64,000 nucleotides of DNA, taken from Sphingomonas sp. BT-65. GTDB lineage: Bacteria > Pseudomonadota > Alphaproteobacteria > Sphingomonadales > Sphingomonadaceae. The DNA is taken from positions 620,001 through 684,000 of the forward strand of contig NZ_JAPCIA010000001.1 in assembly GCF_026107375.2 (NCBI RefSeq), in the 5' to 3' direction. Shown here in pieces: positions 1 to 64,000 of the stretch (the first letter of the stretch is position 1; every line of letters begins with the position of its first letter). The notes under the pieces were generated by a model. The model made no database searches. It was not told the DNA's origin and worked only from the letters and a program-made list of their open reading frames with translations. A program made the position numbers and the translations under genes.

Positions 1-410
1 CCCGCATCGGCATCGCTTGCCTGCTCCTGCGGTGCAGCAGCGCTGTCCTGAGCGCGCACGAACGAAGGCTGGGCCGACACCGACGACAGAACCGGCTTCG
101 CCTTGTGGATCACCAGCACGCGGCCGGTGCGGCGAACCGTGAGACCGGTTCCACGCAACAGGATCGCCAAGCCGCCATCGACGCTATGCGCACCCTGCAG
201 CGGCACGCTGCGTATCCCGCGGACGACCTCGCCGCTGAACGAGACCTGCTGGCGCGAAACCTGCGCGAACTGCCGCAGCGCGGACGCCAGATCCTGCGCC
301 GGGATATTGAAGCTGTAGGTCTGCACCTGCGCGACCGCCGCTACCGGCATGACCAGCGCCATCGCCGTCGCCGAACATGCGCCCGCTCTAAGGTTTCTCG
401 TCATGATCAT
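1..410 (-). CDS. TonB-dependent receptor with STN domain, N-terminal part (cut by window edge)
   Basis: The leftward frame starts near 410 (alternative in-frame ATGs at 416 and 404) and runs off the left edge. It begins with a signal peptide ending near PVAAVAQ, then a secretin/TonB short N-terminal (STN) domain (QTYSFNIPAQDLASALRQF... to VRRTGRVLVIHK), then a linker. STN domains occur in TonB receptors that signal through FecR, and fecR and fecI lie directly upstream on the same strand, 114 bp away. An AGGG lies 8 bases before the 410 start. Receptor plug and barrel are outside the window, so the ligand cannot be guessed beyond ferric siderophore or citrate-type substrates of the family. Confidence 0.85.
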   Translation of the reverse strand, partial: MIMTRNLRAGACSATAMALVMPVAAVAQVQTYSFNIPAQDLASALRQFAQVSRQQVSFSGEVVRGIRSVPLQGAHSVDGGLAILLRGTGLTVRRTGRVLVIHKAKPVLSSVSAQPSFVRAQDSAAAPQEQASDADA

Positions 411-524
411 CGCCATATCCCTGAAACCGGCGTCTTGTTGCGCCTGAGGGGATAAGACGCGCCATCCTTGAAATTCCGACTGGTCCAATTCGAAAAAAAT
501 ATGCGGACCAGCGGCGGCGTAACT

Positions 525-1550
525 TTATTGCGGCGCGATCGTGACGACGTCACGGTCCCGTATCACGCGAACAGGCAGCGTTTCCTCCACACCCGTGGCA
601 AAGGCCTCGACATCGCCGGTGTTGAACACCCCGTTCACCCGTATCCGACCGGCCGTACCCTTGAGTTCGACGCGCCGCGCCGAATAGCGGTTGATCCGTC
701 CGACCGCGAGGCTCAACGGCTCGTCCTCGAACACCAGCTGGCCGCCCTCCCATGATAGCGAGCGCACCGGATCGGCCTTGGCGAGTTGTGCTTGCGACAC
801 ACCCGAGATGCCCACGACCAGTTCACTGCCTGGAATCAGCGCTGCGTCCTCGCCGCCGCTCTTTAGGGCGGGCAGCACTTCGGCGGCTGTCCGCGCTCCC
901 GCCGGTAGATCGAGCACTACCACCCGGCCCTCGTAGAGGATCACCCGCAGCTTGCCGTTGACCATCTCCACGCTGAACGACGTGCCCGTCGCCACCACCA
1001 GCTTGTCGCCCGCCCGTACGCTGAACGGCTTCAGCGGATCCTTGGCGACATCGAATTTCGCCCGGCCGGATACCAGGCGCAGCTCGCGCCGGTCGCCGCG
1101 CATTCGCACATCGACTTCGGTCGCGGCATCCAGCGACGCGCGCGATCCGTCATCGAGCATCACCACGCGGCGCTCGCCGATACCGGTACGGTAGATATCC
1201 GGTGCGCTCTGCCACCACCATGCCGTCCCGCCGAGAGCGAGCAGCACCACGGCGAGCAGGGCCACCGTACGACCGGTCACCGCGCGCCGCGCCCAGCGCC
1301 ATTGGTTGCGGCGCCGGAACGTCGCCAACGCGCGCTCGCGCAGATCGACCAGCTCGGGTGAGACAGCCGCCTCACCCACTTGCCGCCACAGGTTGCTCGA
1401 CCGCTCGAACGCAGCGAGATTGTCCGTGCTCCCGGCCAGCCACGAATCGAACGCTTCCTGCCGCTCGTGTGACAGCGGACCCTCCGCCAATTCGAGGCAC
1501 CAGGCCGCGGCGGCTTCAAACCGCTCGGGCGAAGGTTCGCGCGGGCTCAA
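525..1550 (-). CDS. FecR-family anti-sigma factor / signal transducer
   Basis: Inner-membrane protein of 341 aa that passes the ligand signal from a TonB receptor to its ECF sigma factor. An N-terminal cytoplasmic anti-sigma region (FEAAAAWCLELAEGPLS, W-rich, about residues 10-85) is followed by a single membrane segment (about 94-112, TVALLAVVLLALGGTAW). The periplasmic FecR domain starts with RTGIGERRVVMLDDGS and a further C-terminal domain follows. The start is TTG at 1550 and overlaps the sigma-factor stop by 4 bases (TTGA), indicating translational coupling. The order sigma, FecR, receptor is the canonical one. Family assignment is firm; the ligand is unknown. Confidence 0.92.
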   Translation of the reverse strand: MSPREPSPERFEAAAAWCLELAEGPLSHERQEAFDSWLAGSTDNLAAFERSSNLWRQVGEAAVSPELVDLRERALATFRRRNQWRWARRAVTGRTVALLAVVLLALGGTAWWWQSAPDIYRTGIGERRVVMLDDGSRASLDAATEVDVRMRGDRRELRLVSGRAKFDVAKDPLKPFSVRAGDKLVVATGTSFSVEMVNGKLRVILYEGRVVVLDLPAGARTAAEVLPALKSGGEDAALIPGSELVVGISGVSQAQLAKADPVRSLSWEGGQLVFEDEPLSLAVGRINRYSARRVELKGTAGRIRVNGVFNTGDVEAFATGVEETLPVRVIRDRDVVTIAPQ

Positions 1551-2056
1551 ATCGCGTCTCCCAGCCGCACCGTGAGCCGCGCCATCGCCTTGGTCAGATG
1601 CTTCTCGACCGTGCGCACGGTAATGCCAAAGCCCTCAGCGATCACGTCCTTGCTCATATATTCGAGGCGATACAGCACGAAGATCGCAGACGTCGTCGGA
1701 TCGAGTTCGTCGAGTGCCGCGCGCAGTGCCGCCATCGAGCTGCGCGCTGCGGTCACGCGAAACGGATCGATCAGCTCGACCGCCTCGCCGTCGATCTGTC
1801 CCAGCGTCTCGCGATAGTTGCGCCGCACCTGATGGCGCCGCGCCCGGTCGCGCAGAAGGTTTGCCGCGATCTGGAACAGATAAGCGCTACCCGAGCGCAG
1901 CTCCATGTCCGGTTGCGCGGAGAGGCGCGAGAATACTTCCTGCGTCAGGTCCTCGGCCTCGGCGTGATCGTGTACGCGACGGAGAAAGAATGCCATCAGC
2001 GCGGGACGGAATTCCCGGCTGAGTTCGACAATATCCTTTCCATATGCAGCGCTCAC
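1547..2056 (-). CDS. FecI-type ECF RNA polymerase sigma factor
   Basis: Sigma factor of 169 aa. Region 2 includes AEAEDLTQEVFSRL (about residues 33-45) and SAYLFQIAANLLRDRARR (about 57-74). Region 4 holds a helix-turn-helix (YMSKDVIAEGFGITVRTVEKHL, about 130-155). It should direct transcription of the adjacent receptor when FecR relays a signal. The start is GTG at 2056 with GAGG just upstream. It is the first gene of the sigma-FecR-receptor set. The roughly 170-bp gap to the next gene must hold its promoter; I saw no clear motif there. Confidence 0.92.
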   Translation of the reverse strand: MSAAYGKDIVELSREFRPALMAFFLRRVHDHAEAEDLTQEVFSRLSAQPDMELRSGSAYLFQIAANLLRDRARRHQVRRNYRETLGQIDGEAVELIDPFRVTAARSSMAALRAALDELDPTTSAIFVLYRLEYMSKDVIAEGFGITVRTVEKHLTKAMARLTVRLGDAI

Positions 2057-2226
2057 GCGGCCTCACATCGTTATCTGACCGCTATTAGACGCGCGACCGC
2101 AATTTGACCGCCCCATTTTTCGCGGCTTCCTTCGAACGATGGTGAGAAAATGCCTGCAATCTGCTGCGCGCATATCGGCTGGAACCGCGCAGAGTTACTA
2201 GACGCCCTGTTGCGAGAAACCCGGAT

Positions 2227-3555
2227 CTAGTTGTCATCCAAGCTTCGCACCCGCCCTTCCAAGCCATCCGGGCAGGATCGGCGAGCGCCGCCGCGCCCAG
2301 CTCCTACGACAGCCAAATAGGCTGCAGTGGCGATGACCGTTGCATCGATCATCGGTACCGTGGTGAACGTCATGCCATAGCGTTCCAACAACAAGGCGAT
2401 CGCGATCGAACCGACCCAGGTGAGCACCGCCGGCCAGCGTACCCATGTCAGCGCTTCCAGCGTCTCGGCGGCATCTCGGTCGCGAAAGGTGACGAAGGTA
2501 TCGATGACATAGATCGCGGCAATCGGCGGGATCAGGATGCCGAGAAACAGCAGGAACGGCACGAAGGAGTCGATGATTCCCATGATCGAGAAACTGCCCC
2601 CTAGCGCTCCGCCGATGCAGATGAACACCCATTCGCGGACCTTGGGGAAGGTCGCGCTCATCGACAGGCTGGCCGAATAGAGATTGGCCGCGTTGATCGT
2701 CCAGATCGACAGGATCAGGATAAGCAGCACCGGCAGGCCGAAGCCCAGCATCGTCACCAGCTTCATGATGTCGGTCTCCCCCGTCGCCAGCGCGGGCAAG
2801 GCAGCGGCGATCAGCAGCAGCGGCGTGGCGACCGGGAAGGACAGGATCATCGACGAGACCGCGCCGCGCGCCGTGCGGATATAGCGCGACAGATCGGGCA
2901 TCGCCGCGACGGTCAGCATGTTGCCCCCCACGATCGCCGAGAGCGCGATGCCGAAGCTCATCGGCACCGGCGGCTTGTCCGCGGGCACCAGTTCTACGCC
3001 GTAGCGCCGCACGGCGAGGATAGCGACGGTGGCGAGGATCACGCCAAGCAGCGGCACCGCGACCAGCGCCAGCCGGTCGAGCGCGCGAAAACCGTAGATA
3101 GTCGAGACGATCATCAGCACGCTGCCCGCGATCACGAACGCGGTGAAGTCGCCGGGGATCGCGTAGCCCTGCTCTACCAGGGCGACGATCGCCCCGGCGA
3201 AGAACGAGACGTTCACCCCGAACCAGCAATAATGGACGATCGCGACGACGATGTTGACCAAGGCCGCGCCCCAGCGCCCGAACGAGCGCTGGATCAGCAG
3301 ATAGGTGGTGAGCCGCGTGCGTACGCTCGTCCACGCCGTCAGGCACGCGCCGCCGCACAGGATCAGCCCGGCAAGGAACGCCGCCAGCGCCGCGGGCCAG
3401 AAGCCCAGCGCCATGCCCGTCTGCGCCCCGTTGAGGAATCCCGGCAGCGCGATGTTGAAGCTCGCGACGATCAGCGCGACGCGCCATCCCGCGACGGTCA
3501 GATGCTCCGGAAGCGGCGCGTTCGCATATTCTCCGCCCGGTGCGCCTGAACTCAT
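2227..3555 (-). CDS. NCS1-family nucleobase/hydantoin permease
   Basis: Membrane transporter of about 442 aa with some 12 hydrophobic segments. It resembles cytosine permease CodB and related NCS1 carriers (VASFNIALPGFLNGAQTG near the start; FGALVNIV- and SAIVGGNMLTVAAMPDLSRY-type helices). NCS1 members carry purines, pyrimidines, allantoin or hydantoins (Mhp1) with Na+ or H+. The ATG at 3555 overlaps the stop of the DUF917 gene by 4 bases (ATGA); a GTG 12 bases upstream is an alternative. As the last gene of an operon with a hydantoinase and DUF917, import of a hydantoin-like ring is the natural inference, but CodB-like specificity cannot be excluded. Confidence 0.85.
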   Translation of the reverse strand: MSSGAPGGEYANAPLPEHLTVAGWRVALIVASFNIALPGFLNGAQTGMALGFWPAALAAFLAGLILCGGACLTAWTSVRTRLTTYLLIQRSFGRWGAALVNIVVAIVHYCWFGVNVSFFAGAIVALVEQGYAIPGDFTAFVIAGSVLMIVSTIYGFRALDRLALVAVPLLGVILATVAILAVRRYGVELVPADKPPVPMSFGIALSAIVGGNMLTVAAMPDLSRYIRTARGAVSSMILSFPVATPLLLIAAALPALATGETDIMKLVTMLGFGLPVLLILILSIWTINAANLYSASLSMSATFPKVREWVFICIGGALGGSFSIMGIIDSFVPFLLFLGILIPPIAAIYVIDTFVTFRDRDAAETLEALTWVRWPAVLTWVGSIAIALLLERYGMTFTTVPMIDATVIATAAYLAVVGAGRGGARRSCPDGLEGRVRSLDDN

Positions 3556-4655
3556 CCCTTGTCCCACCCGTTCAATGTTTCGATTGGCTTATAGGCCTCG
3601 CCGAACCCGAAGGCCGCCGGTCCGACGAACGCCAGCGCGCGCGCCTCGCGTAGCATGGCGGGCGCCGCCGCGCCGACCACCTTTACGCGCTGGCCGTACT
3701 TCAGCCGTTCGGTCGTGATCGAGTCCGCCGTCTCTAGGTCCATCACCGTGATGAGATCGGGCACCAGTGCCAACACCTCACCGTCGCGGCGCGCGATGAG
3801 GTTCTCGTTCTGGAACTCGAGCTCCATCCGCCCCACTCCGCCGAACCCCTCGATCGCGACCCGCCCGACCGAGAAGCCGCCCCGTGTCTCGCGTTCGAGA
3901 TCGACGATCTTGCCGTCGAACAGCCCGCCCGCGAACGGATAGAGGCCCGATGCCGCGAGCGCCGTGTAGAGCGCCTCGAACGGATCCTCACCCTGCTCCC
4001 GCGCTTCCCGGATCGCCGCGCCCGCCGCGATCGCCGCCGACACGCTCCCGCCGATGGCATGTGCCTTGGCCTGCGCCCCGGTCAGCGGATATTCGACCAT
4101 GTGCGCGATCCCGCCCAGCGCGACCGAAAGGGCGCGGGCGACGCGCTCGTGGACGAGATTGTCGTCGGTCTCGATCACGTTCAATGATCCGCACGCCGCA
4201 GTCAGCACCGAGGGGCAGGCCGACAGGCCGTGGATGTTGAAGATCGCCATCTGCGATTCCGGAAACGCCCGGCCCATGCCGTCGGCATCGACCACCGGCA
4301 CCCCCAGCCGCGCGGCGCTCATCAGCGGGGCAAGGCCATTGCCCCCGCCGATCTCGATCGGCAGCACTGCATCGATCTTGCGCCCCAGCTCCTTTTCCAG
4401 CCGTGCTAGGCCCGCCAGCGCCTCGCGTCCGCTCGGCAATTTCTCGACCGACACGGTCGGCGCGCCGATCCAGCCGCACGGCACGACCAGCGCGTCGTCG
4501 TTCAGGCTGTCGAGCGGCACCAACTCAAATGTCGCGCCGCGCGCCAATTCTGCCTCGCCCAGCAGCAAGCTGTAATAAGGGTCGCCGCCGCCGCCTGATC
4601 CGAGGAAGGCGGCGCCGCGGGCGAGGTCGGCCAGCGCCGTACGATCAATGCGCAT
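3552..4655 (-). CDS. DUF917 family protein (S-methyl thiohydantoin desulfurase-like)
   Basis: Cytoplasmic protein of 367 aa. Features typical of DUF917 are an early glycine-rich loop (LGSGGGGDPYYS), IEIGGGNGLAPLMSAARLGVPVVDADGMGRAFPE in the middle and a beta-rich C-terminal domain. The family usually lies beside hydantoinase/oxoprolinase genes and is now linked to S-methyl thiohydantoin desulfurase activity. Here it sits between a hydantoinase and an NCS1 permease. The ATG at 4655 is preferred: it overlaps the hydantoinase stop by 11 bases and places the conserved RTALADLARGAAFLGSGGGG at the start. Exact chemistry is an inference from the family and neighbours. Confidence 0.85.
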   Translation of the reverse strand: MRIDRTALADLARGAAFLGSGGGGDPYYSLLLGEAELARGATFELVPLDSLNDDALVVPCGWIGAPTVSVEKLPSGREALAGLARLEKELGRKIDAVLPIEIGGGNGLAPLMSAARLGVPVVDADGMGRAFPESQMAIFNIHGLSACPSVLTAACGSLNVIETDDNLVHERVARALSVALGGIAHMVEYPLTGAQAKAHAIGGSVSAAIAAGAAIREAREQGEDPFEALYTALAASGLYPFAGGLFDGKIVDLERETRGGFSVGRVAIEGFGGVGRMELEFQNENLIARRDGEVLALVPDLITVMDLETADSITTERLKYGQRVKVVGAAAPAMLREARALAFVGPAAFGFGEAYKPIETLNGWDKG

Positions 4656-6267
4656 GCTGGGCCGATCGCTTGCTCGCGGCTTCGCTGCGCGGTTCGGCGG
4701 CAAGGTCGCCGACGGCGCGCACCCGCAGCTGCGCCGCGCGGCCGGGCAGGTAGCTCAGAAACACTTCGTCCACCTCCACGATCTGAATAGTCTTCGGGTC
4801 ACCGCCCGCCGCCGCGACTCGCGCGGTGACGTCGGCGCGCATCTGTTCGATGGCGGCGGTGCGCGGGGTCTGGTCGTAGGCGACGATCTGCTCGACCTGC
4901 GCGCCCACCTGCGCGATCGCCGCGCCCACCGCATTGGCCACGGCGGCGTGCGGCGGGCGAACCACCTTCGCCGCCCCTTTCAGCGTATCGGCGATCAGGA
5001 AATTGCCGCCGCCCACCGCCAGAATGGTGACGTCGCCGCGCGTCGTCTTCATCCGGTCGACGCCGTCCTCCAGCATCGCCTGGAACCGGTCCCACACCGC
5101 GGCGACTGTCGCCGCGCTGAGGCCGGGCAGCTTGCCGGCATCGCCGAACGCAGCCTTGCCTGCCGCCCCCGCGACATCGCTTGCGGTCAGCGTATCGCCG
5201 CCGAACAGCATCGCATCCTCGGCGATACGGTAGCCGACCGAATCCGGCCCGACGCGCAACGCCTCCTCGGGCAGCGCCCGCGCGCCATAGAGCGCCGGAT
5301 CGAGATGCACCCGCGTGCCGCCACCCAGCCCGATCGCGAGGATGTCGGGCATGCGGAAATTGGTGCGCACCCCGCCGATATCGACCGCGACCGAGGATTC
5401 GCGCGGAAAACCGTTGGCGAGCGCCCCGATATCGGTGGTGGTACCGCCGACATCCATCACGATGCCGTCCTGCACTCCCGTCAGGAACGCAGCGCCGCGC
5501 ATCGAATTGGTCGGCCCGGACCCGATCGTCAGCACCGGATGCGCCGCCGCCTGGCTCGCCGAGATCAGCGTCCCGTCGTTCTGCGAGATGTAGAGCGGCG
5601 CCGCGATGCCGAGATCCTTGAGCGCCCGCTCGAACGCGGCGACAACCGACGCCGCCAGCGTCGACAGCGCCGCGTTGAGGATCGCCGCATTCTCGCGCTC
5701 GATGAAGCCGATCCGCCCGATCGCGTTGGACCGCGTCACCGCCGCCTCGGGATGCACCGCGCGGACGATTTCCGCGGCCTGCTCCTCCATCGTCGCATTG
5801 ACCGGAGCAAAGGCGCTGGTGATCGCCACCGCCTTGATCCCGCGGACCTTCAGCGCTTCTGCCGCCGCGCGCACCTTCGCTGCGTCGAACGGCGCGATCT
5901 CGCGCCCGTCGACCTCATATCCGCCGGGCAGCAGGAACACGTTGCCGCCCACGCAATCCGCCAGGTCCGCGGGCCATCCGGTCAGCGGCGGCAGCGCCTC
6001 GCCCGAGGGGCTGGCAAGGCGCAGCACGCCCACCGGCTCCAGCCGCTTGCGCTCGATCAGCGCGTTGGTGAAATGGGTGGTGCCGACCATCACCGATCGC
6101 ACCGAAGTTGCGGCGATTCCACCCTGCGCCAGCACCGCGGCGATCGCCGCGGCCACGCCCGAACTGACATCGGCGGTGGTCGGCTGCTTGGTCGAGGCGA
6201 GGATCGCACTCCCGTCCATCAGCACGGCGTCGGTGTTCGTCCCGCCCACATCGACACCAATCCGCAC
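4645..6267 (-). CDS. Hydantoinase/oxoprolinase family protein
   Basis: Predicted ATP-dependent cyclic-amide hydrolase of 540 aa. The acetate/kinase-like nucleotide-binding loops are visible: GVDVGGTNTDAV at residues 4-15 and MDVGGTTTDIG near 270. The GTG start at 6267 has GGGAG six bases upstream, which decides the start. The reading frame stays open far upstream but only as antisense to the regulator. Related enzymes open hydantoins or 5-oxoproline with ATP. It is first in a three-gene operon with DUF917 and an NCS1 permease. Triple CGGGTRM repeats lie 75-125 bp upstream and probably control it. Confidence 0.88.
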   Translation of the reverse strand: MRIGVDVGGTNTDAVLMDGSAILASTKQPTTADVSSGVAAAIAAVLAQGGIAATSVRSVMVGTTHFTNALIERKRLEPVGVLRLASPSGEALPPLTGWPADLADCVGGNVFLLPGGYEVDGREIAPFDAAKVRAAAEALKVRGIKAVAITSAFAPVNATMEEQAAEIVRAVHPEAAVTRSNAIGRIGFIERENAAILNAALSTLAASVVAAFERALKDLGIAAPLYISQNDGTLISASQAAAHPVLTIGSGPTNSMRGAAFLTGVQDGIVMDVGGTTTDIGALANGFPRESSVAVDIGGVRTNFRMPDILAIGLGGGTRVHLDPALYGARALPEEALRVGPDSVGYRIAEDAMLFGGDTLTASDVAGAAGKAAFGDAGKLPGLSAATVAAVWDRFQAMLEDGVDRMKTTRGDVTILAVGGGNFLIADTLKGAAKVVRPPHAAVANAVGAAIAQVGAQVEQIVAYDQTPRTAAIEQMRADVTARVAAAGGDPKTIQIVEVDEVFLSYLPGRAAQLRVRAVGDLAAEPRSEAASKRSAQHAH

Positions 6268-6341
6268 GCAACACTCCCGGCCTGTTCGAAAATTCGTGCC
6301 TTGAGGGTGCGGAGCCAAGCCCTTGTCCGCAACGCGTAAAA

Positions 6342-6390
6342 CGGGTGCCCGGCCCTGCCGAACGGGTAACGGGGGATGGTTTCCGGGTAA
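6342..6390 (-). promoter_or_regulatory. Triple 21-bp-spaced TTACCCG-type boxes upstream of the hydantoinase operon
   Basis: On the plus strand CGGGTGC (6342), CGGGTAA (6363) and CGGGTAA (6384) lie exactly 21 bp apart, about two DNA turns. Read on the leftward strand these are TTACCCG boxes facing the hydantoinase gene. The same box pair occurs at five other sites in the window. It lies between the hydantoinase operon and the LAL regulator gene, so autoregulation is also possible. Binding by that regulator is an inference. Confidence 0.6.
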
Positions 6391-6495
6391 CCATCGAACC
6401 GCCGCTTGAGCGACATGATCGTGTAACATACCCTGTCCGGGCACGCCGCGAATTGCGGTGGGCAAAAGAGGGAGGCCGCAACGGGAAAACGCCCG

Positions 6496-9195
6496 ATGGA
6501 TGCGTTGATCCATACCAAGCTCGCGCCGCCCATGTGGATGGGTAATCAGATCAGGCGCGATCAGCTGCTCGCCCGCCTCGACGCGGCGCTGGAGCGGCGG
6601 CTGACGCTCATCCAGGCGCCGGCCGGGTACGGCAAGACCAGCCTGCTGTCGCAGTGGAAGGACCGGCTCGATCCCGATGCGGTGCGCGTCGCCTGGCTGA
6701 CGCTGGAGCGCGACGATTCGGACCTGCGCCGTCTCACCCGCTACATCGTCCGCGCGCTCGATGGCGCCGGACCGCACGACGGCGAGGAGGGCGAACATCT
6801 TGCCGCTGCCCTGCCTCCGCGCGCCGCGGTCTCGGCGATCGTCAACCGGCTGGCGCAGGAAAGCCGCCGGGTGGTGCTGATCCTCGACGATTACCACCGC
6901 GCCGAAAGCCCCGAGGTCGACGCCTTCGTACGTACGCTGATCCAGCTCGCGCCCGAACACTGCCATTTCATCATCGCCTCGCGCGATTATCCTTGGCTCG
7001 GCCAATCGATCCTCGCCGCCGAGGAGCAGCTGGTCGAGCTGACCGCCGACGATCTCAAATTCGCCGCGCATGAGGCAGAGGCGCTGCTGTCGCGCTTCCA
7101 AGGGCTGGGCGAGGCGGACGTGCGCAGCATCGTCGAGCGGACCGAGGGCTGGGCGATCGCGCTCCAGCTCGCCTCGTTGTCGCTCAAGCGCGGCGCCGAT
7201 CACCGGCGGCTGGTCGAGGAATTCCACGGCCCCAGCTCGGACCTTGCCCGCTACCTCTCTGAACAGGTGCTGATGACGATGCCTGCGGAGACGCAGGAGA
7301 TCGTGCTGCGCACCGCGTTGCTCGACCGGCTGACCGGCGACCTCGTCAACCTGCTGTGCGACCGCCAGGACGGCTGGATGATCCTCGAACGGCTCGAGGA
7401 GCAGGGTGTGTTCCTGACCCCGCTCAGCGCCGAGCGGAAAGCCTATCGCTACCACCAGCTCGTCGCCGAGCACCTGCGCGACCGCCTCGCCCGGCGCGAC
7501 GCGGCGCAGTTCCGCGCGCTCCACCGCCGCGCCGCACAGTGGTTCGCCGAGCGTAGCGAAACCGCCGAGGCAGTGAGCCACGCCATCCAGGCCGATGACG
7601 ACGCGATGCTCGCGACGATCCTCGAGGATGCGGGCGGCTGGCGGCTGATTCCGCTTGGGCATCAGGCGATGGTCGAGCGCGGCCTTGGCAAGCTGCCCGC
7701 CACGCTGATCGCCGCGCGTCCGCGTCTCGCACTCGCGCGCGTCTATCTCGAGATCAAGCGCGGCGAGATGGCGACCGCGCGCGCCGACTATGACCGCTTC
7801 GTTGCCGAAGCCGAGCGGGCGGGCCTTTCCGCTGACCAATGGGCCGAAATCCGTGTCGTCGGCGACGTGCTCGCCGATTACGAGAACGAACCCGTCACGC
7901 TCGACGATCTGCTCGCGCGCGAATCGCTGCTGCGCACCCTCCCCGCCAACGACCATCTCGTCCTCGCCAACATCAGCGAGACGCTCGGCGCGAAATATTT
8001 CGAGGGCGGCTGGCTCGAACGCGCGCTGGAGCCGACGATCGCCGCGCGCGAGCATTATCTGGCGATGGACTCGCTCTACAGCGACGTCTTCACCCGTTTC
8101 CTCGAAGCGCGCATCCGCCAGGCGCAGGCGCGGATGAAGGATGCCGCGGGCATCCTCGCCGCGACACGCGAGCAGATCGAGGCGAATTTCGGTCCGCGCT
8201 CGGACCTCGCCGCCAATTGCGCCGCGTTCGAGGCCGAGCTGCTCTACGAACAGGATCAGCCCGCCGCGGCGCTCGCTTTGCTCGACTGGGCGGTGCCGCA
8301 TATGGAGCTGTCCGACGGCTGGACCGATGTCTACGCCGCGGCCTACCTGACCGCCGCGCGCGCCGAGGCATCGGAAGACACGCTCGACGCCGCGCAGGCG
8401 ATCCTTGCACGGGCGCGGCGCCTCGCGGGACGGCGGCGGCTGCGCCAGCTCGATCTGCGCGCAGCACTGTGCGAGCTCGACCTGCTGATTCAATATGGCG
8501 ACGATCCGGCGGAGGCCCATAAGGCCGCGGAAGCGCTCGACCTCGATGTGCTCGCCGACCGGGACGAGGAGGATTCGACGGTCCACCGCCCGGTCGTCAC
8601 CGCCGCGCGCCTGTGCCGCGCGCGGCTGGCGCTGACCGGCGGCGATCATGCCGCCGCGCTTGCCGATCTCCAGAAGCTCAGGCGCTGGGCTGCGCAGCAC
8701 GGTGCCGGGCGCCTGCTCGTCGATACCAATATCCTGCTCGCTTACGGCCACCGCGCTGCGGGCGACGCCGCCAAGGCGCGTGCCTGTTTCGACGATGCCG
8801 TCGGCACCGCGATGTTCCAGAATATCGCGCGTCCCTTCATCGACCAGCGCCGCTTCGCCGAACCGCTGCTGAGCGAGACGCTGGGCGGCACCGCGCAGCT
8901 CGACCGCTTCCGCGCGCAGTTCCTGAAGGGCATCGCCCGCTCGCTCGCGGCCCGGCCCATCGCCGGCCCCGCGCCCGGCCTGCTCAGCGACGCCGAGGCG
9001 GAGATCCTCGAGCATCTCGGCTTCGGCTACTCGAACAAGGAAATCGCACGGCTGATCGGCATGTCGCCCGATACGGTCAAATACCGGCTCAAATCGGTGT
9101 TCCGGAAGATCGGCGTGCACAAGCGCCGCGATGCCGTGCGGGTGCTGCGTGAGCGCGGACTCATTTCCGACGGCGCGGGTCAATCGGCCGCCTGA
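6496..9195 (+). CDS. MalT-like LuxR-family (LAL) transcriptional activator
   Basis: Protein of 899 aa, close to E. coli MalT in length. A STAND-type ATPase has Walker A APAGYGKTSL at residues 41-50 and Walker B VVLILDDYH near 128-136. A long helical TPR-like region follows, and a C-terminal LuxR helix-turn-helix lies at about 833-890 (LSDAEAEILEHLGFGYSNKEIA, SPDTVKYRLKSVFRKIGVHKR). Such proteins bind ATP and an inducer, oligomerise and bind tandem DNA boxes. It is divergent from the hydantoinase operon and followed by a TonB receptor. Tandem TTACCCG boxes flank these genes and are candidate targets. The inducer is unknown. Confidence 0.92.
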   Translation: MDALIHTKLAPPMWMGNQIRRDQLLARLDAALERRLTLIQAPAGYGKTSLLSQWKDRLDPDAVRVAWLTLERDDSDLRRLTRYIVRALDGAGPHDGEEGEHLAAALPPRAAVSAIVNRLAQESRRVVLILDDYHRAESPEVDAFVRTLIQLAPEHCHFIIASRDYPWLGQSILAAEEQLVELTADDLKFAAHEAEALLSRFQGLGEADVRSIVERTEGWAIALQLASLSLKRGADHRRLVEEFHGPSSDLARYLSEQVLMTMPAETQEIVLRTALLDRLTGDLVNLLCDRQDGWMILERLEEQGVFLTPLSAERKAYRYHQLVAEHLRDRLARRDAAQFRALHRRAAQWFAERSETAEAVSHAIQADDDAMLATILEDAGGWRLIPLGHQAMVERGLGKLPATLIAARPRLALARVYLEIKRGEMATARADYDRFVAEAERAGLSADQWAEIRVVGDVLADYENEPVTLDDLLARESLLRTLPANDHLVLANISETLGAKYFEGGWLERALEPTIAAREHYLAMDSLYSDVFTRFLEARIRQAQARMKDAAGILAATREQIEANFGPRSDLAANCAAFEAELLYEQDQPAAALALLDWAVPHMELSDGWTDVYAAAYLTAARAEASEDTLDAAQAILARARRLAGRRRLRQLDLRAALCELDLLIQYGDDPAEAHKAAEALDLDVLADRDEEDSTVHRPVVTAARLCRARLALTGGDHAAALADLQKLRRWAAQHGAGRLLVDTNILLAYGHRAAGDAAKARACFDDAVGTAMFQNIARPFIDQRRFAEPLLSETLGGTAQLDRFRAQFLKGIARSLAARPIAGPAPGLLSDAEAEILEHLGFGYSNKEIARLIGMSPDTVKYRLKSVFRKIGVHKRRDAVRVLRERGLISDGAGQSAA

Positions 9196-9224
9196 AGCGG
9201 CTTTCCCCGTTGCTGCCTACCCAC

Positions 9225-9252
9225 TTACCCGTCTTGCGCTTCTCTTACCCCG
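9225..9252 (+). promoter_or_regulatory. Tandem TTACCCG / TTACCCCG boxes upstream of TonB receptor
   Basis: TTACCCG at 9225 and TTACCCCG at 9245 are 20 bp apart, about 120 bp before the receptor ATG at 9374. The spacer resembles that of the pair at 14304-14331 (both have CTTGC after the first box). Likely an activator site for the MalT-like regulator encoded just upstream. Confidence 0.6.
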
Positions 9253-9373
9253 ATAAACGCGTGGCTCGACGGCCGATCCGGGTTTGAATGCTGCGGGAGG
9301 ATCGAACCGCGCAACATAGGTGCGGAAGAACGATCCCGTCGGACATATAAATTTCGGGGAAGGGCTTTTGATC

Positions 9374-11473
9374 ATGAGCACACGGATCGGACTTTACGGC
9401 TCGGCGCGCAGGCTGCGCGGCGCGCTGCTTGCGGCATGCTGCCTCGCGGCGCTGCCCGTTGCGGCCCAGGAAGCGGAGCCCGCGGTCGAGAACGAGGACG
9501 TCACCGTCATCGGCACGCGCGCGCAGACCGGTACCAAGACCGACGCCGCGCTCACCGAAATCCCCCAGTCGATCAGCATCATCACCGCGCAGGAGTTCAA
9601 CGATCGCGCCGCGGTGAACCTGCAGGACGTGATCCGCTACAGCGCGGGCGCCGCCAGCGAGCTCAACGGCGTGGACACCCGTGGCGATTTCCTCGCGGTG
9701 CGCGGCACCGGCGCCGAACAGTATCTCGACGGCCTCAACCGCATGCCCGGCTTCATCTATGGCGGGCGGCTGGAGATCTTCACCGTCGAGCGCGCCGAAC
9801 TGCTGCGCGGTCCCTCCTCGACGCTCTATGGCGGCGGCGGCGCGGGCGGCATCCTCAACTCGGTGAGCAAGCGGCCGAAAACGACTTTCGGCGGCGAGGT
9901 CGGGCTGATGTACGGCACCGATGATCTCAAGCAGCTTCAGTTCGACATCACCGGCCCGCTCGCACCCGGACTGTCCGCGCGGTTTGTGGGTCTCGTCCGC
10001 GACGGCAATCTCCAGCAGGAATCGCAGCGGAACGACCGCATCACGGTGATGCCCGCGATCACCTTCAAGCCCGGCCCGGATACTGAAGTCACGTTCATCG
10101 GCGTCTATCAGCGCGATCGCCTGGGCAGCCAGACTTATTTGCCGACAAGCAAGACGATCGACGCCACTGGCCCTGAGCGCATCTCGCACGACTTCTATCT
10201 CGGCGAGCCGGGCTTCAACCACACCCTCGCCGATTATTATGCGGCGACTATCCTGCTGACGCACAATTTCAGCGACCGGTTCAGCTTCAACAGCCGCAAC
10301 CGCTTCTTCGAGCAGGACGTCGATTATCAGGAGGTGTTCGGTTACACCGGCTTCGGCGGCGCCTATGCCGATGCGGCGCGCACCATCGCCAACCGTGCCT
10401 GGTACCTCAACCGCGCCCAGTATAACGGCTTCAACAGCGACAATAACTTGGTACTGAGCTTTGACACCGGGCCGCTGACCCACCAGATCCTCGCTGGCTT
10501 CGACTATACCTCGTTCCGCGAGGACAAGGAGGAAGGCTTCGGCCAGGCCCCAGGCCTCAATCTCTACGATCCGGTCTATGGCGTCCCCTTCGTCACCGGC
10601 GTGGGCTGGAAGACGGACACCAAGAACTCGCAGCTGGGCTTCTACTTCCAGAACCAGATCCGTGCATGGGATCGTGTCTCGCTCGTCTTCGGCGCGCGGC
10701 ACGACAATGTCCGCTCCAACGTCAACGGCGTCCAGCTCGAGGACAACAAGGCGTGGAGCTTCCGCGCTGGCATCATCGCCGATGTGGTCAAGGGCGTGTC
10801 GCCCTATTTCAACTATTCCGAGTCCTTCCTGCCGGTGTTCGGCTCGAACTTCTTCGGCGTCCCCTATGTGCCGCGGACCGGCCGCCAGTATGAAGCAGGC
10901 ATCAAGTTCCAGCCTTCGTCGCGCATGCTGTTCACCGTCGCGGCGTACGACATCAAGGAACAGAACATCCTGATCGCCGACCCGAACGAGCTGCAGAACT
11001 TCATCCAGGGCGGTTCGTCGCGCTCGCGCGGTGTTGAAGCGGAAGCGAACATTCGCCTGCCGGGAGATTTCAGCCTAACCGCCTCCTACAGCTACACCCG
11101 CGCCGAATATCTCGTCGTCGACGGCCGCCGGCGCGGCGATCGGCGCGAGAACCTGCCCGAGCATCAGGCCTCGGCCTGGGCGACCAAGGGTTTCGACCTC
11201 GGCGGCGATCTCGGGGCCAAGGTCGGCGCGGGCGTGCGCTACCAAGGCGACAAGGTGAGCTTCGACCAGCTCTACCGCATCGCTCCGGTGACGCTGGTCG
11301 ATGCGATGGTCGAGCTCAACTATCAGGATTGGACGCTGTCGGTGAACGGCGCCAACATCTTCGACAAGAAGGTCTACACCAACTGCAGCTACTCCGGTCC
11401 TCCGATCGACGAGGGCTATTGCTACATGGGCAAGGACCGCACGATCATGGCCTCGCTCCGCCGCAAATTCTGA
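9374..11473 (+). CDS. TonB-dependent siderophore-type outer-membrane receptor
   Basis: Protein of 699 aa with a signal peptide ending at PVAAQ. A TonB-box-like segment (EDVTVIGTRA) precedes the plug domain (EIPQSISIITAQEFNDRAAVNLQDVIRYS, split across about residues 55-85; VRGTGAEQYLDGL) and a 22-strand type barrel ending in aromatic F (LRRKF). No STN domain, so it is not a FecR-type signaller. The ATG at 9374 begins the signal peptide. It is followed after 60 bp by an amidohydrolase, and tandem TTACCCG boxes lie upstream. The family suggests ferric siderophore uptake, but catabolic operons often use such receptors for other ligands. Confidence 0.92.
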   Translation: MSTRIGLYGSARRLRGALLAACCLAALPVAAQEAEPAVENEDVTVIGTRAQTGTKTDAALTEIPQSISIITAQEFNDRAAVNLQDVIRYSAGAASELNGVDTRGDFLAVRGTGAEQYLDGLNRMPGFIYGGRLEIFTVERAELLRGPSSTLYGGGGAGGILNSVSKRPKTTFGGEVGLMYGTDDLKQLQFDITGPLAPGLSARFVGLVRDGNLQQESQRNDRITVMPAITFKPGPDTEVTFIGVYQRDRLGSQTYLPTSKTIDATGPERISHDFYLGEPGFNHTLADYYAATILLTHNFSDRFSFNSRNRFFEQDVDYQEVFGYTGFGGAYADAARTIANRAWYLNRAQYNGFNSDNNLVLSFDTGPLTHQILAGFDYTSFREDKEEGFGQAPGLNLYDPVYGVPFVTGVGWKTDTKNSQLGFYFQNQIRAWDRVSLVFGARHDNVRSNVNGVQLEDNKAWSFRAGIIADVVKGVSPYFNYSESFLPVFGSNFFGVPYVPRTGRQYEAGIKFQPSSRMLFTVAAYDIKEQNILIADPNELQNFIQGGSSRSRGVEAEANIRLPGDFSLTASYSYTRAEYLVVDGRRRGDRRENLPEHQASAWATKGFDLGGDLGAKVGAGVRYQGDKVSFDQLYRIAPVTLVDAMVELNYQDWTLSVNGANIFDKKVYTNCSYSGPPIDEGYCYMGKDRTIMASLRRKF

Positions 11474-11533
11474 ACCACGCCTCCCGGGTCGGCCATCGCG
11501 CCGGCCCGTTCTTGTCAGCGTACCGGAGAGACC

Positions 11534-13267
11534 ATGTTGAACCTGACCCGTCCCGCCCGCTTCGCCGCGTTCGCGCTGCTGATGGCGGGGATCACCGGTG
11601 CCGCGCAAGCACGCGACCGCGTGACCGCCGACACAATCCTGACCAATGCCCGCATCTACACCGTCGACAAGAAACAGCCCTGGGCCCAGTCGGTCGCGAT
11701 CAGGGACGGCAAGATCGTCGCGGTCGGCCCCGCAGCGGCAGTGGCGAAGACCAGGGGCGTGAAGACCCGCATCGTCGATCTCGGCGGCCGCCTCGTCCTC
11801 CCCGCCTTCGGCGACGCCCATGCGCACCCGCTGTTCGGCGCGCTCTCCAAGACGCGCTGCTCGCTCCACGACGGCAAGACAATCGAGGATTACAAGCGCA
11901 TCATAGCCAAATGCGTCTCCGACACGCCGGGCACCGGCACTGTCTATGGCGTGGGCTGGGAGGATTCGCTGTTCCCGCCCAACGGCGTGCCGAACAAGGC
12001 GATCCTCGACGCGATCTCCACCACCCGCCCGTTGATCTTCGACTCGGTCGGCGGCCATACCAACTGGGTGAACTCGAAGGCGCTCGAGCTGGCGGGCATC
12101 ACCAAGGATACCCCCAACCCGGTCAACGGCACGATCGACCGCGATCCCGCGACCGGCGAGCCGGTCGGCAGCCTTCAGGAATCAGCGCAGGCGCTGGTCG
12201 CCGAGCTGATCCCGCCGCCCACCGACGCCGATTACCAGAGTTCGATCCTCTACACCGCCAGGCTGTTCAATAGCCTCGGCATCGTCGCCTGGAACGATGC
12301 GGGGGTCGAGTTCGACGATGCCGGCGGCAGCCGCATGGTCGACGCGTACAAGGCGGTGAAGGACGCGGGCAAGCTCACCACCTATGTCTCGGTCTCGCTC
12401 AAATGGAAGAATGAGCGCGGGATGGATCAATTCCCCGGCCTGCTCAAGGCGGCGGAACGCGCCAACGCGCTCGGCATCCCGACCCACACGGTCAAATTCT
12501 ATGTCGACGGCGTGATCCCGCAAAAGACCGCGTACATGCTCGCGCCCTATGAGGGTGATACCCAGCGCGGCGCCCCGCAGATCGCGCCCGACACGCTCAA
12601 GCAAGCCGTCACCGCGACCGACGCGAAGAGCATGCACGCCTTCCTCCACGCGATCGGCGACGGCGGGGTGCGGCTCTCGCTCGATGCGGTCGAGGCGGCG
12701 CGCAAGGCGAATGGTGCGAAACCGACCTACCACATGGTGACGCACCTCAATGTCGTCGATCCGGCCGACCAGCCGCGTTTCGGCCGGCTCGACACCTATG
12801 CCCAGTTCCAGCCGACCTGGTCGTCCTGGTACCCCTATATGGAGCTGACCGAGGCGGCGATCGGCAAGAAGCGGATGGAATATATCTATCCCGCGGGCAG
12901 CATCGTCCGCGCCGGCGGCAAGCTCGCTTATGGCGCCGACTGGCCGGTCGCGACCGCCAACCCGCTCGAAGGGCTGGAGGTCGCGATCACGCGTCAGGTG
13001 GCGGGCGACCCCAAGGCGAAACCGCTGGTCGCCAGCGAGGGCGTGTCGCTCGCCGAGGCGATCGAGAGCCACACGCTCAACGTCGCCGCCGTCAACGGCA
13101 TGGCGAAGTTCACCGGATCGCTGGAGGCCGGCAAGAACGCCGACCTCGTCGTGCTCGACAAGGACATCTTCAAGCTGCCGGTGCACCAGATCAGCAAGGC
13201 GAAGGTGCTGGTCACCCTGTTTCAGGGCAAGGCGGTGTACGGCGATCTGGGGGCGTTGAAGCCTTGA
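11534..13267 (+). CDS. YtcJ-type metal-dependent amidohydrolase, exported
   Basis: Protein of 577 aa with signal peptide MLNLTRPARFAAFALLMAGI..., cleaved near AQA-RDR. An amidohydrolase fold is recognisable: N-terminal strand (ADTILTNARIYTVDKKQPWAQ), metal motif HAH in LPAFGDAHAHPLFG, HxxxDGGVRLSLDAVE-like region and C-terminal PLEGLEVAITRQV, ENADLVVLDKD-type end. YtcJ members hydrolyse amide or formamide bonds of poorly defined substrates. GGAGAG lies seven bases before the ATG. It is probably co-transcribed with the TonB receptor, suggesting periplasmic hydrolysis of the imported ligand. Substrate unknown. Confidence 0.88.
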   Translation: MLNLTRPARFAAFALLMAGITGAAQARDRVTADTILTNARIYTVDKKQPWAQSVAIRDGKIVAVGPAAAVAKTRGVKTRIVDLGGRLVLPAFGDAHAHPLFGALSKTRCSLHDGKTIEDYKRIIAKCVSDTPGTGTVYGVGWEDSLFPPNGVPNKAILDAISTTRPLIFDSVGGHTNWVNSKALELAGITKDTPNPVNGTIDRDPATGEPVGSLQESAQALVAELIPPPTDADYQSSILYTARLFNSLGIVAWNDAGVEFDDAGGSRMVDAYKAVKDAGKLTTYVSVSLKWKNERGMDQFPGLLKAAERANALGIPTHTVKFYVDGVIPQKTAYMLAPYEGDTQRGAPQIAPDTLKQAVTATDAKSMHAFLHAIGDGGVRLSLDAVEAARKANGAKPTYHMVTHLNVVDPADQPRFGRLDTYAQFQPTWSSWYPYMELTEAAIGKKRMEYIYPAGSIVRAGGKLAYGADWPVATANPLEGLEVAITRQVAGDPKAKPLVASEGVSLAEAIESHTLNVAAVNGMAKFTGSLEAGKNADLVVLDKDIFKLPVHQISKAKVLVTLFQGKAVYGDLGALKP

Positions 13268-13279
13268 TCCTCCCCCTCC

Positions 13280-13315
13280 GTCAGCTGCGCTGACACCTCC
13301 CCCTGGCGGGGGAGG
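13280..13315. terminator. Double hairpin between convergent genes
   Basis: Two perfect inverted repeats lie in the 57-bp gap between convergent genes: GTCAGC-TGC-GCTGAC (13280-13294) and CCTCCCCC-TGGC-GGGGGAGG (13296-13315). No long T-run follows, but position and stems suit a bidirectional terminator. The sequence also resembles REP-like intergenic repeats; a similar GC hairpin occurs at 38338-38357. Confidence 0.6.
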
Positions 13316-13324
13316 ATTCCCCCC

Positions 13325-14194
13325 TCACGGCCAGTTGACCGAAAACCGCAGCGTCGCGGGCACCGCGCGCACCGGCACGGTCATATGCCCCTCACCCGCG
13401 AAGATCTCCGATCGTGTGCGCAGGCCATAGGCCGACAGCGGCGCCGTGCGCTGGACGAAATCCTCGGCGTCCCAACGCTCGAGGATCGCTTCCTCGCGGT
13501 CGCCCGTCACGACCAGCAGCCGGCTGACCTTCGGCACCGTCCCGGCCTGAAGCCGGGCGGCGAAGTCGCGCTCTTCCTTCAGCGTCAGCGCCTCGTGCCA
13601 GAAGATCGACGGGCTCGCCGCGATGATCGCATGGAAGGCGCCGGGCCGCGTGTAGAGCGTGTGCAGCGCGAACAGCCCGCCCAGCGAATGGCCGAACAGC
13701 GACTGGCGGTCGGGGTTGGTCTTGTAGCGCCTGCCGATCTCGGTGCGCAGCTCGCCGGTCAGGAAATCGAGGAACCGGTCCCAGCCGCCGCTCTTCTCCC
13801 TGGCGAACTTGGCATAGGCGCCCGAGGTGGTTGGCGCGCCGGTGAAATCGTCGATCCGCCGCACGTCATAGGCTTCGTCGGTGGGATAGCCGACGCCGAC
13901 AACGATCGCCTTGTCGCCCGGTGACCATTCCATCATCCGCCGCGTCTCGGCGAAGGACGCGAACAGCGCGTTGCCGTCGAGCACATAGAGCACCGGATAG
14001 CCGCCCTCGGGCGGAGCCGCCTTGGGGAAGGATACGAAAATGCGATAGATCTGGCCGTTCGCGGCCTTCATGTCGAACGCCGCGGTCTGCGGCATGGTGT
14101 AGCCGGGCGCGGTAGACGCCGCTTGCTGCGCTTGCGCCGCCACCGGAAATGCCAGCGCCATCGCACCCGCCAGCCTGATCCATTTGCGCGCCAT
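13325..14194 (-). CDS. Secreted alpha/beta hydrolase, IroE/Fes-like esterase family
   Basis: Protein of 289 aa with a signal peptide ending near AAQAQ. The putative-esterase fold has strand YPVLYVLDGNALF, nucleophile elbow GHSLGG (Ser about 170) and a late acidic/His region (VTGDREEAILE; AGEGHMTVP). The relatives include trilactone siderophore hydrolases such as IroE, and other S-formylglutathione-hydrolase-like esterases. ATG at 14194 follows GGGGAG by six bases. It is divergent from the 14441 gene, with mirrored TTACCCG pairs between them. With a siderophore-type receptor and PiuC nearby, ferrisiderophore hydrolysis is plausible but unproven. Confidence 0.85.
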   Translation of the reverse strand: MARKWIRLAGAMALAFPVAAQAQQAASTAPGYTMPQTAAFDMKAANGQIYRIFVSFPKAAPPEGGYPVLYVLDGNALFASFAETRRMMEWSPGDKAIVVGVGYPTDEAYDVRRIDDFTGAPTTSGAYAKFAREKSGGWDRFLDFLTGELRTEIGRRYKTNPDRQSLFGHSLGGLFALHTLYTRPGAFHAIIAASPSIFWHEALTLKEERDFAARLQAGTVPKVSRLLVVTGDREEAILERWDAEDFVQRTAPLSAYGLRTRSEIFAGEGHMTVPVRAVPATLRFSVNWP

Positions 14195-14264
14195 CGCCAA
14201 CTCCCCGGCCTGTTTCGTGTCACCTCAGGCTAGCCCCGCCGCCGCGCCGGCCAAACCCCGCCTG

Positions 14265-14291
14265 CGGGTAATGCCGGGATGAGCCGGGTAA
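14265..14291 (-). promoter_or_regulatory. Tandem TTACCCG boxes facing the esterase gene
   Basis: CGGGTAA at 14265 and 14285 (plus strand) read as a TTACCCG pair with 20-bp periodicity on the leftward strand, about 70 bp upstream of the esterase ATG. It mirrors the pair at 14304-14331. Confidence 0.6.
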
Positions 14292-14303
14292 GCCCTACCA
14301 GCC

Positions 14304-14331
14304 TTACCCGCCTTGCCCGGTCGTTACCCCG
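14304..14331 (+). promoter_or_regulatory. Tandem TTACCCG / TTACCCCG boxes facing the 14441 gene
   Basis: TTACCCG at 14304 and TTACCCCG at 14324 lie 20 bp apart, about 110 bp before the ATG at 14441. The two pairs in this divergent intergenic region form a symmetrical arrangement centred near 14298, as expected for activation in both directions by one regulator. Confidence 0.6.
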
Positions 14332-14440
14332 CGCGCGGGCGTGACGGCGCGGCCGCGCTGTGATGCCCTGTCGCCGGGGACTATTCGGCGCGGGCGCGGG
14401 CTATGAAGTACTGCCACGCCATCCCCGAGGAGGGACAGAT

Positions 14441-15067
14441 ATGCAGAAATTTACGGTGAAGCTCTGGTCGGCCGCCGGTGCCGCCGCAGCGGCCACCACG
14501 CTCGCCGCCCCGGCTGCTGCGGAGGATGGCCCGCCGCCCGCCATCCCCGCTCCGACCGACACCGTCTACCCCACCGGCTTCGATAAGGCGCTGTCGCTGA
14601 TGCTTGCGGGCGAGGGCGGCGAGAACGGCATCGGCGTGCACAAGGTGTGGCCGACGCTGATGTTCCCCGCGCTCACCACCGATCAGATCAGCAAGGCGGT
14701 GACCGGCAACTCGCTCGTCATCGCGTATCACTACACCCACCAGTACGGCGCGGACGGACGCGTCGGCGGCTACAATATCCGCTACGATGCCGTCGACGTG
14801 AAGAAATGCCCCAAGATCGAAGTGCCCGGCGACGGGCTGCTGCTCTACGAGGGCGTGTGCAGCGCACAGGTCAGGGAACCCGTCACCGGCAGCTGGAAGG
14901 CGCAGGACCACAAGCTCTGCGTCGACATCCGCTGGGGCAAGGACGGGAAGATCGACGGCTGCTATTCGATGTTCTTCGTGATGGACAGCGTGGCGATGGT
15001 GAAGCCCGACGGCGGCGTCTCGGGCAAGGCTCATGCGCTGAAGAAGGGCGCGGCGCCAGACATGTAG
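14441..15067 (+). CDS. Secreted protein of unknown function
   Basis: A 208-aa protein with signal peptide (MQKFTVKLWSAAGAAAAATT... to PAAAE). It has two likely disulphide cysteines around DVKKCPKIEVPGDGLLLYEGVCSAQ and another pair in HKLCVDIRWGKDGKIDGCYSMFF. I do not recognise the family. GAGGAGGG lies 8 bases before the ATG, which fixes the start. It sits 11 bases before the dioxygenase gene and is surely co-transcribed with it. Placement under the TTACCCG boxes ties it to the receptor/esterase regulon. It may be a periplasmic partner of the uptake system. Confidence 0.8.
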   Translation: MQKFTVKLWSAAGAAAAATTLAAPAAAEDGPPPAIPAPTDTVYPTGFDKALSLMLAGEGGENGIGVHKVWPTLMFPALTTDQISKAVTGNSLVIAYHYTHQYGADGRVGGYNIRYDAVDVKKCPKIEVPGDGLLLYEGVCSAQVREPVTGSWKAQDHKLCVDIRWGKDGKIDGCYSMFFVMDSVAMVKPDGGVSGKAHALKKGAAPDM

Positions 15068-15078
15068 AGGGGAGCGCC

Positions 15079-15750
15079 ATGTTCATCTGCATCCCGGATA
15101 TCCTGAGTTCCGCGCAGCTCGCGGAGCTTGCCGTGCAGATGGACCGGCAGTCCTTCATCGACGGGCGCGAGACCGCGGGCTGGGCCGCCGCCGGGGTCAA
15201 GGAGAACACCCAGGTCGCCGCCGACTCCCCCGGCTATGCCGCGATGCAGGCGATGGTCGCGGGGGCGCTGGCGGCCAGCCGCATCTTCGCGATGGCGGCG
15301 ATGCCGCGGCAGATGCGGCCGATCCTGTTCAGCCGTTACGGCCCTGGCATGGGCTATGGCCCGCATGTCGACAATGCGCTGATGGGCGAGGCGCCGCAGA
15401 TGCGGATCGACCTCGCCTTCACCCTCTTCCTTTCCGATCCGGAGCGCTATGAGGGCGGCGAGCTCGAGATCGACGAGCCCGCGGGCACGCGCAGCTTCAA
15501 GCTGCCCGCGGGCGCTGCGATCCTCTATCCCGCCAATTCGCTGCATTGGGTGACGACCGTGACCGCGGGCCGCCGCGACGTCGCGGTCGGTTGGCTGCAG
15601 AGCCTGGTGCGCGAGCACGACAAGCGCCGCGTGCTGTTCGAGCTCGAGAGCCTCCGCGCGACGATGTTCGCCGAGAGCGGCAAGACGGCGGCCTTCGACA
15701 CGCTCTCGCGCAACACCAGCAACCTGTGGCGGATGTGGGCCGAACCCTAG
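15079..15750 (+). CDS. piuC: PiuC/YbiX-type Fe(II)/2-oxoglutarate dioxygenase (PKHD hydroxylase)
   Basis: Cytoplasmic 223-aa protein. The iron ligands are His96 and Asp98 in YGPHVDNAL and His156 in SLHWVTTV, with the 2-oxoglutarate arginine at 165/166 (GRRDVAVGW). Length and layout match PiuC/YbiX, whose genes commonly accompany siderophore receptors. AGAGGGGAG precedes the ATG. Its stop TAG interlocks with the stop of the convergent amidase in one CTAG (15747-15750). It probably modifies a siderophore-related or other imported compound; substrates of the family are not settled. Confidence 0.9.
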   Translation: MFICIPDILSSAQLAELAVQMDRQSFIDGRETAGWAAAGVKENTQVAADSPGYAAMQAMVAGALAASRIFAMAAMPRQMRPILFSRYGPGMGYGPHVDNALMGEAPQMRIDLAFTLFLSDPERYEGGELEIDEPAGTRSFKLPAGAAILYPANSLHWVTTVTAGRRDVAVGWLQSLVREHDKRRVLFELESLRATMFAESGKTAAFDTLSRNTSNLWRMWAEP

Positions 15751-17135
15751 GCGCCGAACGCCATCGGCGGCCAGCGATCGGCCCAGGGGCTCGCCACTTC
15801 CAGTTCTTCCCCGAGCCCCAGCAGCAGCTCGTCTCCGCCATGCCCGGCGGAGAACATCGCGCCCACAGGCAGCCCGCTCTCCCCCGCGAATAGCGGCAGC
15901 GAGATGCTCGGCGTCCCCGTCATGTTGTGCAGCGGGGTGTAGTTCACATAGCCGAACAGGGCGTCGAACAGCGCGTTCACGGGGCGCGTCGGCGCGAGAT
16001 GGCCGAGCGGCGGCGGCACGCTCGCGGTGACGGGCGAAAGCACCACATCGAAGCGCGCATGAAACCCGGCCAGCGCCGCCGATGCGCGATCGACCTGCGC
16101 CAGCGCCTCGGCGAGCAGCTCGGGTGTCACGCGCGCGCGCCGCTCGGCAAGGCCCAGCGTCCACGGCTCGAGCACCTCGCTCGCCCGTGCACCATAGTGA
16201 TCGACGGTCTCGCCACCGAGATAGTCCCACAAAGTCGTGAAGCCGGCACGCAACGCCGCGCGGTCGATCGGCTGGGTAACTTCCTCGACACGATGCCCCT
16301 GCGCCTCGCACAGCGCCGCCGCGCGCCGTACCACCGCCTCGACCTCTGTCTCTGGCTCGGTGCCGTCCATGCCAGTCAGGTCGAGCGCGATCCGCAGCTT
16401 GCGGCCCGGCGGCATCACCGCGCCCTTCTCCGCTGGGCGCAGCAGCCGCGCCGCCCAGACCGTGTCGCGCATCGAGCGGCCGTAGAGGCTGTCCGAGCAG
16501 AGGATGTCGTCGACCAGATTATAGGCCCGCGCGCGCACGTTCCAGCCGCGGCTGGGCTTGAAGCCGATGATCCCGCAGTTGGATGCCGGGATGCGGATCG
16601 ATCCGCCCGCGTCGCTCGCGGTGGCGAAGGGCACCAGCCCCGCCGCCACCGCCGCGCCCGCGCCGCTGCTCGATCCGCCCGAGCTGCGCGACAGGTCCCA
16701 CGGGTTGCAGGTCGGGCCGTAGAGCAGCGCCTCGCCGCTCGCGTTCAGCCCGAATTCGGGCATGGTCGACATGCCGACCGGCACCATTCCCGCGCGGTCG
16801 AGCGCCTGCGCCAGCGCAAAGGCGCGGCGGGCGACCTCGCCCTTCTTCGCACGCGACCCGGCCTCGCACGGGAAACCGGGATATTCGAGCGACGCCTTGA
16901 GCAGATAGGGCACCGCCGCCATCGGCGCGTCGCGATCGACCCGCGCCGCCGCCGCACGGGCATGGCCGAACGCGCGCACCGCGAGCGAATTGAGCGCGCC
17001 GTCGATCGCCTCGATCCGCGCGATCGCGGCCTCAACCAGCGCCTCGGGCGGCACGTCGCCGCGCCGCACCAGTTCGGCTTGGCCATGCCCGTCGAGCCGC
17101 GCGATCGCGTCGGCCTGCGCAAGCGTCATCGACAT
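15747..17135 (-). CDS. Amidase-signature enzyme
   Basis: Protein of 462 aa with the amidase-signature Ser-cisSer-Lys triad: Lys80 in [13 protein letters not shown], the glycine/serine-rich [10 protein letters not shown] loop (about 151-160) and nucleophile Ser179 in [12 protein letters not shown]. It hydrolyses a carboxamide; no signal peptide is seen. ATG at 17135 has GGGA nine bases upstream; a GTG at 17171 is less likely. The coding region ends in a stop overlapping that of the dioxygenase gene on the other strand. A box pair of the TTACCCG type lies upstream, but in the opposite orientation to the other cases. Confidence 0.9.
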
Positions 17136-17198
17136 GCGTATTTCATCCCAAAATTGCTGATCGATCTGCACAACGGGCTGGGCGATTCGTCCAGTCCG

Positions 17199-17226
17199 TC
17201 ACCCATTTGCCCGGCCGCGTTACCCG
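17199..17226 (+). promoter_or_regulatory. Imperfect TTACCCG pair upstream of the amidase
   Basis: TCACCCA at 17199 and TTACCCG at 17220 lie 21 bp apart, with a TTGCCCGG spacer like that at 14304-14331. It ends at the stop codon of the gene at 17227-18267 and is inverted relative to the amidase. Weaker than the other sites. Confidence 0.35.
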
Positions 17227-18267
17227 TCAGGCCGCCTGCGCCGCCTCGGCCATTGCCGGGGCGATCAGCCCGAACAGGTCGCGCGGATCCGCAGGCGCGG
17301 TGATGAGGTCGAGCGTCTCATACTGCCCGGTCTCGGTCGCGAGATCGCGCAGCAGCCGCAGCGCCGCGAAATCCTCGACGGCGAACCCGACCGAGTCGAA
17401 CAAGGTGATCTCGTCGCGCCGCGTGCGCCCCGGCGCCTCGCCACGGATCACCTGCCACAGCTCGGTCACCGGGAAGTCGGCGGGCATCTGCTGGATCTCA
17501 CCCTCGATCCGCGTCTGCTCGGTCAGTTCGACGAACACGCTGGCGCGGGAGAGGATGTCCTTCTGCAGCTCGGTCTTGCCCGGGCAATCGCCGCCCACTG
17601 CGTTGAGGTGCACGCCTGTACCGACCATGTTGTCCGAGAGGATCGTCGCCTGGACCTTGTCGGCGGTCACGGTGGTGACGATGTCCGCGCCCGTCACCGC
17701 ACTCCCCGGCTCCTCGCACACCGTCACGCGAACGCCGCGCCCGGCCATGTTGCGCACGAACTTGGCGGTCGCGGCGGGATCGACGTCGTACACGCGCAAA
17801 GTCTCGATCCCCAGCACCGCGCGGAACGCCGCCGCCTGGAACTCGGACTGCGCGCCCAGCCCGATGATCGCCATCGTCTTCGCATCGGGCCGGGCGAGGT
17901 GCTTCGCTGCCAGCGCGGACATCGCCGCGGTGCGCAGCGCGGTCAGGATCGTCATCTCCGACAGGAACACCGGATAGCCGGTGTCGACCTCGGCCATCAG
18001 CCCGATCGCGACCACCGTCTGCAGCCCACGCTCGAAATTATACGGGTGCCCGTTGACGTACTTGAAGCTGTAGAGCGCATCGTCCTGCGTCGGCATCAGC
18101 TCGATCACCCCGCCGGGGCTGTGGCTGGCCAGCCGCGGGATCCGCTCGAACCGGTCCCAGCGGCGGAAATCGGCCTCCAGATAGTCGACCATCCGCGTCA
18201 GTACCGCGTCGATCCCCACCTGCGCCACGATCCGCCGGATCTCGCTCACGCCCACAAACTGCACCAT
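17227..18267 (-). CDS. Ornithine cyclodeaminase / mu-crystallin family protein
   Basis: Protein of 346 aa. NAD-binding loop IIGLGAQSEFQ lies at 134-144, preceded by the conserved EMTILTALRTAAMSALAAKHLA helix (split about 104-124). Residues of the substrate pocket (FKYVNGHPYNFERGLQTV) are in place. The family makes proline from ornithine, pipecolate from lysine, or reduces cyclic imines. ATG at 18267 follows AAGGGAGG. It is divergent from an Lrp/AsnC regulator, the usual controller of such amino-acid genes. Which substrate applies here cannot be read from sequence. Confidence 0.88.
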   Translation of the reverse strand: MVQFVGVSEIRRIVAQVGIDAVLTRMVDYLEADFRRWDRFERIPRLASHSPGGVIELMPTQDDALYSFKYVNGHPYNFERGLQTVVAIGLMAEVDTGYPVFLSEMTILTALRTAAMSALAAKHLARPDAKTMAIIGLGAQSEFQAAAFRAVLGIETLRVYDVDPAATAKFVRNMAGRGVRVTVCEEPGSAVTGADIVTTVTADKVQATILSDNMVGTGVHLNAVGGDCPGKTELQKDILSRASVFVELTEQTRIEGEIQQMPADFPVTELWQVIRGEAPGRTRRDEITLFDSVGFAVEDFAALRLLRDLATETGQYETLDLITAPADPRDLFGLIAPAMAEAAQAA

Positions 18268-18452
18268 CGCCGCCTCCCTTGATCTTTCGACGATGCTAGG
18301 GCGCGCGCGGGTGCAGGCGACAGGCGCATGCTGCGCAACTTCGCGCGGCCATTTGGTCAATCTGCCGGCCCGATCCGCACAGATTGCGGACCCGTCACCG
18401 TGCACAAACTGGCCCGTGACAAGCCCACGCAAGCGGTGTGGAGAATAAGCGG

Positions 18453-18872
18453 ATGCACGAGCTCGACGATCTCGACCGGCGGCTGATCGCCGCGCTGCGC
18501 GAAGATGCGCGGATGCCGATCACCCGGCTCGCCGCGGTGCTCAAGGTATCGCGCACCACCGCGCAGGCGCGGCTTGACCGGCTGCTGGAGAGCGGCGCGG
18601 TGCTCGGCTTCACCATCCGCGCGCGTCAGGCGAACGATCAGGTGCGCGCGGTGATGATGATCGAGATCGAGGGTCGATCGACCATCGCGATCATCAAGCG
18701 GCTGCGCGGCTTTCCCGAGCTGGCGGCGCTGCACACCACCAATGGCGGCTGGGATCTGGTCGCGGAAATCACCGTCGCCAACCTCGCCGCTTTCGATCGC
18801 ATCCTGCGTGAGGTCCGCCAGATCGACGGCGTGCTCAACAGCGAGACCAGCCTGCTGCTGAGCAGCCTCTAG
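18453..18872 (+). CDS. Lrp/AsnC-family transcriptional regulator
   Basis: Protein of 139 aa, slightly short for the family. The N-terminal helix-turn-helix (LDDLDRRLIAALREDARMPITRLA, then KVSRTTAQARLDRLLESG) is followed by an AsnC ligand-binding domain (MIEIEGRS..., ending SETSLLLSS). ATG at 18453 has GGAG eight bases upstream. It is divergent from the ornithine-cyclodeaminase-like gene and probably regulates it in response to an amino acid. Its TAG stop interlocks with that of the convergent transporter in CTAG at 18869-18872. Confidence 0.9.
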   Translation: MHELDDLDRRLIAALREDARMPITRLAAVLKVSRTTAQARLDRLLESGAVLGFTIRARQANDQVRAVMMIEIEGRSTIAIIKRLRGFPELAALHTTNGGWDLVAEITVANLAAFDRILREVRQIDGVLNSETSLLLSSL

Positions 18873-20182
18873 GCGGCCCCGCGCCGCTGCGCCCAAGGCA
18901 GCAGGAACACCATCGCCGCGGCGATCAGCCCGCCCAGTCCCATCGTCAGCGACACCGCGAGCAGGCTGCTCCCGCTCGCGAACAGCGCGCCCGCGACCAC
19001 CGGCCCCACCGCCGATCCGCCGCGCCCCATGCCGATCACGAACCCCGTCCCGCTCGCGCGCAGCGCCGCGGGATAGGTTTGCGCCAGGATCGGATAGAGC
19101 CCGACCACGCCGGCATTGATGAAGAAGGCCGCGACCGCCGCGGTCAGCGACAGCCGGACCAGGTCTGCGCCCGCCAGCCCGAACGCGCCGATCGCGATGA
19201 ACCCGAGCAGCATCGCCCCGCCGACCAGCGGCCGCAAGTTGAAGCGCTGGCTGAGCAGCCCGATCAGCACCGCGCCGGTGAGGTTGCCGACATTGGCCCA
19301 CACCAGCGCCCGCCCGGCCTGCGCTGCGTCGAACCCCAGATCGACCACGATCTTCGGGATCCATTTCTGGATGTAGTAGAAGAACAGGATCTGCGCGAAA
19401 TACGCGATCGTCAGCAGGATGGTGATCCAGCGGAAATCGCGTGAGAAGAGCGAGAGGATCGACGGCCTGACCGTCTCCATCGGCACGGGGGGCAATGCGT
19501 CGGCCGGCGCATGGCCCAGCCGCACCAGCGTCCGGTTGACCGCCTCGAGCGCGCCCGCCGGCCGCCGCGCGATCAGCGATTCGATCGATTCGGGCAGGAA
19601 CAGCACCGCCAGCGGGATCATCGCCGCGCTCGCCACCCCGCCCAGCATGAACACCGACCGCCAATCCCCGGTCGAGGCGAGTAGCGCTGATGCGACCAGC
19701 CCGCCCAGGATCGCCCCGGTCGAATAGCCCGCGATGTTGAGCGCGACGTTGAGTCCTCGCCTCTTGTCGTTCGAGAACTCGGCGACCATCGCGCTGGTCG
19801 ACGACAGCATGCCCCCGATGCCGATTCCGGTGAGGAAGCGGATGACCGACAGCATCTCCACCCCGCTCGCGACCGTCGCCGCGAACATCCCCGCGGTCAT
19901 CACCGTCAGGCAGCCGAGGATCGTCGGCCGCCGCCCGATCCGGTCGGCGACGTTGCCGATCAGCACCGATCCCGCCGCCATGCCGAGCAGCTCCATCGAC
20001 AGCACGATGCCCAGCGTGGCCTTGTCGACGCCCCACTCGGCGGCGATCCCGGGCGCGGCGAAGCTGATCGCCAGCACGTCGAAGCCGTCCAATGCGTTGA
20101 GCGCGATGCACAAGGCCACCACCACGATCTGCAGCCGGTGCATCGGCGCAGCCGCAATCGCCGCGCGCGGGTCGTGGGTCAT
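18869..20182 (-). CDS. MFS transporter, aromatic acid:H+ symporter type
   Basis: Twelve-helix carrier of 437 aa. The signature DGFDVLAISFAAPGIAAEW in the first helix and the loop GNVADRIGRRPTIL (GxxxDrxGRR) place it near the AAHS group (PcaK, MhpT-like), which import aromatic or related organic acids. ATG at 20182. It lies 67 bp downstream of the IclR gene and in line with the SDR and aldehyde dehydrogenase genes, so it is probably the uptake step of that pathway. Confidence 0.88.
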   Translation of the reverse strand: MTHDPRAAIAAAPMHRLQIVVVALCIALNALDGFDVLAISFAAPGIAAEWGVDKATLGIVLSMELLGMAAGSVLIGNVADRIGRRPTILGCLTVMTAGMFAATVASGVEMLSVIRFLTGIGIGGMLSSTSAMVAEFSNDKRRGLNVALNIAGYSTGAILGGLVASALLASTGDWRSVFMLGGVASAAMIPLAVLFLPESIESLIARRPAGALEAVNRTLVRLGHAPADALPPVPMETVRPSILSLFSRDFRWITILLTIAYFAQILFFYYIQKWIPKIVVDLGFDAAQAGRALVWANVGNLTGAVLIGLLSQRFNLRPLVGGAMLLGFIAIGAFGLAGADLVRLSLTAAVAAFFINAGVVGLYPILAQTYPAALRASGTGFVIGMGRGGSAVGPVVAGALFASGSSLLAVSLTMGLGGLIAAAMVFLLPWAQRRGAA

Positions 20183-20249
20183 ATGCCTCTCCCGCCGGCC
20201 GCGGTCCGCAATGGCCGCCCGGTCGTTTCGTTGAGCCTGTGTGTTTGGC

Positions 20250-20987
20250 CTAGCCCAGCGTCGCGAGGTGCTTCGCGACGATCGCCGCCATCTCCGGTCG
20301 CCGCTCGAGGCAGCGTGACACCGGCCCCACCACCACCACCGACAGCCGCCGCTCGCTGCCCGGCAGCGCCATCGCGACACCCGCGAGGTCCGGCGTGTAT
20401 TCGATGTTGCTCTGGTGCCAGCCCATCGCCGCCGCCTCGGCCAGCCGCGCCTCGACCGCTTCCGGCCCCACCGGGGTGGTCGGCGCATAGGCGACGAAGT
20501 CGATCTTGCGGTAGAGCTTCTCGCGCTCCTCGCGCGGCATCTGCGCCAGCAGCGCGCGCCCCGCCGAGGTCGCGTGGATCGGCACCCGGTCGCCCACCTT
20601 GGCGAAGTAGCGCACCGGCTGGCGCGATTCCGCGACGTCGACGAAGGTCGCGAAGATCCCCGCCGGCGCCGCGATCGCCACCGTCTCGCCGGTCGCTTCC
20701 ATCAGGTCCTTCGCCAGCCGCTGGAATTTCGCGGGCAGCGGCTCTGCCGCCGTCACCGCCTCGGCCAGCACCAGCCAGCGCGGGCTCGGATAATAGGCGC
20801 CGCGCCCGCGCGGCTCGTAGAGATAGCCCATCGAAGCGAGCGTGCCGATCAGCTTGAACGTGCTCGATCGCGGCCAGCCTAACTCGTCGGCCATTTCGGC
20901 CGGCGTCGCCGGGCGCAGGCGGCGCGCGAAATACTCCAGCACTTCGAGCGCGTTGGCGGCCTGACGGACGGTGTTCATGCCCGCCAT
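20250..20987 (-). CDS. IclR-family transcriptional regulator
   Basis: About 245 aa. An N-terminal winged helix (RQAANALEVLEYFARR; TPAEMADELGWPRSSTFKLIGTLASMGYL) is followed by the IclR effector domain (YFAKVGDRVPIHATSAGRALLA, YAPTTPVGPEAVEARL). Start uncertain between ATG 20987 and ATG 20978; neither has a clear ribosome site. Located between the transporter and SDR genes on the same strand. IclR proteins commonly control aromatic or short-acid catabolism and are a candidate binder of the palindrome at 23309. Confidence 0.88.
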   Translation of the reverse strand: MAGMNTVRQAANALEVLEYFARRLRPATPAEMADELGWPRSSTFKLIGTLASMGYLYEPRGRGAYYPSPRWLVLAEAVTAAEPLPAKFQRLAKDLMEATGETVAIAAPAGIFATFVDVAESRQPVRYFAKVGDRVPIHATSAGRALLAQMPREEREKLYRKIDFVAYAPTTPVGPEAVEARLAEAAAMGWHQSNIEYTPDLAGVAMALPGSERRLSVVVVGPVSRCLERRPEMAAIVAKHLATLG

Positions 20988-21044
20988 ATGGCGCAAGCGC
21001 CGCGCCCGGAAAAGCGTCCTGCCTGTCCGGGCGCCGGGCCACGC

Positions 21045-21809
21045 TCAGCGCGCCGTAAAGCCGCCATCGACCGGCAGCGCCACGCCGGTGACGAAGCTCG
21101 CCTCGTCCGAAGCCAGCCACAATGCCGCATCGGCAATCTCCCCCGCCTGCACCAGCCGTCCCATCGGCACGTTCGCGATCAGCCTGGCCTCGTTCGCCGC
21201 CGCCTCCGCCGGGTCGCCGCTGCGTCCCGTGAAGCCGATCTTCATCGGCGTGTCGGCAAGCCCCGGACACACCACGTTGACGCGGATCTTGTCGGCGGCC
21301 AGCGCGAGCGCGAGGCTCTTGGTCAGCCCGACCACGCCCCATTTCGCGGCCGAGTAGATCGGGCTCATCATCGATCCGACCAGGCCCGAGACCGATGCGG
21401 TGAAGATGATCGAACCGCCGCCGCGCTCGCGCATGTACGGCGCGACCTGCCCCGCACCCAGCGCCGCCGCGGTGACGTTGAGGTCGATCGCCTTGCGATA
21501 GGCGTCGAGGTCCAAATCCTCGACCGACGCCGGCCCCGGCATCCCGGCATGCGCCCACAATATGTCCGCGCCGCCCAGCCATTCGGCCGCCGTATGAATG
21601 CTGCCCTTGGCGTCCGCGGGATCGAGCAGGTCGGCGGTGATGCCCGTCACCCTGTCCGCGCCGAACTCGGCGACCAGCGCGTCGAGCGCTTCGCGGTTGA
21701 CGTCGATCGCCGCCACCTTCGCCCCCTCGCGCACGAAGCGTTCGACCCCTGCGCGGCCCATGCCCGATGCGGCGGCGGTGACGATGGCGAGCTTGCCGTT
21801 CAGGCGCAT
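21045..21809 (-). CDS. Short-chain dehydrogenase/reductase
   Basis: Classical SDR of 254 aa: TAAASGMGRAG cofactor loop (TGxxxGxG variant, residues 11-21), a DILWAHAG segment replacing NNAG, catalytic Ser in FTASVSGLVG, and YSAAK as YxxxK. The C-terminal FVTGVALPVDGGF is typical. ATG at 21809 follows AGGAAG. It starts 10 bp after the aldehyde dehydrogenase stop, so they form an operon: alcohol to aldehyde/ketone to acid is the inferred sequence. Substrate unknown. Confidence 0.9.
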   Translation of the reverse strand: MRLNGKLAIVTAAASGMGRAGVERFVREGAKVAAIDVNREALDALVAEFGADRVTGITADLLDPADAKGSIHTAAEWLGGADILWAHAGMPGPASVEDLDLDAYRKAIDLNVTAAALGAGQVAPYMRERGGGSIIFTASVSGLVGSMMSPIYSAAKWGVVGLTKSLALALAADKIRVNVVCPGLADTPMKIGFTGRSGDPAEAAANEARLIANVPMGRLVQAGEIADAALWLASDEASFVTGVALPVDGGFTAR

Positions 21810-21819
21810 GTCTTCTTCC

Positions 21820-23301
21820 TCAAGCAGCGAAGGGATCGGGGAACTTCCCCGTGGTCGAAACAATGGTGGTCTTGGTCTCGAGGAACGGATCGAGCCCCTC
21901 GATCCCGTTCTCGCGGCCCCAGCCGCTCGCCTTCACCCCGCCATAGGGGGTGGACCAGCGGATGTAGCGATAGGTGTTGACCCACACCATGCCGGCCTGG
22001 ATCCGCGCAGCGACGCGATGCGCGCGCCCGGTATCGCCCGACCACAGCCCGGCGGCGAGGCCGTAGGGCGTCGAATTGGCGATCGCGACTGCTTCGTCCT
22101 CGCCCTCGAACGACATGATCGCGGCGACCGGCCCGAAAATCTCCTCCTGCGCAATCCGCATGTTCGCCGAGACCCCCGCGAACACCGTCGGCTCGACGAA
22201 ATAGCCGCCCGAGAGGCCATCGCGGTCGATCCGGCTCCCGCCCGTGACCAGCTCGGCACCCTCGTCCCGGCCGATGCCGACATAGGACAGAGTCTTGTCG
22301 AGCTGCTGCGCATGCGCCTGCGGCCCCATATGCGTCGCGGGGTCGAGCGGCATGCCGACCCGCACTCGCCCGGCGCGCTCGCGAAACGCCTCGACCACGC
22401 GATCATAAATCGAGCGCTCGACCAGCACGCGGCTCCCCAACGCGCAGCTCTGCCCGCACAATGCCCAGGCCGATCCGGTCGCGGCATTGAGCGCGTTCTC
22501 GATATCGGCGTCGGCGAAGATGATGTGCGGCGCCTTGCCGCCCAGCTCGAAGGTGCAGCGAGTCAGCGTATCCGCCCCCGCCTTCAGGATCGCCTTCGCG
22601 GTCGATCCCTCGCCGGTGAAGCTGATCTTGGCGACATCGGGATGCTCGACCAGCCGCGCGCCTGCCACCGTCCCGTCGCCCGGCACGACATTGACCACGC
22701 CCGGTGGAAATCCCGCCGCCTCGAACAGCTTCGCCAGCGCGAGCGACGAAGCCGGCGTCGATTCCGCGGGCTTCAACACCACCGTGCATCCCGCCGCCAG
22801 CGCAGGGCCGAGCTTCCACGCCGCCGCCATCATCGGCACGTTCCACGGCGTGATCGCCCCGACCACGCCGACCGGATGGCGCGTGGTGAAGGCATGGACG
22901 CTGTCGTCCATCGGGATGGTGCGCCCGCCCAGCTTGTCGGCGAGCGAGGCGAACCAGTGATAATATTGCGCGTGCAGACCGATATCGCCGCGCGATTCCC
23001 GCACCGCCCGGCCATTGTCGCGCGTCTCGATCTGCGCGAGCGCGTCGACCTGCGTCGTATAGAGATCGGCGAATTTCCGAAGCAGCGCGGCGCGCTCCCA
23101 CGGCGGCATCTTGCGCCAGGGACCCTCGAACGCCGTCTTCGCGGCGGCCACCGCGCGGTCGATATCTGCCGTCCCGCCGTACACGACATCGCCCCACGGC
23201 TCGCCCGTCGCCGGATCGATGCTCGGCCGCATGCCGCCATCAATCGGCGCCACCCATTCCCCGCCGATGAATAGCCTGTCGAACGTAAATCCGTCGAGCA
23301 T
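21820..23301 (-). CDS. NAD(P)+-dependent aldehyde dehydrogenase
   Basis: Protein of 493 aa of the ALDH superfamily. Conserved elements are TPWNVPMM (151-158), LKPAESTP (176-183), general base Glu252 in FELGGKAPH, nucleophile Cys286 in GQSCALGSR and EEIFGPV near 385. ATG at 23301 has GGAG five bases upstream. A perfect 8-bp palindrome overlaps this ribosome site (23309-23328). First gene of the set with the SDR, IclR and transporter genes. Confidence 0.93.
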   Translation of the reverse strand: MLDGFTFDRLFIGGEWVAPIDGGMRPSIDPATGEPWGDVVYGGTADIDRAVAAAKTAFEGPWRKMPPWERAALLRKFADLYTTQVDALAQIETRDNGRAVRESRGDIGLHAQYYHWFASLADKLGGRTIPMDDSVHAFTTRHPVGVVGAITPWNVPMMAAAWKLGPALAAGCTVVLKPAESTPASSLALAKLFEAAGFPPGVVNVVPGDGTVAGARLVEHPDVAKISFTGEGSTAKAILKAGADTLTRCTFELGGKAPHIIFADADIENALNAATGSAWALCGQSCALGSRVLVERSIYDRVVEAFRERAGRVRVGMPLDPATHMGPQAHAQQLDKTLSYVGIGRDEGAELVTGGSRIDRDGLSGGYFVEPTVFAGVSANMRIAQEEIFGPVAAIMSFEGEDEAVAIANSTPYGLAAGLWSGDTGRAHRVAARIQAGMVWVNTYRYIRWSTPYGGVKASGWGRENGIEGLDPFLETKTTIVSTTGKFPDPFAA

Positions 23302-23308
23302 CCCGACT

Positions 23309-23328
23309 CCATAAATTTCTATTTATGG
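23309..23328. promoter_or_regulatory. Perfect AT-rich palindrome in the ALDH/CaiB divergent region
   Basis: CCATAAAT-TTCT-ATTTATGG is a perfect 8-bp inverted repeat, strikingly AT-rich in a GC-rich context. One arm overlaps the Shine-Dalgarno region of the leftward aldehyde dehydrogenase. Likely an operator for a dimeric repressor; the IclR protein nearby is one candidate. Confidence 0.55.
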
Positions 23329-23377
23329 ACACATTAGTCTCTGCGTATGAATTTAAGTCAAGAAGGAGAGACGGGTA

Positions 23378-23901
23378 ATGCTGCCGCTGCTGGAGGGGAT
23401 TCGGGTCGAGGTCGGCGCGGTGGTGCTCGGCACCTATGCAGGGCAGATCCTCGCCGACTTGGGCGCGGGGTGATCAAGGTCGAGCCGCTCGAAGGCGACA
23501 TCGCCTGCAACGCCCACTCCTCGGGCAGCGGCGGCGGCGCGCTGTTCGTGAACAACAAGCGCATGCTCGCGCTCGACCTCAAGGCGCCCGCAGACCGCGC
23601 CGCGCTGGCCCGGCTGATCGGCACCGCCGACGTCCTCTTCCACAACATGCGCATCGACGCCGCCAAGCGGTTCGGCCTCGGCTTCGACGCGGCCGCGGCG
23701 ATCAACCCGCGCATCGTCCATTGCGCCGCGATCGGCTTCGGCCCTCGCGGCCCCTATCGCGACCGACCGGCGTTCAACGACATCATCCAGGCGACGAGCA
23801 GCATCGCAACCTCACCTGGCATCGCCCCGCGCGGGGCGGAATGCGGGTTCGACGAGGACGAGATCGAGGCGCTGATTGCTGGTGGCATCGCTAACGGCTG
23901 A
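23378..23901 (+). pseudogene. CaiB/BaiF (family III) CoA-transferase remnant, frameshifted and internally deleted
   Basis: ATG at 23378 follows AAGGAGAG and encodes MLPLLEGIRVEVGAVVLG..., the family N-terminus. The frame breaks at about 23470: GCGGGGTGATC stands where GCG-GAG-GTG-ATC is expected, a one-base loss giving TGA. The shifted frame continues with KVEPLEGD, NNKRMLALDLK, LFHNMRIDAA and IVHCAAIGFGPRG. It then jumps from DIIQATSS... to ECGFDEDEIEALIAGG, which is the C-terminal tail. Compared with the intact paralog at 43490-44713, roughly 230 residues are missing. The 3' end overlaps the convergent hydrolase by 11 bp. Confidence 0.88.
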
Positions 23902-24841
23902 GCCGCCCCGCCACGAACGCCGCCCCGTCGGCGATCCCCTGGCGCGCCACCGCCGCAACCGACATCGCCTCGAGGAAGCTGTGCGTCGCGCCGGTATAGA
24001 CGATGGCGTCGGTCGCCACGCCGGCAACCCGCAGCCGCGCCACCATCGCCAGCGACTGCTCGGTCAGCAGGTCGCATTCGGGAATCACCAGCAGTACTCG
24101 CGGCAATCCGGCGAGATCCGCCAGCAACGGACACGCCATCGGATCGCTGCGCTCGCGCTCGAAGTCGGTCAGGTAGTTGGCATAATAGGCCACCGCCTCA
24201 GCGCGATCCATGATTGACCCTGGCCCGCCGAACGCCGCCTCCGCCGCATCCGACACCGCGGTCGAGAAATAGCCGTAGTTGGACAGGATACCCCGAACGA
24301 TCCCGCCTTCGCCGCGATCCCGTAGCCGCAGCGCGGTGGCGAAGGACAGGTTGGCCCCCGCCGAATCCCCGCCTATCGCGAGTCTGCCCGGGTCGATCCC
24401 CAGCTCCGCCCCATGGTCCCTGAGCCACAGCATCAGCGCCTCGATCCGGTCGAGCGCCACCGGATATTTATGCTCGGGCGACAATGGATACTCGACCCCG
24501 ATCACCGCGAACCCGCCCGCTGCCGCATATTCGCGCATCAGCCGGTCGTGCGTGTCGATCGAGAACAAGGTGAACCCGCCGCCGTGCAAATACACCAGCG
24601 CAGGGGCCGGCTCGGCCATCCCCAAGGGGAAATGCACCCGCACATGCAGCTGGCCCGCGCCCGGATCGAACACTCGCTCGATCGTCCGCGCCATCTCCGG
24701 CCCGCCCTGGGCCCAGCGCGCCCGCACCGCCTCGCACACCGCGCGCTGCCCGGGGAAGTCGAGCGTGTCGAACGGAGGATGCTGTGTCCAGCGCGCCTTC
24801 ATCTCGGCCAGGAACGCCGCGATCTCCGGGTCGAGCGTCAC
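23891..24841 (-). CDS. Alpha/beta hydrolase, hormone-sensitive-lipase family
   Basis: Esterase-like protein of 316 aa. The oxyanion motif HGGGF (LVYLHGGGFTLF), nucleophile elbow GDSAGAN, and late acid and His regions (VIPECDLLTEQS; GATHSFLEAMS) are all present. The start is GTG at 24841, overlapping the preceding stop by four bases (GTGA). It ends the long leftward operon headed by PaiB. Acts on small carboxyl esters in related enzymes; substrate unknown. Confidence 0.9.
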   Translation of the reverse strand: MTLDPEIAAFLAEMKARWTQHPPFDTLDFPGQRAVCEAVRARWAQGGPEMARTIERVFDPGAGQLHVRVHFPLGMAEPAPALVYLHGGGFTLFSIDTHDRLMREYAAAGGFAVIGVEYPLSPEHKYPVALDRIEALMLWLRDHGAELGIDPGRLAIGGDSAGANLSFATALRLRDRGEGGIVRGILSNYGYFSTAVSDAAEAAFGGPGSIMDRAEAVAYYANYLTDFERERSDPMACPLLADLAGLPRVLLVIPECDLLTEQSLAMVARLRVAGVATDAIVYTGATHSFLEAMSVAAVARQGIADGAAFVAGRLSR

Positions 24842-27800
24842 TTGACCGGCAGCCACTGCGCGTCCTTGGCTCGTGCGAACCACGGCGTCGGGAGCTTGCG
24901 CGCCACCGGCCACAGTTCGTCGAGCGTGTCGGCATCGAACAGCTGCCCGCCGCGCATCACCAGCTTCACCGATCGCGTGTTGCGGATATCCGCCACCGGA
25001 TCGCGGTCGAACACCACCAGATCGGCGTACTTGCCCGCCTCCAGCGTCCCCATGTCCTGCAATCGCCCGATCGTCTCCGCCGCGCCTGCCGTCGCCGCGT
25101 GCAGAACCACCATCGGCGTCATCCCGCCCAGCGTGTGCGCCTCCATCTCGTAGTGGAAACCGATCCCCGGCTCGTCGCCATGCGATCCCATGCCGACGAG
25201 CGCGCCGCTCTCCGCGAGTCGTCTCACATCCGCCGCCAGCACCGGCATGCGCGACGCATCGAGCGAACCCCATTCGCGATGCCCAAGCTTGTGCGCGATC
25301 GCCGGCGGCGACCAGAAGCGCTTCACCTTCGCGTCCAGCGCCGGATCGTATTTCGCGACATAATAGTGCCGCCCCGCCGGTCCACTGGTGTTGACCAGCA
25401 ACGTCGAGACATAGCTGGTCCGCGTCAGTGCATAGAGCTTGAGCACATCCTCCTGCAGCGGCGCGACCGGCAGCGCATGCTCGTTCCCGGCATAGCCGTC
25501 GAGGATCTGGGTCAGGATCAGCTTGGGGTTGTGGCTCCCCTCGGTCGTTGGGACGATGCCTTGCTCGCGCGCGGCCATCGCGATCCATTGCCGCACCGTG
25601 CGGCTCTCGCCACGATACTGTTTGATGTTCCTGAGGCCCCAGGCCTCGCGATAGCGCCGCAGGATCGCTCGCGCTTCGTCGAGCGACGCGATCCGCTCCT
25701 TGGAGAACAGCGCCGGCCCGGTCGAGCGCAGGCGCGGCCCCACGATCAGTCCGGCGTCGACCAGGTCCTGATAGGCCACCTGATCGATCCCCAGCGTCGA
25801 GGGATCGAACGAGGTCGTAACGCCATAGGCCAGCCGCGCGCGCAGCCCCCATTCCTCGTACGAAATGACGTTGCGCCGTACGCCGCCGATATGATCGTGA
25901 TCATCTATGAACCCCGGCGCGACCGTCTTGCCGCCAAGCTCGCGCACGGGCGTCCCGGCCGGCACCGCGAAGCTCCCGCGCGGTCCGATCGCGGCGATGC
26001 GGTCGCCGGTGATCAGGATGTCGGCGTCGCCGATCACCTTGTCCCCGCCGGCCATCGTCAGCGCGCGCGCTCCCCGCAGCAACAAGCTTCCGGCAGGCCG
26101 GGCACGCGGCAACTCAGCGACAAGTTCAACATGCCTCTTCGGCACCGTCGCGCCCGCATCAGGCAGCACCTGCACGAAATTCCCGACCGACCAGATCAGG
26201 CTCCCGTCGGCGCGCCAGTCGAAAAAGTCGGCGCCCAGGTCGGTCACGCGCCGTCCCGGATTGCTCGGCGCGGTCAGGTCGATCTCGACCTTGGGATCGG
26301 CGGGCGTGGGAATGACATAGAGCTGCTCGCTGGTCTGCGCCGCGATCCATTTGCCGTCTGGGCTGATGCGCATGTCGTCGACGGTCGCGAGCAGATCGGT
26401 GAAATAATAGCCCTGCGCCTTGACCATCGCGGCGCGGCGCCTCGCGCCAGACGCCAAATCCACCGCCGCCAGCCCGTCGTCGCTCATCACATACGCAGTG
26501 CCTGGCTGTTCATTCACGAAATGCGGCTTCTGCCCGAGCCGTCCGCTGGTTACCACGCGCGCCGCCCCGCCGCCCGCCGGAATCGCCACCAGTTCGCCCG
26601 GCCGCACCGTCCCGAACTCGAAGCTCGTCTGCTGCCGCGCCGCCGCGGGGGAACGCACCGCGAGGATCGTCCTGCCGTCGGGCGTGAAGGCCGGATGCGT
26701 GTAGAAGGCCGAAACGTCGCTCACCTTGACCGGTTTGCCCGATCCGTCGACGGCCACCGTCCATACCGCCCCGCCCGCGCCCTCGCTCCACGTCACATAG
26801 GCGATCCGCTTGCCGTCGGGACTCCAGCCCGGCAGCGACGGCGGGTCGCCCGCGATCGGCAACCGCATTGCCGCACCACCGTCGAGCGGCCGCACATAGA
26901 TGCTCCCAAGCGCCGCGAATGCCACGCGCTTGCCGTCGGGCGAGGGAGTCGTCCCCTGCGGCAGTTTCGCCCGCACCACGCCGGTCTCCTCGCGAAAGCC
27001 GATCCGCGTGCCCGGCCCCACCTCGAGATCGAGCTTCGCGGTGAACGGAATGCGCGTTGCCGCCGATCCGTCGACCGGTCGCCGCTCGATCTTGCCGTTC
27101 ACCGCGATCAGGATCGCCTTGCCGTCGGGGGTGAAGGTGTAGCGCGGGATCAGGTCCATCCATGCCGCGCCGTTCATCAGGTCGAGCGGCGCCGCACCGA
27201 GATCGCGATCCACTCCCGTCGCCAGCTCGCGCACGCGCAGCCGCGTCTGCGCCATGCGCCGCGAGGCATAGGCGAGCAGCCTGCCGTCGGGCGAAATCGC
27301 CGGGCGAAAGAAGGTCTCGCCCCCCGCCTCGCGCCCGCCCGAGCTGCCGATCACCGTCTCCTCCGCCCCGCTCGCCAGATCGCGCCGCATGATCGTCCAC
27401 GGCACCGGCTCATCGAACGACAAGTCACCTACCCGCCGCGCGAAATAGAGCCACTTGCCGTCCTTCGACGCAGCCGCGCTGAGCGTGCTCTGCCAGGCCG
27501 AGCGCGGCGCATCGGGTTTGAGCTTGGCCGGCGCGACCAGCTCGCCCGGCCCGCCGTCCACCGCATGCTTCCACAACTCGTAGCGGTCCCAGCGGATGCG
27601 GTAGCGGCTCACATAGACATGCTTGCCGTCCGCGCTCCATTCGGGCGAGGTGCGCACCGCCCCCTCATCCTCGTCGGTAATCCGCCGCGCCCCACTCCCG
27701 TCCGCGCGCACGATCCAGACATTGTCGCCGCCCGAGCGGTCGCTGACATAGGCGATCCACTTGCCGTCGGGCGAGAAGACCGGCTGCACCTCGAACGCGA

Positions 27801-28029
27801 TGCCCTGCGCGATCGGCACCGCGCGCCCGCCGCTCGCCGGCATCGCGTAGAGCTCGCCCAGCATGTCGAACAGGATCGTCTTCCCGTCGGGCGAGACCGC
27901 CAGCGACATGAAGCTGCCGCTCGACACCTCGTAGCTCAGCGTGCGGCGGTCCTTCATCGGCAGCGCGTCGTCGGCCAGCGCCGGCATCGCGAACGCGATC
28001 ATCGACACCAGGCCCAATACGCGCTTCAT
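24838..28029 (-). CDS. TolB-like beta-propeller fused to amidohydrolase, exported
   Basis: Large protein of 1063 aa with signal peptide (MKRVLGLVSMIAFAMPALA). Residues about 45-640 are a WD40/PD40-type propeller: SPDGKTILFDM, SPDGKWIAYVSDRSGGDN, SADGKHVYVSR and about ten further S/xPDGK repeats. A C-terminal amidohydrolase follows, with metal motif HDH in VAPGFIDDHDHIGG and a later PGIGFHYEMEAHTLGGM segment. Such fusions are secreted peptidase-like hydrolases of unproven substrate. ATG at 28029 follows GGGAG; the gene is 38 bp after proC and overlaps the next gene by GTGA. Confidence 0.9.
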   Translation of the reverse strand: MKRVLGLVSMIAFAMPALADDALPMKDRRTLSYEVSSGSFMSLAVSPDGKTILFDMLGELYAMPASGGRAVPIAQGIAFEVQPVFSPDGKWIAYVSDRSGGDNVWIVRADGSGARRITDEDEGAVRTSPEWSADGKHVYVSRYRIRWDRYELWKHAVDGGPGELVAPAKLKPDAPRSAWQSTLSAAASKDGKWLYFARRVGDLSFDEPVPWTIMRRDLASGAEETVIGSSGGREAGGETFFRPAISPDGRLLAYASRRMAQTRLRVRELATGVDRDLGAAPLDLMNGAAWMDLIPRYTFTPDGKAILIAVNGKIERRPVDGSAATRIPFTAKLDLEVGPGTRIGFREETGVVRAKLPQGTTPSPDGKRVAFAALGSIYVRPLDGGAAMRLPIAGDPPSLPGWSPDGKRIAYVTWSEGAGGAVWTVAVDGSGKPVKVSDVSAFYTHPAFTPDGRTILAVRSPAAARQQTSFEFGTVRPGELVAIPAGGGAARVVTSGRLGQKPHFVNEQPGTAYVMSDDGLAAVDLASGARRRAAMVKAQGYYFTDLLATVDDMRISPDGKWIAAQTSEQLYVIPTPADPKVEIDLTAPSNPGRRVTDLGADFFDWRADGSLIWSVGNFVQVLPDAGATVPKRHVELVAELPRARPAGSLLLRGARALTMAGGDKVIGDADILITGDRIAAIGPRGSFAVPAGTPVRELGGKTVAPGFIDDHDHIGGVRRNVISYEEWGLRARLAYGVTTSFDPSTLGIDQVAYQDLVDAGLIVGPRLRSTGPALFSKERIASLDEARAILRRYREAWGLRNIKQYRGESRTVRQWIAMAAREQGIVPTTEGSHNPKLILTQILDGYAGNEHALPVAPLQEDVLKLYALTRTSYVSTLLVNTSGPAGRHYYVAKYDPALDAKVKRFWSPPAIAHKLGHREWGSLDASRMPVLAADVRRLAESGALVGMGSHGDEPGIGFHYEMEAHTLGGMTPMVVLHAATAGAAETIGRLQDMGTLEAGKYADLVVFDRDPVADIRNTRSVKLVMRGGQLFDADTLDELWPVARKLPTPWFARAKDAQWLPVK

Positions 28030-28067
28030 ACCCAACTCCCGCCGAATGATCTCGACTCCCCGCGCTG

Positions 28068-28847
28068 CTATCCGGCGAGTTCGCGCGAGCGCGCCGCCGC
28101 TGCTTCGACCACCGACTGGACGAGCCGGTCGATCGCATCCGTTTGGTCCATCTGCCCAAGGCCCGCGGCGGTCGTCCCGCCCGGGCTGGTCACTTGCCGC
28201 CGCAGATCCGCCAGCTCGGCCGGGTCCGCGCCCGCCAGCGCCGCCGCGCCGGTGAAGGTCGCGCGCGCCAGCTGCATCGCGAGCGCCGGCGGCAGCCCCT
28301 CCTCGGTCCCTGCCTTCGCGAGCGCCTCGGTGAAGCGGAAGAAATAGGAGGCCGGGCCGCTGCCCGACACCGCCGTCACAGCGTCGATCTGCGCCTCGTC
28401 ATCGAGCCACACCACCTGCCCGGTCGGGCCGAGCAGTTCGTTGACCGTGGCGAAGTCGCTCATCCGCACGTCGCGCCCGGCGACCGCGGCGGTGATCCCC
28501 TGCCCGATCGCCGCGGGCGTGTTGGGCATGGTCCGCACCGCGCGCCCGCTGCCCAGCGCATCGCTCAGCCCCTGAAGCGTGATCCCGGCCATGATCGACA
28601 CGAACAGCGCGTCGGCCCGCGCCAGCGGCCGCAGCGACTCCGCGATCGACGGGAACACCTGCGGCTTCACCGCCAGCACCACCGCCAGTTCGCCCCCGGC
28701 CTCGACATCGTCGAGCGAGCCCGCCCGCTCCGCCCCTTCGGGCAGTTCGGCCGCCAGCGGATCGAACACCAGCACGCGGTGCGCACCCTGCCAGCCGCGC
28801 GCCATCGCGCCGCCCATCCGTCCGCACCCGACCAGCAACACGTCCAT
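28068..28847 (-). CDS. proC: Pyrroline-5-carboxylate reductase
   Basis: Protein of 259 aa making L-proline from delta1-pyrroline-5-carboxylate with NAD(P)H. The Rossmann loop VGCGRMGGAM lies at 6-15, AVKPQVFPSI in the middle, and the signature VSGSGPASYFF... plus QVTSPGGTTAAGL toward the end. ATG at 28847 overlaps the upstream stop by one base (TGATG). A biosynthetic enzyme inside an operon of exported amidohydrolases is unusual and hints at a proline- or pyrroline-linked substrate, though this may also be the genome's main proC copy. Confidence 0.93.
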   Translation of the reverse strand: MDVLLVGCGRMGGAMARGWQGAHRVLVFDPLAAELPEGAERAGSLDDVEAGGELAVVLAVKPQVFPSIAESLRPLARADALFVSIMAGITLQGLSDALGSGRAVRTMPNTPAAIGQGITAAVAGRDVRMSDFATVNELLGPTGQVVWLDDEAQIDAVTAVSGSGPASYFFRFTEALAKAGTEEGLPPALAMQLARATFTGAAALAGADPAELADLRRQVTSPGGTTAAGLGQMDQTDAIDRLVQSVVEAAAARSRELAG

Positions 28848-30103
28848 CACCGAATATCCCTGTAGCGCTCGGCAAGCAGATCCTGCCGCGAGCGCGCCGA
28901 TACCCAACGTCCCTCGACGATCACAGCCGTCGCGTTGGTTGACGGCTCGAGCGGGTCGCCGTCCCACACCACCAGATCGGCCTCGCTACCGGGCGCCAGC
29001 GTCCCGCCGCCCTTGCTCCAGATGCTCAGCGGATTGACCGTCACCGCGCGCAGCGCATCGGCATAGGGCAGCCCGTTGGCCACCGCGATCCCGGCGCCCT
29101 CGCGCAACGCCATCCCGGCATTGTAGTTCGAATGAATCCGCCCGCCCGCGAGGCCGAAGGCGACCTTCACCCCCGCCCGCGTCAGGATCGCGGCATTGTC
29201 CTGCCGCGCGCCCAGCTCGTCGAAGCTGCCGGGCAGGTTCGTCGAAGGATCGAGCACCACCGGGATCTTCGCCGCTGCGAGCGCGTCGGCGGCGCGCCAT
29301 GCTTGGACGCCCTCGACGATGATCACGCGGATGCCGAAATCGCTGGCCAGCTTGACGGCCTCGCGAATGTCGGACTCGCGGTTGGTGTGGATCGCCAGCG
29401 GCGTCTCGCCCGCGATCACGCCGCGGATCAGTTCCTCCCCCGCGCGACGGCCACGACCGGGCGGCGGACCGTGGCGATCGCGTTTCTTGGCGTCACCCGC
29501 ATCGCGGGCCGCCATCGCGCCCTTGGCATCGCTCAACACCTTGCGCAGCACGGTCCATTGCTGCGCGCGCGAGCCGAGCTTGTCCCACGCCCCGCCGCCG
29601 ATCACGGCATAGACCGCCACCTCGCGCTCGCCCAGGATATCGACGCCCTCGCGGAAGCGCGCGATCACCGGCTCCCCGGCGAACACCGGGATGCGCGATT
29701 GCGCGGGATAGACCAGCGCGCGCGTGATGCCATCGGCGCGGATCAGGTCGACCAGGGTCGAATTGCCGTTGAGCGCGCGCGCCGGATCGAAGCCGGGATT
29801 GCGGTCGTCGGCCGATCCCTGATCGCGCGTGTCGGCCGACGCGGTCTCGATCAGCCCGACCTGGGTCGCGCCGTTCATCAGCCCCGGCGTCACGGGCTTG
29901 CCGCGCGCGTCGATCACGCTCGCATCCTGCGGCACGCTACCGCCCGGCGTGACCGAGACGATCTTGCCGTTCTCGATCAGGATGGTGGCGTCCTTCACCG
30001 GCTCGCCCGATTCCATCGTCCAGGCTTCGGCATGGGTGACCGCGATCGTCTGGGCGGCGGCGGGCGTCGCGGCGAGCGCCAGCGCCAATGCGATCATCCT
30101 CAT
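28847..30103 (-). CDS. Amidohydrolase-fold protein lacking the metal-binding residues
   Basis: Exported protein of 418 aa (signal peptide MRMIALALALAATPAAAQ). Overall amidohydrolase architecture is clear: VTPGLMN, late LAPGSEADLVVWDGDPLE. Where active relatives have HxH it reads GLMNGATQVGL, the second-His region reads VIIVEGVQAW and the late Asp region reads FGLAGGRIHSN. So the usual metal ligands are absent. The downstream-strand partner (30103-31467) keeps them. ATG at 30103 overlaps the partner's stop by one base (TGATG). Probably a pseudo-enzyme subunit of a pair. Confidence 0.85.
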   Translation of the reverse strand: MRMIALALALAATPAAAQTIAVTHAEAWTMESGEPVKDATILIENGKIVSVTPGGSVPQDASVIDARGKPVTPGLMNGATQVGLIETASADTRDQGSADDRNPGFDPARALNGNSTLVDLIRADGITRALVYPAQSRIPVFAGEPVIARFREGVDILGEREVAVYAVIGGGAWDKLGSRAQQWTVLRKVLSDAKGAMAARDAGDAKKRDRHGPPPGRGRRAGEELIRGVIAGETPLAIHTNRESDIREAVKLASDFGIRVIIVEGVQAWRAADALAAAKIPVVLDPSTNLPGSFDELGARQDNAAILTRAGVKVAFGLAGGRIHSNYNAGMALREGAGIAVANGLPYADALRAVTVNPLSIWSKGGGTLAPGSEADLVVWDGDPLEPSTNATAVIVEGRWVSARSRQDLLAERYRDIR

Positions 30104-31467
30104 CACCGCACGCCTCCCCGCCCGAGTTCGAAGTCGGACACAGGCGCGGCGGGCGGTTTTGCCCGGTCCCACGCCACCGCGCCGTCGATCAGCACGAGAT
30201 CGGCCTTGGTGTAGATGCTGAACGGATCGCCCGACCACAGCACCAGGTCCGCGCGGTATCCCGGCGCCAGTGTCCCCACCTGCCTGTCCAGCCCCAGTAG
30301 CCTAGCCGGGTTGCTGGTGGTCCATTTGATCATCGTCTCGGGCAGGGTCTCGATCCCAATGCGCCGCCCCGCCGCCGCCGCCTTGGCCGCGGTGATGTTG
30401 AGTCGCTGGCCGTCCGCCGCCGAGTCCGAATGCATCATCACGCACACCCCGGCGCGTTCGAGCAGCGGCGCCTCGGCACGCACCGCGTCCTGCGCTTCCA
30501 TCTTGAAGCCCCACCAGTCGGCCCACACCGCCGCGCACGTCCCGCTCTCGCGCAGCAGCCCCGGCACCTTGTACGCCTCGGTCGCGTGATGGATCGCGCC
30601 AATGCGGAAGCCGAACTCCTTCGCGACCGACAGCACCGCGGCGATATCCCCCGCGCGGTAGCAATGCAGGTTCACCCGCACGTCGCCCGCCAGGATGCCG
30701 AGCAGCGCTTCCTTCCTGAGGTCGCGCCCCGCCTTCCCCGCGGCACGGTCGCGGCCATAGGCCTGCGCGTCGAGGAACGCCTGCCGCATATAGGCGACCA
30801 CCCCCTGCCGGCTGGTCGGCCCGTCATTGTCCTTGCTGGCGCCCCAACTCTTGGGGTTCTCGCCGCACGCCATCTTGAAGCCCTGCACGGCCCCCGCAGC
30901 CTTCATCCCCCACACGGTCGACGCGCGCACCGGCTTCACCACCACTGAGCGTCCCGCAAAGATCGGGGTCGAGCCGGGCAGGATCTGGATGGTCGTCACC
31001 CCCGCCGCGAGCGCACGGTCGAACGCCATGTCCTGCGCGTTGACTGCAGTCTCGATCCAGGTGTCGGCAGCGTTCGGCGTCGCGACCTCCGCTACGTCGG
31101 ATGCCTCGCGATCGATGTCGGTGAGCGGGAGCACATAGGTGCCGTCATGGCTGTGCACATCGATCACGCCGGGCGTGATCCAGCGCCCCTTGGCATCCAC
31201 CTCGCGCACGCCGGGATTGGCCAGCGCCTTGCCCACCGCGACGATCCTGCCGCCGCGCACCAGCACGTCGCCGCCGTCGATCCGCCCGCCCGCGCCGTCG
31301 AGGATCGTCGCCCCGCGCAACAGCATGTCGTCGGGCGCGGCGGGCTTGTAGCGGCTCGGGAACGGATCGCTCTTCCACGGTGCCTGCCCGGTCTGCGCCG
31401 CACCCGGCGCGGCCAGCATCGCCGCCATCGCAACCGCCGCCCCGAACCGAACCCCCTTCATCATCAT
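30103..31467 (-). CDS. Metal-dependent amidohydrolase (imidazolonepropionase/prolidase-like), exported
   Basis: Protein of 454 aa with signal peptide (MMMKGVRFGAAVAMAAML...). Metal ligands are visible: HSH in TPGVIDVHSHDG, His in VNLHCYRAGD, His in GAIHHATEAY and Asp in MMHSDSAADGQR. C-terminal LAPGYRADLVLWSGDPF is typical. ATG at 31467 overlaps the PaiB stop by one base (TGATG); two further ATGs follow in series. Relatives include Xaa-Pro dipeptidase-type and imidazolonepropionase-type enzymes. Pairs with the ligand-less paralog downstream. Confidence 0.9.
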   Translation of the reverse strand: MMMKGVRFGAAVAMAAMLAAPGAAQTGQAPWKSDPFPSRYKPAAPDDMLLRGATILDGAGGRIDGGDVLVRGGRIVAVGKALANPGVREVDAKGRWITPGVIDVHSHDGTYVLPLTDIDREASDVAEVATPNAADTWIETAVNAQDMAFDRALAAGVTTIQILPGSTPIFAGRSVVVKPVRASTVWGMKAAGAVQGFKMACGENPKSWGASKDNDGPTSRQGVVAYMRQAFLDAQAYGRDRAAGKAGRDLRKEALLGILAGDVRVNLHCYRAGDIAAVLSVAKEFGFRIGAIHHATEAYKVPGLLRESGTCAAVWADWWGFKMEAQDAVRAEAPLLERAGVCVMMHSDSAADGQRLNITAAKAAAAGRRIGIETLPETMIKWTTSNPARLLGLDRQVGTLAPGYRADLVLWSGDPFSIYTKADLVLIDGAVAWDRAKPPAAPVSDFELGRGGVR

Positions 31468-32111
31468 CACCGCCCCCGGTTGAATCGCTTCATCCACGCC
31501 ACGCTCCCGGCGTCGGGCAGTGCGCCCAGAATTGCGTGCAGCGTCGCGCTGTCCTCGTCCTGTCCGAGCTTGAACTTGCCCGAAAGCCCGGTCACGCGCG
31601 CCCGGAAGCCGATGATCCGTCCGAGCATCGCCTGGTAGCGCGAACCCAGCTCCTCGACGCCCCAGGGCCGCGCACGCGCCGCCTCCATCGCGTCGATCAG
31701 CACCTTGAGCGAATATTCGGTCAGCGTCTCGTCGAACGCGATCTCGGCGCTCACCTTGACCTGCGCATAGTTCCAGGTCGGCGCCCAGTCGCGCCGCCCG
31801 GCATGCTCGGGGCTGACATAGGCGTCCGGCCCGCTGAACAGGATCGTCGCGCGCGAATCCTCGATCAGTGCACGGTGGAGCGGATTGGACCGCATCAGAT
31901 GCCCGATCAACTCGATCAGCCGGCCCTCGCCATCATAAACACCGACCAGCGGCAACAGGCTCGCCTCGAGCGCCCCTGCCCCGCCGCCGCATACCCAGGC
32001 GAGCGGATAGCCCTCGATCAGCGCGCGCACATCGGCATCGTCGAACCGCTCGAACAGCGGCCGCTTGTCCCGTGTCTCCACCGCGTCTGCGCTTGCTTCA
32101 GCCCCGTCCAT
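31467..32111 (-). CDS. PaiB-family FMN-binding protein
   Basis: About 214 aa. Split-barrel FMN-binding family PaiB: LIGHLMRSNPLHRAL, ILFSGPDAYVSPEH, the invariant PTWNY segment, and C-terminal GFRARVTGLSGKFKLGQ are recognisable. Family members are annotated as negative transcriptional regulators but many may be flavin or haem-type oxidoreductases. The start is ambiguous: ATG 32111 gives the usual length, ATG 32189 would add 26 residues. First gene of the leftward operon and divergent from the MocR regulator. Confidence 0.82.
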   Translation of the reverse strand: MDGAEASADAVETRDKRPLFERFDDADVRALIEGYPLAWVCGGGAGALEASLLPLVGVYDGEGRLIELIGHLMRSNPLHRALIEDSRATILFSGPDAYVSPEHAGRRDWAPTWNYAQVKVSAEIAFDETLTEYSLKVLIDAMEAARARPWGVEELGSRYQAMLGRIIGFRARVTGLSGKFKLGQDEDSATLHAILGALPDAGSVAWMKRFNRGR

Positions 32112-32192
32112 CTGCCCCGACGCCTGTGATTGATGGCCCCCTTGTTCCCCAGCGTTCGGGTAGCAGCAAGCACCAAGACCGAAAAGCATCGG

Positions 32193-32280
32193 GGTCCAGC
32201 CCGGCGTTGCCAGCGCGGGTTTGCCGTATTAGCCTTGGCCCCTCATCATCGTTTTCAACATCGGGAGTAACCGGTCCAAT
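32193..32280. promoter_or_regulatory. TGGACC half-sites between PaiB and MocR genes
   Basis: GGTCCAG at 32193-32199 and GGTCCAA at 32273-32279 are the reverse complements of CTGGACC and TTGGACC. The second touches the MocR start codon. They match the first half of the direct repeats at 33740, 36015 and 38546. MocR proteins such as TauR bind CTGGAC-type direct repeats and usually regulate themselves. Assignment is inferred. Confidence 0.4.
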
Positions 32281-33739
32281 GCTGCGTCCATGGCAAGTCA
32301 GCCTGGGGGAGCGAATCGATCCCGCACGCGACGTTCCGATCTACATGCAGATCATCCAGGCGCTGATCCGCGACATCGAGCGCGGGCGCCTCACCTCGGG
32401 CACCTACCTTCCCTCCAGCCGCGAGCTGGCGCAGGTTCTCGGCGTCAACCGCAAGACCGTGGTGCTCGCCTATGAGGATCTGATCGCGCAGGGCTGGCTC
32501 GATTCGGCCGGCACGCGCGGCACGATGGTCTCCGCCTCGCTGCCCGAGCCCGCCAACAAGCAGCGGACCGAGGCCGAGGCGACGATGAGCAACGCGCCGA
32601 TCGACTATCGCTACGCCATCCCGCCCGAGCGCCCGCTCGCCTTGCCCTCCGGCCCCGGCCTCAAGCTCGACGAGGGCGCGCCCGATGGCCGCCTCTTCCC
32701 CGCCGAGCTGCTCGCCCGCGCCTATCGCTCTGCCGCGCACCGCGCCTCGCGGGAGAACCGCTTCCAGTACGGCAACCCGCGCGGCACCCCTGCCCTGCGT
32801 GAGAGCATCGCGACAATGCTCAAGAGCCAGCGCGGCCTGCCCGTCACGGCCGAGAATATCTGCATCACCCGCGGCAGCCAGAACGGCATCTTCCTCGCCG
32901 CGCATGTCCTGGTCCGCCCCGGTGACACGGTGATCGTCGAGGCGCTGACCTACGAACCGGCGATCGCCGCCTTCCGTGCGCTCGGCGCCAATGTCGTCGC
33001 GGTCGGTCTCGACGAGGACGGCATCGACATCGAAGCGGTCGAGCATGCCTGCCGCCGCAACGCGGTACGCGCGGTGTTCGTGACGCCGCACCACCAGTTC
33101 CCTACCACCGTCTCGCTCCGCCCCGAGCGCCGGCTGCGCCTGCTCGAGCTCTCGCACCAGTTCGGCTATGCGATCATCGAGGACGATTACGACCACGAAT
33201 TCCACTTCGAATCGCAGCCTTTGCTCCCGATGGCCGGCTATGGCCCGGGCCATGTCATCTATGTCGGCTCGATGTCGAAGCTGCTGCTGCCGGCGCTGCG
33301 CATCGGCTATGTCGCAGCGCCGCCGCCGGTGATCGATGCGATCGCGCACATGGTCTCCTTGACCGACGGCATGGGCAATGCGCTGACCGAAGACGCCGCT
33401 GCCGAGCTGATCGAGAATGGCGAGCTCAGGCGCCACGCGCGGAAGGTGCGTCAGGTCTATGCCAAGCGCCGCGAGAGCTTCGCCGCCGAGATCGACCGCA
33501 CGCTCGGCGACATCGCCGATTACAAGATGCCCGATGGCGGCCTCGCCTTCTGGCTGCGCTTCCGCACCGATCTCGACGCGATGGAGGCGCGCGCCGCGGC
33601 GATGGGGCTACGCTTTGCATCGTCGCGCTCGTTCATGACACGCGACGATGCCCCGCGCGGCCTGCGCATCGGCTTCGCCAGCCTGAATGAGCACGAGGCG
33701 CGCACCGCGGTCGCTGCGCTGCGCGAGGCGGCGGGGTGA
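32279..33739 (+). CDS. MocR/PdxR-type regulator (GntR helix-turn-helix plus aminotransferase domain)
   Basis: Protein of 486 aa. The GntR winged helix covers about residues 10-85 (VPIYMQIIQALIRDIERGRL, LPSSRELAQVLGVNRKTVVLAY). A fold-type I aminotransferase domain follows, with FQYGNPRGTPALRESIA, IIEDDYDHEF (Asp for the PLP ring) and the PLP lysine Lys334 in SMSKLLLPALRIGY. MocR proteins sense PLP adducts of amines or amino acids. It is divergent from the PaiB operon and directly followed by the first of three conserved upstream elements (33740). ATG at 32279; GGGAG is eleven bases upstream. Confidence 0.93.
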   Translation: MLRPWQVSLGERIDPARDVPIYMQIIQALIRDIERGRLTSGTYLPSSRELAQVLGVNRKTVVLAYEDLIAQGWLDSAGTRGTMVSASLPEPANKQRTEAEATMSNAPIDYRYAIPPERPLALPSGPGLKLDEGAPDGRLFPAELLARAYRSAAHRASRENRFQYGNPRGTPALRESIATMLKSQRGLPVTAENICITRGSQNGIFLAAHVLVRPGDTVIVEALTYEPAIAAFRALGANVVAVGLDEDGIDIEAVEHACRRNAVRAVFVTPHHQFPTTVSLRPERRLRLLELSHQFGYAIIEDDYDHEFHFESQPLLPMAGYGPGHVIYVGSMSKLLLPALRIGYVAAPPPVIDAIAHMVSLTDGMGNALTEDAAAELIENGELRRHARKVRQVYAKRRESFAAEIDRTLGDIADYKMPDGGLAFWLRFRTDLDAMEARAAAMGLRFASSRSFMTRDDAPRGLRIGFASLNEHEARTAVAALREAAG

Positions 33740-33781
33740 TTGGTCCCGTCACGGGATCAACAGTTGGATGTTTTCCGATCC
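33740..33781 (+). promoter_or_regulatory. Conserved direct-repeat element, copy 1
   Basis: TTGGTCC (33740) and TTGGATG (33764) are 24 bp apart and continue into TTTTCCGATCC. Shared with copies at 36015 and 38546. TGGAT...ATCCA also forms an inverted repeat here. Lies immediately after the MocR stop and about 40 bp before the next ATG. Candidate MocR operator and promoter. Confidence 0.55.
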
Positions 33782-33821
33782 ATGACGAAGGCGGAGCTTC
33801 GGGCAAAAGGGAGGACAACAT

Positions 33822-34316
33822 ATGAAGCATCTCGCTCTCACTCTCGCCGCCTTGGCCCTGCCGCTGGCTCCCGCCACGGCGCAGGAGGCACCCAATCCCG
33901 CACACGCTCCGGCCACGCCCGAGGCCTGGCCCGAGGCATGGTTCGAGATCTTCAAGCTCGCGCCGGGCAAGCAGGAGGAGTTCATCCGTCGCATCGCGCA
34001 GGCGGACGAGGTCGCCGCGGCCGGCGGCCAGCCGCCGATCCAGCTCTTCTTCCATGAAAATGGCGCGGACTTCGACGTCATCATCTTCAAGCCCGTCACC
34101 GGCTTCAAGCCGACCGCGGCGCAGCAGGCGGCGATGGACGCCAAGCGTAAGGAACTGGGCATGGAGAGCGGCCCGGCCTATTTCGTCGGCATCCGCGAGC
34201 TGATCGCCGAACATACCGATTCCAAGACCTATGGCCCGCTCTCCGCCGCCAAATGGCTCGCGCGGCTCGACAAATGGCGGGCGGAGAACCCGCCGCGCAA
34301 GAAGGGAGGCAAGTGA
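33822..34316 (+). CDS. Secreted protein of unknown function
   Basis: Protein of 164 aa with a signal peptide ending at PATAQ. Mature part has FEIFKLAPGKQEEFIRRIAQADEVAAAGGQPP and IQLFFHENGADFDVIIFKPV, which resembles a small ferredoxin-like or dimeric-barrel fold; I do not recognise a named family. AAAGGGAGG precedes the ATG. Its stop overlaps the amidohydrolase start by one base (TGATG), so the two are translationally coupled. Confidence 0.8.
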   Translation: MKHLALTLAALALPLAPATAQEAPNPAHAPATPEAWPEAWFEIFKLAPGKQEEFIRRIAQADEVAAAGGQPPIQLFFHENGADFDVIIFKPVTGFKPTAAQQAAMDAKRKELGMESGPAYFVGIRELIAEHTDSKTYGPLSAAKWLARLDKWRAENPPRKKGGK

Positions 34317-35980
34317 TGCTCGGCCGCCGCGGACTTCTCGTGCTGGGCGCCGGCACCGCGGCCGCCGCGGTCACGCACCATGCCTTCGCAGCCGAGGGCG
34401 ACCTCGACACCGCCTATATCAATGCCCGCGTCTGGACCGGCGCAGGCCCCACCGTCCGCAGCGATGCGATCGGGGTGAAGGGCGACCGCATCGCCGCGAT
34501 CGGCGCCGATGCGGTCCGCGCGCGCACCGGCAAGCGCACCCGCGTGATCGACCTCAAGGGCGCGTTCGTCACCCCCGGCTTCATCGATCCGCACGTCCAT
34601 TTCGTGATGGCCTCGACGATGCTGTCGCAGCCCTCGCTGCGCGACGCCGCCAACCCGAAGGAGTTCGTCGAGCGCATCGCCGCAGCGGCCAGGACATTGC
34701 CCAAGGGCCAATGGCTCGAGGGCGGCAACTGGGATCAGGACCGCTGGGGCGGCGAGATGCCGCACCGCAAGTGGATCGATGCCGTCACCCCCGACACGCC
34801 GGTCGCGGTGGTGCGCTACGACCTCCACATGATGTTCCTCAACTCGCTGGCATTGAAGCTCGCGGGGATCGACCGCAACACCGTCGCCCCGCCGGGCGGG
34901 GTGATCGAGAAGGATGCCGACGGCGAACCTACCGGGATTATCAAGGACACCGTCAAGGAAATGGTCCTGCGCGCGATCGGCACCCCGACGCCCGAGCAGA
35001 TCGACGCGACGACGCGCAAGGGGATCGACCTCGCGCTGAGCAAGGGTGTGACACAGGTCCACCCGACCGAGCTCGAGACGATCAGCTTCGATTCGACTCG
35101 CCGCCTGCGCGAAAAGGGCGAGACCGGGCTGCGATTCCGCCACTATCTCCCGCTCAAGGATTGGGAGACGCAGGCCGCTCTGATCAAGGAACAAGGCCGC
35201 GGCGACGACTGGGTCCAGTGGGGCGCGTGCAAGGTGGTGTTCGACGGCTCGCTCGGCTCACGCACCGCGCGCTTCTACGAACCCTATCATGACGAGCCGG
35301 GCACGCGCGGCGTGATCGTCACCGATCCGGGCGATCTCAGGCGCTGGATCACCGGCGCGGACAAGGCCGGCATCCAGGTCACCGCGCACGCGATCGGCGA
35401 CGAGGCCAACGACATCGTCCTCGACACCTTCGCCGCCGTCGCCAAGGCCAACGGCCCGCGCGACCGCCGCTTCCGCGTCGAGCATGTCCAGCACATGAAG
35501 CCCGCCGCGATCCCGCGTTTCAAGGCGCAGGATGTGATCGCCTCGGTCCAGCCCTATCACGCGATCGACGACGGCCGCTGGGCGGTGCGCCGCATCGGCG
35601 AGAAACGGCTCGAGACCAGCTTCGCCTTCGGCTCGCTGGTCCGTTCGGGCGCGCATGTCTGCATGGGCTCGGACTGGCCGGTCGCGCCGATCGACCCGTT
35701 GACGGGGCTCGAGGCCGCGGTCGACCGCGAGACGATCGACGGCAAGAACCCGCGGGGTTGGTATCCCGAGCAGCGCGTCACGCTCGCCCAGGCGATGCGC
35801 TGCTACACGCGCGAAGGCGCTTATGCCGGCTTCAACGAGAAGAAGACGGGCCTGATCGCGCCCGGCCTGCTCGCCGATTTCGTGGTCTGGGATCGCGACT
35901 TTTTTGCGATTGACTCGCATTTACTTCTCAAGGCAAAGGCCCTCCGGACCATCGTGGGTGGCGTGCAGCGTTACGGTTGA
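34316..35980 (+). CDS. YtcJ-type amidohydrolase with Tat-like signal
   Basis: Protein of 554 aa. N-terminal MLGRRGLLVLGAGTAAAA has a twin-arginine and hydrophobic core. Metal motif HVH is in TPGFIDPHVHFV, and HAIGDEANDIVLD, FRVEHVQHM and GSDWPVAPIDPL follow the YtcJ pattern. It is paralogous to the 11534 gene. ATG at 34316 couples it to the secreted protein upstream. The conserved direct-repeat element precedes the pair and a TonB receptor follows, repeating the receptor-plus-amidohydrolase theme of the window. Confidence 0.9.
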   Translation: MLGRRGLLVLGAGTAAAAVTHHAFAAEGDLDTAYINARVWTGAGPTVRSDAIGVKGDRIAAIGADAVRARTGKRTRVIDLKGAFVTPGFIDPHVHFVMASTMLSQPSLRDAANPKEFVERIAAAARTLPKGQWLEGGNWDQDRWGGEMPHRKWIDAVTPDTPVAVVRYDLHMMFLNSLALKLAGIDRNTVAPPGGVIEKDADGEPTGIIKDTVKEMVLRAIGTPTPEQIDATTRKGIDLALSKGVTQVHPTELETISFDSTRRLREKGETGLRFRHYLPLKDWETQAALIKEQGRGDDWVQWGACKVVFDGSLGSRTARFYEPYHDEPGTRGVIVTDPGDLRRWITGADKAGIQVTAHAIGDEANDIVLDTFAAVAKANGPRDRRFRVEHVQHMKPAAIPRFKAQDVIASVQPYHAIDDGRWAVRRIGEKRLETSFAFGSLVRSGAHVCMGSDWPVAPIDPLTGLEAAVDRETIDGKNPRGWYPEQRVTLAQAMRCYTREGAYAGFNEKKTGLIAPGLLADFVVWDRDFFAIDSHLLLKAKALRTIVGGVQRYG

Positions 35981-35985
35981 AGCGC

Positions 35986-36013
35986 TTACCCGCCGTTGTT
36001 GCAAGATTACCCG
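35986..36013 (+). promoter_or_regulatory. Tandem TTACCCG boxes upstream of second TonB receptor
   Basis: TTACCCG at 35986 and again at 36007 are 21 bp apart, starting five bases after the amidohydrolase stop and about 140 bp before the receptor ATG. Same orientation and spacing as sites at 9225 and 14304. Candidate site for the LAL regulator. Confidence 0.6.
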
Positions 36014-36014
36014 A

Positions 36015-36056
36015 TTGGACCCTTGCACATCGCCAAACTGGATGTTTCACGGCCCA
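36015..36056 (+). promoter_or_regulatory. Conserved direct-repeat element, copy 2
   Basis: TTGGACC (36015) and CTGGATG (36038) are 23 bp apart and run into GATGTTTCACGGCCCA. It directly abuts the TTACCCG pair, so both regulators could meet at this promoter. About 100 bp before the receptor ATG. Confidence 0.55.
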
Positions 36057-36153
36057 ATCCCGACTCGCATGTTACCCTCGCGATATCGAGCCTGGCCCAG
36101 AAGCAGGCCGTATCGGGAGGGACACGCAACACCAGCTCGGGGGAAGTTTTAAT

Positions 36154-38322
36154 ATGGTTGCCCATCGCACCGCAGCTCGAGGCGCCGGCCTTACGGCAGT
36201 CGCCGCCGCACTCGTCGCCATGCCGGCACTTGCACAGGAAGCCGAGAGCGAAGACGTCGTCATCACCGCACAGCGCGACAATCAGACTCAGGTCAGCCGC
36301 AACGGCTCGCTTGGCGCGCTGGGCGACAAGGACGCGATGGACACCCCGTTCGCGGTCAAGAGCTACAACGAGGCGCTGATCCTCAACCAGCAGCCGCTGA
36401 CGCTGGGCGCGGTGCTCGAAAACGATCCCTCGGTGCGCACCACGCTCGGCTTCGGCAACATGTCCGAGCAGTTCGTCGTCCGCGGCTTCAACCTGTTCGG
36501 CGAAGACATTGCGATCGACGGCCTGTTCGGCATCACGCCGCGCCAGCTGGTCTCGCCCGAGCTCTACGACCAGATCCAGATCCTCAACGGCGCCAGCGCC
36601 TTCCTGTTCGGCGCCGCGCCGGGCGGCTCCGCGCTCGGCGGCACGGTCAACCTCACGCCCAAGCGCGCGAAGGACCAGGACACCAACCGCCTCACTGTCA
36701 ACTATCTGTCGGACAAGCATTTCGGCGGCGCGTTCGACTTTGGCCGCCGTTTCGGCGAGGGCAAGGCGTTCGGCGCGCGCATCAACGGCGCGTTCCGCTC
36801 GGGCGACATCGCGATCGACGACGAATTCCGCCGCTCGGCGGTGGTCGGCGGCAGCTTCGACTATCGCACCGACAATCTGCGCGTCAGCCTCGATCTCGCC
36901 TATCAGAACGTCAAGGCGCAGCACATGCGCCCGATGGTCCAGCTCAACAACGCGTTCGGCACCGCGACCACGCTCCCGCGCGTCCCGCGCGCCGACATCA
37001 ATTACGGCCAGTCCTGGTATAACCAGACGATCCGCGACGTCTTCGGCATCGTGAAGCTCGAATATGACGTGACCGACAACCTCATCTTCTACGCCTCGGC
37101 CGGCGCGCGCGACACCGCCGAGCGGGGCGTCTATCAGGGCTTCCAGGTCACCAATTCGGCCACCGGCGCGGCGTTCGTCACCGGCTCCAACATCCCGCGC
37201 AACGACAATAACGAGGCGGCGCAGGCCGGCCTGCGCTTCAAGGGCGAGGGCTGGGGCATCACCCACCAGCTCAACATGGGCTATTCGCACAGCCGCTACG
37301 TCAATCGCAACGCGTTCGAGTTCAGCACCTCGGTGCCGGCCACCTCGCCGCAGAATAATCTCTACAATCCGGTGCAGGTGGCGCGGCCGGCGTTCAATGG
37401 GTTCATCTCGGGCAATCTCGCCGACCCGAACCCGGCGAACCGCACGCGCCTCGACAGCATCTTCGTGTCCGATACGCTGGGCTTTGCCGAGGATGTGGTG
37501 CAACTGACGCTCGGACTGCGGCATCAGAGCATCCACTTCCGCGCCTACAACATCAACACCAACGTCCAGACCAGCCAGTATAAGGAGAGCACGACGACGC
37601 CGGTCGTCGGCCTCGTGATCCGTCCGAGCGAGAACATCTCGCTCTATGCCAACCGCATCGAGGGCCTGGCGCAGGGACCGGTTGCGGGTGCCGGCACGCT
37701 CAATGTCGGCCAGGTGTTCCCGCCGTTCCAGACGGTGCAGTATGAGATCGGCGGCAAGGTCCAGTTCGGCCGCTTCAATGCGTCGATCGCAGGATTCCAG
37801 ACCGATCGCCCGCAAGGGATCAACGTCCCGACGCCGCCGGGCGTGACCCCGGCGGGCACCATCTTCACCGTCGATGGCCTGCAGCGCAACAAGGGCATCG
37901 AGGTCAGCGTCGATGGCGAGCCGATCGACGGCCTGCGCATCATTGCTGGTTTCTCCGTCACGGACGCCAAGCAGCGCCGCACGCAGGGCGGGCTGAACGA
38001 CGGCCGCGACGCGGTGGGCGTGCCGGAATATACCGCCAACGCCAATGTCGAATGGGACGTCTATGGCGGCCTGACGCTCACCGGCCGCGTGATGCAGACC
38101 GGCAAGCAGGCGTTCAACGTCACCAACACCATCATCCTGCCCGAATGGACTCGCTTCGATCTCGGCGCGCGCTACGTGATCGATGCGGGCGGCGCGCCGC
38201 TCACCTTCCGTTTCAACGTCGATAACGTCGCCAACGAGCGCTACTGGGCTTCCTCGCTCGGCGGCTATCTCGTCCAGGGCATGCCGCGCACCTTCAAGGC
38301 CTCGGCGACGATCGACTTCTAG
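36154..38322 (+). CDS. TonB-dependent siderophore-type receptor
   Basis: Protein of 722 aa with a signal peptide to MPALAQ. A TonB-box-like EDVVITAQRD, plug domain (NDPSVRTTLGFGNMSEQFVVRG, INGASAFLFGAAPGGSALGG-type turn) and a C-terminal barrel ending in aromatic F (ASATIDF) are visible. ATG at 36154 follows GGGGGAAG. It has the FhuA/FpvA-like siderophore receptor pattern. GC hairpins follow the stop. The PiuB-like gene downstream supports a metal-chelate ligand, while the amidohydrolases upstream suggest an amide-containing one. Confidence 0.92.
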   Translation: MVAHRTAARGAGLTAVAAALVAMPALAQEAESEDVVITAQRDNQTQVSRNGSLGALGDKDAMDTPFAVKSYNEALILNQQPLTLGAVLENDPSVRTTLGFGNMSEQFVVRGFNLFGEDIAIDGLFGITPRQLVSPELYDQIQILNGASAFLFGAAPGGSALGGTVNLTPKRAKDQDTNRLTVNYLSDKHFGGAFDFGRRFGEGKAFGARINGAFRSGDIAIDDEFRRSAVVGGSFDYRTDNLRVSLDLAYQNVKAQHMRPMVQLNNAFGTATTLPRVPRADINYGQSWYNQTIRDVFGIVKLEYDVTDNLIFYASAGARDTAERGVYQGFQVTNSATGAAFVTGSNIPRNDNNEAAQAGLRFKGEGWGITHQLNMGYSHSRYVNRNAFEFSTSVPATSPQNNLYNPVQVARPAFNGFISGNLADPNPANRTRLDSIFVSDTLGFAEDVVQLTLGLRHQSIHFRAYNINTNVQTSQYKESTTTPVVGLVIRPSENISLYANRIEGLAQGPVAGAGTLNVGQVFPPFQTVQYEIGGKVQFGRFNASIAGFQTDRPQGINVPTPPGVTPAGTIFTVDGLQRNKGIEVSVDGEPIDGLRIIAGFSVTDAKQRRTQGGLNDGRDAVGVPEYTANANVEWDVYGGLTLTGRVMQTGKQAFNVTNTIILPEWTRFDLGARYVIDAGGAPLTFRFNVDNVANERYWASSLGGYLVQGMPRTFKASATIDF

Positions 38323-38337
38323 CTATCTCTCAACACT

Positions 38338-38357
38338 CCCTCCCCCGCCGGGGAGGG
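38338..38357. terminator. GC hairpin after the receptor gene
   Basis: CCCTCCCC-CGCC-GGGGAGGG is a perfect 8-bp stem starting 15 bases after the receptor stop. No T-run. Similar to the hairpin at 13296-13315, so either a terminator or a REP-like dispersed repeat. Confidence 0.55.
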
Positions 38358-38392
38358 AACGCCTCCGAGCTGCAAGTTTGAGAACAAGCACC

Positions 38393-38439
38393 GCAAGGAA
38401 CCTCAGGCCGGGCTGGCGACGGCCGGGCCTTTTCCTTGC
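38393..38439 (+). terminator. Long imperfect hairpin with T-rich 3' arm
   Basis: GCAAGGAA (38393) pairs with TTCCTTGC (38432), and inside it AGGCC (38405) pairs with GGCCT (38426). The 3' arm contains TTTTCC. It could terminate the receptor transcript or act as a leader structure. The rest of the 289-bp gap to 38612 holds the conserved element at 38546 and nothing else I can name. Confidence 0.45.
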
Positions 38440-38545
38440 CCACGCCTGCACATGGACGGGGCCAGCCCGCGCCGCGGGGCCACTGACGCAAATGCCTCTC
38501 AACCGCATAGAATCGCACTGAAATTGCGAATGTCCCGCAACACCA

Positions 38546-38588
38546 CTGGCCCCTTCCCTTTGGCAAAAGTGGATGTTTAGCGGACCCA
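38546..38588 (+). promoter_or_regulatory. Conserved direct-repeat element, copy 3
   Basis: CTGGCCC (38546) and GTGGATG (38569) are 23 bp apart and continue as GATGTTTAGCGGACCCA. Closely similar to copies at 33740 and 36015 in an otherwise unrelated intergenic region. Ends 24 bp before the ATG of the PepSY gene. Confidence 0.55.
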
Positions 38589-38611
38589 GCCCGCGAGACA
38601 CACCGGCGGGC

Positions 38612-39700
38612 ATGACCGCTCCCGTCCCACCCGCGCGGCCCTCGCTGCGTCGAAGCCTGCTCAAGCTCCACCGCTGGCTCAGCCTCGGGGCGGCGATATT
38701 CTGGCTCCTCCAGGCGATCACCGGAGTGCTCATCGTCTTCCATTGGGAGATCACCGATGCCGGCATCCCCGGCGCGCACCGCCCCACCGATCTGGCCGCG
38801 ATCGAGCGCCGCATCGCCGCCATCGCGCCGCGTGACAGCGGGGTGACAGTCAAGTCGGTGTGGACTGCCGCCGGCTATGCCGACCGCTACAACATCATCG
38901 TCGAGGATGCCGAGGGGAACGGACTCACCGTCCGCGTCGCGGGCGACGGGACCCAGCTGCGCAACACGCGCGACGGCGAGACCACGCTGATGGGCTTCCT
39001 CGTCGGCTTCCATCACGACCTGCTCGGCGCCTGGGGCAGCTGGATCGTGTCGATCAGCGGCATCCTGCTGTGCACCAACCTCATTCTCGGCCTGGTCGCC
39101 GCCTGGCCCAGGCGCGGCACCTGGCGCCTGGCGCTGCGCCCGGCGACGCGCGGTCCGGCGGCCGCACGCCTCTATTCGTGGCATCGCGCGCTGGGCCTGT
39201 GGGTAGCAGCGCCCGCGCTGATCATCGCGGCCACCGGCACGCTTCTCAAGTTCGAGGGCGGGGTTGGCGACCTGGCCGGCGTAACGCCGGTCGCACTGCC
39301 GCCCAATCCACCGGCCGGCGATCCGATTGGATTCGCCGCCGCCGCCCGCGCCGGGCTCGCCGCGATCCCCGGCAGCACGCTGACGCAGGCCGCCTGGCCC
39401 AAGCCCGACGACGCGACCTGGCGCATCCGCGTTCGCGCACCGGGCGAACTCCGCCGCGCCTATGGCGGCAGCTATGTGCTGGTCGACGCCAATAGCGGCG
39501 CGGTCCGCGGCATCTTCCCGGCCGCGCAGGCCGCCCCCGCCAATGCCTTCATGAGCGCGCTATTCCCGATCCACACCGGCGAGGCGGGTGGCCTCCCCGG
39601 CCGCATCCTCTCGATCGCGATCGGCCTGTGGCTGATCACGATGATCGTCGCGGGCTCGCTGCTCTGGTTCCGGCGCCGCAAGCCCAGGAAGCCCGCATGA
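38612..39700 (+). CDS. PepSY-associated transmembrane protein, PiuB-like
   Basis: Inner-membrane protein of 362 aa with four predicted helices: LHRWLSLGAAIFWLLQAITGVLIVF near the N-terminus, then SWIVSISGILLCTNLILG, LYSWHRALGLWVAAPALIIAATG and a last helix before RRRKPRKPA. Two periplasmic PepSY-type regions lie between. Conserved His residues (KLHRWLS, HHDLLG, SWHRALG) suit haem or metal binding. Relatives PiuB/FoxB reduce ferrisiderophores in the inner membrane. It follows a siderophore-type receptor, the usual context. Its stop overlaps the porin start (ATGA). Confidence 0.85.
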   Translation: MTAPVPPARPSLRRSLLKLHRWLSLGAAIFWLLQAITGVLIVFHWEITDAGIPGAHRPTDLAAIERRIAAIAPRDSGVTVKSVWTAAGYADRYNIIVEDAEGNGLTVRVAGDGTQLRNTRDGETTLMGFLVGFHHDLLGAWGSWIVSISGILLCTNLILGLVAAWPRRGTWRLALRPATRGPAAARLYSWHRALGLWVAAPALIIAATGTLLKFEGGVGDLAGVTPVALPPNPPAGDPIGFAAAARAGLAAIPGSTLTQAAWPKPDDATWRIRVRAPGELRRAYGGSYVLVDANSGAVRGIFPAAQAAPANAFMSALFPIHTGEAGGLPGRILSIAIGLWLITMIVAGSLLWFRRRKPRKPA

Positions 39701-40965
39701 GGCCGATCGCCCTCCCGCTCGCCGCGATGGCGATGGCCAGCCCCGCACTCGCGCAGGATTCGCGCCTCGACGCACTCGAGCGGCAATTGGCCGATCAGCA
39801 GCAGCGCATCCGGCAGCTCGAGGCGCTGGTCGCGCAGCAGGCCGCGCTGATCGAGCGGATCGGCGCCACAGCCCCGGCGCCCGTCTCCGCCCCGTCACCC
39901 CAGCTCGTCGCCGCAACCGCCACGCCCGCTACCCCTGCCACGATCTCGGCCATGCGTATCCCCGGCCTCGACGTCAGCGGCGACTTGCGCATCCGCCAGG
40001 AGTGGAATTACGGCAGCGCCCGCGATCGCTCGCGCTCGGTGCTCCGCGCCCGCTTGCGCGCCAGCTATGCCGTCACCGAAAAGCTCGCGATCGGCACCCA
40101 GATCGCGACCGGCGATCCCGACGATCCCAACTCCACCGATGTCACGCTCGGAAATTTCCTCGACGATTTCGCCGTGTCGCTCGACCAGGCTTTCATCCGC
40201 TACGCCGATGGCGGGCTTACCGCGGTTGCCGGCAAGTTCCCGCAGATCTTCCAGCGCACCGACATGGTGTGGGACGGCGACGTCTCGCCCCAGGGCCTCG
40301 GCGCCAGCTACGCCGTCGATCTCGGCGGCGGCGCGAAGGCCGATGCCCGCGCGCTCTATTTCGTGATCGACGAGGCCTCGACCGCACGCGACAGCGACAT
40401 GCTCGGCGGCCAGGTCACGCTCACCGCCCCGCTCGCATCCGATCTCAAGCTCGGCTTTGCGGGCAGCTATTATCATTATCGCCTCGGCTCAGTCGCGGGC
40501 GCGGATGCCGGCGACTTCCGCGGCAACCTCCTGTCAGGCGGCCGCTACCTCTCCGACTTCCACTTGGTCGAGGGGCTCGGCAGCCTCACCTACGCCGGGC
40601 TCTCGCCGCGCTGGCCGCTCACCTTCACCGCCGACTATGTCCGCAACCTCGGCGCAGCCGTCCCCGGCGACACCGGCTTCAACCTCGAATTCGCCGCCGG
40701 CCGTACTGCGCAGCGCGGCGACTGGCGCATCGCGTACAATTATTCGGAGGTCGAGGTCGACTCGGTCTTCGCCGCGTTCAGCCACGACAATCTCGATCTC
40801 TCGACCAACTATCGCCTCCACGGCTTCGGCATTGGCTATGTCCCGGCGTCGAACCTGCTGCTCGACCTCATTTGGTATCACTACCAGCCGCTCGACGCGC
40901 GCTACACCACCGCGCCGCTCACTTGGCTCGACCGCATCCGCCTCAACTTCATGGTCAGCTTCTGA
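39697..40965 (+). CDS. Outer-membrane porin with N-terminal coiled coil
   Basis: Protein of 422 aa with signal peptide to PALAQ. A short heptad coiled coil (RLDALERQLADQQQRIRQLE, about 22-55) is followed by a proline/alanine linker and a beta barrel of alternating polar/aromatic strands ending in F (LNFMVSF). Matches the putative porin family that starts with a trimerising coiled coil. ATG at 39697 overlaps the preceding stop by four bases, and the next gene overlaps by one base, so all three are coupled. Confidence 0.82.
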   Translation: MRPIALPLAAMAMASPALAQDSRLDALERQLADQQQRIRQLEALVAQQAALIERIGATAPAPVSAPSPQLVAATATPATPATISAMRIPGLDVSGDLRIRQEWNYGSARDRSRSVLRARLRASYAVTEKLAIGTQIATGDPDDPNSTDVTLGNFLDDFAVSLDQAFIRYADGGLTAVAGKFPQIFQRTDMVWDGDVSPQGLGASYAVDLGGGAKADARALYFVIDEASTARDSDMLGGQVTLTAPLASDLKLGFAGSYYHYRLGSVAGADAGDFRGNLLSGGRYLSDFHLVEGLGSLTYAGLSPRWPLTFTADYVRNLGAAVPGDTGFNLEFAAGRTAQRGDWRIAYNYSEVEVDSVFAAFSHDNLDLSTNYRLHGFGIGYVPASNLLLDLIWYHYQPLDARYTTAPLTWLDRIRLNFMVSF

Positions 40966-42164
40966 TGCTGCTCCCCGCGCTCGCGCTCGCCGCCGGGATC
41001 GCCGAGGCGCCACCCGAGCCGCCGCAGGACGGCACCCGCCCGCACAGCCACACCCACGCCCCGGCCGAGATCGAGGAGACGCACGGCCCGCTCCTCCTCC
41101 AGATCACCTATACCAGCGAGCTGATCGGCAACGCCGCGGGCGGCCTCGAGCGCGGGGCGCGCTATCTCGACAATCTCGACCTGGTGTTCGAAGCGGATCT
41201 GGAGCGCGTCGCCGGCTGGACCGGCGCGCAACTCCATCTCTACGGTCTCTACAACAACGGCAATTCGATCAGCGACCTGGTCGGCGACAGCCACGCCGTC
41301 AGCAACATCGAAACCGGCGTCCGCGCCCTGCGCCTCTACGAGGCATGGATCGACCAGAAGTTCGGCGAGCGCGTCTCACTCCGCGCCGGACTCTACGACC
41401 TCAACTCCGAATTCGACGCGCTCGACGCCTCGGGCCTGTTCGTCGGCAGCGCGCATGGCATCGGCACCGATTTCAGCCAGACCGGGCGGAACGGCCCGTC
41501 GATCTTCCCCTCGACCTCGCTCGCCGCGCGGGTCCAGGTCGAACCGGCCGCGGGCTGGGCGGTGCGCGCCGCGGTGCTCGACGCCGTGCCCGGTGACCCC
41601 GCCCGCCCCGGCCGCACCTTCATCCGCCTCAACAAGGACGAGGGCGCGCTGCTCGTCGGCGAAGTGCAGGCCCCGCTCGGCAAAGGGGGCAAGCTTCTTC
41701 TCGGCCGTTGGCGCTACACCGCCCGCTTCGACCTCACCGACGGCAGCGGCACCGCGACCGGCAACGCCGGCACCTATCTCCGCGCCGAACTCCCGCTCAG
41801 CGCCGCGCCCGGCCGCAAGCTCGACGGCTTCGCCCGCGTCGGTACCGCGAGCGGCCGCTTCAATATGTTCGATTTCTTCCTTAGCACTGGCCTCAAATTC
41901 ACCGGCTGGCTCCCCGGCCGCGACGAAGACGAGTTCGGCATCGCGCTCGCCACCGGCTTCACCGCCGAGCCCTACCGCACCGCCACCGGCGCCTCGGCAT
42001 CGGAGATCGCGGTCGAGGCCACGTACCGCACCCAGCTCGCCCCATGGCTCGCGGTCCAGCCCCATGCGCAATATATCCGCCGCCCCTCGGCCGACCCGAC
42101 GGTCCCCGACGCGCTCGTCCTTGGCATCCGTACCGAAATCGGCGTCGACCTGTTCGATTTCTAG
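40965..42164 (+). CDS. OprB-like carbohydrate-selective porin
   Basis: Protein of 399 aa with a signal peptide (MLLPALALAAGIAEA). A histidine-rich patch (RPHSHTHAPAE) is followed by an OprB-type barrel: LDLVFEADLERVAGWTGAQLHLYG, RLYEAWIDQKFGERVSLRAGLYDLN, and ending in F (VDLFDF). The start ATG at 40965 overlaps the upstream stop (TGATG). OprB family porins pass sugars and small solutes. The His-rich N-terminus, unusual here, could bind metal, in keeping with the PiuB neighbour. Confidence 0.85.
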   Translation: MLLPALALAAGIAEAPPEPPQDGTRPHSHTHAPAEIEETHGPLLLQITYTSELIGNAAGGLERGARYLDNLDLVFEADLERVAGWTGAQLHLYGLYNNGNSISDLVGDSHAVSNIETGVRALRLYEAWIDQKFGERVSLRAGLYDLNSEFDALDASGLFVGSAHGIGTDFSQTGRNGPSIFPSTSLAARVQVEPAAGWAVRAAVLDAVPGDPARPGRTFIRLNKDEGALLVGEVQAPLGKGGKLLLGRWRYTARFDLTDGSGTATGNAGTYLRAELPLSAAPGRKLDGFARVGTASGRFNMFDFFLSTGLKFTGWLPGRDEDEFGIALATGFTAEPYRTATGASASEIAVEATYRTQLAPWLAVQPHAQYIRRPSADPTVPDALVLGIRTEIGVDLFDF

Positions 42165-42188
42165 CGGACCGCTCGGCGCCCTCAGTCG

Positions 42189-43493
42189 CTAAAGGCGCCC
42201 CTCGCGGCTCGGCTCGGGCATGAGCAGCGCGGTCAGGAACGCCGTGCCTGCGGCGAAAGCGACATACCAGTAGAAGGCGCTCTCGACGCCCATCTGCTTG
42301 CAGAGCAGCGCGACCCATTCCGCCGTCCCGCCGAAAATCGCAGCGGCGACGCTGTGGGCGAAGCCGACGCCGAGCGCGCGGATATGCGCCGGGAACAGCT
42401 CGGCTTTGAACAGCCCGGAGACCGAGGTGTAGAAGCTGAGGATTAGCAGCGCCGTCACGACAAGGCCGAACGCCGCGCCCGGCGTCGCGCCCGCACCCGC
42501 GATCAGCGACAGCAGCGGCACTGCGCCGATTGTCATCAGGCCCGAGAAGATCAACAGGCAGGTGCGCCGCCCGATCGTGTCCGACAGCCGGCCGATGATC
42601 GGCTGGAGCAGCATGAACACGACGACCGCCGCGGTCATCACGCCGCTTGCACCCTGGGCCGTCATCCCGGCGGTGTTGACCAGGAACTTCTGCATGTAGG
42701 TGGTGAACGTGTAGAGGCAGATCGCCCCGCTCGCGCTCAACGACACGACGAAAAACACCGATTTGGGGTGCGCTGCGAGCGCCCGGAACGTGCCGGCGTC
42801 GACGTCGGGCGTGCCGATCTCGCCGGTCTCGTGCATGTGCTTGCTGAACAGCAGCACGGTGAGCGCCAGCACCGCGCCGATCGCGAACGGCACGCGCCAT
42901 GCCCAAGCCCGGATCGCCTCGTCGCCCAAGGTCTGCTGCAGCCCGACGAGCACCAACAGTGCGCTGAGCTGCCCGCCGATCAGCGTGACGAACTGGAACG
43001 AGGCGATGAACCCGCGCCGGCCCTTCTTGGAGATTTCGCTGAGATAGGTCGCCGCCGCACCATATTGCCCGCCGGTCGAGAAGCCCTGCACCAGCCGCGC
43101 GACCAGCAGCAGCGCGGGCGCGAGCGCGCCGGCCTGCGCATAGATCGGCAAGGCCGCGATCATGAGCGAGCCGAAGCCCATCATCAGCACCGACAGCACC
43201 ATGCCCGCGCGCCGCCCCTTCCGGTCTGAGAAGCGGCCGAAGAACCATCCGCCGAGCGGACGGATCAGGAAGCCCGCGGCATAGATGCCCGCGACGTTGA
43301 GCAGCTGCGCGGTCTGGTCGCCCGCCGGAAAGAAGGCTGAGGCAAAGTAGAGCGAGGTGAAGGCGTAGACGTAGAAGTCGTACCATTCGATGAGATTGCC
43401 CGCGGACCCCGCGACCACCGCGCGGATGCGCTGTGCGGGGGTCAGATGCTCGGTCGACGAGCTTGCGACGGCTGCACTTCCGGCAACGCTCAC
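42189..43493 (-). CDS. MFS transporter, metabolite:H+ symporter (KgtP/ShiA-like)
   Basis: Twelve-helix carrier of 434 aa. The MHS signature AGNLIEWYDFYVYAFTSLYF is near residue 30, and RPLGGWFFGRFSDRKGRR and GFSTGGQYGAAATYLSE follow. The family imports dicarboxylates, shikimate, proline/betaine and similar acids. Start is GTG at 43493, overlapping the CoA-transferase stop by four bases (GTGA). Together they suggest import of a carboxylate followed by CoA activation. Confidence 0.9.
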   Translation of the reverse strand: MSVAGSAAVASSSTEHLTPAQRIRAVVAGSAGNLIEWYDFYVYAFTSLYFASAFFPAGDQTAQLLNVAGIYAAGFLIRPLGGWFFGRFSDRKGRRAGMVLSVLMMGFGSLMIAALPIYAQAGALAPALLLVARLVQGFSTGGQYGAAATYLSEISKKGRRGFIASFQFVTLIGGQLSALLVLVGLQQTLGDEAIRAWAWRVPFAIGAVLALTVLLFSKHMHETGEIGTPDVDAGTFRALAAHPKSVFFVVSLSASGAICLYTFTTYMQKFLVNTAGMTAQGASGVMTAAVVVFMLLQPIIGRLSDTIGRRTCLLIFSGLMTIGAVPLLSLIAGAGATPGAAFGLVVTALLILSFYTSVSGLFKAELFPAHIRALGVGFAHSVAAAIFGGTAEWVALLCKQMGVESAFYWYVAFAAGTAFLTALLMPEPSREGRL

Positions 43494-44713
43494 GCCGTTT
43501 CTCCCGCCGCAGCGCTGGATCGGCTGCCGTGGACGGCGGCTCCGGCGCGGATGAGGCTGTCGACCTCGCTCTCAGCCATCCCGCACTCGCGCAGCACGTC
43601 GCGCGTATCTTGGCCCAGCCCGCCCGGCGCCGTGTCGCGCAGGTGTGCGATTCCCGCGAACTCCACCGGTTGCGGCAAGCTGCGGCAGATCTCATCGGGA
43701 TAGGACGGGTCCACGTCGAAGAAGCCGACATCGGCAAGGTGCGGATCGCGCAGCAGGTCGTCGAGCAAATTGACCTCAGCGCAGGGCACGTCGCGCGCCG
43801 ACAGTGCGGCGATCCATGCCGCAGTGCTCCGCTCGGGCAGCACCTCGGCGACGATCGCGTACAGGTCGTCGATGCGCGACTGGCGCATCCGGGCGTCGGC
43901 GAACCACGGTTCCTCGCTCACGCCGTTGCGGCCGGCCTCGTCGAGGAAGCGGCGCCATTGCTCGCCGGTATAGGGCAGCACGGCGATCCATCCGTCCGCG
44001 GTGCGATACGGCCGCCGATCGGGCGACATGACGCGCGGATAACCGAGCGCGCCGTCGGCGGCGAAGGTCGCGCCGGCGAGATGCTCGTTGAGCACGAAGG
44101 AGGCGAGCGCCTCGAACATCGGCACCTCGACGCGGAACGGGCCGGGATGGCCATTGCCGCGCGCGACGAGCGCCGCGAGCACGCCGTAGACGACATGCAG
44201 CGCGGCGACCTTGTCGGCCAGGATCGTCGGCATGAACTGCGGCTCGCCGCCGCGTGCCGTGGACAGTCCGGCGATCCCGCTCGCGGCCTGAATGATGTCG
44301 TCGAACGCGGGCCGATTGCGGTATCGCCCGCGCTGCCCGAAGCCGATCGCGGCGCAATGCACGATGCGCGGGTTGGTCGCGGCGACGCTGTTATAGTCGA
44401 GGCCGAGCCGTGCGGCGGCGTCGATGCGCATATTGTGCAGCAGCACGTCGCTCCTGCCGATCAGCCGGTCGAGCGCCGCCCTGCCCCGCGGCTGCTTGAG
44501 GTCGAGCGCGATCATCCGCTTGTTGCGGTTGTTGTTGACGAACAGCGCCCCGCCGCTGTCGGCGCTGGGGTGGGAGTCGCGCGCGACGTCGCCGGTCAGC
44601 GGCTCGACCTTGACCACCTCGGCGCCAAGGTCGGCCAGGATCTGGCCTGCCAGCGGGCCGAGCACGACTGCGCCGACTTCCACGACGCGGATATCCTTGA
44701 GCAACGGGATCAC
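43490..44713 (-). CDS. CaiB/BaiF family III CoA-transferase
   Basis: About 407 aa. Conserved segments are VVEVGAVVLGPLAGQILADLG, VKVEPLTGD, NKRMIALDLK, LLHNMRIDAAARLGLD (with catalytic-region Asp downstream), and YRNRPAFDDIIQAASG. It moves CoA between an acyl-CoA and a free acid. GTG 44713 has GAGG six bases upstream and matches the start of the broken paralog at 23378; ATG 44737 is the alternative. Coupled to an MHS transporter and divergent from a LysR gene, its likely regulator. Confidence 0.9.
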   Translation of the reverse strand: MIPLLKDIRVVEVGAVVLGPLAGQILADLGAEVVKVEPLTGDVARDSHPSADSGGALFVNNNRNKRMIALDLKQPRGRAALDRLIGRSDVLLHNMRIDAAARLGLDYNSVAATNPRIVHCAAIGFGQRGRYRNRPAFDDIIQAASGIAGLSTARGGEPQFMPTILADKVAALHVVYGVLAALVARGNGHPGPFRVEVPMFEALASFVLNEHLAGATFAADGALGYPRVMSPDRRPYRTADGWIAVLPYTGEQWRRFLDEAGRNGVSEEPWFADARMRQSRIDDLYAIVAEVLPERSTAAWIAALSARDVPCAEVNLLDDLLRDPHLADVGFFDVDPSYPDEICRSLPQPVEFAGIAHLRDTAPGGLGQDTRDVLRECGMAESEVDSLIRAGAAVHGSRSSAAAGETA

Positions 44714-44902
44714 GCAGCCGCCTCTTGTCCGCGGCATCTTGCATCCAGCACCATCCTCACCCCTACCCGTGATCGTCGCTTATTGCGTTCGGCGTCAGCG
44801 TAGATGAAGCGGACGGGCGCTCAATGTCGCCGATGATATGATTTGATGTCGGCGGAGAGGCCGGGTTTGACGAGCGCGAAGCGGGCGATACTCTCGCGCG
44901 AC

Positions 44903-45823
44903 ATGCACCAGCGCCTGACCCTTCCCCAGCTCGAGGCCTTTTTGCAACTCGAGGCGACCGCGAGCTTCCGCGACGCCGCGCTCGAACTCGGCGTTTCGCA
45001 GCCGGCGCTGAGCCGGACCATCCAGCAGATCGAGACGCGGCTCGGCGTGCGCCTGTTCGACCGCGACACAAGGCATGTGCGGCTGACCGCGGCGGGCGAG
45101 CAGCTGCGGCCGATCGCCGTCCGGCTGCTCAAGGACTATGAGGACTCCTTCAGCGACTTCGAGGCTTATGTCGAGGGTCGCGCCGGGCGCGTGCGCATTG
45201 CCGCATTGCCATCCGTCGCGGCGACATTGCTGCCCGGCGCCGTGCGGCGCTTCCGCCAGTCGCACCCCGGCGTCACCGTCGACATCTGGGAAGATGTCGG
45301 CGCGCCGGTGCACCGTGTTGTCGAGGAAGGGGAAGCGGACATCGGCATCGCGCCGCCGCCCGCCGAAACGCGCGGTCTGAACTTCCGCGCGATCTATCAG
45401 GACCGGCTGGTGCTGGTGTGCCGCGGCGATGATCCTCTGGCGAAAGCCGCGCGTCATGACTGGACGGTGTTCCGCCAGCGGCCGTTCATCGCCATGTCGC
45501 CGGACACAGGGCTGCGCAGCCTGATCGACCGCGCGTTCGCCGAGGCCGATGTGACCGTCGACCCCCTGTTCAATTGCAAGCAGCCGGCGACAGCGGGCGC
45601 GCTGGTCGTGGCCGGACAGGGCATCACCGTGCTGACGCGGCTGACCATCGAGCAGATCCGCGCGCCCGAGCTGGCGTGGTGCGCGCTCGACAATCCCGAA
45701 GCGTCGCGCCCCATCGGGTTGGTCACCTGCCCCGCGCGGTCGATGATGAGCCCGGCGCGCGACTTCATGCGCGACCTCGAAATCGAGGCGCGCTCGCTCG
45801 CGCTGGCTGCCGAAGGAAGCTGA
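44903..45823 (+). CDS. LysR-family transcriptional regulator
   Basis: Protein of 306 aa. N-terminal helix-turn-helix (LTLPQLEAFLQLEATASFRDAALELGVSQPALSRTIQQIE, in segments) and a periplasmic-binding-like effector domain (VRIAALPSVAATLLPGAVRRF, VVEEGEADIGIAPPP, PLFNCKQPATAGALVVAGQGI). ATG at 44903 places the HTH at the usual position; no strong ribosome site is visible. Divergent from the CoA-transferase/transporter pair and probably its activator. Confidence 0.9.
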   Translation: MHQRLTLPQLEAFLQLEATASFRDAALELGVSQPALSRTIQQIETRLGVRLFDRDTRHVRLTAAGEQLRPIAVRLLKDYEDSFSDFEAYVEGRAGRVRIAALPSVAATLLPGAVRRFRQSHPGVTVDIWEDVGAPVHRVVEEGEADIGIAPPPAETRGLNFRAIYQDRLVLVCRGDDPLAKAARHDWTVFRQRPFIAMSPDTGLRSLIDRAFAEADVTVDPLFNCKQPATAGALVVAGQGITVLTRLTIEQIRAPELAWCALDNPEASRPIGLVTCPARSMMSPARDFMRDLEIEARSLALAAEGS

Positions 45824-45855
45824 CGCTCGGCGACGGCGACGCTCACGCGAGCGTT

Positions 45856-46170
45856 ATGAATAGAGGCTGCGGTTCGGGCGAGGATGTGCTCAACTGCCCT
45901 TGGGGCCAACCGCTCGGTGCACAGGTGCTCTATTTCGCGCTGATGGAGGGCCGGGACGGCACGATGAAGCCGCCCTATGATTTCCTCCACGGCACCTCCC
46001 CTGACGCGATCATCCTATTTCGGCGCCGGTTCCTGTCGCGGATGCGCGGCATCCGCGCGTTCGACATACGCACCGGCCGCACGATCTGGGACCGGCCCTT
46101 TGGCAGCCGACGTAGCCAGCTTTCAGAATCAGCGACCGGCTTCCTGAATAGCAAGGATTGGGGCGCGTAA
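45856..46170 (+). CDS. Short ORF of unknown identity, possibly a remnant
   Basis: Open frame of 104 aa. Its middle (FDIRTGRTIWDRPFG) resembles one blade of a PQQ-type propeller, but nothing else confirms this and there is no clear ribosome site. It follows the LysR gene closely and ends two bases before a hairpin. The segment 45824-46287 otherwise has no gene I can support. Confidence 0.25.
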   Translation: MNRGCGSGEDVLNCPWGQPLGAQVLYFALMEGRDGTMKPPYDFLHGTSPDAIILFRRRFLSRMRGIRAFDIRTGRTIWDRPFGSRRSQLSESATGFLNSKDWGA

Positions 46171-46171
46171 C

Positions 46172-46208
46172 GGATACGGATGCGGGCCTCCCAGCCGCGG
46201 CCGTATCC
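46172..46208 (+). terminator. Inverted repeat in the 46.2-kb gap
   Basis: GGATACGG (46172) pairs perfectly with CCGTATCC (46201), with an inner GCGG/CCGC stem. It starts just after the stop of the short ORF and precedes the inositol cassette. No T-run follows; probable terminator or boundary structure. Confidence 0.45.
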
Positions 46209-46287
46209 AAGCTCCGTGCCTCATGGCTCAGCGACACGCCGCAAATCGCTTGCTGAACTGCCAGGGAGCGAGGTACGTGACACTTTG

Positions 46288-47184
46288 ATGACTCTTCCTC
46301 CGCCGGACCAGTCACGGGATCGCCGGATCGAGGATCCGACCAACCTTTGGCTCATACATCCTGCAGGCCGCCTGCTCTTGCCGTGGTTCGTCGCGCGCGG
46401 AATCCCGGCGAACGCCGTTTCATTGATCGGGCTGACGCTCGGCGCCCTGGCGGCGCTTGCCTATGTCCGCTGGGACGCATGGCCGTTCGCCTTCGCGGGA
46501 CTATTGCTGTCGGTCGGTTGGTTGATCGCCGACGGGCTGGACGGAATGATCGCCCGGGCAACCGGTACGGCCAGCCCGCTCGGCCGAATATTGGACGGCT
46601 TGTGCGATCACGGCGTATTCGTCCTGATCTACGTCATGCTCGCAACGTCGATCGCTACGTTGGAAGGATGGGCGTTGGCCGTGGCGGCGGGCGCGGCGCA
46701 TGCCTTGCAGTCCAACCTCTACGAAAGCGAGCGCGCCCGTTTCCATCGCCGCTGCAGAGGGGGCGTGATCACCGATCCGGTGCCGAGCCGCAATCCACTC
46801 GTGCGGCTCTACGATCATGTCGCAGGAGCGCTCGATCGCGCCGCCTTCCCTCTCGACCAAGCGCTTGGCAGTCACCGCGATCCGGCTGCCCACGATGCAT
46901 ATCGCGCCGCGGCCACCGGGCCAATGCGACTGATGAGCCTGCTGACCGCCAATGTGCGGGTATTGGCGATCTTCATCGCCTGCCTGGTGGGCGATCCCCG
47001 GCTATTCTGGTGGTTTGAGCTCGTCCCGCTCACGGCGGTGCTCGTCTCTGGGCTCCTCTGGCACCGTCAGGTTGAAACCGGCCTCATCCAGCGTCTGGCA
47101 CGATCTCCAATTAGCCTCACCTACTCCACGGACGGAGCAATTCGTCAAAGCCCAATCGATCATCTAAAGGACATGAACAAATAA
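46288..47184 (+). CDS. CDP-alcohol phosphatidyltransferase family protein
   Basis: Membrane protein of 298 aa. The full family motif DxxDGxxARx8Gx3Dx3D is present at residues 82-107 (Asp82, Asp85, Asp103, Asp107), embedded in about six hydrophobic helices. Such enzymes transfer a phospho-alcohol from or to a CDP-linked compound. ATG at 46288 gives the usual length. Its TAA overlaps the next ATG (TAATG). With inositol-phosphate synthase and a nucleotidyltransferase following, its likely donor is CDP-inositol, making an inositol phospholipid or di-inositol phosphate. Confidence 0.87.
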   Translation: MTLPPPDQSRDRRIEDPTNLWLIHPAGRLLLPWFVARGIPANAVSLIGLTLGALAALAYVRWDAWPFAFAGLLLSVGWLIADGLDGMIARATGTASPLGRILDGLCDHGVFVLIYVMLATSIATLEGWALAVAAGAAHALQSNLYESERARFHRRCRGGVITDPVPSRNPLVRLYDHVAGALDRAAFPLDQALGSHRDPAAHDAYRAAATGPMRLMSLLTANVRVLAIFIACLVGDPRLFWWFELVPLTAVLVSGLLWHRQVETGLIQRLARSPISLTYSTDGAIRQSPIDHLKDMNK

Positions 47185-48275
47185 TGTCGAGCATCAACAT
47201 CGCCGTGGTCGGCGTCGGAAACTGCGCCAGCTCTCTCGTTCAGGGTCTCTCCCACTACCGCGACGGTGCGAACGATACCATCGGCCTGATGCACTGGGAC
47301 CTGGGCGGATACCGCCCCAGCGACATCCAGGTCGTCGCCGCGTGGGATGTAGACCCGCGAAAGATCGGTAAGGACGTGTCCGAAGCGATCTTCGCCAAGC
47401 CCAACTGCACCGCAATTTTTTGCCAATCGGTTGAGCCTACCGGCACGAAAGTTCGCATGGGCAGGATTCTCGATGGCGTCGCCGATCACATGTCGGAATA
47501 TGCCGCCGATCGCACCTTTCTGGTCGCTGACGAGCGGGAACCGACCAAGGAGGAAGTCGTCGCGGCGCTCCGCGAGGCCAAAACCGACGTGCTGATGAAC
47601 TATCTGCCAGTCGGTTCACAGGCCGCGAGCGAGTTTTATGCCGAATGCGCCCTCGAGGCAGGCGTGGCGTTCGTCAACAACATCCCAGTCTTCATCGCCA
47701 GCAACCCCGAATGGGCGGATCGCTTCACTAAGGCAGGCGTGCCGATCATCGGAGACGACATCAAGGCGCAACTGGGCGCGACCATCGTCCATCGCGTGCT
47801 GACCGACCTTTTCGCCAAGCGCGGCGTGAAGCTGGAGCGCACCTACCAGCTGAACACCGGCGGCAACACCGACTTCCTCAACATGTCCAACCACCGCCGC
47901 CTGGCCTCCAAGAAAATATCGAAGACCGAGGCGGTGCAGTCTGTCGCGGCGGAGCGGCTCGACGACGAGAACGTGCATATCGGTCCGTCTGACTATGTGC
48001 CGTGGCAGAACGACAACAAGGTCTGCTTCCTGCGCATGGAAGGCTCGATGTTTGGCGGTGTACCGATGAACTTGGAGCTGCGCCTTTCGGTCGAAGACAG
48101 CCCTAACAGCGCGGGGGTGGCAATCGACATGATCCGCTGCGCCAAGTTGGCGAAGGACCGCGGCCTGGCCGGCCCGATCGACGCGGCCTCGGCCTATTTC
48201 TGCAAGCATCCGCGCGCGCAGATGACCGATGACGTCGCTGCCGGAGCGGTTGAAGAATTCATCGCTGTCCATTGA
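47184..48275 (+). CDS. ino1: Inositol-3-phosphate synthase
   Basis: Protein of 363 aa converting glucose 6-phosphate to myo-inositol phosphate with NAD+. NAD loop VVGVGNCASSL lies at 8-18, with NYLPVGSQAASEFYAEC, IPVFIASNPEW, GDDIKAQLGATIVHR and the diagnostic NTGGNTDFLNM. Length fits the short bacterial/actinobacterial form. Its ATG overlaps the preceding TAA, and the next gene overlaps its end by up to 47 bp. This commits carbon to inositol and anchors the reading of the three-gene cassette. Confidence 0.95.
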   Translation: MSSINIAVVGVGNCASSLVQGLSHYRDGANDTIGLMHWDLGGYRPSDIQVVAAWDVDPRKIGKDVSEAIFAKPNCTAIFCQSVEPTGTKVRMGRILDGVADHMSEYAADRTFLVADEREPTKEEVVAALREAKTDVLMNYLPVGSQAASEFYAECALEAGVAFVNNIPVFIASNPEWADRFTKAGVPIIGDDIKAQLGATIVHRVLTDLFAKRGVKLERTYQLNTGGNTDFLNMSNHRRLASKKISKTEAVQSVAAERLDDENVHIGPSDYVPWQNDNKVCFLRMEGSMFGGVPMNLELRLSVEDSPNSAGVAIDMIRCAKLAKDRGLAGPIDAASAYFCKHPRAQMTDDVAAGAVEEFIAVH

Positions 48276-48990
48276 GGTGATCGAGACCGCGATCCTGTTA
48301 GCGGCGGGCGAAGGCAGCCGCCTGCGTTCGGCAGCGCCGCTCAAGCCGCTCTGCTGTGTAGCCGGCCGGACTCTCCTCGCGCATGCGATCTCCGGCTTGG
48401 CTGAGGCCGGCCTCGCGCGGGCGGTGGTCGTGCTCGGTTACGGCGCTGGCCGGATCGAGGCGCATATCGCCGGCCGGTCGTGGCCAATCACGGTGGAGAC
48501 GGTCAGGGTTGATGACTACCGCAAGCCCAATGGCATGTCGGTGCTGGCGGCGCAGCACCACGTCACGGGCGGCGAGGCGCTGCTGGCGATGTGCGACCAC
48601 CTTGTCGATCCGGCGCTGTATCGTCGTATGGCGCAGGCGGGCGCGGCCGGACATGCTCGGCTTGCCGTCGATCGGCGGATTGAGAACGATTGGGTCGATC
48701 TCGACGACGTTACGCGTGTGCGGACCGTCGATGAGCGGATCGTCGCGATCGGCAAGGGCCTCGATCCCTACGACTGTTTCGATACGGGCGTTTTCGCGGC
48801 GGGGCATGGCCTCTTCGCAGCGCTGCGCAGTCTCGAGGCGCCGTCCTTGACTGAGGGAATGCGTGTTCTCGCGTGCCAGGGAACCGCACTGACCGCAGAC
48901 TGCAGCGACTTGGACTGGATCGACGTCGATGATCAGCGGGCTCTCGAGAAAGCTGAACGCTGGCGCGGTGCATCCGCCCCGCAGGCATAA
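48229..48990 (+). CDS. Sugar-phosphate nucleotidyltransferase, likely CTP:inositol-1-phosphate cytidylyltransferase
   Basis: About 253 aa, with the nucleotidyltransferase motif LLAAGEGSRLR...KPL at about 23-40, DYRKPNGMSVLAAQ, MCDHLVDPALYR (metal Asp) and CFDTGVFAAG. This PNGMS/CDH pattern resembles IPCT enzymes that make CDP-inositol. The start is uncertain: ATG 48229 overlaps ino1 by 47 bp; GTG 48277, just after the ino1 stop, also keeps the whole domain. Completes an apparent CDP-inositol pathway with the two genes upstream. Confidence 0.82.
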   Translation: MTSLPERLKNSSLSIEVIETAILLAAGEGSRLRSAAPLKPLCCVAGRTLLAHAISGLAEAGLARAVVVLGYGAGRIEAHIAGRSWPITVETVRVDDYRKPNGMSVLAAQHHVTGGEALLAMCDHLVDPALYRRMAQAGAAGHARLAVDRRIENDWVDLDDVTRVRTVDERIVAIGKGLDPYDCFDTGVFAAGHGLFAALRSLEAPSLTEGMRVLACQGTALTADCSDLDWIDVDDQRALEKAERWRGASAPQA

Positions 48991-49102
48991 CGGGCGAGCC
49001 TGTCGAGTTCTGGGCGGGCGCTCTGCGACCTAAAGCCCCGGCCGCTCCTGACGAGGTCGTTCTAGCCTTCCGACAATCCCGAATCGGGCGCGCTCGGCCG
49101 CC

Positions 49103-49507
49103 CCACTTCATGTTGAATGGATGTCCAACTTCTGTCTCATCCATTTCGGATCTAAAACCCACCGCCTCGTAAAGTCGCATCGCAGCGTGATTGTCCAAAG
49201 GTAGTTCGATGGTGAGCTTGCGGCATCCTTCGGCTCAATCCTGATGCGCTGTCGCCTCGATCAACGCGCGTCCGATGCCCGAGCCACGTAGTGGCGCCAC
49301 GACAAACAAGTCGTGAATGTGTAGAGTGCGACATGCACTGAATGTCGCGAAGCCGAGATAGCATGTCGCGATCCCGGCAGGCTCACCGATATGGCGCGCC
49401 ACGAAAACCCTCGCGCCCGAATGAGCCCGAAGCATCGTCGTCATTTGTTCAAGTTGCCCGGGATCCATCGGCTTAGCCTGGCTTGCAGCCGGTTCACGGC
49501 GCGACAT
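49103..49507 (-). pseudogene. GNAT acetyltransferase remnant with in-frame stop
   Basis: Leftward frame carries GNAT core motifs RVFVARHIGEPAGIATCYLG, LHIHDLFVVAPLRGSGIGRALIEA, then TGA at 49235-49237. Beyond it the same frame continues as GCRKLTIELPLDNHAAMRLYEAVGF and ends near HPFNMKW. About 25 N-terminal residues of the family are missing, where the frame meets the 3' end of the SDR gene. So it is truncated and interrupted by one nonsense codon. No stop follows the last conserved residue. Confidence 0.8.
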
Positions 49508-50354
49508 ATCCGCCGTTGACGAAGATCGTCTGGCCGTTGACCCACTGCGCAGCGGGCGAAGCGAGGAAGCGCACCATTGGCACGACGTCTGCTACCGCGC
49601 CGAGCCGTCCCGCCACGGCGAGCCGCGTCGCATAGGCGATGGCCGCGGCGTCTTCGGGCGCGCGATAGAAAGGCGTGTCGATCGGCCCCGGTGCAAGCGC
49701 ATTGACGGTCACGCCCCGCGGACCGATCTCGCGTGCCATCGAGCGGGTGAACTGCTCGAGCGCGGCCTTGGAGCCTTGGTAGAGCGCATAGTTGGGCATG
49801 AACCCGATCAGCAGGGAGGAGCAGATGTTGATGATGCGCCCGCCCTCGCCGAGATTGGGTGCCGCGGCCTGCATCAGGAAGAAGGGCACACGGGCGTTCA
49901 CCTCAAACACATCGTCATATTCGGAACCGGCAATGTCGGCGATCGGCTTCTTCACCATCCGCCCGGCATTGTTCACGAGTATGTCGAGGCGCCCGAACGC
50001 CTCCCGCGTCGCAGCGACCAACCGCGCCGGTATGGCCGGGTCGCGCAGTTCCCCCTCGATGATCTCCGCTCGCGCGCCCGCGGCGCGGACGAGCCGGGCG
50101 GCCTCTTCCGCGTCGGCCCGGTCGCCGGCGTCGTGATAGTGGATCATGAGGTTGGCGCCGTCCTCGGCCAGCGCGACGGCATAGCCGCGGCCAAGATTGC
50201 GCGGCGCGCCCGTGATGAGCGCCGCCTTGCCGGCGAGCGGACGGTCCGAGCGCGCCTCCCCGCCTTGCGCCCGCGCCGTCGGCGCGGCCATCAGCCCCGC
50301 TGCCGTGATCGCCCCGATCGCCTCGCGCCGGCCGATGTTCGCGCTTGAGGTCAT
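49494..50354 (-). CDS. Short-chain dehydrogenase with Tat-like leader
   Basis: Protein of 286 aa. N-terminal IGRREAIGAITAAGLMAAP...ARAQ looks like a Tat signal, rare for an SDR. The SDR core has ALITGAPRNLGRGYAVALA, LDILVNNAGRM, NICSSLLIGF and YALYQGSKAALEQF (YxxxK), and ends GQTIFVNGGYV. ATG at 50354 follows AGGAG that overlaps the stop of the upstream SDR. Operon with the next SDR. Substrate unknown. Confidence 0.9.
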   Translation of the reverse strand: MTSSANIGRREAIGAITAAGLMAAPTARAQGGEARSDRPLAGKAALITGAPRNLGRGYAVALAEDGANLMIHYHDAGDRADAEEAARLVRAAGARAEIIEGELRDPAIPARLVAATREAFGRLDILVNNAGRMVKKPIADIAGSEYDDVFEVNARVPFFLMQAAAPNLGEGGRIINICSSLLIGFMPNYALYQGSKAALEQFTRSMAREIGPRGVTVNALAPGPIDTPFYRAPEDAAAIAYATRLAVAGRLGAVADVVPMVRFLASPAAQWVNGQTIFVNGGYVAP

Positions 50355-50363
50355 GCCATTCTC

Positions 50364-51131
50364 CTAGAGGTGATATCCGCCGTCGACCGGCAGCACCGCG
50401 CCGCTCATGAAGCGCGCTTCGGGCGAGCACAGGAAGGCGACTGCGTCCGCGATATCGCCGGGCGTTCCGACGCGGCCGAGCGCGGTGTTCTGCGCGATAT
50501 AGTCGCGTGTCCCGGGCATCGAACGGAACAGCTCGGCATTGAAGTCATCGTCGAGGCCGCCAGGGGCAACGGCGTTGACGGTGATCCCGCGTGAACCGAA
50601 GTGGCTGGCGAGATAGAGCGTCAGGCTCTGCAGTGCGGCCTTGAACGGGCCATAGCTGACGAGAGGCGCGAAGGCGATCCGGGCGGTGCCCGAGCCCATG
50701 TTCACGATGCGCCCGCCATCGGCGATCAACTGGGCGAGCTGCTGGGTGAGGAAGAAAATGCTCTTGTAGTTGGTCGCGTAAACGGCATCGAGGTCTTCAT
50801 CGGCGATCGTATCGAAGGTCCCGAGGCGCAGCGTGCCCGCGTTGTTGACGAGGATGTCGAGTTGCCGCCGGTCCCACGCGGCAAGCCGCTTGCGCAGCTC
50901 TGCGACGAGCCGCGGAATGTCCGCGCAACCGGCTAGGTCGGCCTGGATGGCGGCGCCACGGCAGCCGGCCGCCTCGACCTGTGCGACGGTGTCGGCTGCG
51001 CCAGCCGCCTGGACGCGGTAGGTGACGATGACGTCGGCGCCGCGGCGCGCGAGCGCAAGCGCGGTCAGCTTGCCGATGTTGCGGCTCCCGCCGGTGACGA
51101 GCGCGACTTTGCCAGCCAGGCTTCCTTGCAT
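50364..51131 (-). CDS. Short-chain dehydrogenase/reductase
   Basis: Cytosolic SDR of 255 aa: VALVTGGSRNIGKLTALALA cofactor loop (8-27), LDILVNNAGTLRLG, MGSGTARIAFAPLVSYGPFK (YGPFK active site) and a final SGAVLPVDGGYHL. ATG at 51131. It lies 9 bp upstream of the Tat-type SDR, forming a pair, and 63 bp after the NTF2-like gene on the same strand. Probably acts in the same oxidation pathway as its neighbours. Confidence 0.9.
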   Translation of the reverse strand: MQGSLAGKVALVTGGSRNIGKLTALALARRGADVIVTYRVQAAGAADTVAQVEAAGCRGAAIQADLAGCADIPRLVAELRKRLAAWDRRQLDILVNNAGTLRLGTFDTIADEDLDAVYATNYKSIFFLTQQLAQLIADGGRIVNMGSGTARIAFAPLVSYGPFKAALQSLTLYLASHFGSRGITVNAVAPGGLDDDFNAELFRSMPGTRDYIAQNTALGRVGTPGDIADAVAFLCSPEARFMSGAVLPVDGGYHL

Positions 51132-51194
51132 TGCTGCTCGATCCTCCCGCCACTCATTGCGTGTCGCAAGCTAGTCGCGGGCACGCGCGCTCCG

Positions 51195-51752
51195 TCAGGT
51201 CGATTCCTGCTGTCTTGCCGCGTCCCCAGCGGCTTCAGTCGGCTGCGCGGACAGGCACGGTCCGTTCGGGGGGACGAGGCCGAAATATTCGCGGAACTCC
51301 ACGATCCGGTCCGCGCTCCCCTTCATGAAGATCGCGTGCAGGCCATCATACGGCGCACCGTCGATGACCCCGCGCCCGCGATCGCAGACCACGCCCCACT
51401 CGCCGTCCTGGAGCCGGAGGATCTCGCTGCTGTCATGGACGCGATTGCCCGCCCGAGCATGCCCCCGGCACCAGGCCTCCATCGCCGCCCTGCCGGCCCG
51501 GCCGACGTGGCGACCGGCCTGGGGGCCCGCAGGGAACTGGAAGACCAAGTCGTCGGCGCAGAGCGCGAGGAACGGCCCCCAGTTGCCGCTGCGCCAGCCG
51601 GCGAAGAAGGCGGCGAAGGCGCGATCGAGCAGGGCGGACCGCGTGGGCTCCGCGGCACCCGCTCGTCCGCCGAGGAACAGGGTAGCGACAGCCGCAAGGC
51701 CGCGCCGCGTGATGGCGTACGCCGGGCGGCTTCCCGGCAATGCGCTGGTCAT
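51195..51752 (-). CDS. SnoaL/NTF2-like secreted protein
   Basis: Protein of 185 aa. An N-terminal export signal with twin arginine (ITRRGLAAVATLFLGG) is followed by an NTF2-like cone: FAAFFAGWRSGNWGPFLALCADDLVFQFP, and HAIFMKGSADRIVEFREYFG. The family includes isomerases, dehydratases and ligand-binding proteins. ATG at 51752 follows AAAGGTG. Located between an AraC regulator and two SDRs on the same strand. Function not deducible. Confidence 0.83.
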   Translation of the reverse strand: MTSALPGSRPAYAITRRGLAAVATLFLGGRAGAAEPTRSALLDRAFAAFFAGWRSGNWGPFLALCADDLVFQFPAGPQAGRHVGRAGRAAMEAWCRGHARAGNRVHDSSEILRLQDGEWGVVCDRGRGVIDGAPYDGLHAIFMKGSADRIVEFREYFGLVPPNGPCLSAQPTEAAGDAARQQEST

Positions 51753-51824
51753 GGTTCACCTTTCGAAGCCAGTTTTCCCGACGCTAGTCGCCCGGAGGAG
51801 CGTCTCGCAGGTCGATTCCTGCGG

Positions 51825-52661
51825 TCATTGGCCGGCTCGGATCTGCGACGGGAGCAGGCCGATGCGGGCGCGAAACAGGCGCCGGAAATGCCCCACATTG
51901 GTGTAGCCGATCTCCGCGGCGACGACCTCGAAGCTGTCGCTCGAGCTGCGCAGCCGCAGGCGCGCCCATTCAAGGCGCCGTGCCGTGACGAACTGGTGTG
52001 GGGCAAGCCCCGTTGCCCCCTTGAACGCGCGCGCGAAATGGAATGTGCTGAGGCAGGCCACCTGCGCCAGGCACTCGAGGGTCAGCTCCTCGGCGAGGTG
52101 CGCTTCGATGAAGTCTATCACCCTGGTGAGGCGTACCGGATCAAGCGCCCCCTTGTGCCGCTCGACCAAGCGCCCGCCGAATTTACCGGCAAGCGCGACG
52201 GCGTAGAGCTGTCGCAGCAACGTGTCGCGCGAGACATCGGCAAGCGGGCGCGAACCATCCGACACGGCCCGCAGGCGGTCGACGATCGCCCAGGCGTGGA
52301 GGTTGCTCCAGCCATGGAGGTCGGCGAGGTCGGCATGCGCCTCGACGCCGAGTTCGCAGGCAACCGCCTGACGCAGCGCCGCGCTTGCGCACACCTCGAC
52401 CACTTCGGTTGGGGCATTGGTTCGTACCCATTCGACGGGCTCGCCGCCGGTCATGCCGACCGACCCCGGCGCGACATCGCGCCCGATCGTGCGGCCGCTG
52501 GCGAGCCGGACAATCGCGCCGCGCAAGCCGTTGTAGCCGATCGCGATCGCACCCGGCAGGGCGACGGTCTTGTGCGTTTCCTGAAGCACGGGCGGCATGC
52601 GCAGATGGGCGATACGGCCCTGGCTCCACTCGAGCCGCCGGATGTCGGGGCGATCGAACAC
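51825..52661 (-). CDS. AraC-family transcriptional regulator
   Basis: Protein of 278 aa. The C-terminal double helix-turn-helix is clear: DFIEAHLAEELTLECLAQVACLSTFHFARAFK and VVAAEIGYTNVGHFRRLFRARIGLLPSQIR. The N-terminal part is a variable sensor domain. Start is GTG at 52661. Divergent from the alpha/beta hydrolase at 52753 and upstream of the NTF2/SDR genes, it is the likely local regulator. Confidence 0.88.
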   Translation of the reverse strand: MFDRPDIRRLEWSQGRIAHLRMPPVLQETHKTVALPGAIAIGYNGLRGAIVRLASGRTIGRDVAPGSVGMTGGEPVEWVRTNAPTEVVEVCASAALRQAVACELGVEAHADLADLHGWSNLHAWAIVDRLRAVSDGSRPLADVSRDTLLRQLYAVALAGKFGGRLVERHKGALDPVRLTRVIDFIEAHLAEELTLECLAQVACLSTFHFARAFKGATGLAPHQFVTARRLEWARLRLRSSSDSFEVVAAEIGYTNVGHFRRLFRARIGLLPSQIRAGQ

Positions 52662-52752
52662 GCTAGGTGGGTAACCCAGCGACTACGCGCGACGAACAGC
52701 AATTTTCGACCCTCCGGTGCTGGTTGGAACGGCCTAAGAGCGGGGCGCAGAA

Positions 52753-53670
52753 ATGAGGGAGGCTGTCTTGACCGAGATATTCCGCACGCCGGTGCTGATC
52801 CCCGCCGCGGGCGGCCTGCTGGCGGGCCGGCTGCATCGCAATGTCGCGGACCTTCTCGAGCCGCAGCCCGGCATCGTCGCGAGCGGGTCGTGGCTTACCG
52901 TCAAGGAGCAGATGGCGGACGGCTACGCCGCCGAGCTCGCCGCCCGGGGCTATACGGTCCTGACCTTCGATTTCGCCGGCTGGGGCGAGAGCGGTGGCGG
53001 CCTGCCGCAGGTCGAGCTGCCCTTGCGCAAGGCGTCGGATATCGTCGCGGCTAGTCAATTCCTGCGTTCGCTCTCCTGCGTGCGCGGCGGCGACGTCGGG
53101 TACCTCGCGGTCTGTGCGAGCGCGATGTATGCGTGCGCCGCAATCGAGCGGCGCGCGCCGATCGGCGCGCTCGCCAGTGTCGCAGGCTGGTTCCACGACA
53201 CGGCGACAGTCTCCGCATTTTATGGCGGGCCAGCGGGCGTCGCTGACCGCGTCGGTCGGGCGGCCGCCGCCGTCGAACGTTTCCGTGGGACGGGCGACCT
53301 CAGCCTCGTGCCAGCCTATGACGAAGGCAACGACCGCGCGGGCATGTTCATCCACATGGACTATTACGCCAACCCCGTCCGAGGCCGAATCCCCGCGTGG
53401 CGGAACGAGATGTCGGAGATCAGCTGGCTCTATTGGCTCACCTTCGACGGGCTCCGTGCGGCACGGCGCCTGGAACTGCCGACGCTGTTCGTGCACGGTG
53501 ACGAATGCGCGCTGCCCGAGAATGTGAAGCAAATCCACGCCGCTGCCCAAGGGCCGAAGGAGCTGGTGTGGCAGTCGGGCTTCCAGGCCGACTTCTATGA
53601 CCGTCCGGACCTGGTCGAGCTCGCCGTGGCGGCGGCCGACACGCATTATCGTCGATATCTGGAGGCGTGA
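52753..53670 (+). CDS. Alpha/beta hydrolase with cysteine at the nucleophile position
   Basis: About 305 aa. Fold elements: GIVASGSWLTVKEQMADGYA, FDFAGWGESGG, nucleophile elbow VCASAMYA with Cys121, PTLFVHGDECALPEN and a late FQADFYDRPDLV. Cysteine replaces the usual serine, as in dienelactone-hydrolase-like members. ATG 52753 is followed by AGGGAGG, which is better spaced for a TTG at 52768, so the true start may be five codons later. A 26-codon open frame just after it (53673-53753) has no recognisable identity. Confidence 0.82.
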   Translation: MREAVLTEIFRTPVLIPAAGGLLAGRLHRNVADLLEPQPGIVASGSWLTVKEQMADGYAAELAARGYTVLTFDFAGWGESGGGLPQVELPLRKASDIVAASQFLRSLSCVRGGDVGYLAVCASAMYACAAIERRAPIGALASVAGWFHDTATVSAFYGGPAGVADRVGRAAAAVERFRGTGDLSLVPAYDEGNDRAGMFIHMDYYANPVRGRIPAWRNEMSEISWLYWLTFDGLRAARRLELPTLFVHGDECALPENVKQIHAAAQGPKELVWQSGFQADFYDRPDLVELAVAAADTHYRRYLEA

Positions 53671-53763
53671 CCATGGAAGAGGGCTTCGAAATCGAGCGGG
53701 CGCGCGAACGCATCGTGCGATCAGGCGTCGCCGCCGTGGCGCAGGCGGAATGACCGGCATGCT

Positions 53764-54789
53764 CTAGCTCCGGGCGGCGCGCGCTCGGGCGATCACGCCG
53801 GGATAACGCTTGCCAGGATACCAGGGCGCGCTCAGCACCGCATCGAACCCGGGGAGCGCCCGCACATGCTTGGCCATCCGCTCGCGTAGCGCAGGATCGG
53901 GCAGCGGGCCGCGAAGCGCCGCGACATTCTCGGCGGCATGGTCGGGGTTGGCGGTGGCGGGAAGGGCGCAGGTGACGTCAGGGTGCGAGATCACCCATTT
54001 GAGGAAATAGGCAGCCCAGCTTTCGATGCCGATCTCGCGCGCGAACTGCGGCACCGGGCGCCCCTCGACGAGTGTGAAGAGCCGCGCCTTCTCGAAAGGC
54101 ATGTTGACGAGCACGCCGACCCCCCGATCCCGCGCAGCCGGGAGGATGCGTCGCTCGGCGTCACGCATGGCGATCGAATAGTGGACCTGCACCAGATCGA
54201 CCTCGCCCTGCTCGACCCAGCGCGCCAGGGGTTCGAAATGGTCGGGCTCGTGGTGGGTGACACCAACATGGCCGACCAGCCCGTCCTGCTTCCATTCGCG
54301 GATCAGCGGCAGGACGAAATCGACATTGACGAGGCTATGGCACTGCATCGCATCCAGCCGGGATCGCCAGAGCCGCTGCATGGACTGCTCAAGGCTGCGC
54401 CACGCATGCGACGCGTCAGCGAGATACTCGCCGGTCGACCAGATCTTGTTGGCGATGAACAGCTGTTCGCCGATGCCGGAGGCCGCGGCGAAATCGCCGA
54501 CGTTCACTTCCGCCATCCCATAGAGCGGCGAGGTGTCCACCAGCGTGCTGCCCGCCGCAACATGGCGGGCGAGAACCTGCGCGAGATGCCGGCGATCAGC
54601 ACCCGGCACCAGGTCGAAGGTCATGAACGTGCCAAGGCCGATCGCTGGAACCTCGATTGCCGTCTTGGGAATGCGGCGGAGATGGATGCCAGGAACTTGG
54701 GTGCGGGCACCGGCTCCGAGCTGTCCAAGGGCAGCGGCGGCGGCACCCCCCGCGATGAAGCGGCGGCGGTCAGTGACGGTCGCGAGCAC
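53764..54789 (-). CDS. Aldo/keto reductase with Tat signal
   Basis: Protein of 341 aa. Tat leader TDRRRFIAGGAAAAALGQLG. AKR fold: IPAIGLGTFMTF, DTSPLYGMAE (Asp and Tyr), IANKIWSTGEYLAD (Lys), and VTHHEPDHFEP; the catalytic Asp/Tyr/Lys can be seen though the His is less clear. Start is GTG at 54789 with GGAGAG upstream. Divergent from an AraC gene at 54934, which probably controls it. NAD(P)-type substrate unknown. Confidence 0.88.
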   Translation of the reverse strand: MLATVTDRRRFIAGGAAAAALGQLGAGARTQVPGIHLRRIPKTAIEVPAIGLGTFMTFDLVPGADRRHLAQVLARHVAAGSTLVDTSPLYGMAEVNVGDFAAASGIGEQLFIANKIWSTGEYLADASHAWRSLEQSMQRLWRSRLDAMQCHSLVNVDFVLPLIREWKQDGLVGHVGVTHHEPDHFEPLARWVEQGEVDLVQVHYSIAMRDAERRILPAARDRGVGVLVNMPFEKARLFTLVEGRPVPQFAREIGIESWAAYFLKWVISHPDVTCALPATANPDHAAENVAALRGPLPDPALRERMAKHVRALPGFDAVLSAPWYPGKRYPGVIARARAARS

Positions 54790-54933
54790 GAGTTGTCTCT
54801 CCTGATTGAGAGCTGGCTTGCTACGTGAACTTCACTCCTGTCCGCGCGCGCGATCCTGACCTCCCGCCCGCAATCGTGACAATTTTTGCAGAGGGCGGCA
54901 CAATCGCCCGAGCCCGACAAGGAGCAGCCCCCC

Positions 54934-55809
54934 ATGGATGCACTTTCAGGAGATTACCGGCGCGTCGAGCCGCTCGCGGACGGGCATCGCTGGTTTGGAT
55001 TTCGTCATGGCCGCTTCGATACCGGGCATCGGACCGGCGCGCCGCTTGTCGAAGGTGTCATTCGATCATCGCACCATATTGTCATGGTGACGCTCACCGG
55101 TAGCGCACGCCAGCTTGAGGTTCATTCTGATTGCGGACACCGCTTTGCGGGGCGGGAGCGCGCAGGCGCTGTATCATTCGTTCCTGCCGGGTGCGAACGT
55201 AGGCTCGTGCTCCGTGACGTTTCTTCGCAATGGGGCTCGATCGAGATTGCGCCCGGACTGGCAGCGGAAATCTGGCCGGAGGAGACCCGGAAAGTACCGA
55301 ACTTCGCCTTCACCAATGCGCACCATCCCTTGATTGCTTCGATCGTCGGCGGGTTCGACCAATTCCACCGGAGCTTCGGCACGATCGATGCCGCATATTG
55401 CGAATCGATGATCCTCGCATTGACGCATTACCTCGCTTGGCAGTCGACGGGTGGGATGCCGGAGCGGCGGACACCCCATCGCCTTTCCCCAAGCCAGCTG
55501 CGGCGGGTGCGGGACCTGGTCGAGGCGAAGCTTGACCAAAGCTTGTCGGTCTCAGACTTGGCCGGGGCGGCGGGGGTTTCTACGGGGCATTTCCACCGCG
55601 CTTTTCGCGCAACCACGGGCATCACCCCACTTCAATATCTTCAGGAGGTGCGAGTAGATCGCGCCGCAAGACTGATCGTGGCCGGAGCAGGAGACATCAC
55701 CCAAATCGCCTTTCAGGTCGGGTTTGGAAGCTCCGGCCACTTCGCACAGCTTTTCGCGAGGAAGATGGGCCTTAGTCCTTCGACATATCGCCGCCTGCAT
55801 CTACAGTGA
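54934..55809 (+). CDS. AraC-family transcriptional regulator
   Basis: Protein of 291 aa. C-terminal HTHs: VEAKLDQSLSVSDLAGAAGVSTGHFHRAFR and ITQIAFQVGFGSSGHFAQLFARKMGLSPSTYR. ATG at 54934 has AAGGAG nine bases upstream, which decides it. Divergent from the Tat-type aldo/keto reductase and probably its regulator. The N-terminal sensor differs from the 51825 AraC protein, so they are not recent duplicates. Confidence 0.9.
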   Translation: MDALSGDYRRVEPLADGHRWFGFRHGRFDTGHRTGAPLVEGVIRSSHHIVMVTLTGSARQLEVHSDCGHRFAGRERAGAVSFVPAGCERRLVLRDVSSQWGSIEIAPGLAAEIWPEETRKVPNFAFTNAHHPLIASIVGGFDQFHRSFGTIDAAYCESMILALTHYLAWQSTGGMPERRTPHRLSPSQLRRVRDLVEAKLDQSLSVSDLAGAAGVSTGHFHRAFRATTGITPLQYLQEVRVDRAARLIVAGAGDITQIAFQVGFGSSGHFAQLFARKMGLSPSTYRRLHLQ

Positions 55810-56162
55810 GAGTCCTCTCGCAAAAGTCCGCACGGCTCAAAGCGGATGCAGGGCAAACCACCCCCATAGCGGAAGCTCGACCATCACCCGAACCAACGGC
55901 AACTTTCGGGGCCACCCCAAGATTGTCTGAACGGCGGCTACGAGGGCGCAAAGCAGGCCCGCCTTTGTGCACGCTATTCTACGCCAGAGCACTCCCGCCC
56001 ATCGAAGCGGCTTTACATCATCCGGGTAGTGCGCGCAGATCGGTCCTGCGAGACAGAGATGAAGCAGGCTAGGATAATGGGAGTGAAAGACGGACGAGAA
56101 CAGCAATCATGCGGCGGCGAAAACCACCGCCAAACCTACGCTATTGCCGCTGTTCGTATCCG
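55810..56162. other. 353-bp gap without a supportable gene
   Basis: Between the AraC gene and guaA I find no frame with recognisable domains, no ribosome site of note and no clear hairpin. A leftward 89-codon frame (55837-56106) has a hydrophobic stretch but no other support. Probably non-coding or decayed sequence. Confidence 0.5.
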
Positions 56163-57719
56163 TCACTCCCACTCGATTGTCCCCGGCGGCTTCGAGGTAT
56201 AGTCGTACACCACGCGGTTGACGCCCTTCACCTCGTTGACGATCCGCGTCGCCACCCGCGTCAGGAAGCTCGCGTCGAACGGATAGACGTCCGCCGTCAT
56301 CCCGTCGGTGCTGGTCACCGCACGCAGCCCGCACACGCTGTCATAGGTGCGCCCGTCGCCCATCACGCCGACGGTCTTGACCGGCAGCAGCACCGCGAAG
56401 GCCTGCCAGATCGCGTCGTAGAGCCCGGCGTTGCGGATCTCCTCTAGATACACCGCGTCGGCCTTGCGCAGGATGTCGCAGCGCTCCTTGGTCACCTCGC
56501 CGGGGATACGGATCGCGAGGCCCGGCCCAGGGAAGGGATGCCGCCCGACGAAGACGTCGGGTAGCCCCAGCTCGCGGCCGAGCTCGCGGACCTCGTCCTT
56601 GAACAGCTCACGCAGCGGCTCGACCAGCTTCATGTTCATCCGCTCGGGCAGGCCGCCGACATTATGGTGGCTCTTGATCGTCACCGACGGCCCGCCGGTG
56701 AAGCTCACGCTCTCGATCACGTCGGGATAGAGCGTGCCCTGCGCCAGGAACTCCGCCCCGCCGATCTTGCGCGCCTCTTCCTCGAACACGTCGATGAAGG
56801 TCTTGCCGATGAACTTGCGCTTGGCCTCGGGATCGGTGACCCCCGCCAGCCCGTTGAGGAACAGCGTCTCCGCGTTCACATGCACCAGCGGGATGTTGTA
56901 ATGCCCGCGGAACAGCGAGACGACCTGATCCGCCTCGCCCGCGCGCATCAGCCCGTGATCGACGAACACGCAGGTCAGCTGCTCGCCGATCGCCTCGTGG
57001 ATCAGCACCGCCGCGACCGCGCTGTCGACCCCGCCCGACAGGCCGCAGATCACGCGCCCCTTGCCGACCTGCTTGCGGATCTCCTCGATCTTGGCCTGGC
57101 GGAACTCCGCCATCGTCCAGTCGCCCTTGAGCCCGCACACATGGCGCACGAAATTCGCCAGCAGCTTGGCCCCGTCCGGCGTGTGCACCACCTCCATGTG
57201 GAACTGGGTCGCGTAGTAGCGCCGCGCGTCGTCGGCCACGACGGCGAAGGGCGATCCGGGGCTGGTCGCGACCGAGCGGAAGCCGGGCGCCAGTTCGGTC
57301 ACCTTGTCGCCATGGCTCATCCACACCTGATGCGTCTCGCCCTCGGCCCACAGCCCGTCGAACAGCACGCAGCTGTCCTCGATCTCGATGAAGGCGCGGC
57401 CGAACTCCCCGCTGTCGCCCAGCGTCACCGTGCCGCCGAGCTGGTGCATCATGACCTGCTGGCCATAGCAGATGCCAAGGATCGGCAGCCCCGAATCGAA
57501 AATCGCCTGCGGCGCCCGCGGCGACCCTTCCTCGAGCACCGAGGCGGGCGAGCCCGACAGGATCACCCCGCCCGGCTTCATCCGCTCGAAGGCCTCGGCG
57601 GCGCTGCTGAAGGGAGCGATTTCGCTGTAGACGCCCGCTTCGCGCACGCGGCGCGCGATGAGCTGGGTCACCTGGCTGCCGAAATCGACGATGAGGATGG
57701 ATTCGCCCGGCTGTGTCAT
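56163..57719 (-). CDS. guaA: GMP synthase (glutamine-hydrolysing)
   Basis: Protein of 518 aa converting XMP to GMP. Class I amidotransferase domain has [15 protein letters not shown] (Cys) and the [12 protein letters not shown]is/Glu region. The ATP pyrophosphatase domain has [16 protein letters not shown], and the C-terminal dimerisation domain ends in [14 protein letters not shown] at 57719 matches the family. Housekeeping gene marking the shift from accessory to core genome in this window. Confidence 0.98.
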
Positions 57720-57852
57720 GGCGAGCCGATAGGCAGGCGCGCCCAGCGTGTAAAGGCGCGGAACCAATCCGGCCGCCGCGGATTCCTCCCGCCGCTATGG
57801 TCACCGGCCTCTTAACCCAGTCCGCAAACCGTTCCGAAGCGCGCAAACGCGT

Positions 57853-58443
57853 ATGTCCGGTGGCATGACGACGAACCGGACCCCCCGCCGGATCGCGCTT
57901 CCGATGCTCGGCGCCGCCTTCCTTCTCGCGGTCCCGGCCTCGGCGTCGATCCTCGATTATGTCGGCGAGTGCGTGCCGTTCGCGCGCCAGGCCTCGGGCA
58001 TCCAGATCTGGGGCGACGCCTGGACCTGGTGGAGCCAGGCCGCTGGCAAATACCAGCGCGGCGACCTGCCTGAGGTCGGCGCGGTGGTCGCCTTCGCCAA
58101 GTCGCGTCCCCTCCCCCTCGGCCATGTCTCGGTGGTCAGCCGCGTGATCGAGCCGCGCGTGGTGATGGTCACCCATGCCAACTGGTCGCGCTTCGACGGC
58201 AAGCGCGGCAAGGTCGAGCAGGACGTCACCTTGTTCGACGTCTCCCCACAGGGCGACTGGAGCCAGGTCAAGGTCTGGTACCGCGACACGCATGGCCTCG
58301 GCTCGACCACCTACCCCGTCCACGGCTTCATCTACGGCCGCCCCGCGAGCGGCGCCAAGGTCGCCAGGGCCCGCCCCACCCCCGAACTCACCGGCGACCG
58401 TCCCGACTATGTCGGCTCGCTGATCGACGCCTACGCGCGCTGA
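57853..58443 (+). CDS. CHAP-domain secreted protein
   Basis: Protein of 196 aa with a signal peptide ending near PASAS. CHAP (Cys/His peptidase-amidase) elements: YVGECVPFARQASG (catalytic Cys about 40), LGHVSVVSRVI (His) and an acidic region. Such proteins cleave peptidoglycan amide bonds. The start may be ATG 57853 or ATG 57865. Next gene starts 38 bp later. Function as cell-wall hydrolase is inferred from the domain. Confidence 0.85.
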   Translation: MSGGMTTNRTPRRIALPMLGAAFLLAVPASASILDYVGECVPFARQASGIQIWGDAWTWWSQAAGKYQRGDLPEVGAVVAFAKSRPLPLGHVSVVSRVIEPRVVMVTHANWSRFDGKRGKVEQDVTLFDVSPQGDWSQVKVWYRDTHGLGSTTYPVHGFIYGRPASGAKVARARPTPELTGDRPDYVGSLIDAYAR

Positions 58444-58481
58444 CGCTGGACGCGGGAGCCCGCCCGCGCCAAACTCCGCCG

Positions 58482-59660
58482 ATGTTCTTTTCCTTCGTCG
58501 ACGAGCTCCGCGCCGCGGGCATCCCCGCCAGCATGAAGGAGCACCTGATCCTTCTCGAAGCGCTCGACCGCGACGTGATCGAGCGTACGCCGGAGAGCTT
58601 CTACTATCTCGCCCGCGCCACCTTCGTGAAGGACGAGGGGCTGCTCGACCGCTTCGACCAGGTCTTCGCCAAGGTGTTCCGTGGCATCTCGACGACCTTC
58701 GGCAACGCCACCGCCGCGATCCCCGAGGACTGGCTCAAGGCGATCGCCGAGAAATACCTCACCCCCGAGGAGATGGCCGCGATTCAGTCGCTCGGCTCGT
58801 GGGAAGAGATCATGGAGACGCTGCGCAAGCGGCTCGAGGAGCAGCAGGGCCGGCACGAGGGCGGCAACAAATGGGTCGGCACCGGCGGCACCTCGCCCTA
58901 TGGCAATTCGGGCTACAATCCCGAGGGCGTGCGCATCGGCGGCGAGGGCCAGCACAAGCGCGCGCTCAAGGTGTGGGAAGGCCGCGAGTTCAAGAATCTG
59001 GACGCGACGCGCGAGCTCGGCACGCGCAATATCAAGGTCGCGATGCGCCGCCTGCGCCGCTTCGCGCGCGAGGGCGCGGCGGACGAGCTCGACATCGACG
59101 CGACGATCGACGGCACCGCGCGCCAGGGCTGGCTCGACATCCGCATGCGCCCCGAGCGGCACAATGCGGTGAAGCTGCTGCTCTTCCTCGACGTCGGCGG
59201 CTCGATGGACCCGTGGGTCAAGCTCTGCGAGGAGTTGTTCAGCGCCGCCACCTCGGAATTCAAGAACCTCGAATTCTTCTACTTCCACAACTGCCTCTAT
59301 GAGGGCGTGTGGAAGGACAATCGCCGCCGCTTCCAGGAGCGCACGCCGACCTGGGACGTGCTCCACAAGTTCGGCCACGACTATAAGGTGATCTTCGTCG
59401 GCGACGCCTCGATGAGCCCTTACGAGATCAGCCACCCAGGCGGCTCGGTCGAGCATTACAACGAGGAAGCCGGCGCCGCGTGGATGCAGCGCGTGACCAA
59501 TACCTATCCCGCATCGGTGTGGCTCAACCCGATCCCAGAGGAGCAATGGGGCTATTCGCAGTCGGTGCGCATCCTCCGCGAGCTGATGAGCGACCGCATG
59601 TACCCGCTCACGCTCGCGGGGCTCGACGATGCGATGCGCGAGCTGAGCCGGAAGGCATGA
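58482..59660 (+). CDS. VWA-domain protein (CoxE-like)
   Basis: Protein of 392 aa. N-terminal helical region (MFFSFVDELRAAGIPASMKEHL) is followed by a von Willebrand A domain with MIDAS-like FLDVGGSMD. CoxE-type VWA proteins work with a MoxR AAA ATPase in enzyme or complex maturation; no such ATPase is in the window. The DVGGS loop has Gly where DxSxS has Ser, so metal binding may be altered. The stop overlaps the next start (ATGA). Confidence 0.88.
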   Translation: MFFSFVDELRAAGIPASMKEHLILLEALDRDVIERTPESFYYLARATFVKDEGLLDRFDQVFAKVFRGISTTFGNATAAIPEDWLKAIAEKYLTPEEMAAIQSLGSWEEIMETLRKRLEEQQGRHEGGNKWVGTGGTSPYGNSGYNPEGVRIGGEGQHKRALKVWEGREFKNLDATRELGTRNIKVAMRRLRRFAREGAADELDIDATIDGTARQGWLDIRMRPERHNAVKLLLFLDVGGSMDPWVKLCEELFSAATSEFKNLEFFYFHNCLYEGVWKDNRRRFQERTPTWDVLHKFGHDYKVIFVGDASMSPYEISHPGGSVEHYNEEAGAAWMQRVTNTYPASVWLNPIPEEQWGYSQSVRILRELMSDRMYPLTLAGLDDAMRELSRKA

Positions 59661-60361
59661 AGCTGCTTCCCCACGCCGCGCGGCAAATGCTCCGCCGGCA
59701 CTTCGGCACTGTCTCGGTCGATGACCCGCGCGAGAATGCGGCCCGCGCGCCATATACCTACTTCCTGCCGTCGGAAAACGAGTTGCTCGCTCTCGCGCCT
59801 GGCGATCAGGTCAAGATCATCGTTCGCTCGCACCCGCCTTCGCCGGAATGGGATGCTGAGCGCATGTGGTTCCTGGTGACGGCAGCTTCGGGTGACAATC
59901 TCGCCGGCACGTTGGAAAATCAGCCGTCCGACATACCGCAACTTCGTCCAGGCGCCGCTCTGCAGTTTCACCGAAGCGACGTGACCGACATCATCTGGGC
60001 CGATGATCGATCGGTTCCGCCGCCCGGAATGACGCCGCGTCGGGAATATTGGGATCGTTGCCTCGTCGACCAGTGCGTGCTCGACGGAGAGATGCTCGTC
60101 CATTTCCTGTACCGCGAGGAGCCTGACCCCGATACGGTCCATGACGAGTATCGCGATAGCGGATGGCGGATCCGCGGGGATTATCGAAACATCGGCGATG
60201 CGGAGCTGGATGACCGCGAAGTGGCTTATGTCGCGCTCGGCGCCGTTCTCAATCGCGATGACAGCTGGATTCATCTGATCGATGCGCCCGCCGGCTCCCG
60301 CTTCCTTCGCGACTGGACCTCGAACAGGTTCGAGCCGCTGAGCGATGACGAACTGGACTGA
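59657..60361 (+). CDS. DUF2314 plus DUF2185 (Imm33-like) protein
   Basis: Protein of 234 aa. Residues about 35-115 look like DUF2314 (YFLPSENELLALAPGDQVKII, AERMWFLVTAASGDNLAGTLEN). The rest resembles DUF2185/Imm33 (EYRDSGWRIRGDYRN, VLNRDDSWIHLIDAPAGSRFLRD). It overlaps the VWA gene by four bases. DUF2185 members are often toxin-immunity proteins, but no toxin gene is adjacent. Function unknown; the domain match is by eye. Confidence 0.72.
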   Translation: MKLLPHAARQMLRRHFGTVSVDDPRENAARAPYTYFLPSENELLALAPGDQVKIIVRSHPPSPEWDAERMWFLVTAASGDNLAGTLENQPSDIPQLRPGAALQFHRSDVTDIIWADDRSVPPPGMTPRREYWDRCLVDQCVLDGEMLVHFLYREEPDPDTVHDEYRDSGWRIRGDYRNIGDAELDDREVAYVALGAVLNRDDSWIHLIDAPAGSRFLRDWTSNRFEPLSDDELD

Positions 60362-60375
60362 CTTGGGGAGGATTC

Positions 60376-60840
60376 ATGTACATTCGCATCGCCATGGCGG
60401 CCGTGACGTGCTTGGCCGCAGCGGCCGCTGCGCCGGGAGCCGCAGCCGGCGAAACCGTGGTGACCGGCCCGCGGCACGGTGATCTGCTCGCTGTCGCCGA
60501 TGCCTTCGACCGTGCCCAGCTCACCCAGGACCGCGCGGCACTCGAACGGATGGTCGATGACGGCCTCGTGTTCATCCAGTCGAGCGGCAAGCGGGCCGGG
60601 AAACAGGTGTTCATCGACGGCTGGACCACGCCCGGCGACAGCTACGATCCGATCACGCTGGTCGATCGCGTCGTGATCCGGCTCGGGCCCGATGCGTTTC
60701 TGGTTTCCGCCAGCACGACGCTGAGCGGCATCTCGGGCGGCAAGCGCTTCTCCAGCAGCTTCCGCTTCACCGACACCTTCCGCCGCGTCGGCGGCGAATG
60801 GCGTGCCGTTCACATCCAGGTGACGCGAACCGCCAGCTGA
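60376..60840 (+). CDS. Secreted NTF2-like (DUF4440) protein
   Basis: Protein of 154 aa with signal peptide (MYIRIAMAAVTCLAAAAAAPGAAA, split). The mature part follows the NTF2-like pattern: LLAVADAFDRAQLTQDRAALERMVDDGLVFIQSSGK, FRFTDTFRRVGGEWRAVHIQVTR. GGGGAGG precedes the ATG. Lies 14 bp after the DUF2314 gene and may be co-transcribed. No substrate is indicated. Confidence 0.82.
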   Translation: MYIRIAMAAVTCLAAAAAAPGAAAGETVVTGPRHGDLLAVADAFDRAQLTQDRAALERMVDDGLVFIQSSGKRAGKQVFIDGWTTPGDSYDPITLVDRVVIRLGPDAFLVSASTTLSGISGGKRFSSSFRFTDTFRRVGGEWRAVHIQVTRTAS

Positions 60841-60987
60841 CAGCCGCCATCTTCACGCTTGAAATGTTGGATTTCAATTGCTTGGCTCTACGCCGCTCTT
60901 TGAAATCGTCGGGTCCAGCCGGTTGACACCGTCCGCGTGACACCCCTCGAAACCGTCAACTTTGTTTGTCAACTTCGTCGGGTTGGC

Positions 60988-61281
60988 TCAGAGCCGCTCC
61001 ACCGCGCGCTGCAGCTTGCGCAGCACGCCCGGATCGCCCGCGGGTGCATCGGCCGCTTCCTGCGCCAGCGCCATCAGCCGTACCGCGCCGAAGCTCGCCG
61101 CGAGGCCCTTGAGCCGCAGCGCGGCCCCGCGCCAGCTTTCCGGGTCGTCGGCGGTCGCGAGCGATTTCAACGATCGTTTCGCGCTGTCGAGAAACGCCTC
61201 GCGCAGCTCGGCGATCAGCCCGGGCTCGTCGCCCACCGCCGCCGCCAGCGTCGCATCGATTGCACCGGGATCATACGCCAT
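60988..61281 (-). CDS. Hpt-domain-like protein lacking the phospho-accepting histidine
   Basis: Small 97-aa four-helix protein. It has the Hpt core pattern RLKGLAASFGA and the flanking helices, but at the site where Hpt proteins carry the phospho-accepting His in HRLKG it has Leu55 (AALRLKG, codon CTG). So it probably cannot carry out phosphotransfer and might act as a structural or inhibitory partner. ATG at 61281. Divergent from the coiled-coil membrane protein gene, 81 bp away. Confidence 0.75.
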   Translation of the reverse strand: MAYDPGAIDATLAAAVGDEPGLIAELREAFLDSAKRSLKSLATADDPESWRGAALRLKGLAASFGAVRLMALAQEAADAPAGDPGVLRKLQRAVERL

Positions 61282-61362
61282 GCCGTGCGTCTAACGCGCC
61301 GTGCTTAATGACTGGTTTCCCAGCGCTATCCCATTGTCGCGAAACCGTGCTAGACTGGGACA

Positions 61363-63663
61363 ATGAACGGGGGAAGCAATGCAGCCGGCTTTGCGGCGAA
61401 CGAGCGCGACGAGCTGATGCTCGTCGAGGAAGCGGCGCCGGCAAGCGCCGCCCATCCGGAATATGACCCGGTCGAGGAGATCGAGCCGGAGGAGCCGTAC
61501 CGCGCGCCGGGCGAGTTGCTCGTGCCCTTGCTCGCCGCCGGCATCACCCTCGCCTGGTTCGGCGTGATGGGCTGGCTGCTCCAGCCGACGCTCGCCGCGC
61601 CGATGCCGCCGGTCCAGCTCGTCCAGCTGATCGCCGCCTTGTGCGTGCCGCCGATCCTGATCGGCATCCTGTGGCTGCTCTCCCGCCGCTCGAGCCGTGC
61701 CGAAGCACGCCGCTTCGCCAACACCGCGCGCGCGATGCGAGCCGAGGCCGCGACCCTCGAAAGCGTCGTCGCCACGCTTTCGCGCAAGATCGAGGCGAAC
61801 CGTGCCGCGCTCGCCGCGCAGACCACCGCACTGATGGCGATGGGCGATGGCGCCGCCGAGCGGCTCCAGGCCGTCTCCAACGGCATGGCCGCGGAGGCGC
61901 GCTCGATCGACGCCAGCGCCAAGACCCTCATGGAGAGCGCCGCGACCGCCGAAAAGAGTGTCGCGATCGTCCTCGCCTCGCTGCCCAAGGCGCATGAGGG
62001 GATGACCGGCATGGCCGCGACGCTTGACGCCGCGGGGCTCAAGGCTGGCGAGCACGCCGCCGCGCTCGATGCGCAGCTCACGGTGCTCGCCGAACGCGGG
62101 CGCGAGGCGGACAATGTCGCCGGCGGCGCCGCCCAGCGCCTCGCCGCGCATATCGCCAAGATGGAGGCGACCAGCGAGACCGCCGGCGCGCGGCTCGAAG
62201 GCGTGGCGGGCGAGATGTCGGCGACCGTCGACGCCATGCTCGACCGCGCCGCCGCAGCGGTGGACGAGGCGCGCAAGGGCATCGCCGCGCAGGGTGAGGC
62301 GATGATGGCGATGCTCGCCGCCAACCAGGCCTCGCTCGACGCCGCGGGCCGCGAAAGCGTCGAGACGGTCGGCGCGCGCATCGCGCAGGTCGAGGAGACG
62401 ATCGCCCGCATCGCCGACAAGCTCGGCGAGGAGCAGACTCGCGTCGACATCCTGCTCGCTTCGGTCACCGGCGGCATCGCCCAGGCCGATGGCGCGATGG
62501 CCGCGCTCCATTCGGCCGGGATGGAGCGGACCCAGACGCTGTCCGCCTCGATCAGCGCGCTCGACAGCTCGACCGCGGCGATGACCGAGACGCTCAAGGT
62601 CGGCGACGAGACCGCGCGCCGCGTCATCGCCACCGCCGAGGAGCTGCTCGTGGCGCTCGATTCCTCGGCACGCGAGATCGACGAGACGATGCCCGAGGCG
62701 CTCGCCCGGCTCGAGGACCGGATCGGCGCCACCCGCCAGGTCATCGCCGGCTCCAAGCCCGAGCTGCTCGCCCTCGTCACCGCTGCCGAGAGCACGCACG
62801 ACGCGATCGAGGCGATCGCCGACGTCGTCTCGAAGCAACGCGACACGCTCGCCAAGACCCAGGCCTCGCTCCTCGAAAGCCTCGAATCCGGCCACGCCAA
62901 GACCGACCAGCTTGAGGAGATCGTCGACCGCGCGATCACCAACGCGCGCCGCTTCGCCGACGAGGCCGCGCCGCAGCTGGTCGACGCGCTGCTCCGCATC
63001 CGTGAGACCGCCAGCGCCGCCTCCGATCAGGCGCGCGCCACGCTCGCCGGCCTCGTGCCCGAGGCCGAGCGCCGGCTGGAGGAAGCAGGCAGCGCCGCGA
63101 TGCGCCGCGCGCTCGATAGCGGCCTCCGCCAGCAGCTGTTTGAGCTCGGCGAGGTCTCGGAGGCGGCGGTGACCGCCGCGTCGCTTGCCTCGGACCGGCT
63201 CACCCAGCAGATGCTCAGCATCGGCGAGGCGACGGCCGCGGTCGAGCGCCGCATCGAGGAAGCCCGCGCCGAGCGCGAGGAGGCCGATCGCGACAATTTC
63301 GCCCGCCGCGTCTCGCTGCTGGTCGAAGCGCTCAACTCCGCGTCGATCGACATCAGCAAGGCCTTCGCGCACGAGGTGTCGGACAGCGCCTGGTCGGCCT
63401 ATCTCAAGGGCGATCGCGGCGTTTTCACCCGCCGCGCCGTCCGCCTGCTCGACACCGGCGACGCACGCGAGATCGCGACGCTCTATGACAACGACCCCGG
63501 CTTCCGCGAGCAGGTCAACCGCTACATCCATGATTTCGAGGCGATGCTGCGCCAGGTGCTGGCGCTGCGCGACGGCTCACCGCTCGGCGTGACCTTGCTT
63601 TCGTCGGACATGGGCAAGCTCTACGTCGCGCTCGCCCAGGCGATCGAGCGGCTGCGGACCTGA
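61363..63663 (+). CDS. Large two-helix membrane coiled-coil protein of unknown function
   Basis: Protein of 766 aa. Acidic N-terminus (PVEEIEPEEPY), two membrane helices at about 51-73 and 86-107, then some 550 residues of alanine-rich coiled coil with repeated A-x-x-L heptads. A conserved-looking C-terminal domain (SDSAWSAYLKGDRGVFTRRAVRLLD, FREQVNRYIHDFEAMLRQVL) ends it. It could be a scaffold or polar/cell-envelope organiser. I do not recognise a characterised family. ATG at 61363. Confidence 0.85.
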   Translation: MNGGSNAAGFAANERDELMLVEEAAPASAAHPEYDPVEEIEPEEPYRAPGELLVPLLAAGITLAWFGVMGWLLQPTLAAPMPPVQLVQLIAALCVPPILIGILWLLSRRSSRAEARRFANTARAMRAEAATLESVVATLSRKIEANRAALAAQTTALMAMGDGAAERLQAVSNGMAAEARSIDASAKTLMESAATAEKSVAIVLASLPKAHEGMTGMAATLDAAGLKAGEHAAALDAQLTVLAERGREADNVAGGAAQRLAAHIAKMEATSETAGARLEGVAGEMSATVDAMLDRAAAAVDEARKGIAAQGEAMMAMLAANQASLDAAGRESVETVGARIAQVEETIARIADKLGEEQTRVDILLASVTGGIAQADGAMAALHSAGMERTQTLSASISALDSSTAAMTETLKVGDETARRVIATAEELLVALDSSAREIDETMPEALARLEDRIGATRQVIAGSKPELLALVTAAESTHDAIEAIADVVSKQRDTLAKTQASLLESLESGHAKTDQLEEIVDRAITNARRFADEAAPQLVDALLRIRETASAASDQARATLAGLVPEAERRLEEAGSAAMRRALDSGLRQQLFELGEVSEAAVTAASLASDRLTQQMLSIGEATAAVERRIEEARAEREEADRDNFARRVSLLVEALNSASIDISKAFAHEVSDSAWSAYLKGDRGVFTRRAVRLLDTGDAREIATLYDNDPGFREQVNRYIHDFEAMLRQVLALRDGSPLGVTLLSSDMGKLYVALAQAIERLRT

Positions 63664-63666
63664 CGG

Positions 63667-64000
63667 CTACTTCTTCGCCGCTTCGAGAACCTTGAGCGCG
63701 AACGCCAGCCGCTCCTGGCGCATCGCCTGGTCGGTCGCCTTGGGCCAGGCGCTGCTGGTGACCATCACCAGCTTGGTCGCCGGATCGACCAGGATGACCT
63801 GCCCGAAGATGCCCTGCGCGGCGTAATAGCCGCCGGGCAGCGTCCACCACTGATAGCCATAGCCGCCGCCGGGGAAAGTGGCGTGGGTGCGGGTCGCGTC
63901 GGCGAACCAGCCTTCCGGCACGATCCCCTTGCCGCCGTCGAGCGTCATCTGCCCGATCCGGGCGTAGTCGCGCAGCGAGACCGAGAGGCAGCAGCCGCTC
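63667..64000 (-). CDS. Serine hydrolase of the beta-lactamase class C type, C-terminal part (cut by window edge)
   Basis: Leftward frame entering from the right edge and ending at 63667. It shows the C-terminal part of a DD-peptidase/esterase-like serine hydrolase: YARIGQMTLDGGKGIVPEGW, GGYGYQWWTLPGGYYAAQGIFGQVILVDPATKLVMV. In the KTG-box position the related families have HxG; here GIFGQ. Catalytic SxxK and YxN motifs are outside the window. Convergent with the coiled-coil gene, 3 bp apart. Confidence 0.85.
   Translation of the reverse strand, partial: SGCCLSVSLRDYARIGQMTLDGGKGIVPEGWFADATRTHATFPGGGYGYQWWTLPGGYYAAQGIFGQVILVDPATKLVMVTSSAWPKATDQAMRQERLAFALKVLEAAKK

Follow-up and report, generated by a model that had tools for sequence, protein, structure and literature searches.

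Tandem TTACCCG boxes as candidate operators of a MalT-like LAL regulator in Sphingomonas sp. BT-65

A predicted LAL regulator and its described relatives

MalT of E. coli, the STAND/LAL prototype, is described in PMC10427625 as an oligomeric activator whose oligomerisation depends on inducer and ATP and which binds cooperatively at promoter sites; PMC6099782 gives its sites as direct repeats. The latter paper presents TpdR of Rhodococcus jostii TMP1 as a LAL activator of tetramethylpyrazine degradation with direct repeats near its promoter (PMC6099782), and the description of PimR, a SARP-LAL regulator of Streptomyces natalensis, reports operators made of two or three heptameric direct repeats (PMC5930380). 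A literature search found no reported operator or target for the LAL group considered here, and TTACCCG appeared in connection with other subjects among the matches listed.

The window, by which we mean the whole 64,000-nt stretch of Sphingomonas sp. BT-65 DNA analyzed and to which all positions refer, encodes an 899-aa protein (6496..9195, plus strand) that Pfam matches and motifs identify as a probable LAL (large ATP-binding LuxR-type) regulator. The N-terminus is a predicted STAND-type ATPase with a Walker A motif (APAGYGKTSLL), a Walker B motif (LILDD) and a Pfam AAA_16 match of 40.4 bits against a cut-off of 32.6. The TPR region matches PF17874 (TPR_MalT) over residues 477-784 (E 2.6e-9), with a score of 37.3 bits that lies below the cut-off of 45, and the C-terminus carries a GerE HTH (residues 830-883, E 1.1e-11). 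The combination of a Walker A/B ATPase and a C-terminal GerE HTH in a protein of about 900 aa argues for membership of the LAL family. The HTH is nearly invariant across orthologs of about 60% overall identity. The genome itself holds no second full-length relative among the matches listed, and one relative has 16 matches to this LAL; LAL/STAND regulators can be numerous in this order.

The architecture is that of MalT, and the protein matches the NCBIfam MalT model (E 1.3e-96) and PDB 8bob over residues 4-419 (E 8.8e-49). Orthology with MalT was rejected on a score of 324.5 bits for NCBIfam NF003420, whose cut-off is 537, and a MalT function was rejected because the box-associated genes encode hydantoinase A, TonB receptors, an esterase and ORF235, not maltodextrin functions. 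The MalT decanucleotide is GGGGA[TG]GAGG, with closer spacing, whereas the present sites are TTACCCG heptamers in steps of 20-22 bp. The NarL heptamer has a TACC-like core, which the present box resembles, and a GerE-type HTH is shared with NarL/FixJ proteins; here, however, the repeats are direct and two turns apart, the sensor is of the ATPase-TPR type, and no receiver domain is among the Pfam matches. TpdR is similar in being of the LAL type, in controlling a catabolic operon and in having direct repeats near the promoter, but it is an actinobacterial protein of 788 aa, and a single promoter was studied, where one of the two 15-bp repeats lies over a -35 region (PMC6099782), in contrast to the multi-promoter regulon proposed here. 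PimR is likewise a large ATP-binding regulator with heptameric direct repeats; it differs in that binding is described for its SARP domain, in 4-nt (or 3-nt) spacers that give about half the present step, and in belonging to secondary metabolism (PMC5930380).

Tandem boxes in the window and in the genome

The 7-bp word TTACCCG occurs ten times in the window, compared with 1.75 expected (sd 1.37; maximum 6 across 100 shuffles). The initial annotation had listed six tandem sites, five of them directed at their own gene, and re-reading of the window sequence placed all six where it had put them. The first (6342..6390, minus strand) consists of TTACCCG, TTACCCG and GCACCCG, the first two being a perfect pair at 21 bp and the third, with two mismatches, lying another 21 bp on. 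It faces a putative operon that begins with a hydantoinase A / oxoprolinase family (HyuA-like) gene (4645..6267, minus; Pfam Hydant_A_N and Hydantoinase_A) and continues, on family matches, with a DUF917 / S-methyl-thiohydantoin desulfurase-like gene (3552..4703, minus) and an NCS1-type cytosine/purine/allantoin permease gene (2227..3567, minus). The operon is divergent from the LAL gene. The second site (9225..9252, plus), TTACCCG with TTACCC(C)G, faces the gene for TonB1 (9320..11473, plus), a predicted TonB-dependent receptor of the siderophore class by Pfam and a TIGR01783 match above cut-off; its closest equivalogs are FhuA and FoxA, with scores far below their cut-offs. An Amidohydrolase_3 protein (Pfam) is encoded 3' of TonB1 (11534..13267, plus).

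A perfect pair at 20 bp (14265..14291, minus) faces a putative esterase gene (13325..14200, minus; Pfam Esterase, with weak matches to FghA and enterochelin esterase models). The neighboring site, TTACCCG with TTACCCC (14304..14331, plus), faces ORF235, a putative exported protein of 208 aa from this start that has no Pfam match (14441..15067, plus), and the PiuC-like gene internal to the same operon (15079..15750, plus), whose name comes from sequence reading and the initial annotation, not from a family search. A minus-strand frame (15031-15747) was rejected as PiuC since it has no family match and the PiuC-like sequence is encoded on the opposite strand; as a query in relatives it marks that stretch only. 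In both the 9225 and the 14304 sites the second box can be read as TTACCCC at 20 bp or TACCCCG at 21 bp. A perfect pair at 21 bp (35986..36013, plus) faces the gene for TonB2, a second predicted siderophore-class TonB-dependent receptor (35977..38322, plus), whose likely start at 36153 is 3' of the boxes. The exception in orientation is the imperfect site TCACCCA with TTACCCG (17199..17226, plus; two mismatches, 21 bp), which lies 5' of an amidase gene (15747..17171, minus) and is directed away from it. It is the weakest of the six sites; its matrix score of 23.8 exceeds all background, and comparable boxes occupy the same place in one relative (L035).

The tenth TTACCCG, a single box missing from the earlier list (23372..23378, minus), lies directly 5' of a TTGACT -35-like element of an aldehyde dehydrogenase gene (ALDH; 21820-23301, minus). 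TTACCC or CTACCC is comparably placed in several relatives and absent in others, for example G382 and G398.

The regulon proposal supposed that such pairs are not scattered at random, and a scan of the whole 4.08-Mb genome, with the pattern read backward as control, bears this out. Exact TTACCCG-N13/14-TTACCCG occurs at three places, all in the window (control 0). TTACCC-N5..35-TTACCC occurs at seven places (control six): the five with a spacing of 20-21 bp are all in the window, and the two outside it have spacings of 24 and 36 bp. When up to two mismatches are allowed there are 12 matches at spacing 20 (three in the window; control 21) and 14 at spacing 21 (six in the window; control 20), which leaves nine and eight outside the window, fewer than the controls; pairs with no or one mismatch (three at spacing 20 and two at 21) are confined to the window. 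A box matrix of 76 boxes, trained on pairs outside the window that carry no more than one mismatch over both boxes, scored the six window sites at 22.2-29.0, and no pair in 280 kb of the own genome scored above 15.2, the background maximum. Because of this training the window and background scores are independent, whereas matrix counts in relatives are not. The concentration of boxes is confirmed and lies far beyond chance.

The proximal box stands in a constant register to -35/-10-like positions, common to three families. At the hydantoinase promoter a -35-like TTGCGG (6327..6332, minus) follows the proximal box by 9 nt, and the -10-like position reads CACCCT, a poor match; TTGC is found at the -35-like position in 17/17 aligned promoters. 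TTGCAC follows the proximal box by 9 nt at TonB2, and at TonB1 a -10-like TTGAAT (9284..9289, plus) lies at +40 to +45 from the proximal box.

Boxes, target genes and the LAL gene in relatives

The boxes recur before the same genes in relatives. Homologs were kept at no less than 40% identity and 40% length if 150 or more upstream bases were available; since the loci include close kin (several from Sphingopyxis and Sphingosinicella, and L040 and L047 from one metagenome bin), the fractions count loci and not independent events. Facing pairs precede hydantoinase A in 21/21 homologs examined in the LAL clade, TonB1 in 9/9 (identity 40% or higher, eight genomes), ORF235 in 6/7, and the esterase in 4/21, all of at least 60% identity. 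The amidohydrolase has facing boxes of its own in 6/18 homologs, and pairs precede ALDH in 2/14 and PepSY in 2/7. The genes taken to be operon-internal have no pair of their own (DUF917 0/22, permease 0/22, PiuC-like 0/6 homologs). Opposite-strand pairs were found at the amidase in 1/8 homologs and elsewhere at the amidohydrolase (5), ORF164 (4), PepSY (3), ORF235 (2), TonB1 (1) and ALDH (1). Where gene order has been rearranged the boxes remain beside their target genes, and in one genome they precede the ORF235 and ORF164 orthologs on other contigs. Spacing is 19-21 bp in 35/38 non-hydantoinase TTACCC pairs (no more than 60 bp apart, 24 loci). Box conservation spans five orders, a count that includes the order of Caulobacter and Phenylobacterium. 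These patterns point to one operator type before several transcription units, conserved together with its targets.

The upstream-pair count left out G030p2, G030p3, G039 and G045 and used G295 stretches in place of L041; the spacing count left out G030p3, G039 and G045. From the spacing count and the matrix, L034 was removed because its contig coordinates and length match those of G030:C56, and the short G295 locus because its contig is as long as that of L041, the two being taken as one genome. L050 lacks the intergenic region, and the hydantoinase-box comparison has 27 rows with one genome present twice (L041, G295).

No facing box precedes the LAL gene in any of 22 loci, which gives no support to positive autoactivation; the opposite-strand pairs there (21/22 loci) are the hydantoinase boxes.

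Box occurrence tracks the LAL gene, and boxes are weak or absent where LAL identity is 50% or less. Among 46 same-genus genomes, the four with the LAL (E <= 1e-150) all have 2-6 exact pairs, 15 altogether, and the 42 without it have one exact pair altogether; Fisher's test for at least two pairs against LAL presence, calculated by hand and ignoring kinship, gives 1/163,185, the LAL search and pair count apparently covering the same sample. Starting from the boxes instead, 5/396 genomes, all LAL-positive, have at least two separate pairs that share a contig and lie 1-60 kb from each other; here the pair list was read by eye against the LAL list, and the regulator was not used for finding clusters. 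The boxes occur with this regulator and hardly in its absence; against this stands at least one exact pair in 81/387 sampled genomes without this LAL. With diverged LALs the exact pairs dwindle to one in G407 (60%) and none in G038 (50%), which retains a degenerate pair scoring 19.3, or in G039 and G045 (39-40%). In a phylum sample of 398 genomes the LAL (E <= 1e-120) was found in the own genome only.

A proposed regulon and its rivals

The data are best read as a regulon, as yet undescribed, in which a LAL activator would govern TonB-dependent uptake and the hydrolysis of hydantoin-type rings. With good confidence we regard the boxes as operators of the LAL at 6496-9195, which would activate a module for substrate uptake and ring opening. 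Since the same boxes precede the same genes in relatives, they very probably mark genes turned on by this MalT-like protein. The earlier view of the box set as a putative LAL regulon is strengthened by co-occurrence with the LAL, target conservation and the near-invariant HTH. By analogy with MalT, we infer that the LAL would bind inducer and ATP and then oligomerise, and that its HTH domains would dock on direct TTACCCG repeats in 20-22 bp steps along one DNA face. The proximal box would lie at about -51 to -45, 9 nt 5' of a degenerate -35-like element, a position from which, we propose, bound LAL could reach RNA polymerase and switch on weak promoters of the sigma-70 type. Members of the regulon would be the hydantoinase A-DUF917-NCS1 permease operon, the TonB receptors with the amidohydrolase, the esterase, and ORF235 with the PiuC-like gene; ORF164 would be a member in relatives.

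It is very unlikely that another nearby regulator owns the boxes and that the LAL is a bystander. The window does encode an AsnC-type regulator (18438), a MocR/PdxR-type regulator (31868) and an ECF sigma-FecR pair (525-2056), and weak facing pairs lie 5' of AsnC homologs in L035 (14.2) and G392 (13.5). Regulator, boxes and targets are moreover inherited as a set, so that co-occurrence alone cannot single out the LAL, and ORF235 offers no means of separating them, being present in 2/276 genomes of the order, both LAL-positive. However, in the stretches examined most loci with conserved boxes lack these regulators: AsnC homologs occur in four loci and MocR homologs in two or three, compared with the LAL in 22 (loci that were drawn by the LAL), a FecR query placed none in the relatives' loci, and the search that began from the boxes leads to LAL genomes.

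That the boxes are LAL operators at which the LAL acts mainly as a repressor or architectural factor seems very unlikely. The analysis covered sequence, and activation is the proposed sign of regulation. The boxes keep a fixed distance 5' of the -35-like element and do not cover the core promoter, and MalT, the relative studied in most detail, acts as an activator (PMC10427625). An origin of the repeats as chance words, or as an element amplified locally and devoid of regulatory role, is scarcely credible. Two-mismatch pairs outside the window do fall at or below control, and single exact pairs do turn up in genomes that lack this LAL; chance words were nevertheless rejected on the shuffles, genome-wide pair scans and matrix scores, and the window concentration, fixed spacing, facing orientation, fixed promoter register and conservation before orthologous genes, other contigs included, all speak against this explanation.

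Under the preferred reading, a LAL-activated regulon, the module would couple TonB-dependent uptake with cyclic-amide (hydantoinase-type) hydrolases in a putative catabolic route. The module probably serves to take up a hydantoin-like or other cyclic-amide compound and to open its ring, the substrate perhaps being a metal chelator. The box, its spacing and promoter register, the target list and the presence/absence pattern make regulator, operator and inducer directly testable.

Of 23 hydantoinase A homologs from beyond this LAL clade, only two have a TTACCCG-type pair scoring at least 15 upstream (17.4 and 18.9), and CTACC-type boxes take its place in this group; other LAL-hydantoinase loci of the order have CTACC boxes in 21-bp steps. 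We suggest tentatively, at slightly less than even confidence, that the alphaproteobacterial LAL-hydantoinase modules form a radiated regulator-operator family with a shared ladder of 7-bp boxes in 21-bp steps (21, 42, 63), in which the box letters vary with the HTH: TTACCCG here, and CTACCC, CTACCG or CTACT elsewhere. A STAND oligomer presenting one HTH every two helical turns would leave such a ladder as its DNA footprint. If true, genomes would disclose operator sequence, regulator clade and perhaps copy number, all of which could be put to the test as orthogonal pairs. Hydantoinase A relatives are also found in Xanthomonadales.

Tandem boxes and their geometry

In the BT-65 genome the tandem TTACCCG boxes are a real feature, confined to this cluster and kept with their targets. 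The heptamer occurs 10 times in the window against 1.75 expected, and the six sites of the initial annotation (6342, 9225, 14265, 14304, 17199 and 35986) were recovered at those positions. A whole-genome scan, as proposed there, found the exact pair with a 13- or 14-nucleotide spacer three times in 4,077,375 bases, all three inside the window. A looser TTACCC pair at a distance of 11-41 bp is present at seven places genome-wide and its backward-read control at six; five of the seven are spaced by 20-21 bp and all five lie inside the window, the remaining two having distances of 24 and 36 bp. With two mismatches allowed, matches outside the window (nine at spacing 20, eight at spacing 21) fall below the controls (21 and 20), so the strong sites are local in this genome and weaker ones elsewhere require no explanation.

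A 13-column matrix, built from 76 boxes of other genomes with the window excluded, scores the best pair of each of the six sites at 22.2 to 29.0, the pair using the third hydantoinase box at 20.8, and an additional window pair at 635 at 12.9. As background, 280 kb from elsewhere in the genome, taken as 14 stretches, contain four pairs of at least 9, with a top score of 15.2. The imperfect site at 17199 scores 23.8, exceeding the background, and points away from the amidase; boxes are found at the matching position of one other locus (L035), and an opposite-strand pair of at least 15 accompanies one of eight amidase homologs.

The proposed spacing of about two turns holds across 24 loci (630 kb, window included): 35 of 38 TTACCC pairs within 60 bp, hydantoinase promoter excluded, are spaced by 19, 20 or 21 bp. 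In the same loci no pair of the backward word was found, and of the 10 and 7 pairs of two made-up control words none was spaced by 19-22 bp. Promoters were aligned on the proximal box (17 of hydantoinase, 17 of TonB1 plus amidohydrolase, five of ORF235); four of 21 hydantoinase promoters were excluded, the script having picked a proximal box other than CACCCG. All three groups share a register with a conserved T at +17/+18, and at +40 to +45 most TonB1-type promoters have TTGAAT or TTCAAT and many hydantoinase promoters a TGTAAT-like sequence. Taking +40 to +45 as the -10 element would put the proximal box near -51 to -45, the place expected for an activator.

Genes that carry the boxes

Facing pairs were counted at a score of at least 15 and within about 330 bp upstream. 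They precede all 21 hydantoinase A homologs and all nine homologs (eight genomes) of the TonB-dependent receptor TonB1 (9320-11473, forward strand), 6/7 of ORF235 (14441-15067, forward strand; a putative exported protein), 5/7 of ORF164, 6/18 of amidohydrolase_3, 4/21 of the esterase, 2/7 of PepSY and 2/14 of ALDH. No facing pair was found for DUF917, the NCS1 permease or LAL (0/22 each), SDR or MFS (0/13 each), amidase (0/8), CoA-transferase (0/7), PiuC (0/6), ornithine cyclodeaminase (0/4), MocR or the alpha/beta hydrolase (0/2 each), or the second amidohydrolase_3 or P5C reductase (0/1 each); none of four AsnC homologs reaches 15, two scoring 13.5 and 14.2. Opposite-strand pairs number 21 for LAL, which are the hydantoinase boxes, five for amidohydrolase, four for ORF164, three for PepSY, two for ORF235 and one each for TonB1, ALDH and amidase.

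TonB1 is not placed directly upstream of any of the six amidohydrolase genes that have boxes (L036, L037, L038, L040, L048 and L051). Of the 12 genes lacking boxes, 11 have TonB1 in that position and none was placed in L049. One genome (G295) has boxes ahead of its ORF235 and ORF164 orthologs on two other contigs. Gene order around LAL varies between genomes, and the boxes thus travel with their targets. In a 27-row alignment of the LAL-hydantoinase intergenic region, TTACCCG-N13..15-TTACCCGTTC-N-RCACCCGTTTT-N-CGCGTTGCG is kept in most rows while the surroundings have diverged; G398 has two boxes, and the conserved block is absent at that place from L040, G039 and G045. In the closest relative, another box pair (L074:7352, reverse strand; G392:C1:243351) lies some 45 kb away from LAL, and the ORF behind it, to judge by how it begins, may encode an exported FAD-dependent oxidoreductase.

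The LAL protein as candidate regulator

The 899-aa LAL protein (6496-9195, forward strand) has a P-loop ATPase, a GerE HTH and a MalT-TPR match under the Pfam cut-off. MalT is its best-known relative by PDB and NCBIfam comparison, which does not make LAL itself a MalT. PMC10427625 describes MalT as oligomerising with ATP and inducer and binding promoter sites cooperatively; by analogy, this work supports the presumed LAL mechanism. Queried against its own genome, LAL has four matches; among the matches listed, one is full length and two others cover the HTH only. Five genomes of the order besides its own encode a LAL of at least 60% identity, one of which (G295) is apparently the genome of locus L041. 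The 18 loci from named genomes include Sphingomonas, Sphingopyxis, Sphingosinicella, Caulobacter, Phenylobacterium, Henriciella, a Parvularculaceae bacterium and Niveispirillum, representing five orders, counting that of Caulobacter and Phenylobacterium. The HTH, SNKEIARLIGMSPDTVKYRLKSVFRKIGV, is nearly identical among orthologs of about 60% overall identity and differs in LAL proteins of about 30% identity. Genome G030 encodes two more close copies, G030:C19:40406-43096 (66% identity) and G030:C23:125920-127554 (64%, its match starting only at residue 348); both have a TTACCC-like pair close by.

Among 61 relatives, the ortholog-bearing BT-65 and G030 genomes have five and four exact pairs, and the remaining 35 same-genus genomes two in total. 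Across the order, in what is apparently one and the same sample for pair and LAL counts, 9/396 genomes encode LAL at E <= 1e-150, with exact pairs numbering five in BT-65, two in G382, six in G392, two in G398, six in G295, one in G407, and zero each in G038, G039 and G045. Within the genus, exact pairs go with LAL, as the initial annotation would have it, the 42 genomes without LAL totalling one; the backward control found 15 in the 46 same-genus genomes, five in four LAL-positives and 10 in those 42. At least one exact pair occurs in 87/396 genomes overall and in 81 of the 387 without this LAL, many of these belonging to other families, where control counts are similar. By eye, distinct pairs that lie on the same contig at 1-60 kb from each other were seen in the 396-genome list only in BT-65, G382, G392, G398 and G295; G142 has a short tandem array of pairs and G047 overlapping pairs.

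The assignment of the boxes to the LAL protein as its putative operators, made in the initial annotation, is well supported by genome comparison. ORF235, however, was found in 2/276 genomes (BT-65 and G295), both with LAL; the presence/absence comparison therefore shows that regulator, boxes and targets are inherited together, and does not single out which protein binds.

Hydantoinase A homologs occur in 46/396 genomes of the order. Thirty loci were fetched, seven being of the TTACCCG clade or G038, and the other 23 were analyzed apart. Only two of these have a TTACCCG-type pair of at least 15 (17.4 and 18.9). Their 250-bp upstream regions contain 41 TACC words, compared with 22 in shuffles (at most 36). 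Eight TACC pairs fall at 20-22 bp, every one of them at exactly 21 bp, where shuffles gave 0.2 (at most 3); these were simple base shuffles with related genomes not thinned. Four further pairs are at 42 bp and one at 63 bp. CTACC density is 5.39 per kb upstream of hydantoinase and 0.32 per kb within the coding region. Six of the 23 loci have a diverged LAL-type HTH that ends 155-263 bp ahead of hydantoinase, and its recognition region resembles TEHAVRYHLKNIY, unlike SPDTVKYRLKSVF. A clean ladder is not seen in every one of the 23 loci. These data suggest that related operator codes may share a common 21-bp ladder; box letters were paired with HTH letters by eye. The L098-L121 hydantoinase promoters, from other genomes of the order, have CTACC-type boxes stepped by 21 bp, and several of them also have an inverted CTACY-N-RGTAG element upstream of these boxes. 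Hydantoinase A relatives of 68-73% identity (P0063, P0101 and P0121) are named Pseudoxanthomonas and Luteimonas, genera outside the Alphaproteobacteria, suggesting horizontal transfer.

In the mainly open-access papers listed for LAL/MalT with hydantoinase, TonB, sphingomonads, TTACCCG or DUF917, no description of this regulon was found. The boxes would define a new regulon for a regulator of known class, with an operator geometry of its own.

Possible role of the module

Hydantoinase A together with DUF917 suggests ring hydrolysis of the hydantoin type. DUF917 proteins are called uncharacterized, proposed hydantoinases in PMC11055893. NCBIfam links the DUF917 family to thiohydantoin desulfurases, the window protein scoring far under the cut-off. 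TonB1 and the second receptor, TonB2 (35977-38322, forward strand), exceed the cut-off for TonB-dependent siderophore receptors as a subfamily; the nearest models of TonB1 are FhuA and FoxA, both cut-offs being missed by far. An iron flavor is added by the esterase, by the PiuC-like and PepSY proteins and, at the left edge, by an ECF sigma-FecR pair. A chelating cyclic-amide compound would fit as candidate substrate, being compatible with both the hydrolysis and the iron features. The ECF-type sigma factor and FecR-type protein (525-2056, reverse strand) adjoin the module with its siderophore-class TonB receptors.

Upstream of the aldehyde dehydrogenase (23302-23378, reverse strand) are a lone TTACCCG and then a near-consensus TTGACT. 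Directly after this promoter is an imperfect palindrome, GGACA-N-TGTCC, common to relatives, which looks like a putative operator of a second regulator. The CoA-transferase family III ORF at 23347-23901 (forward strand, 184 aa) spans 26-147 of 366 Pfam profile positions and may be truncated or continued in another frame.
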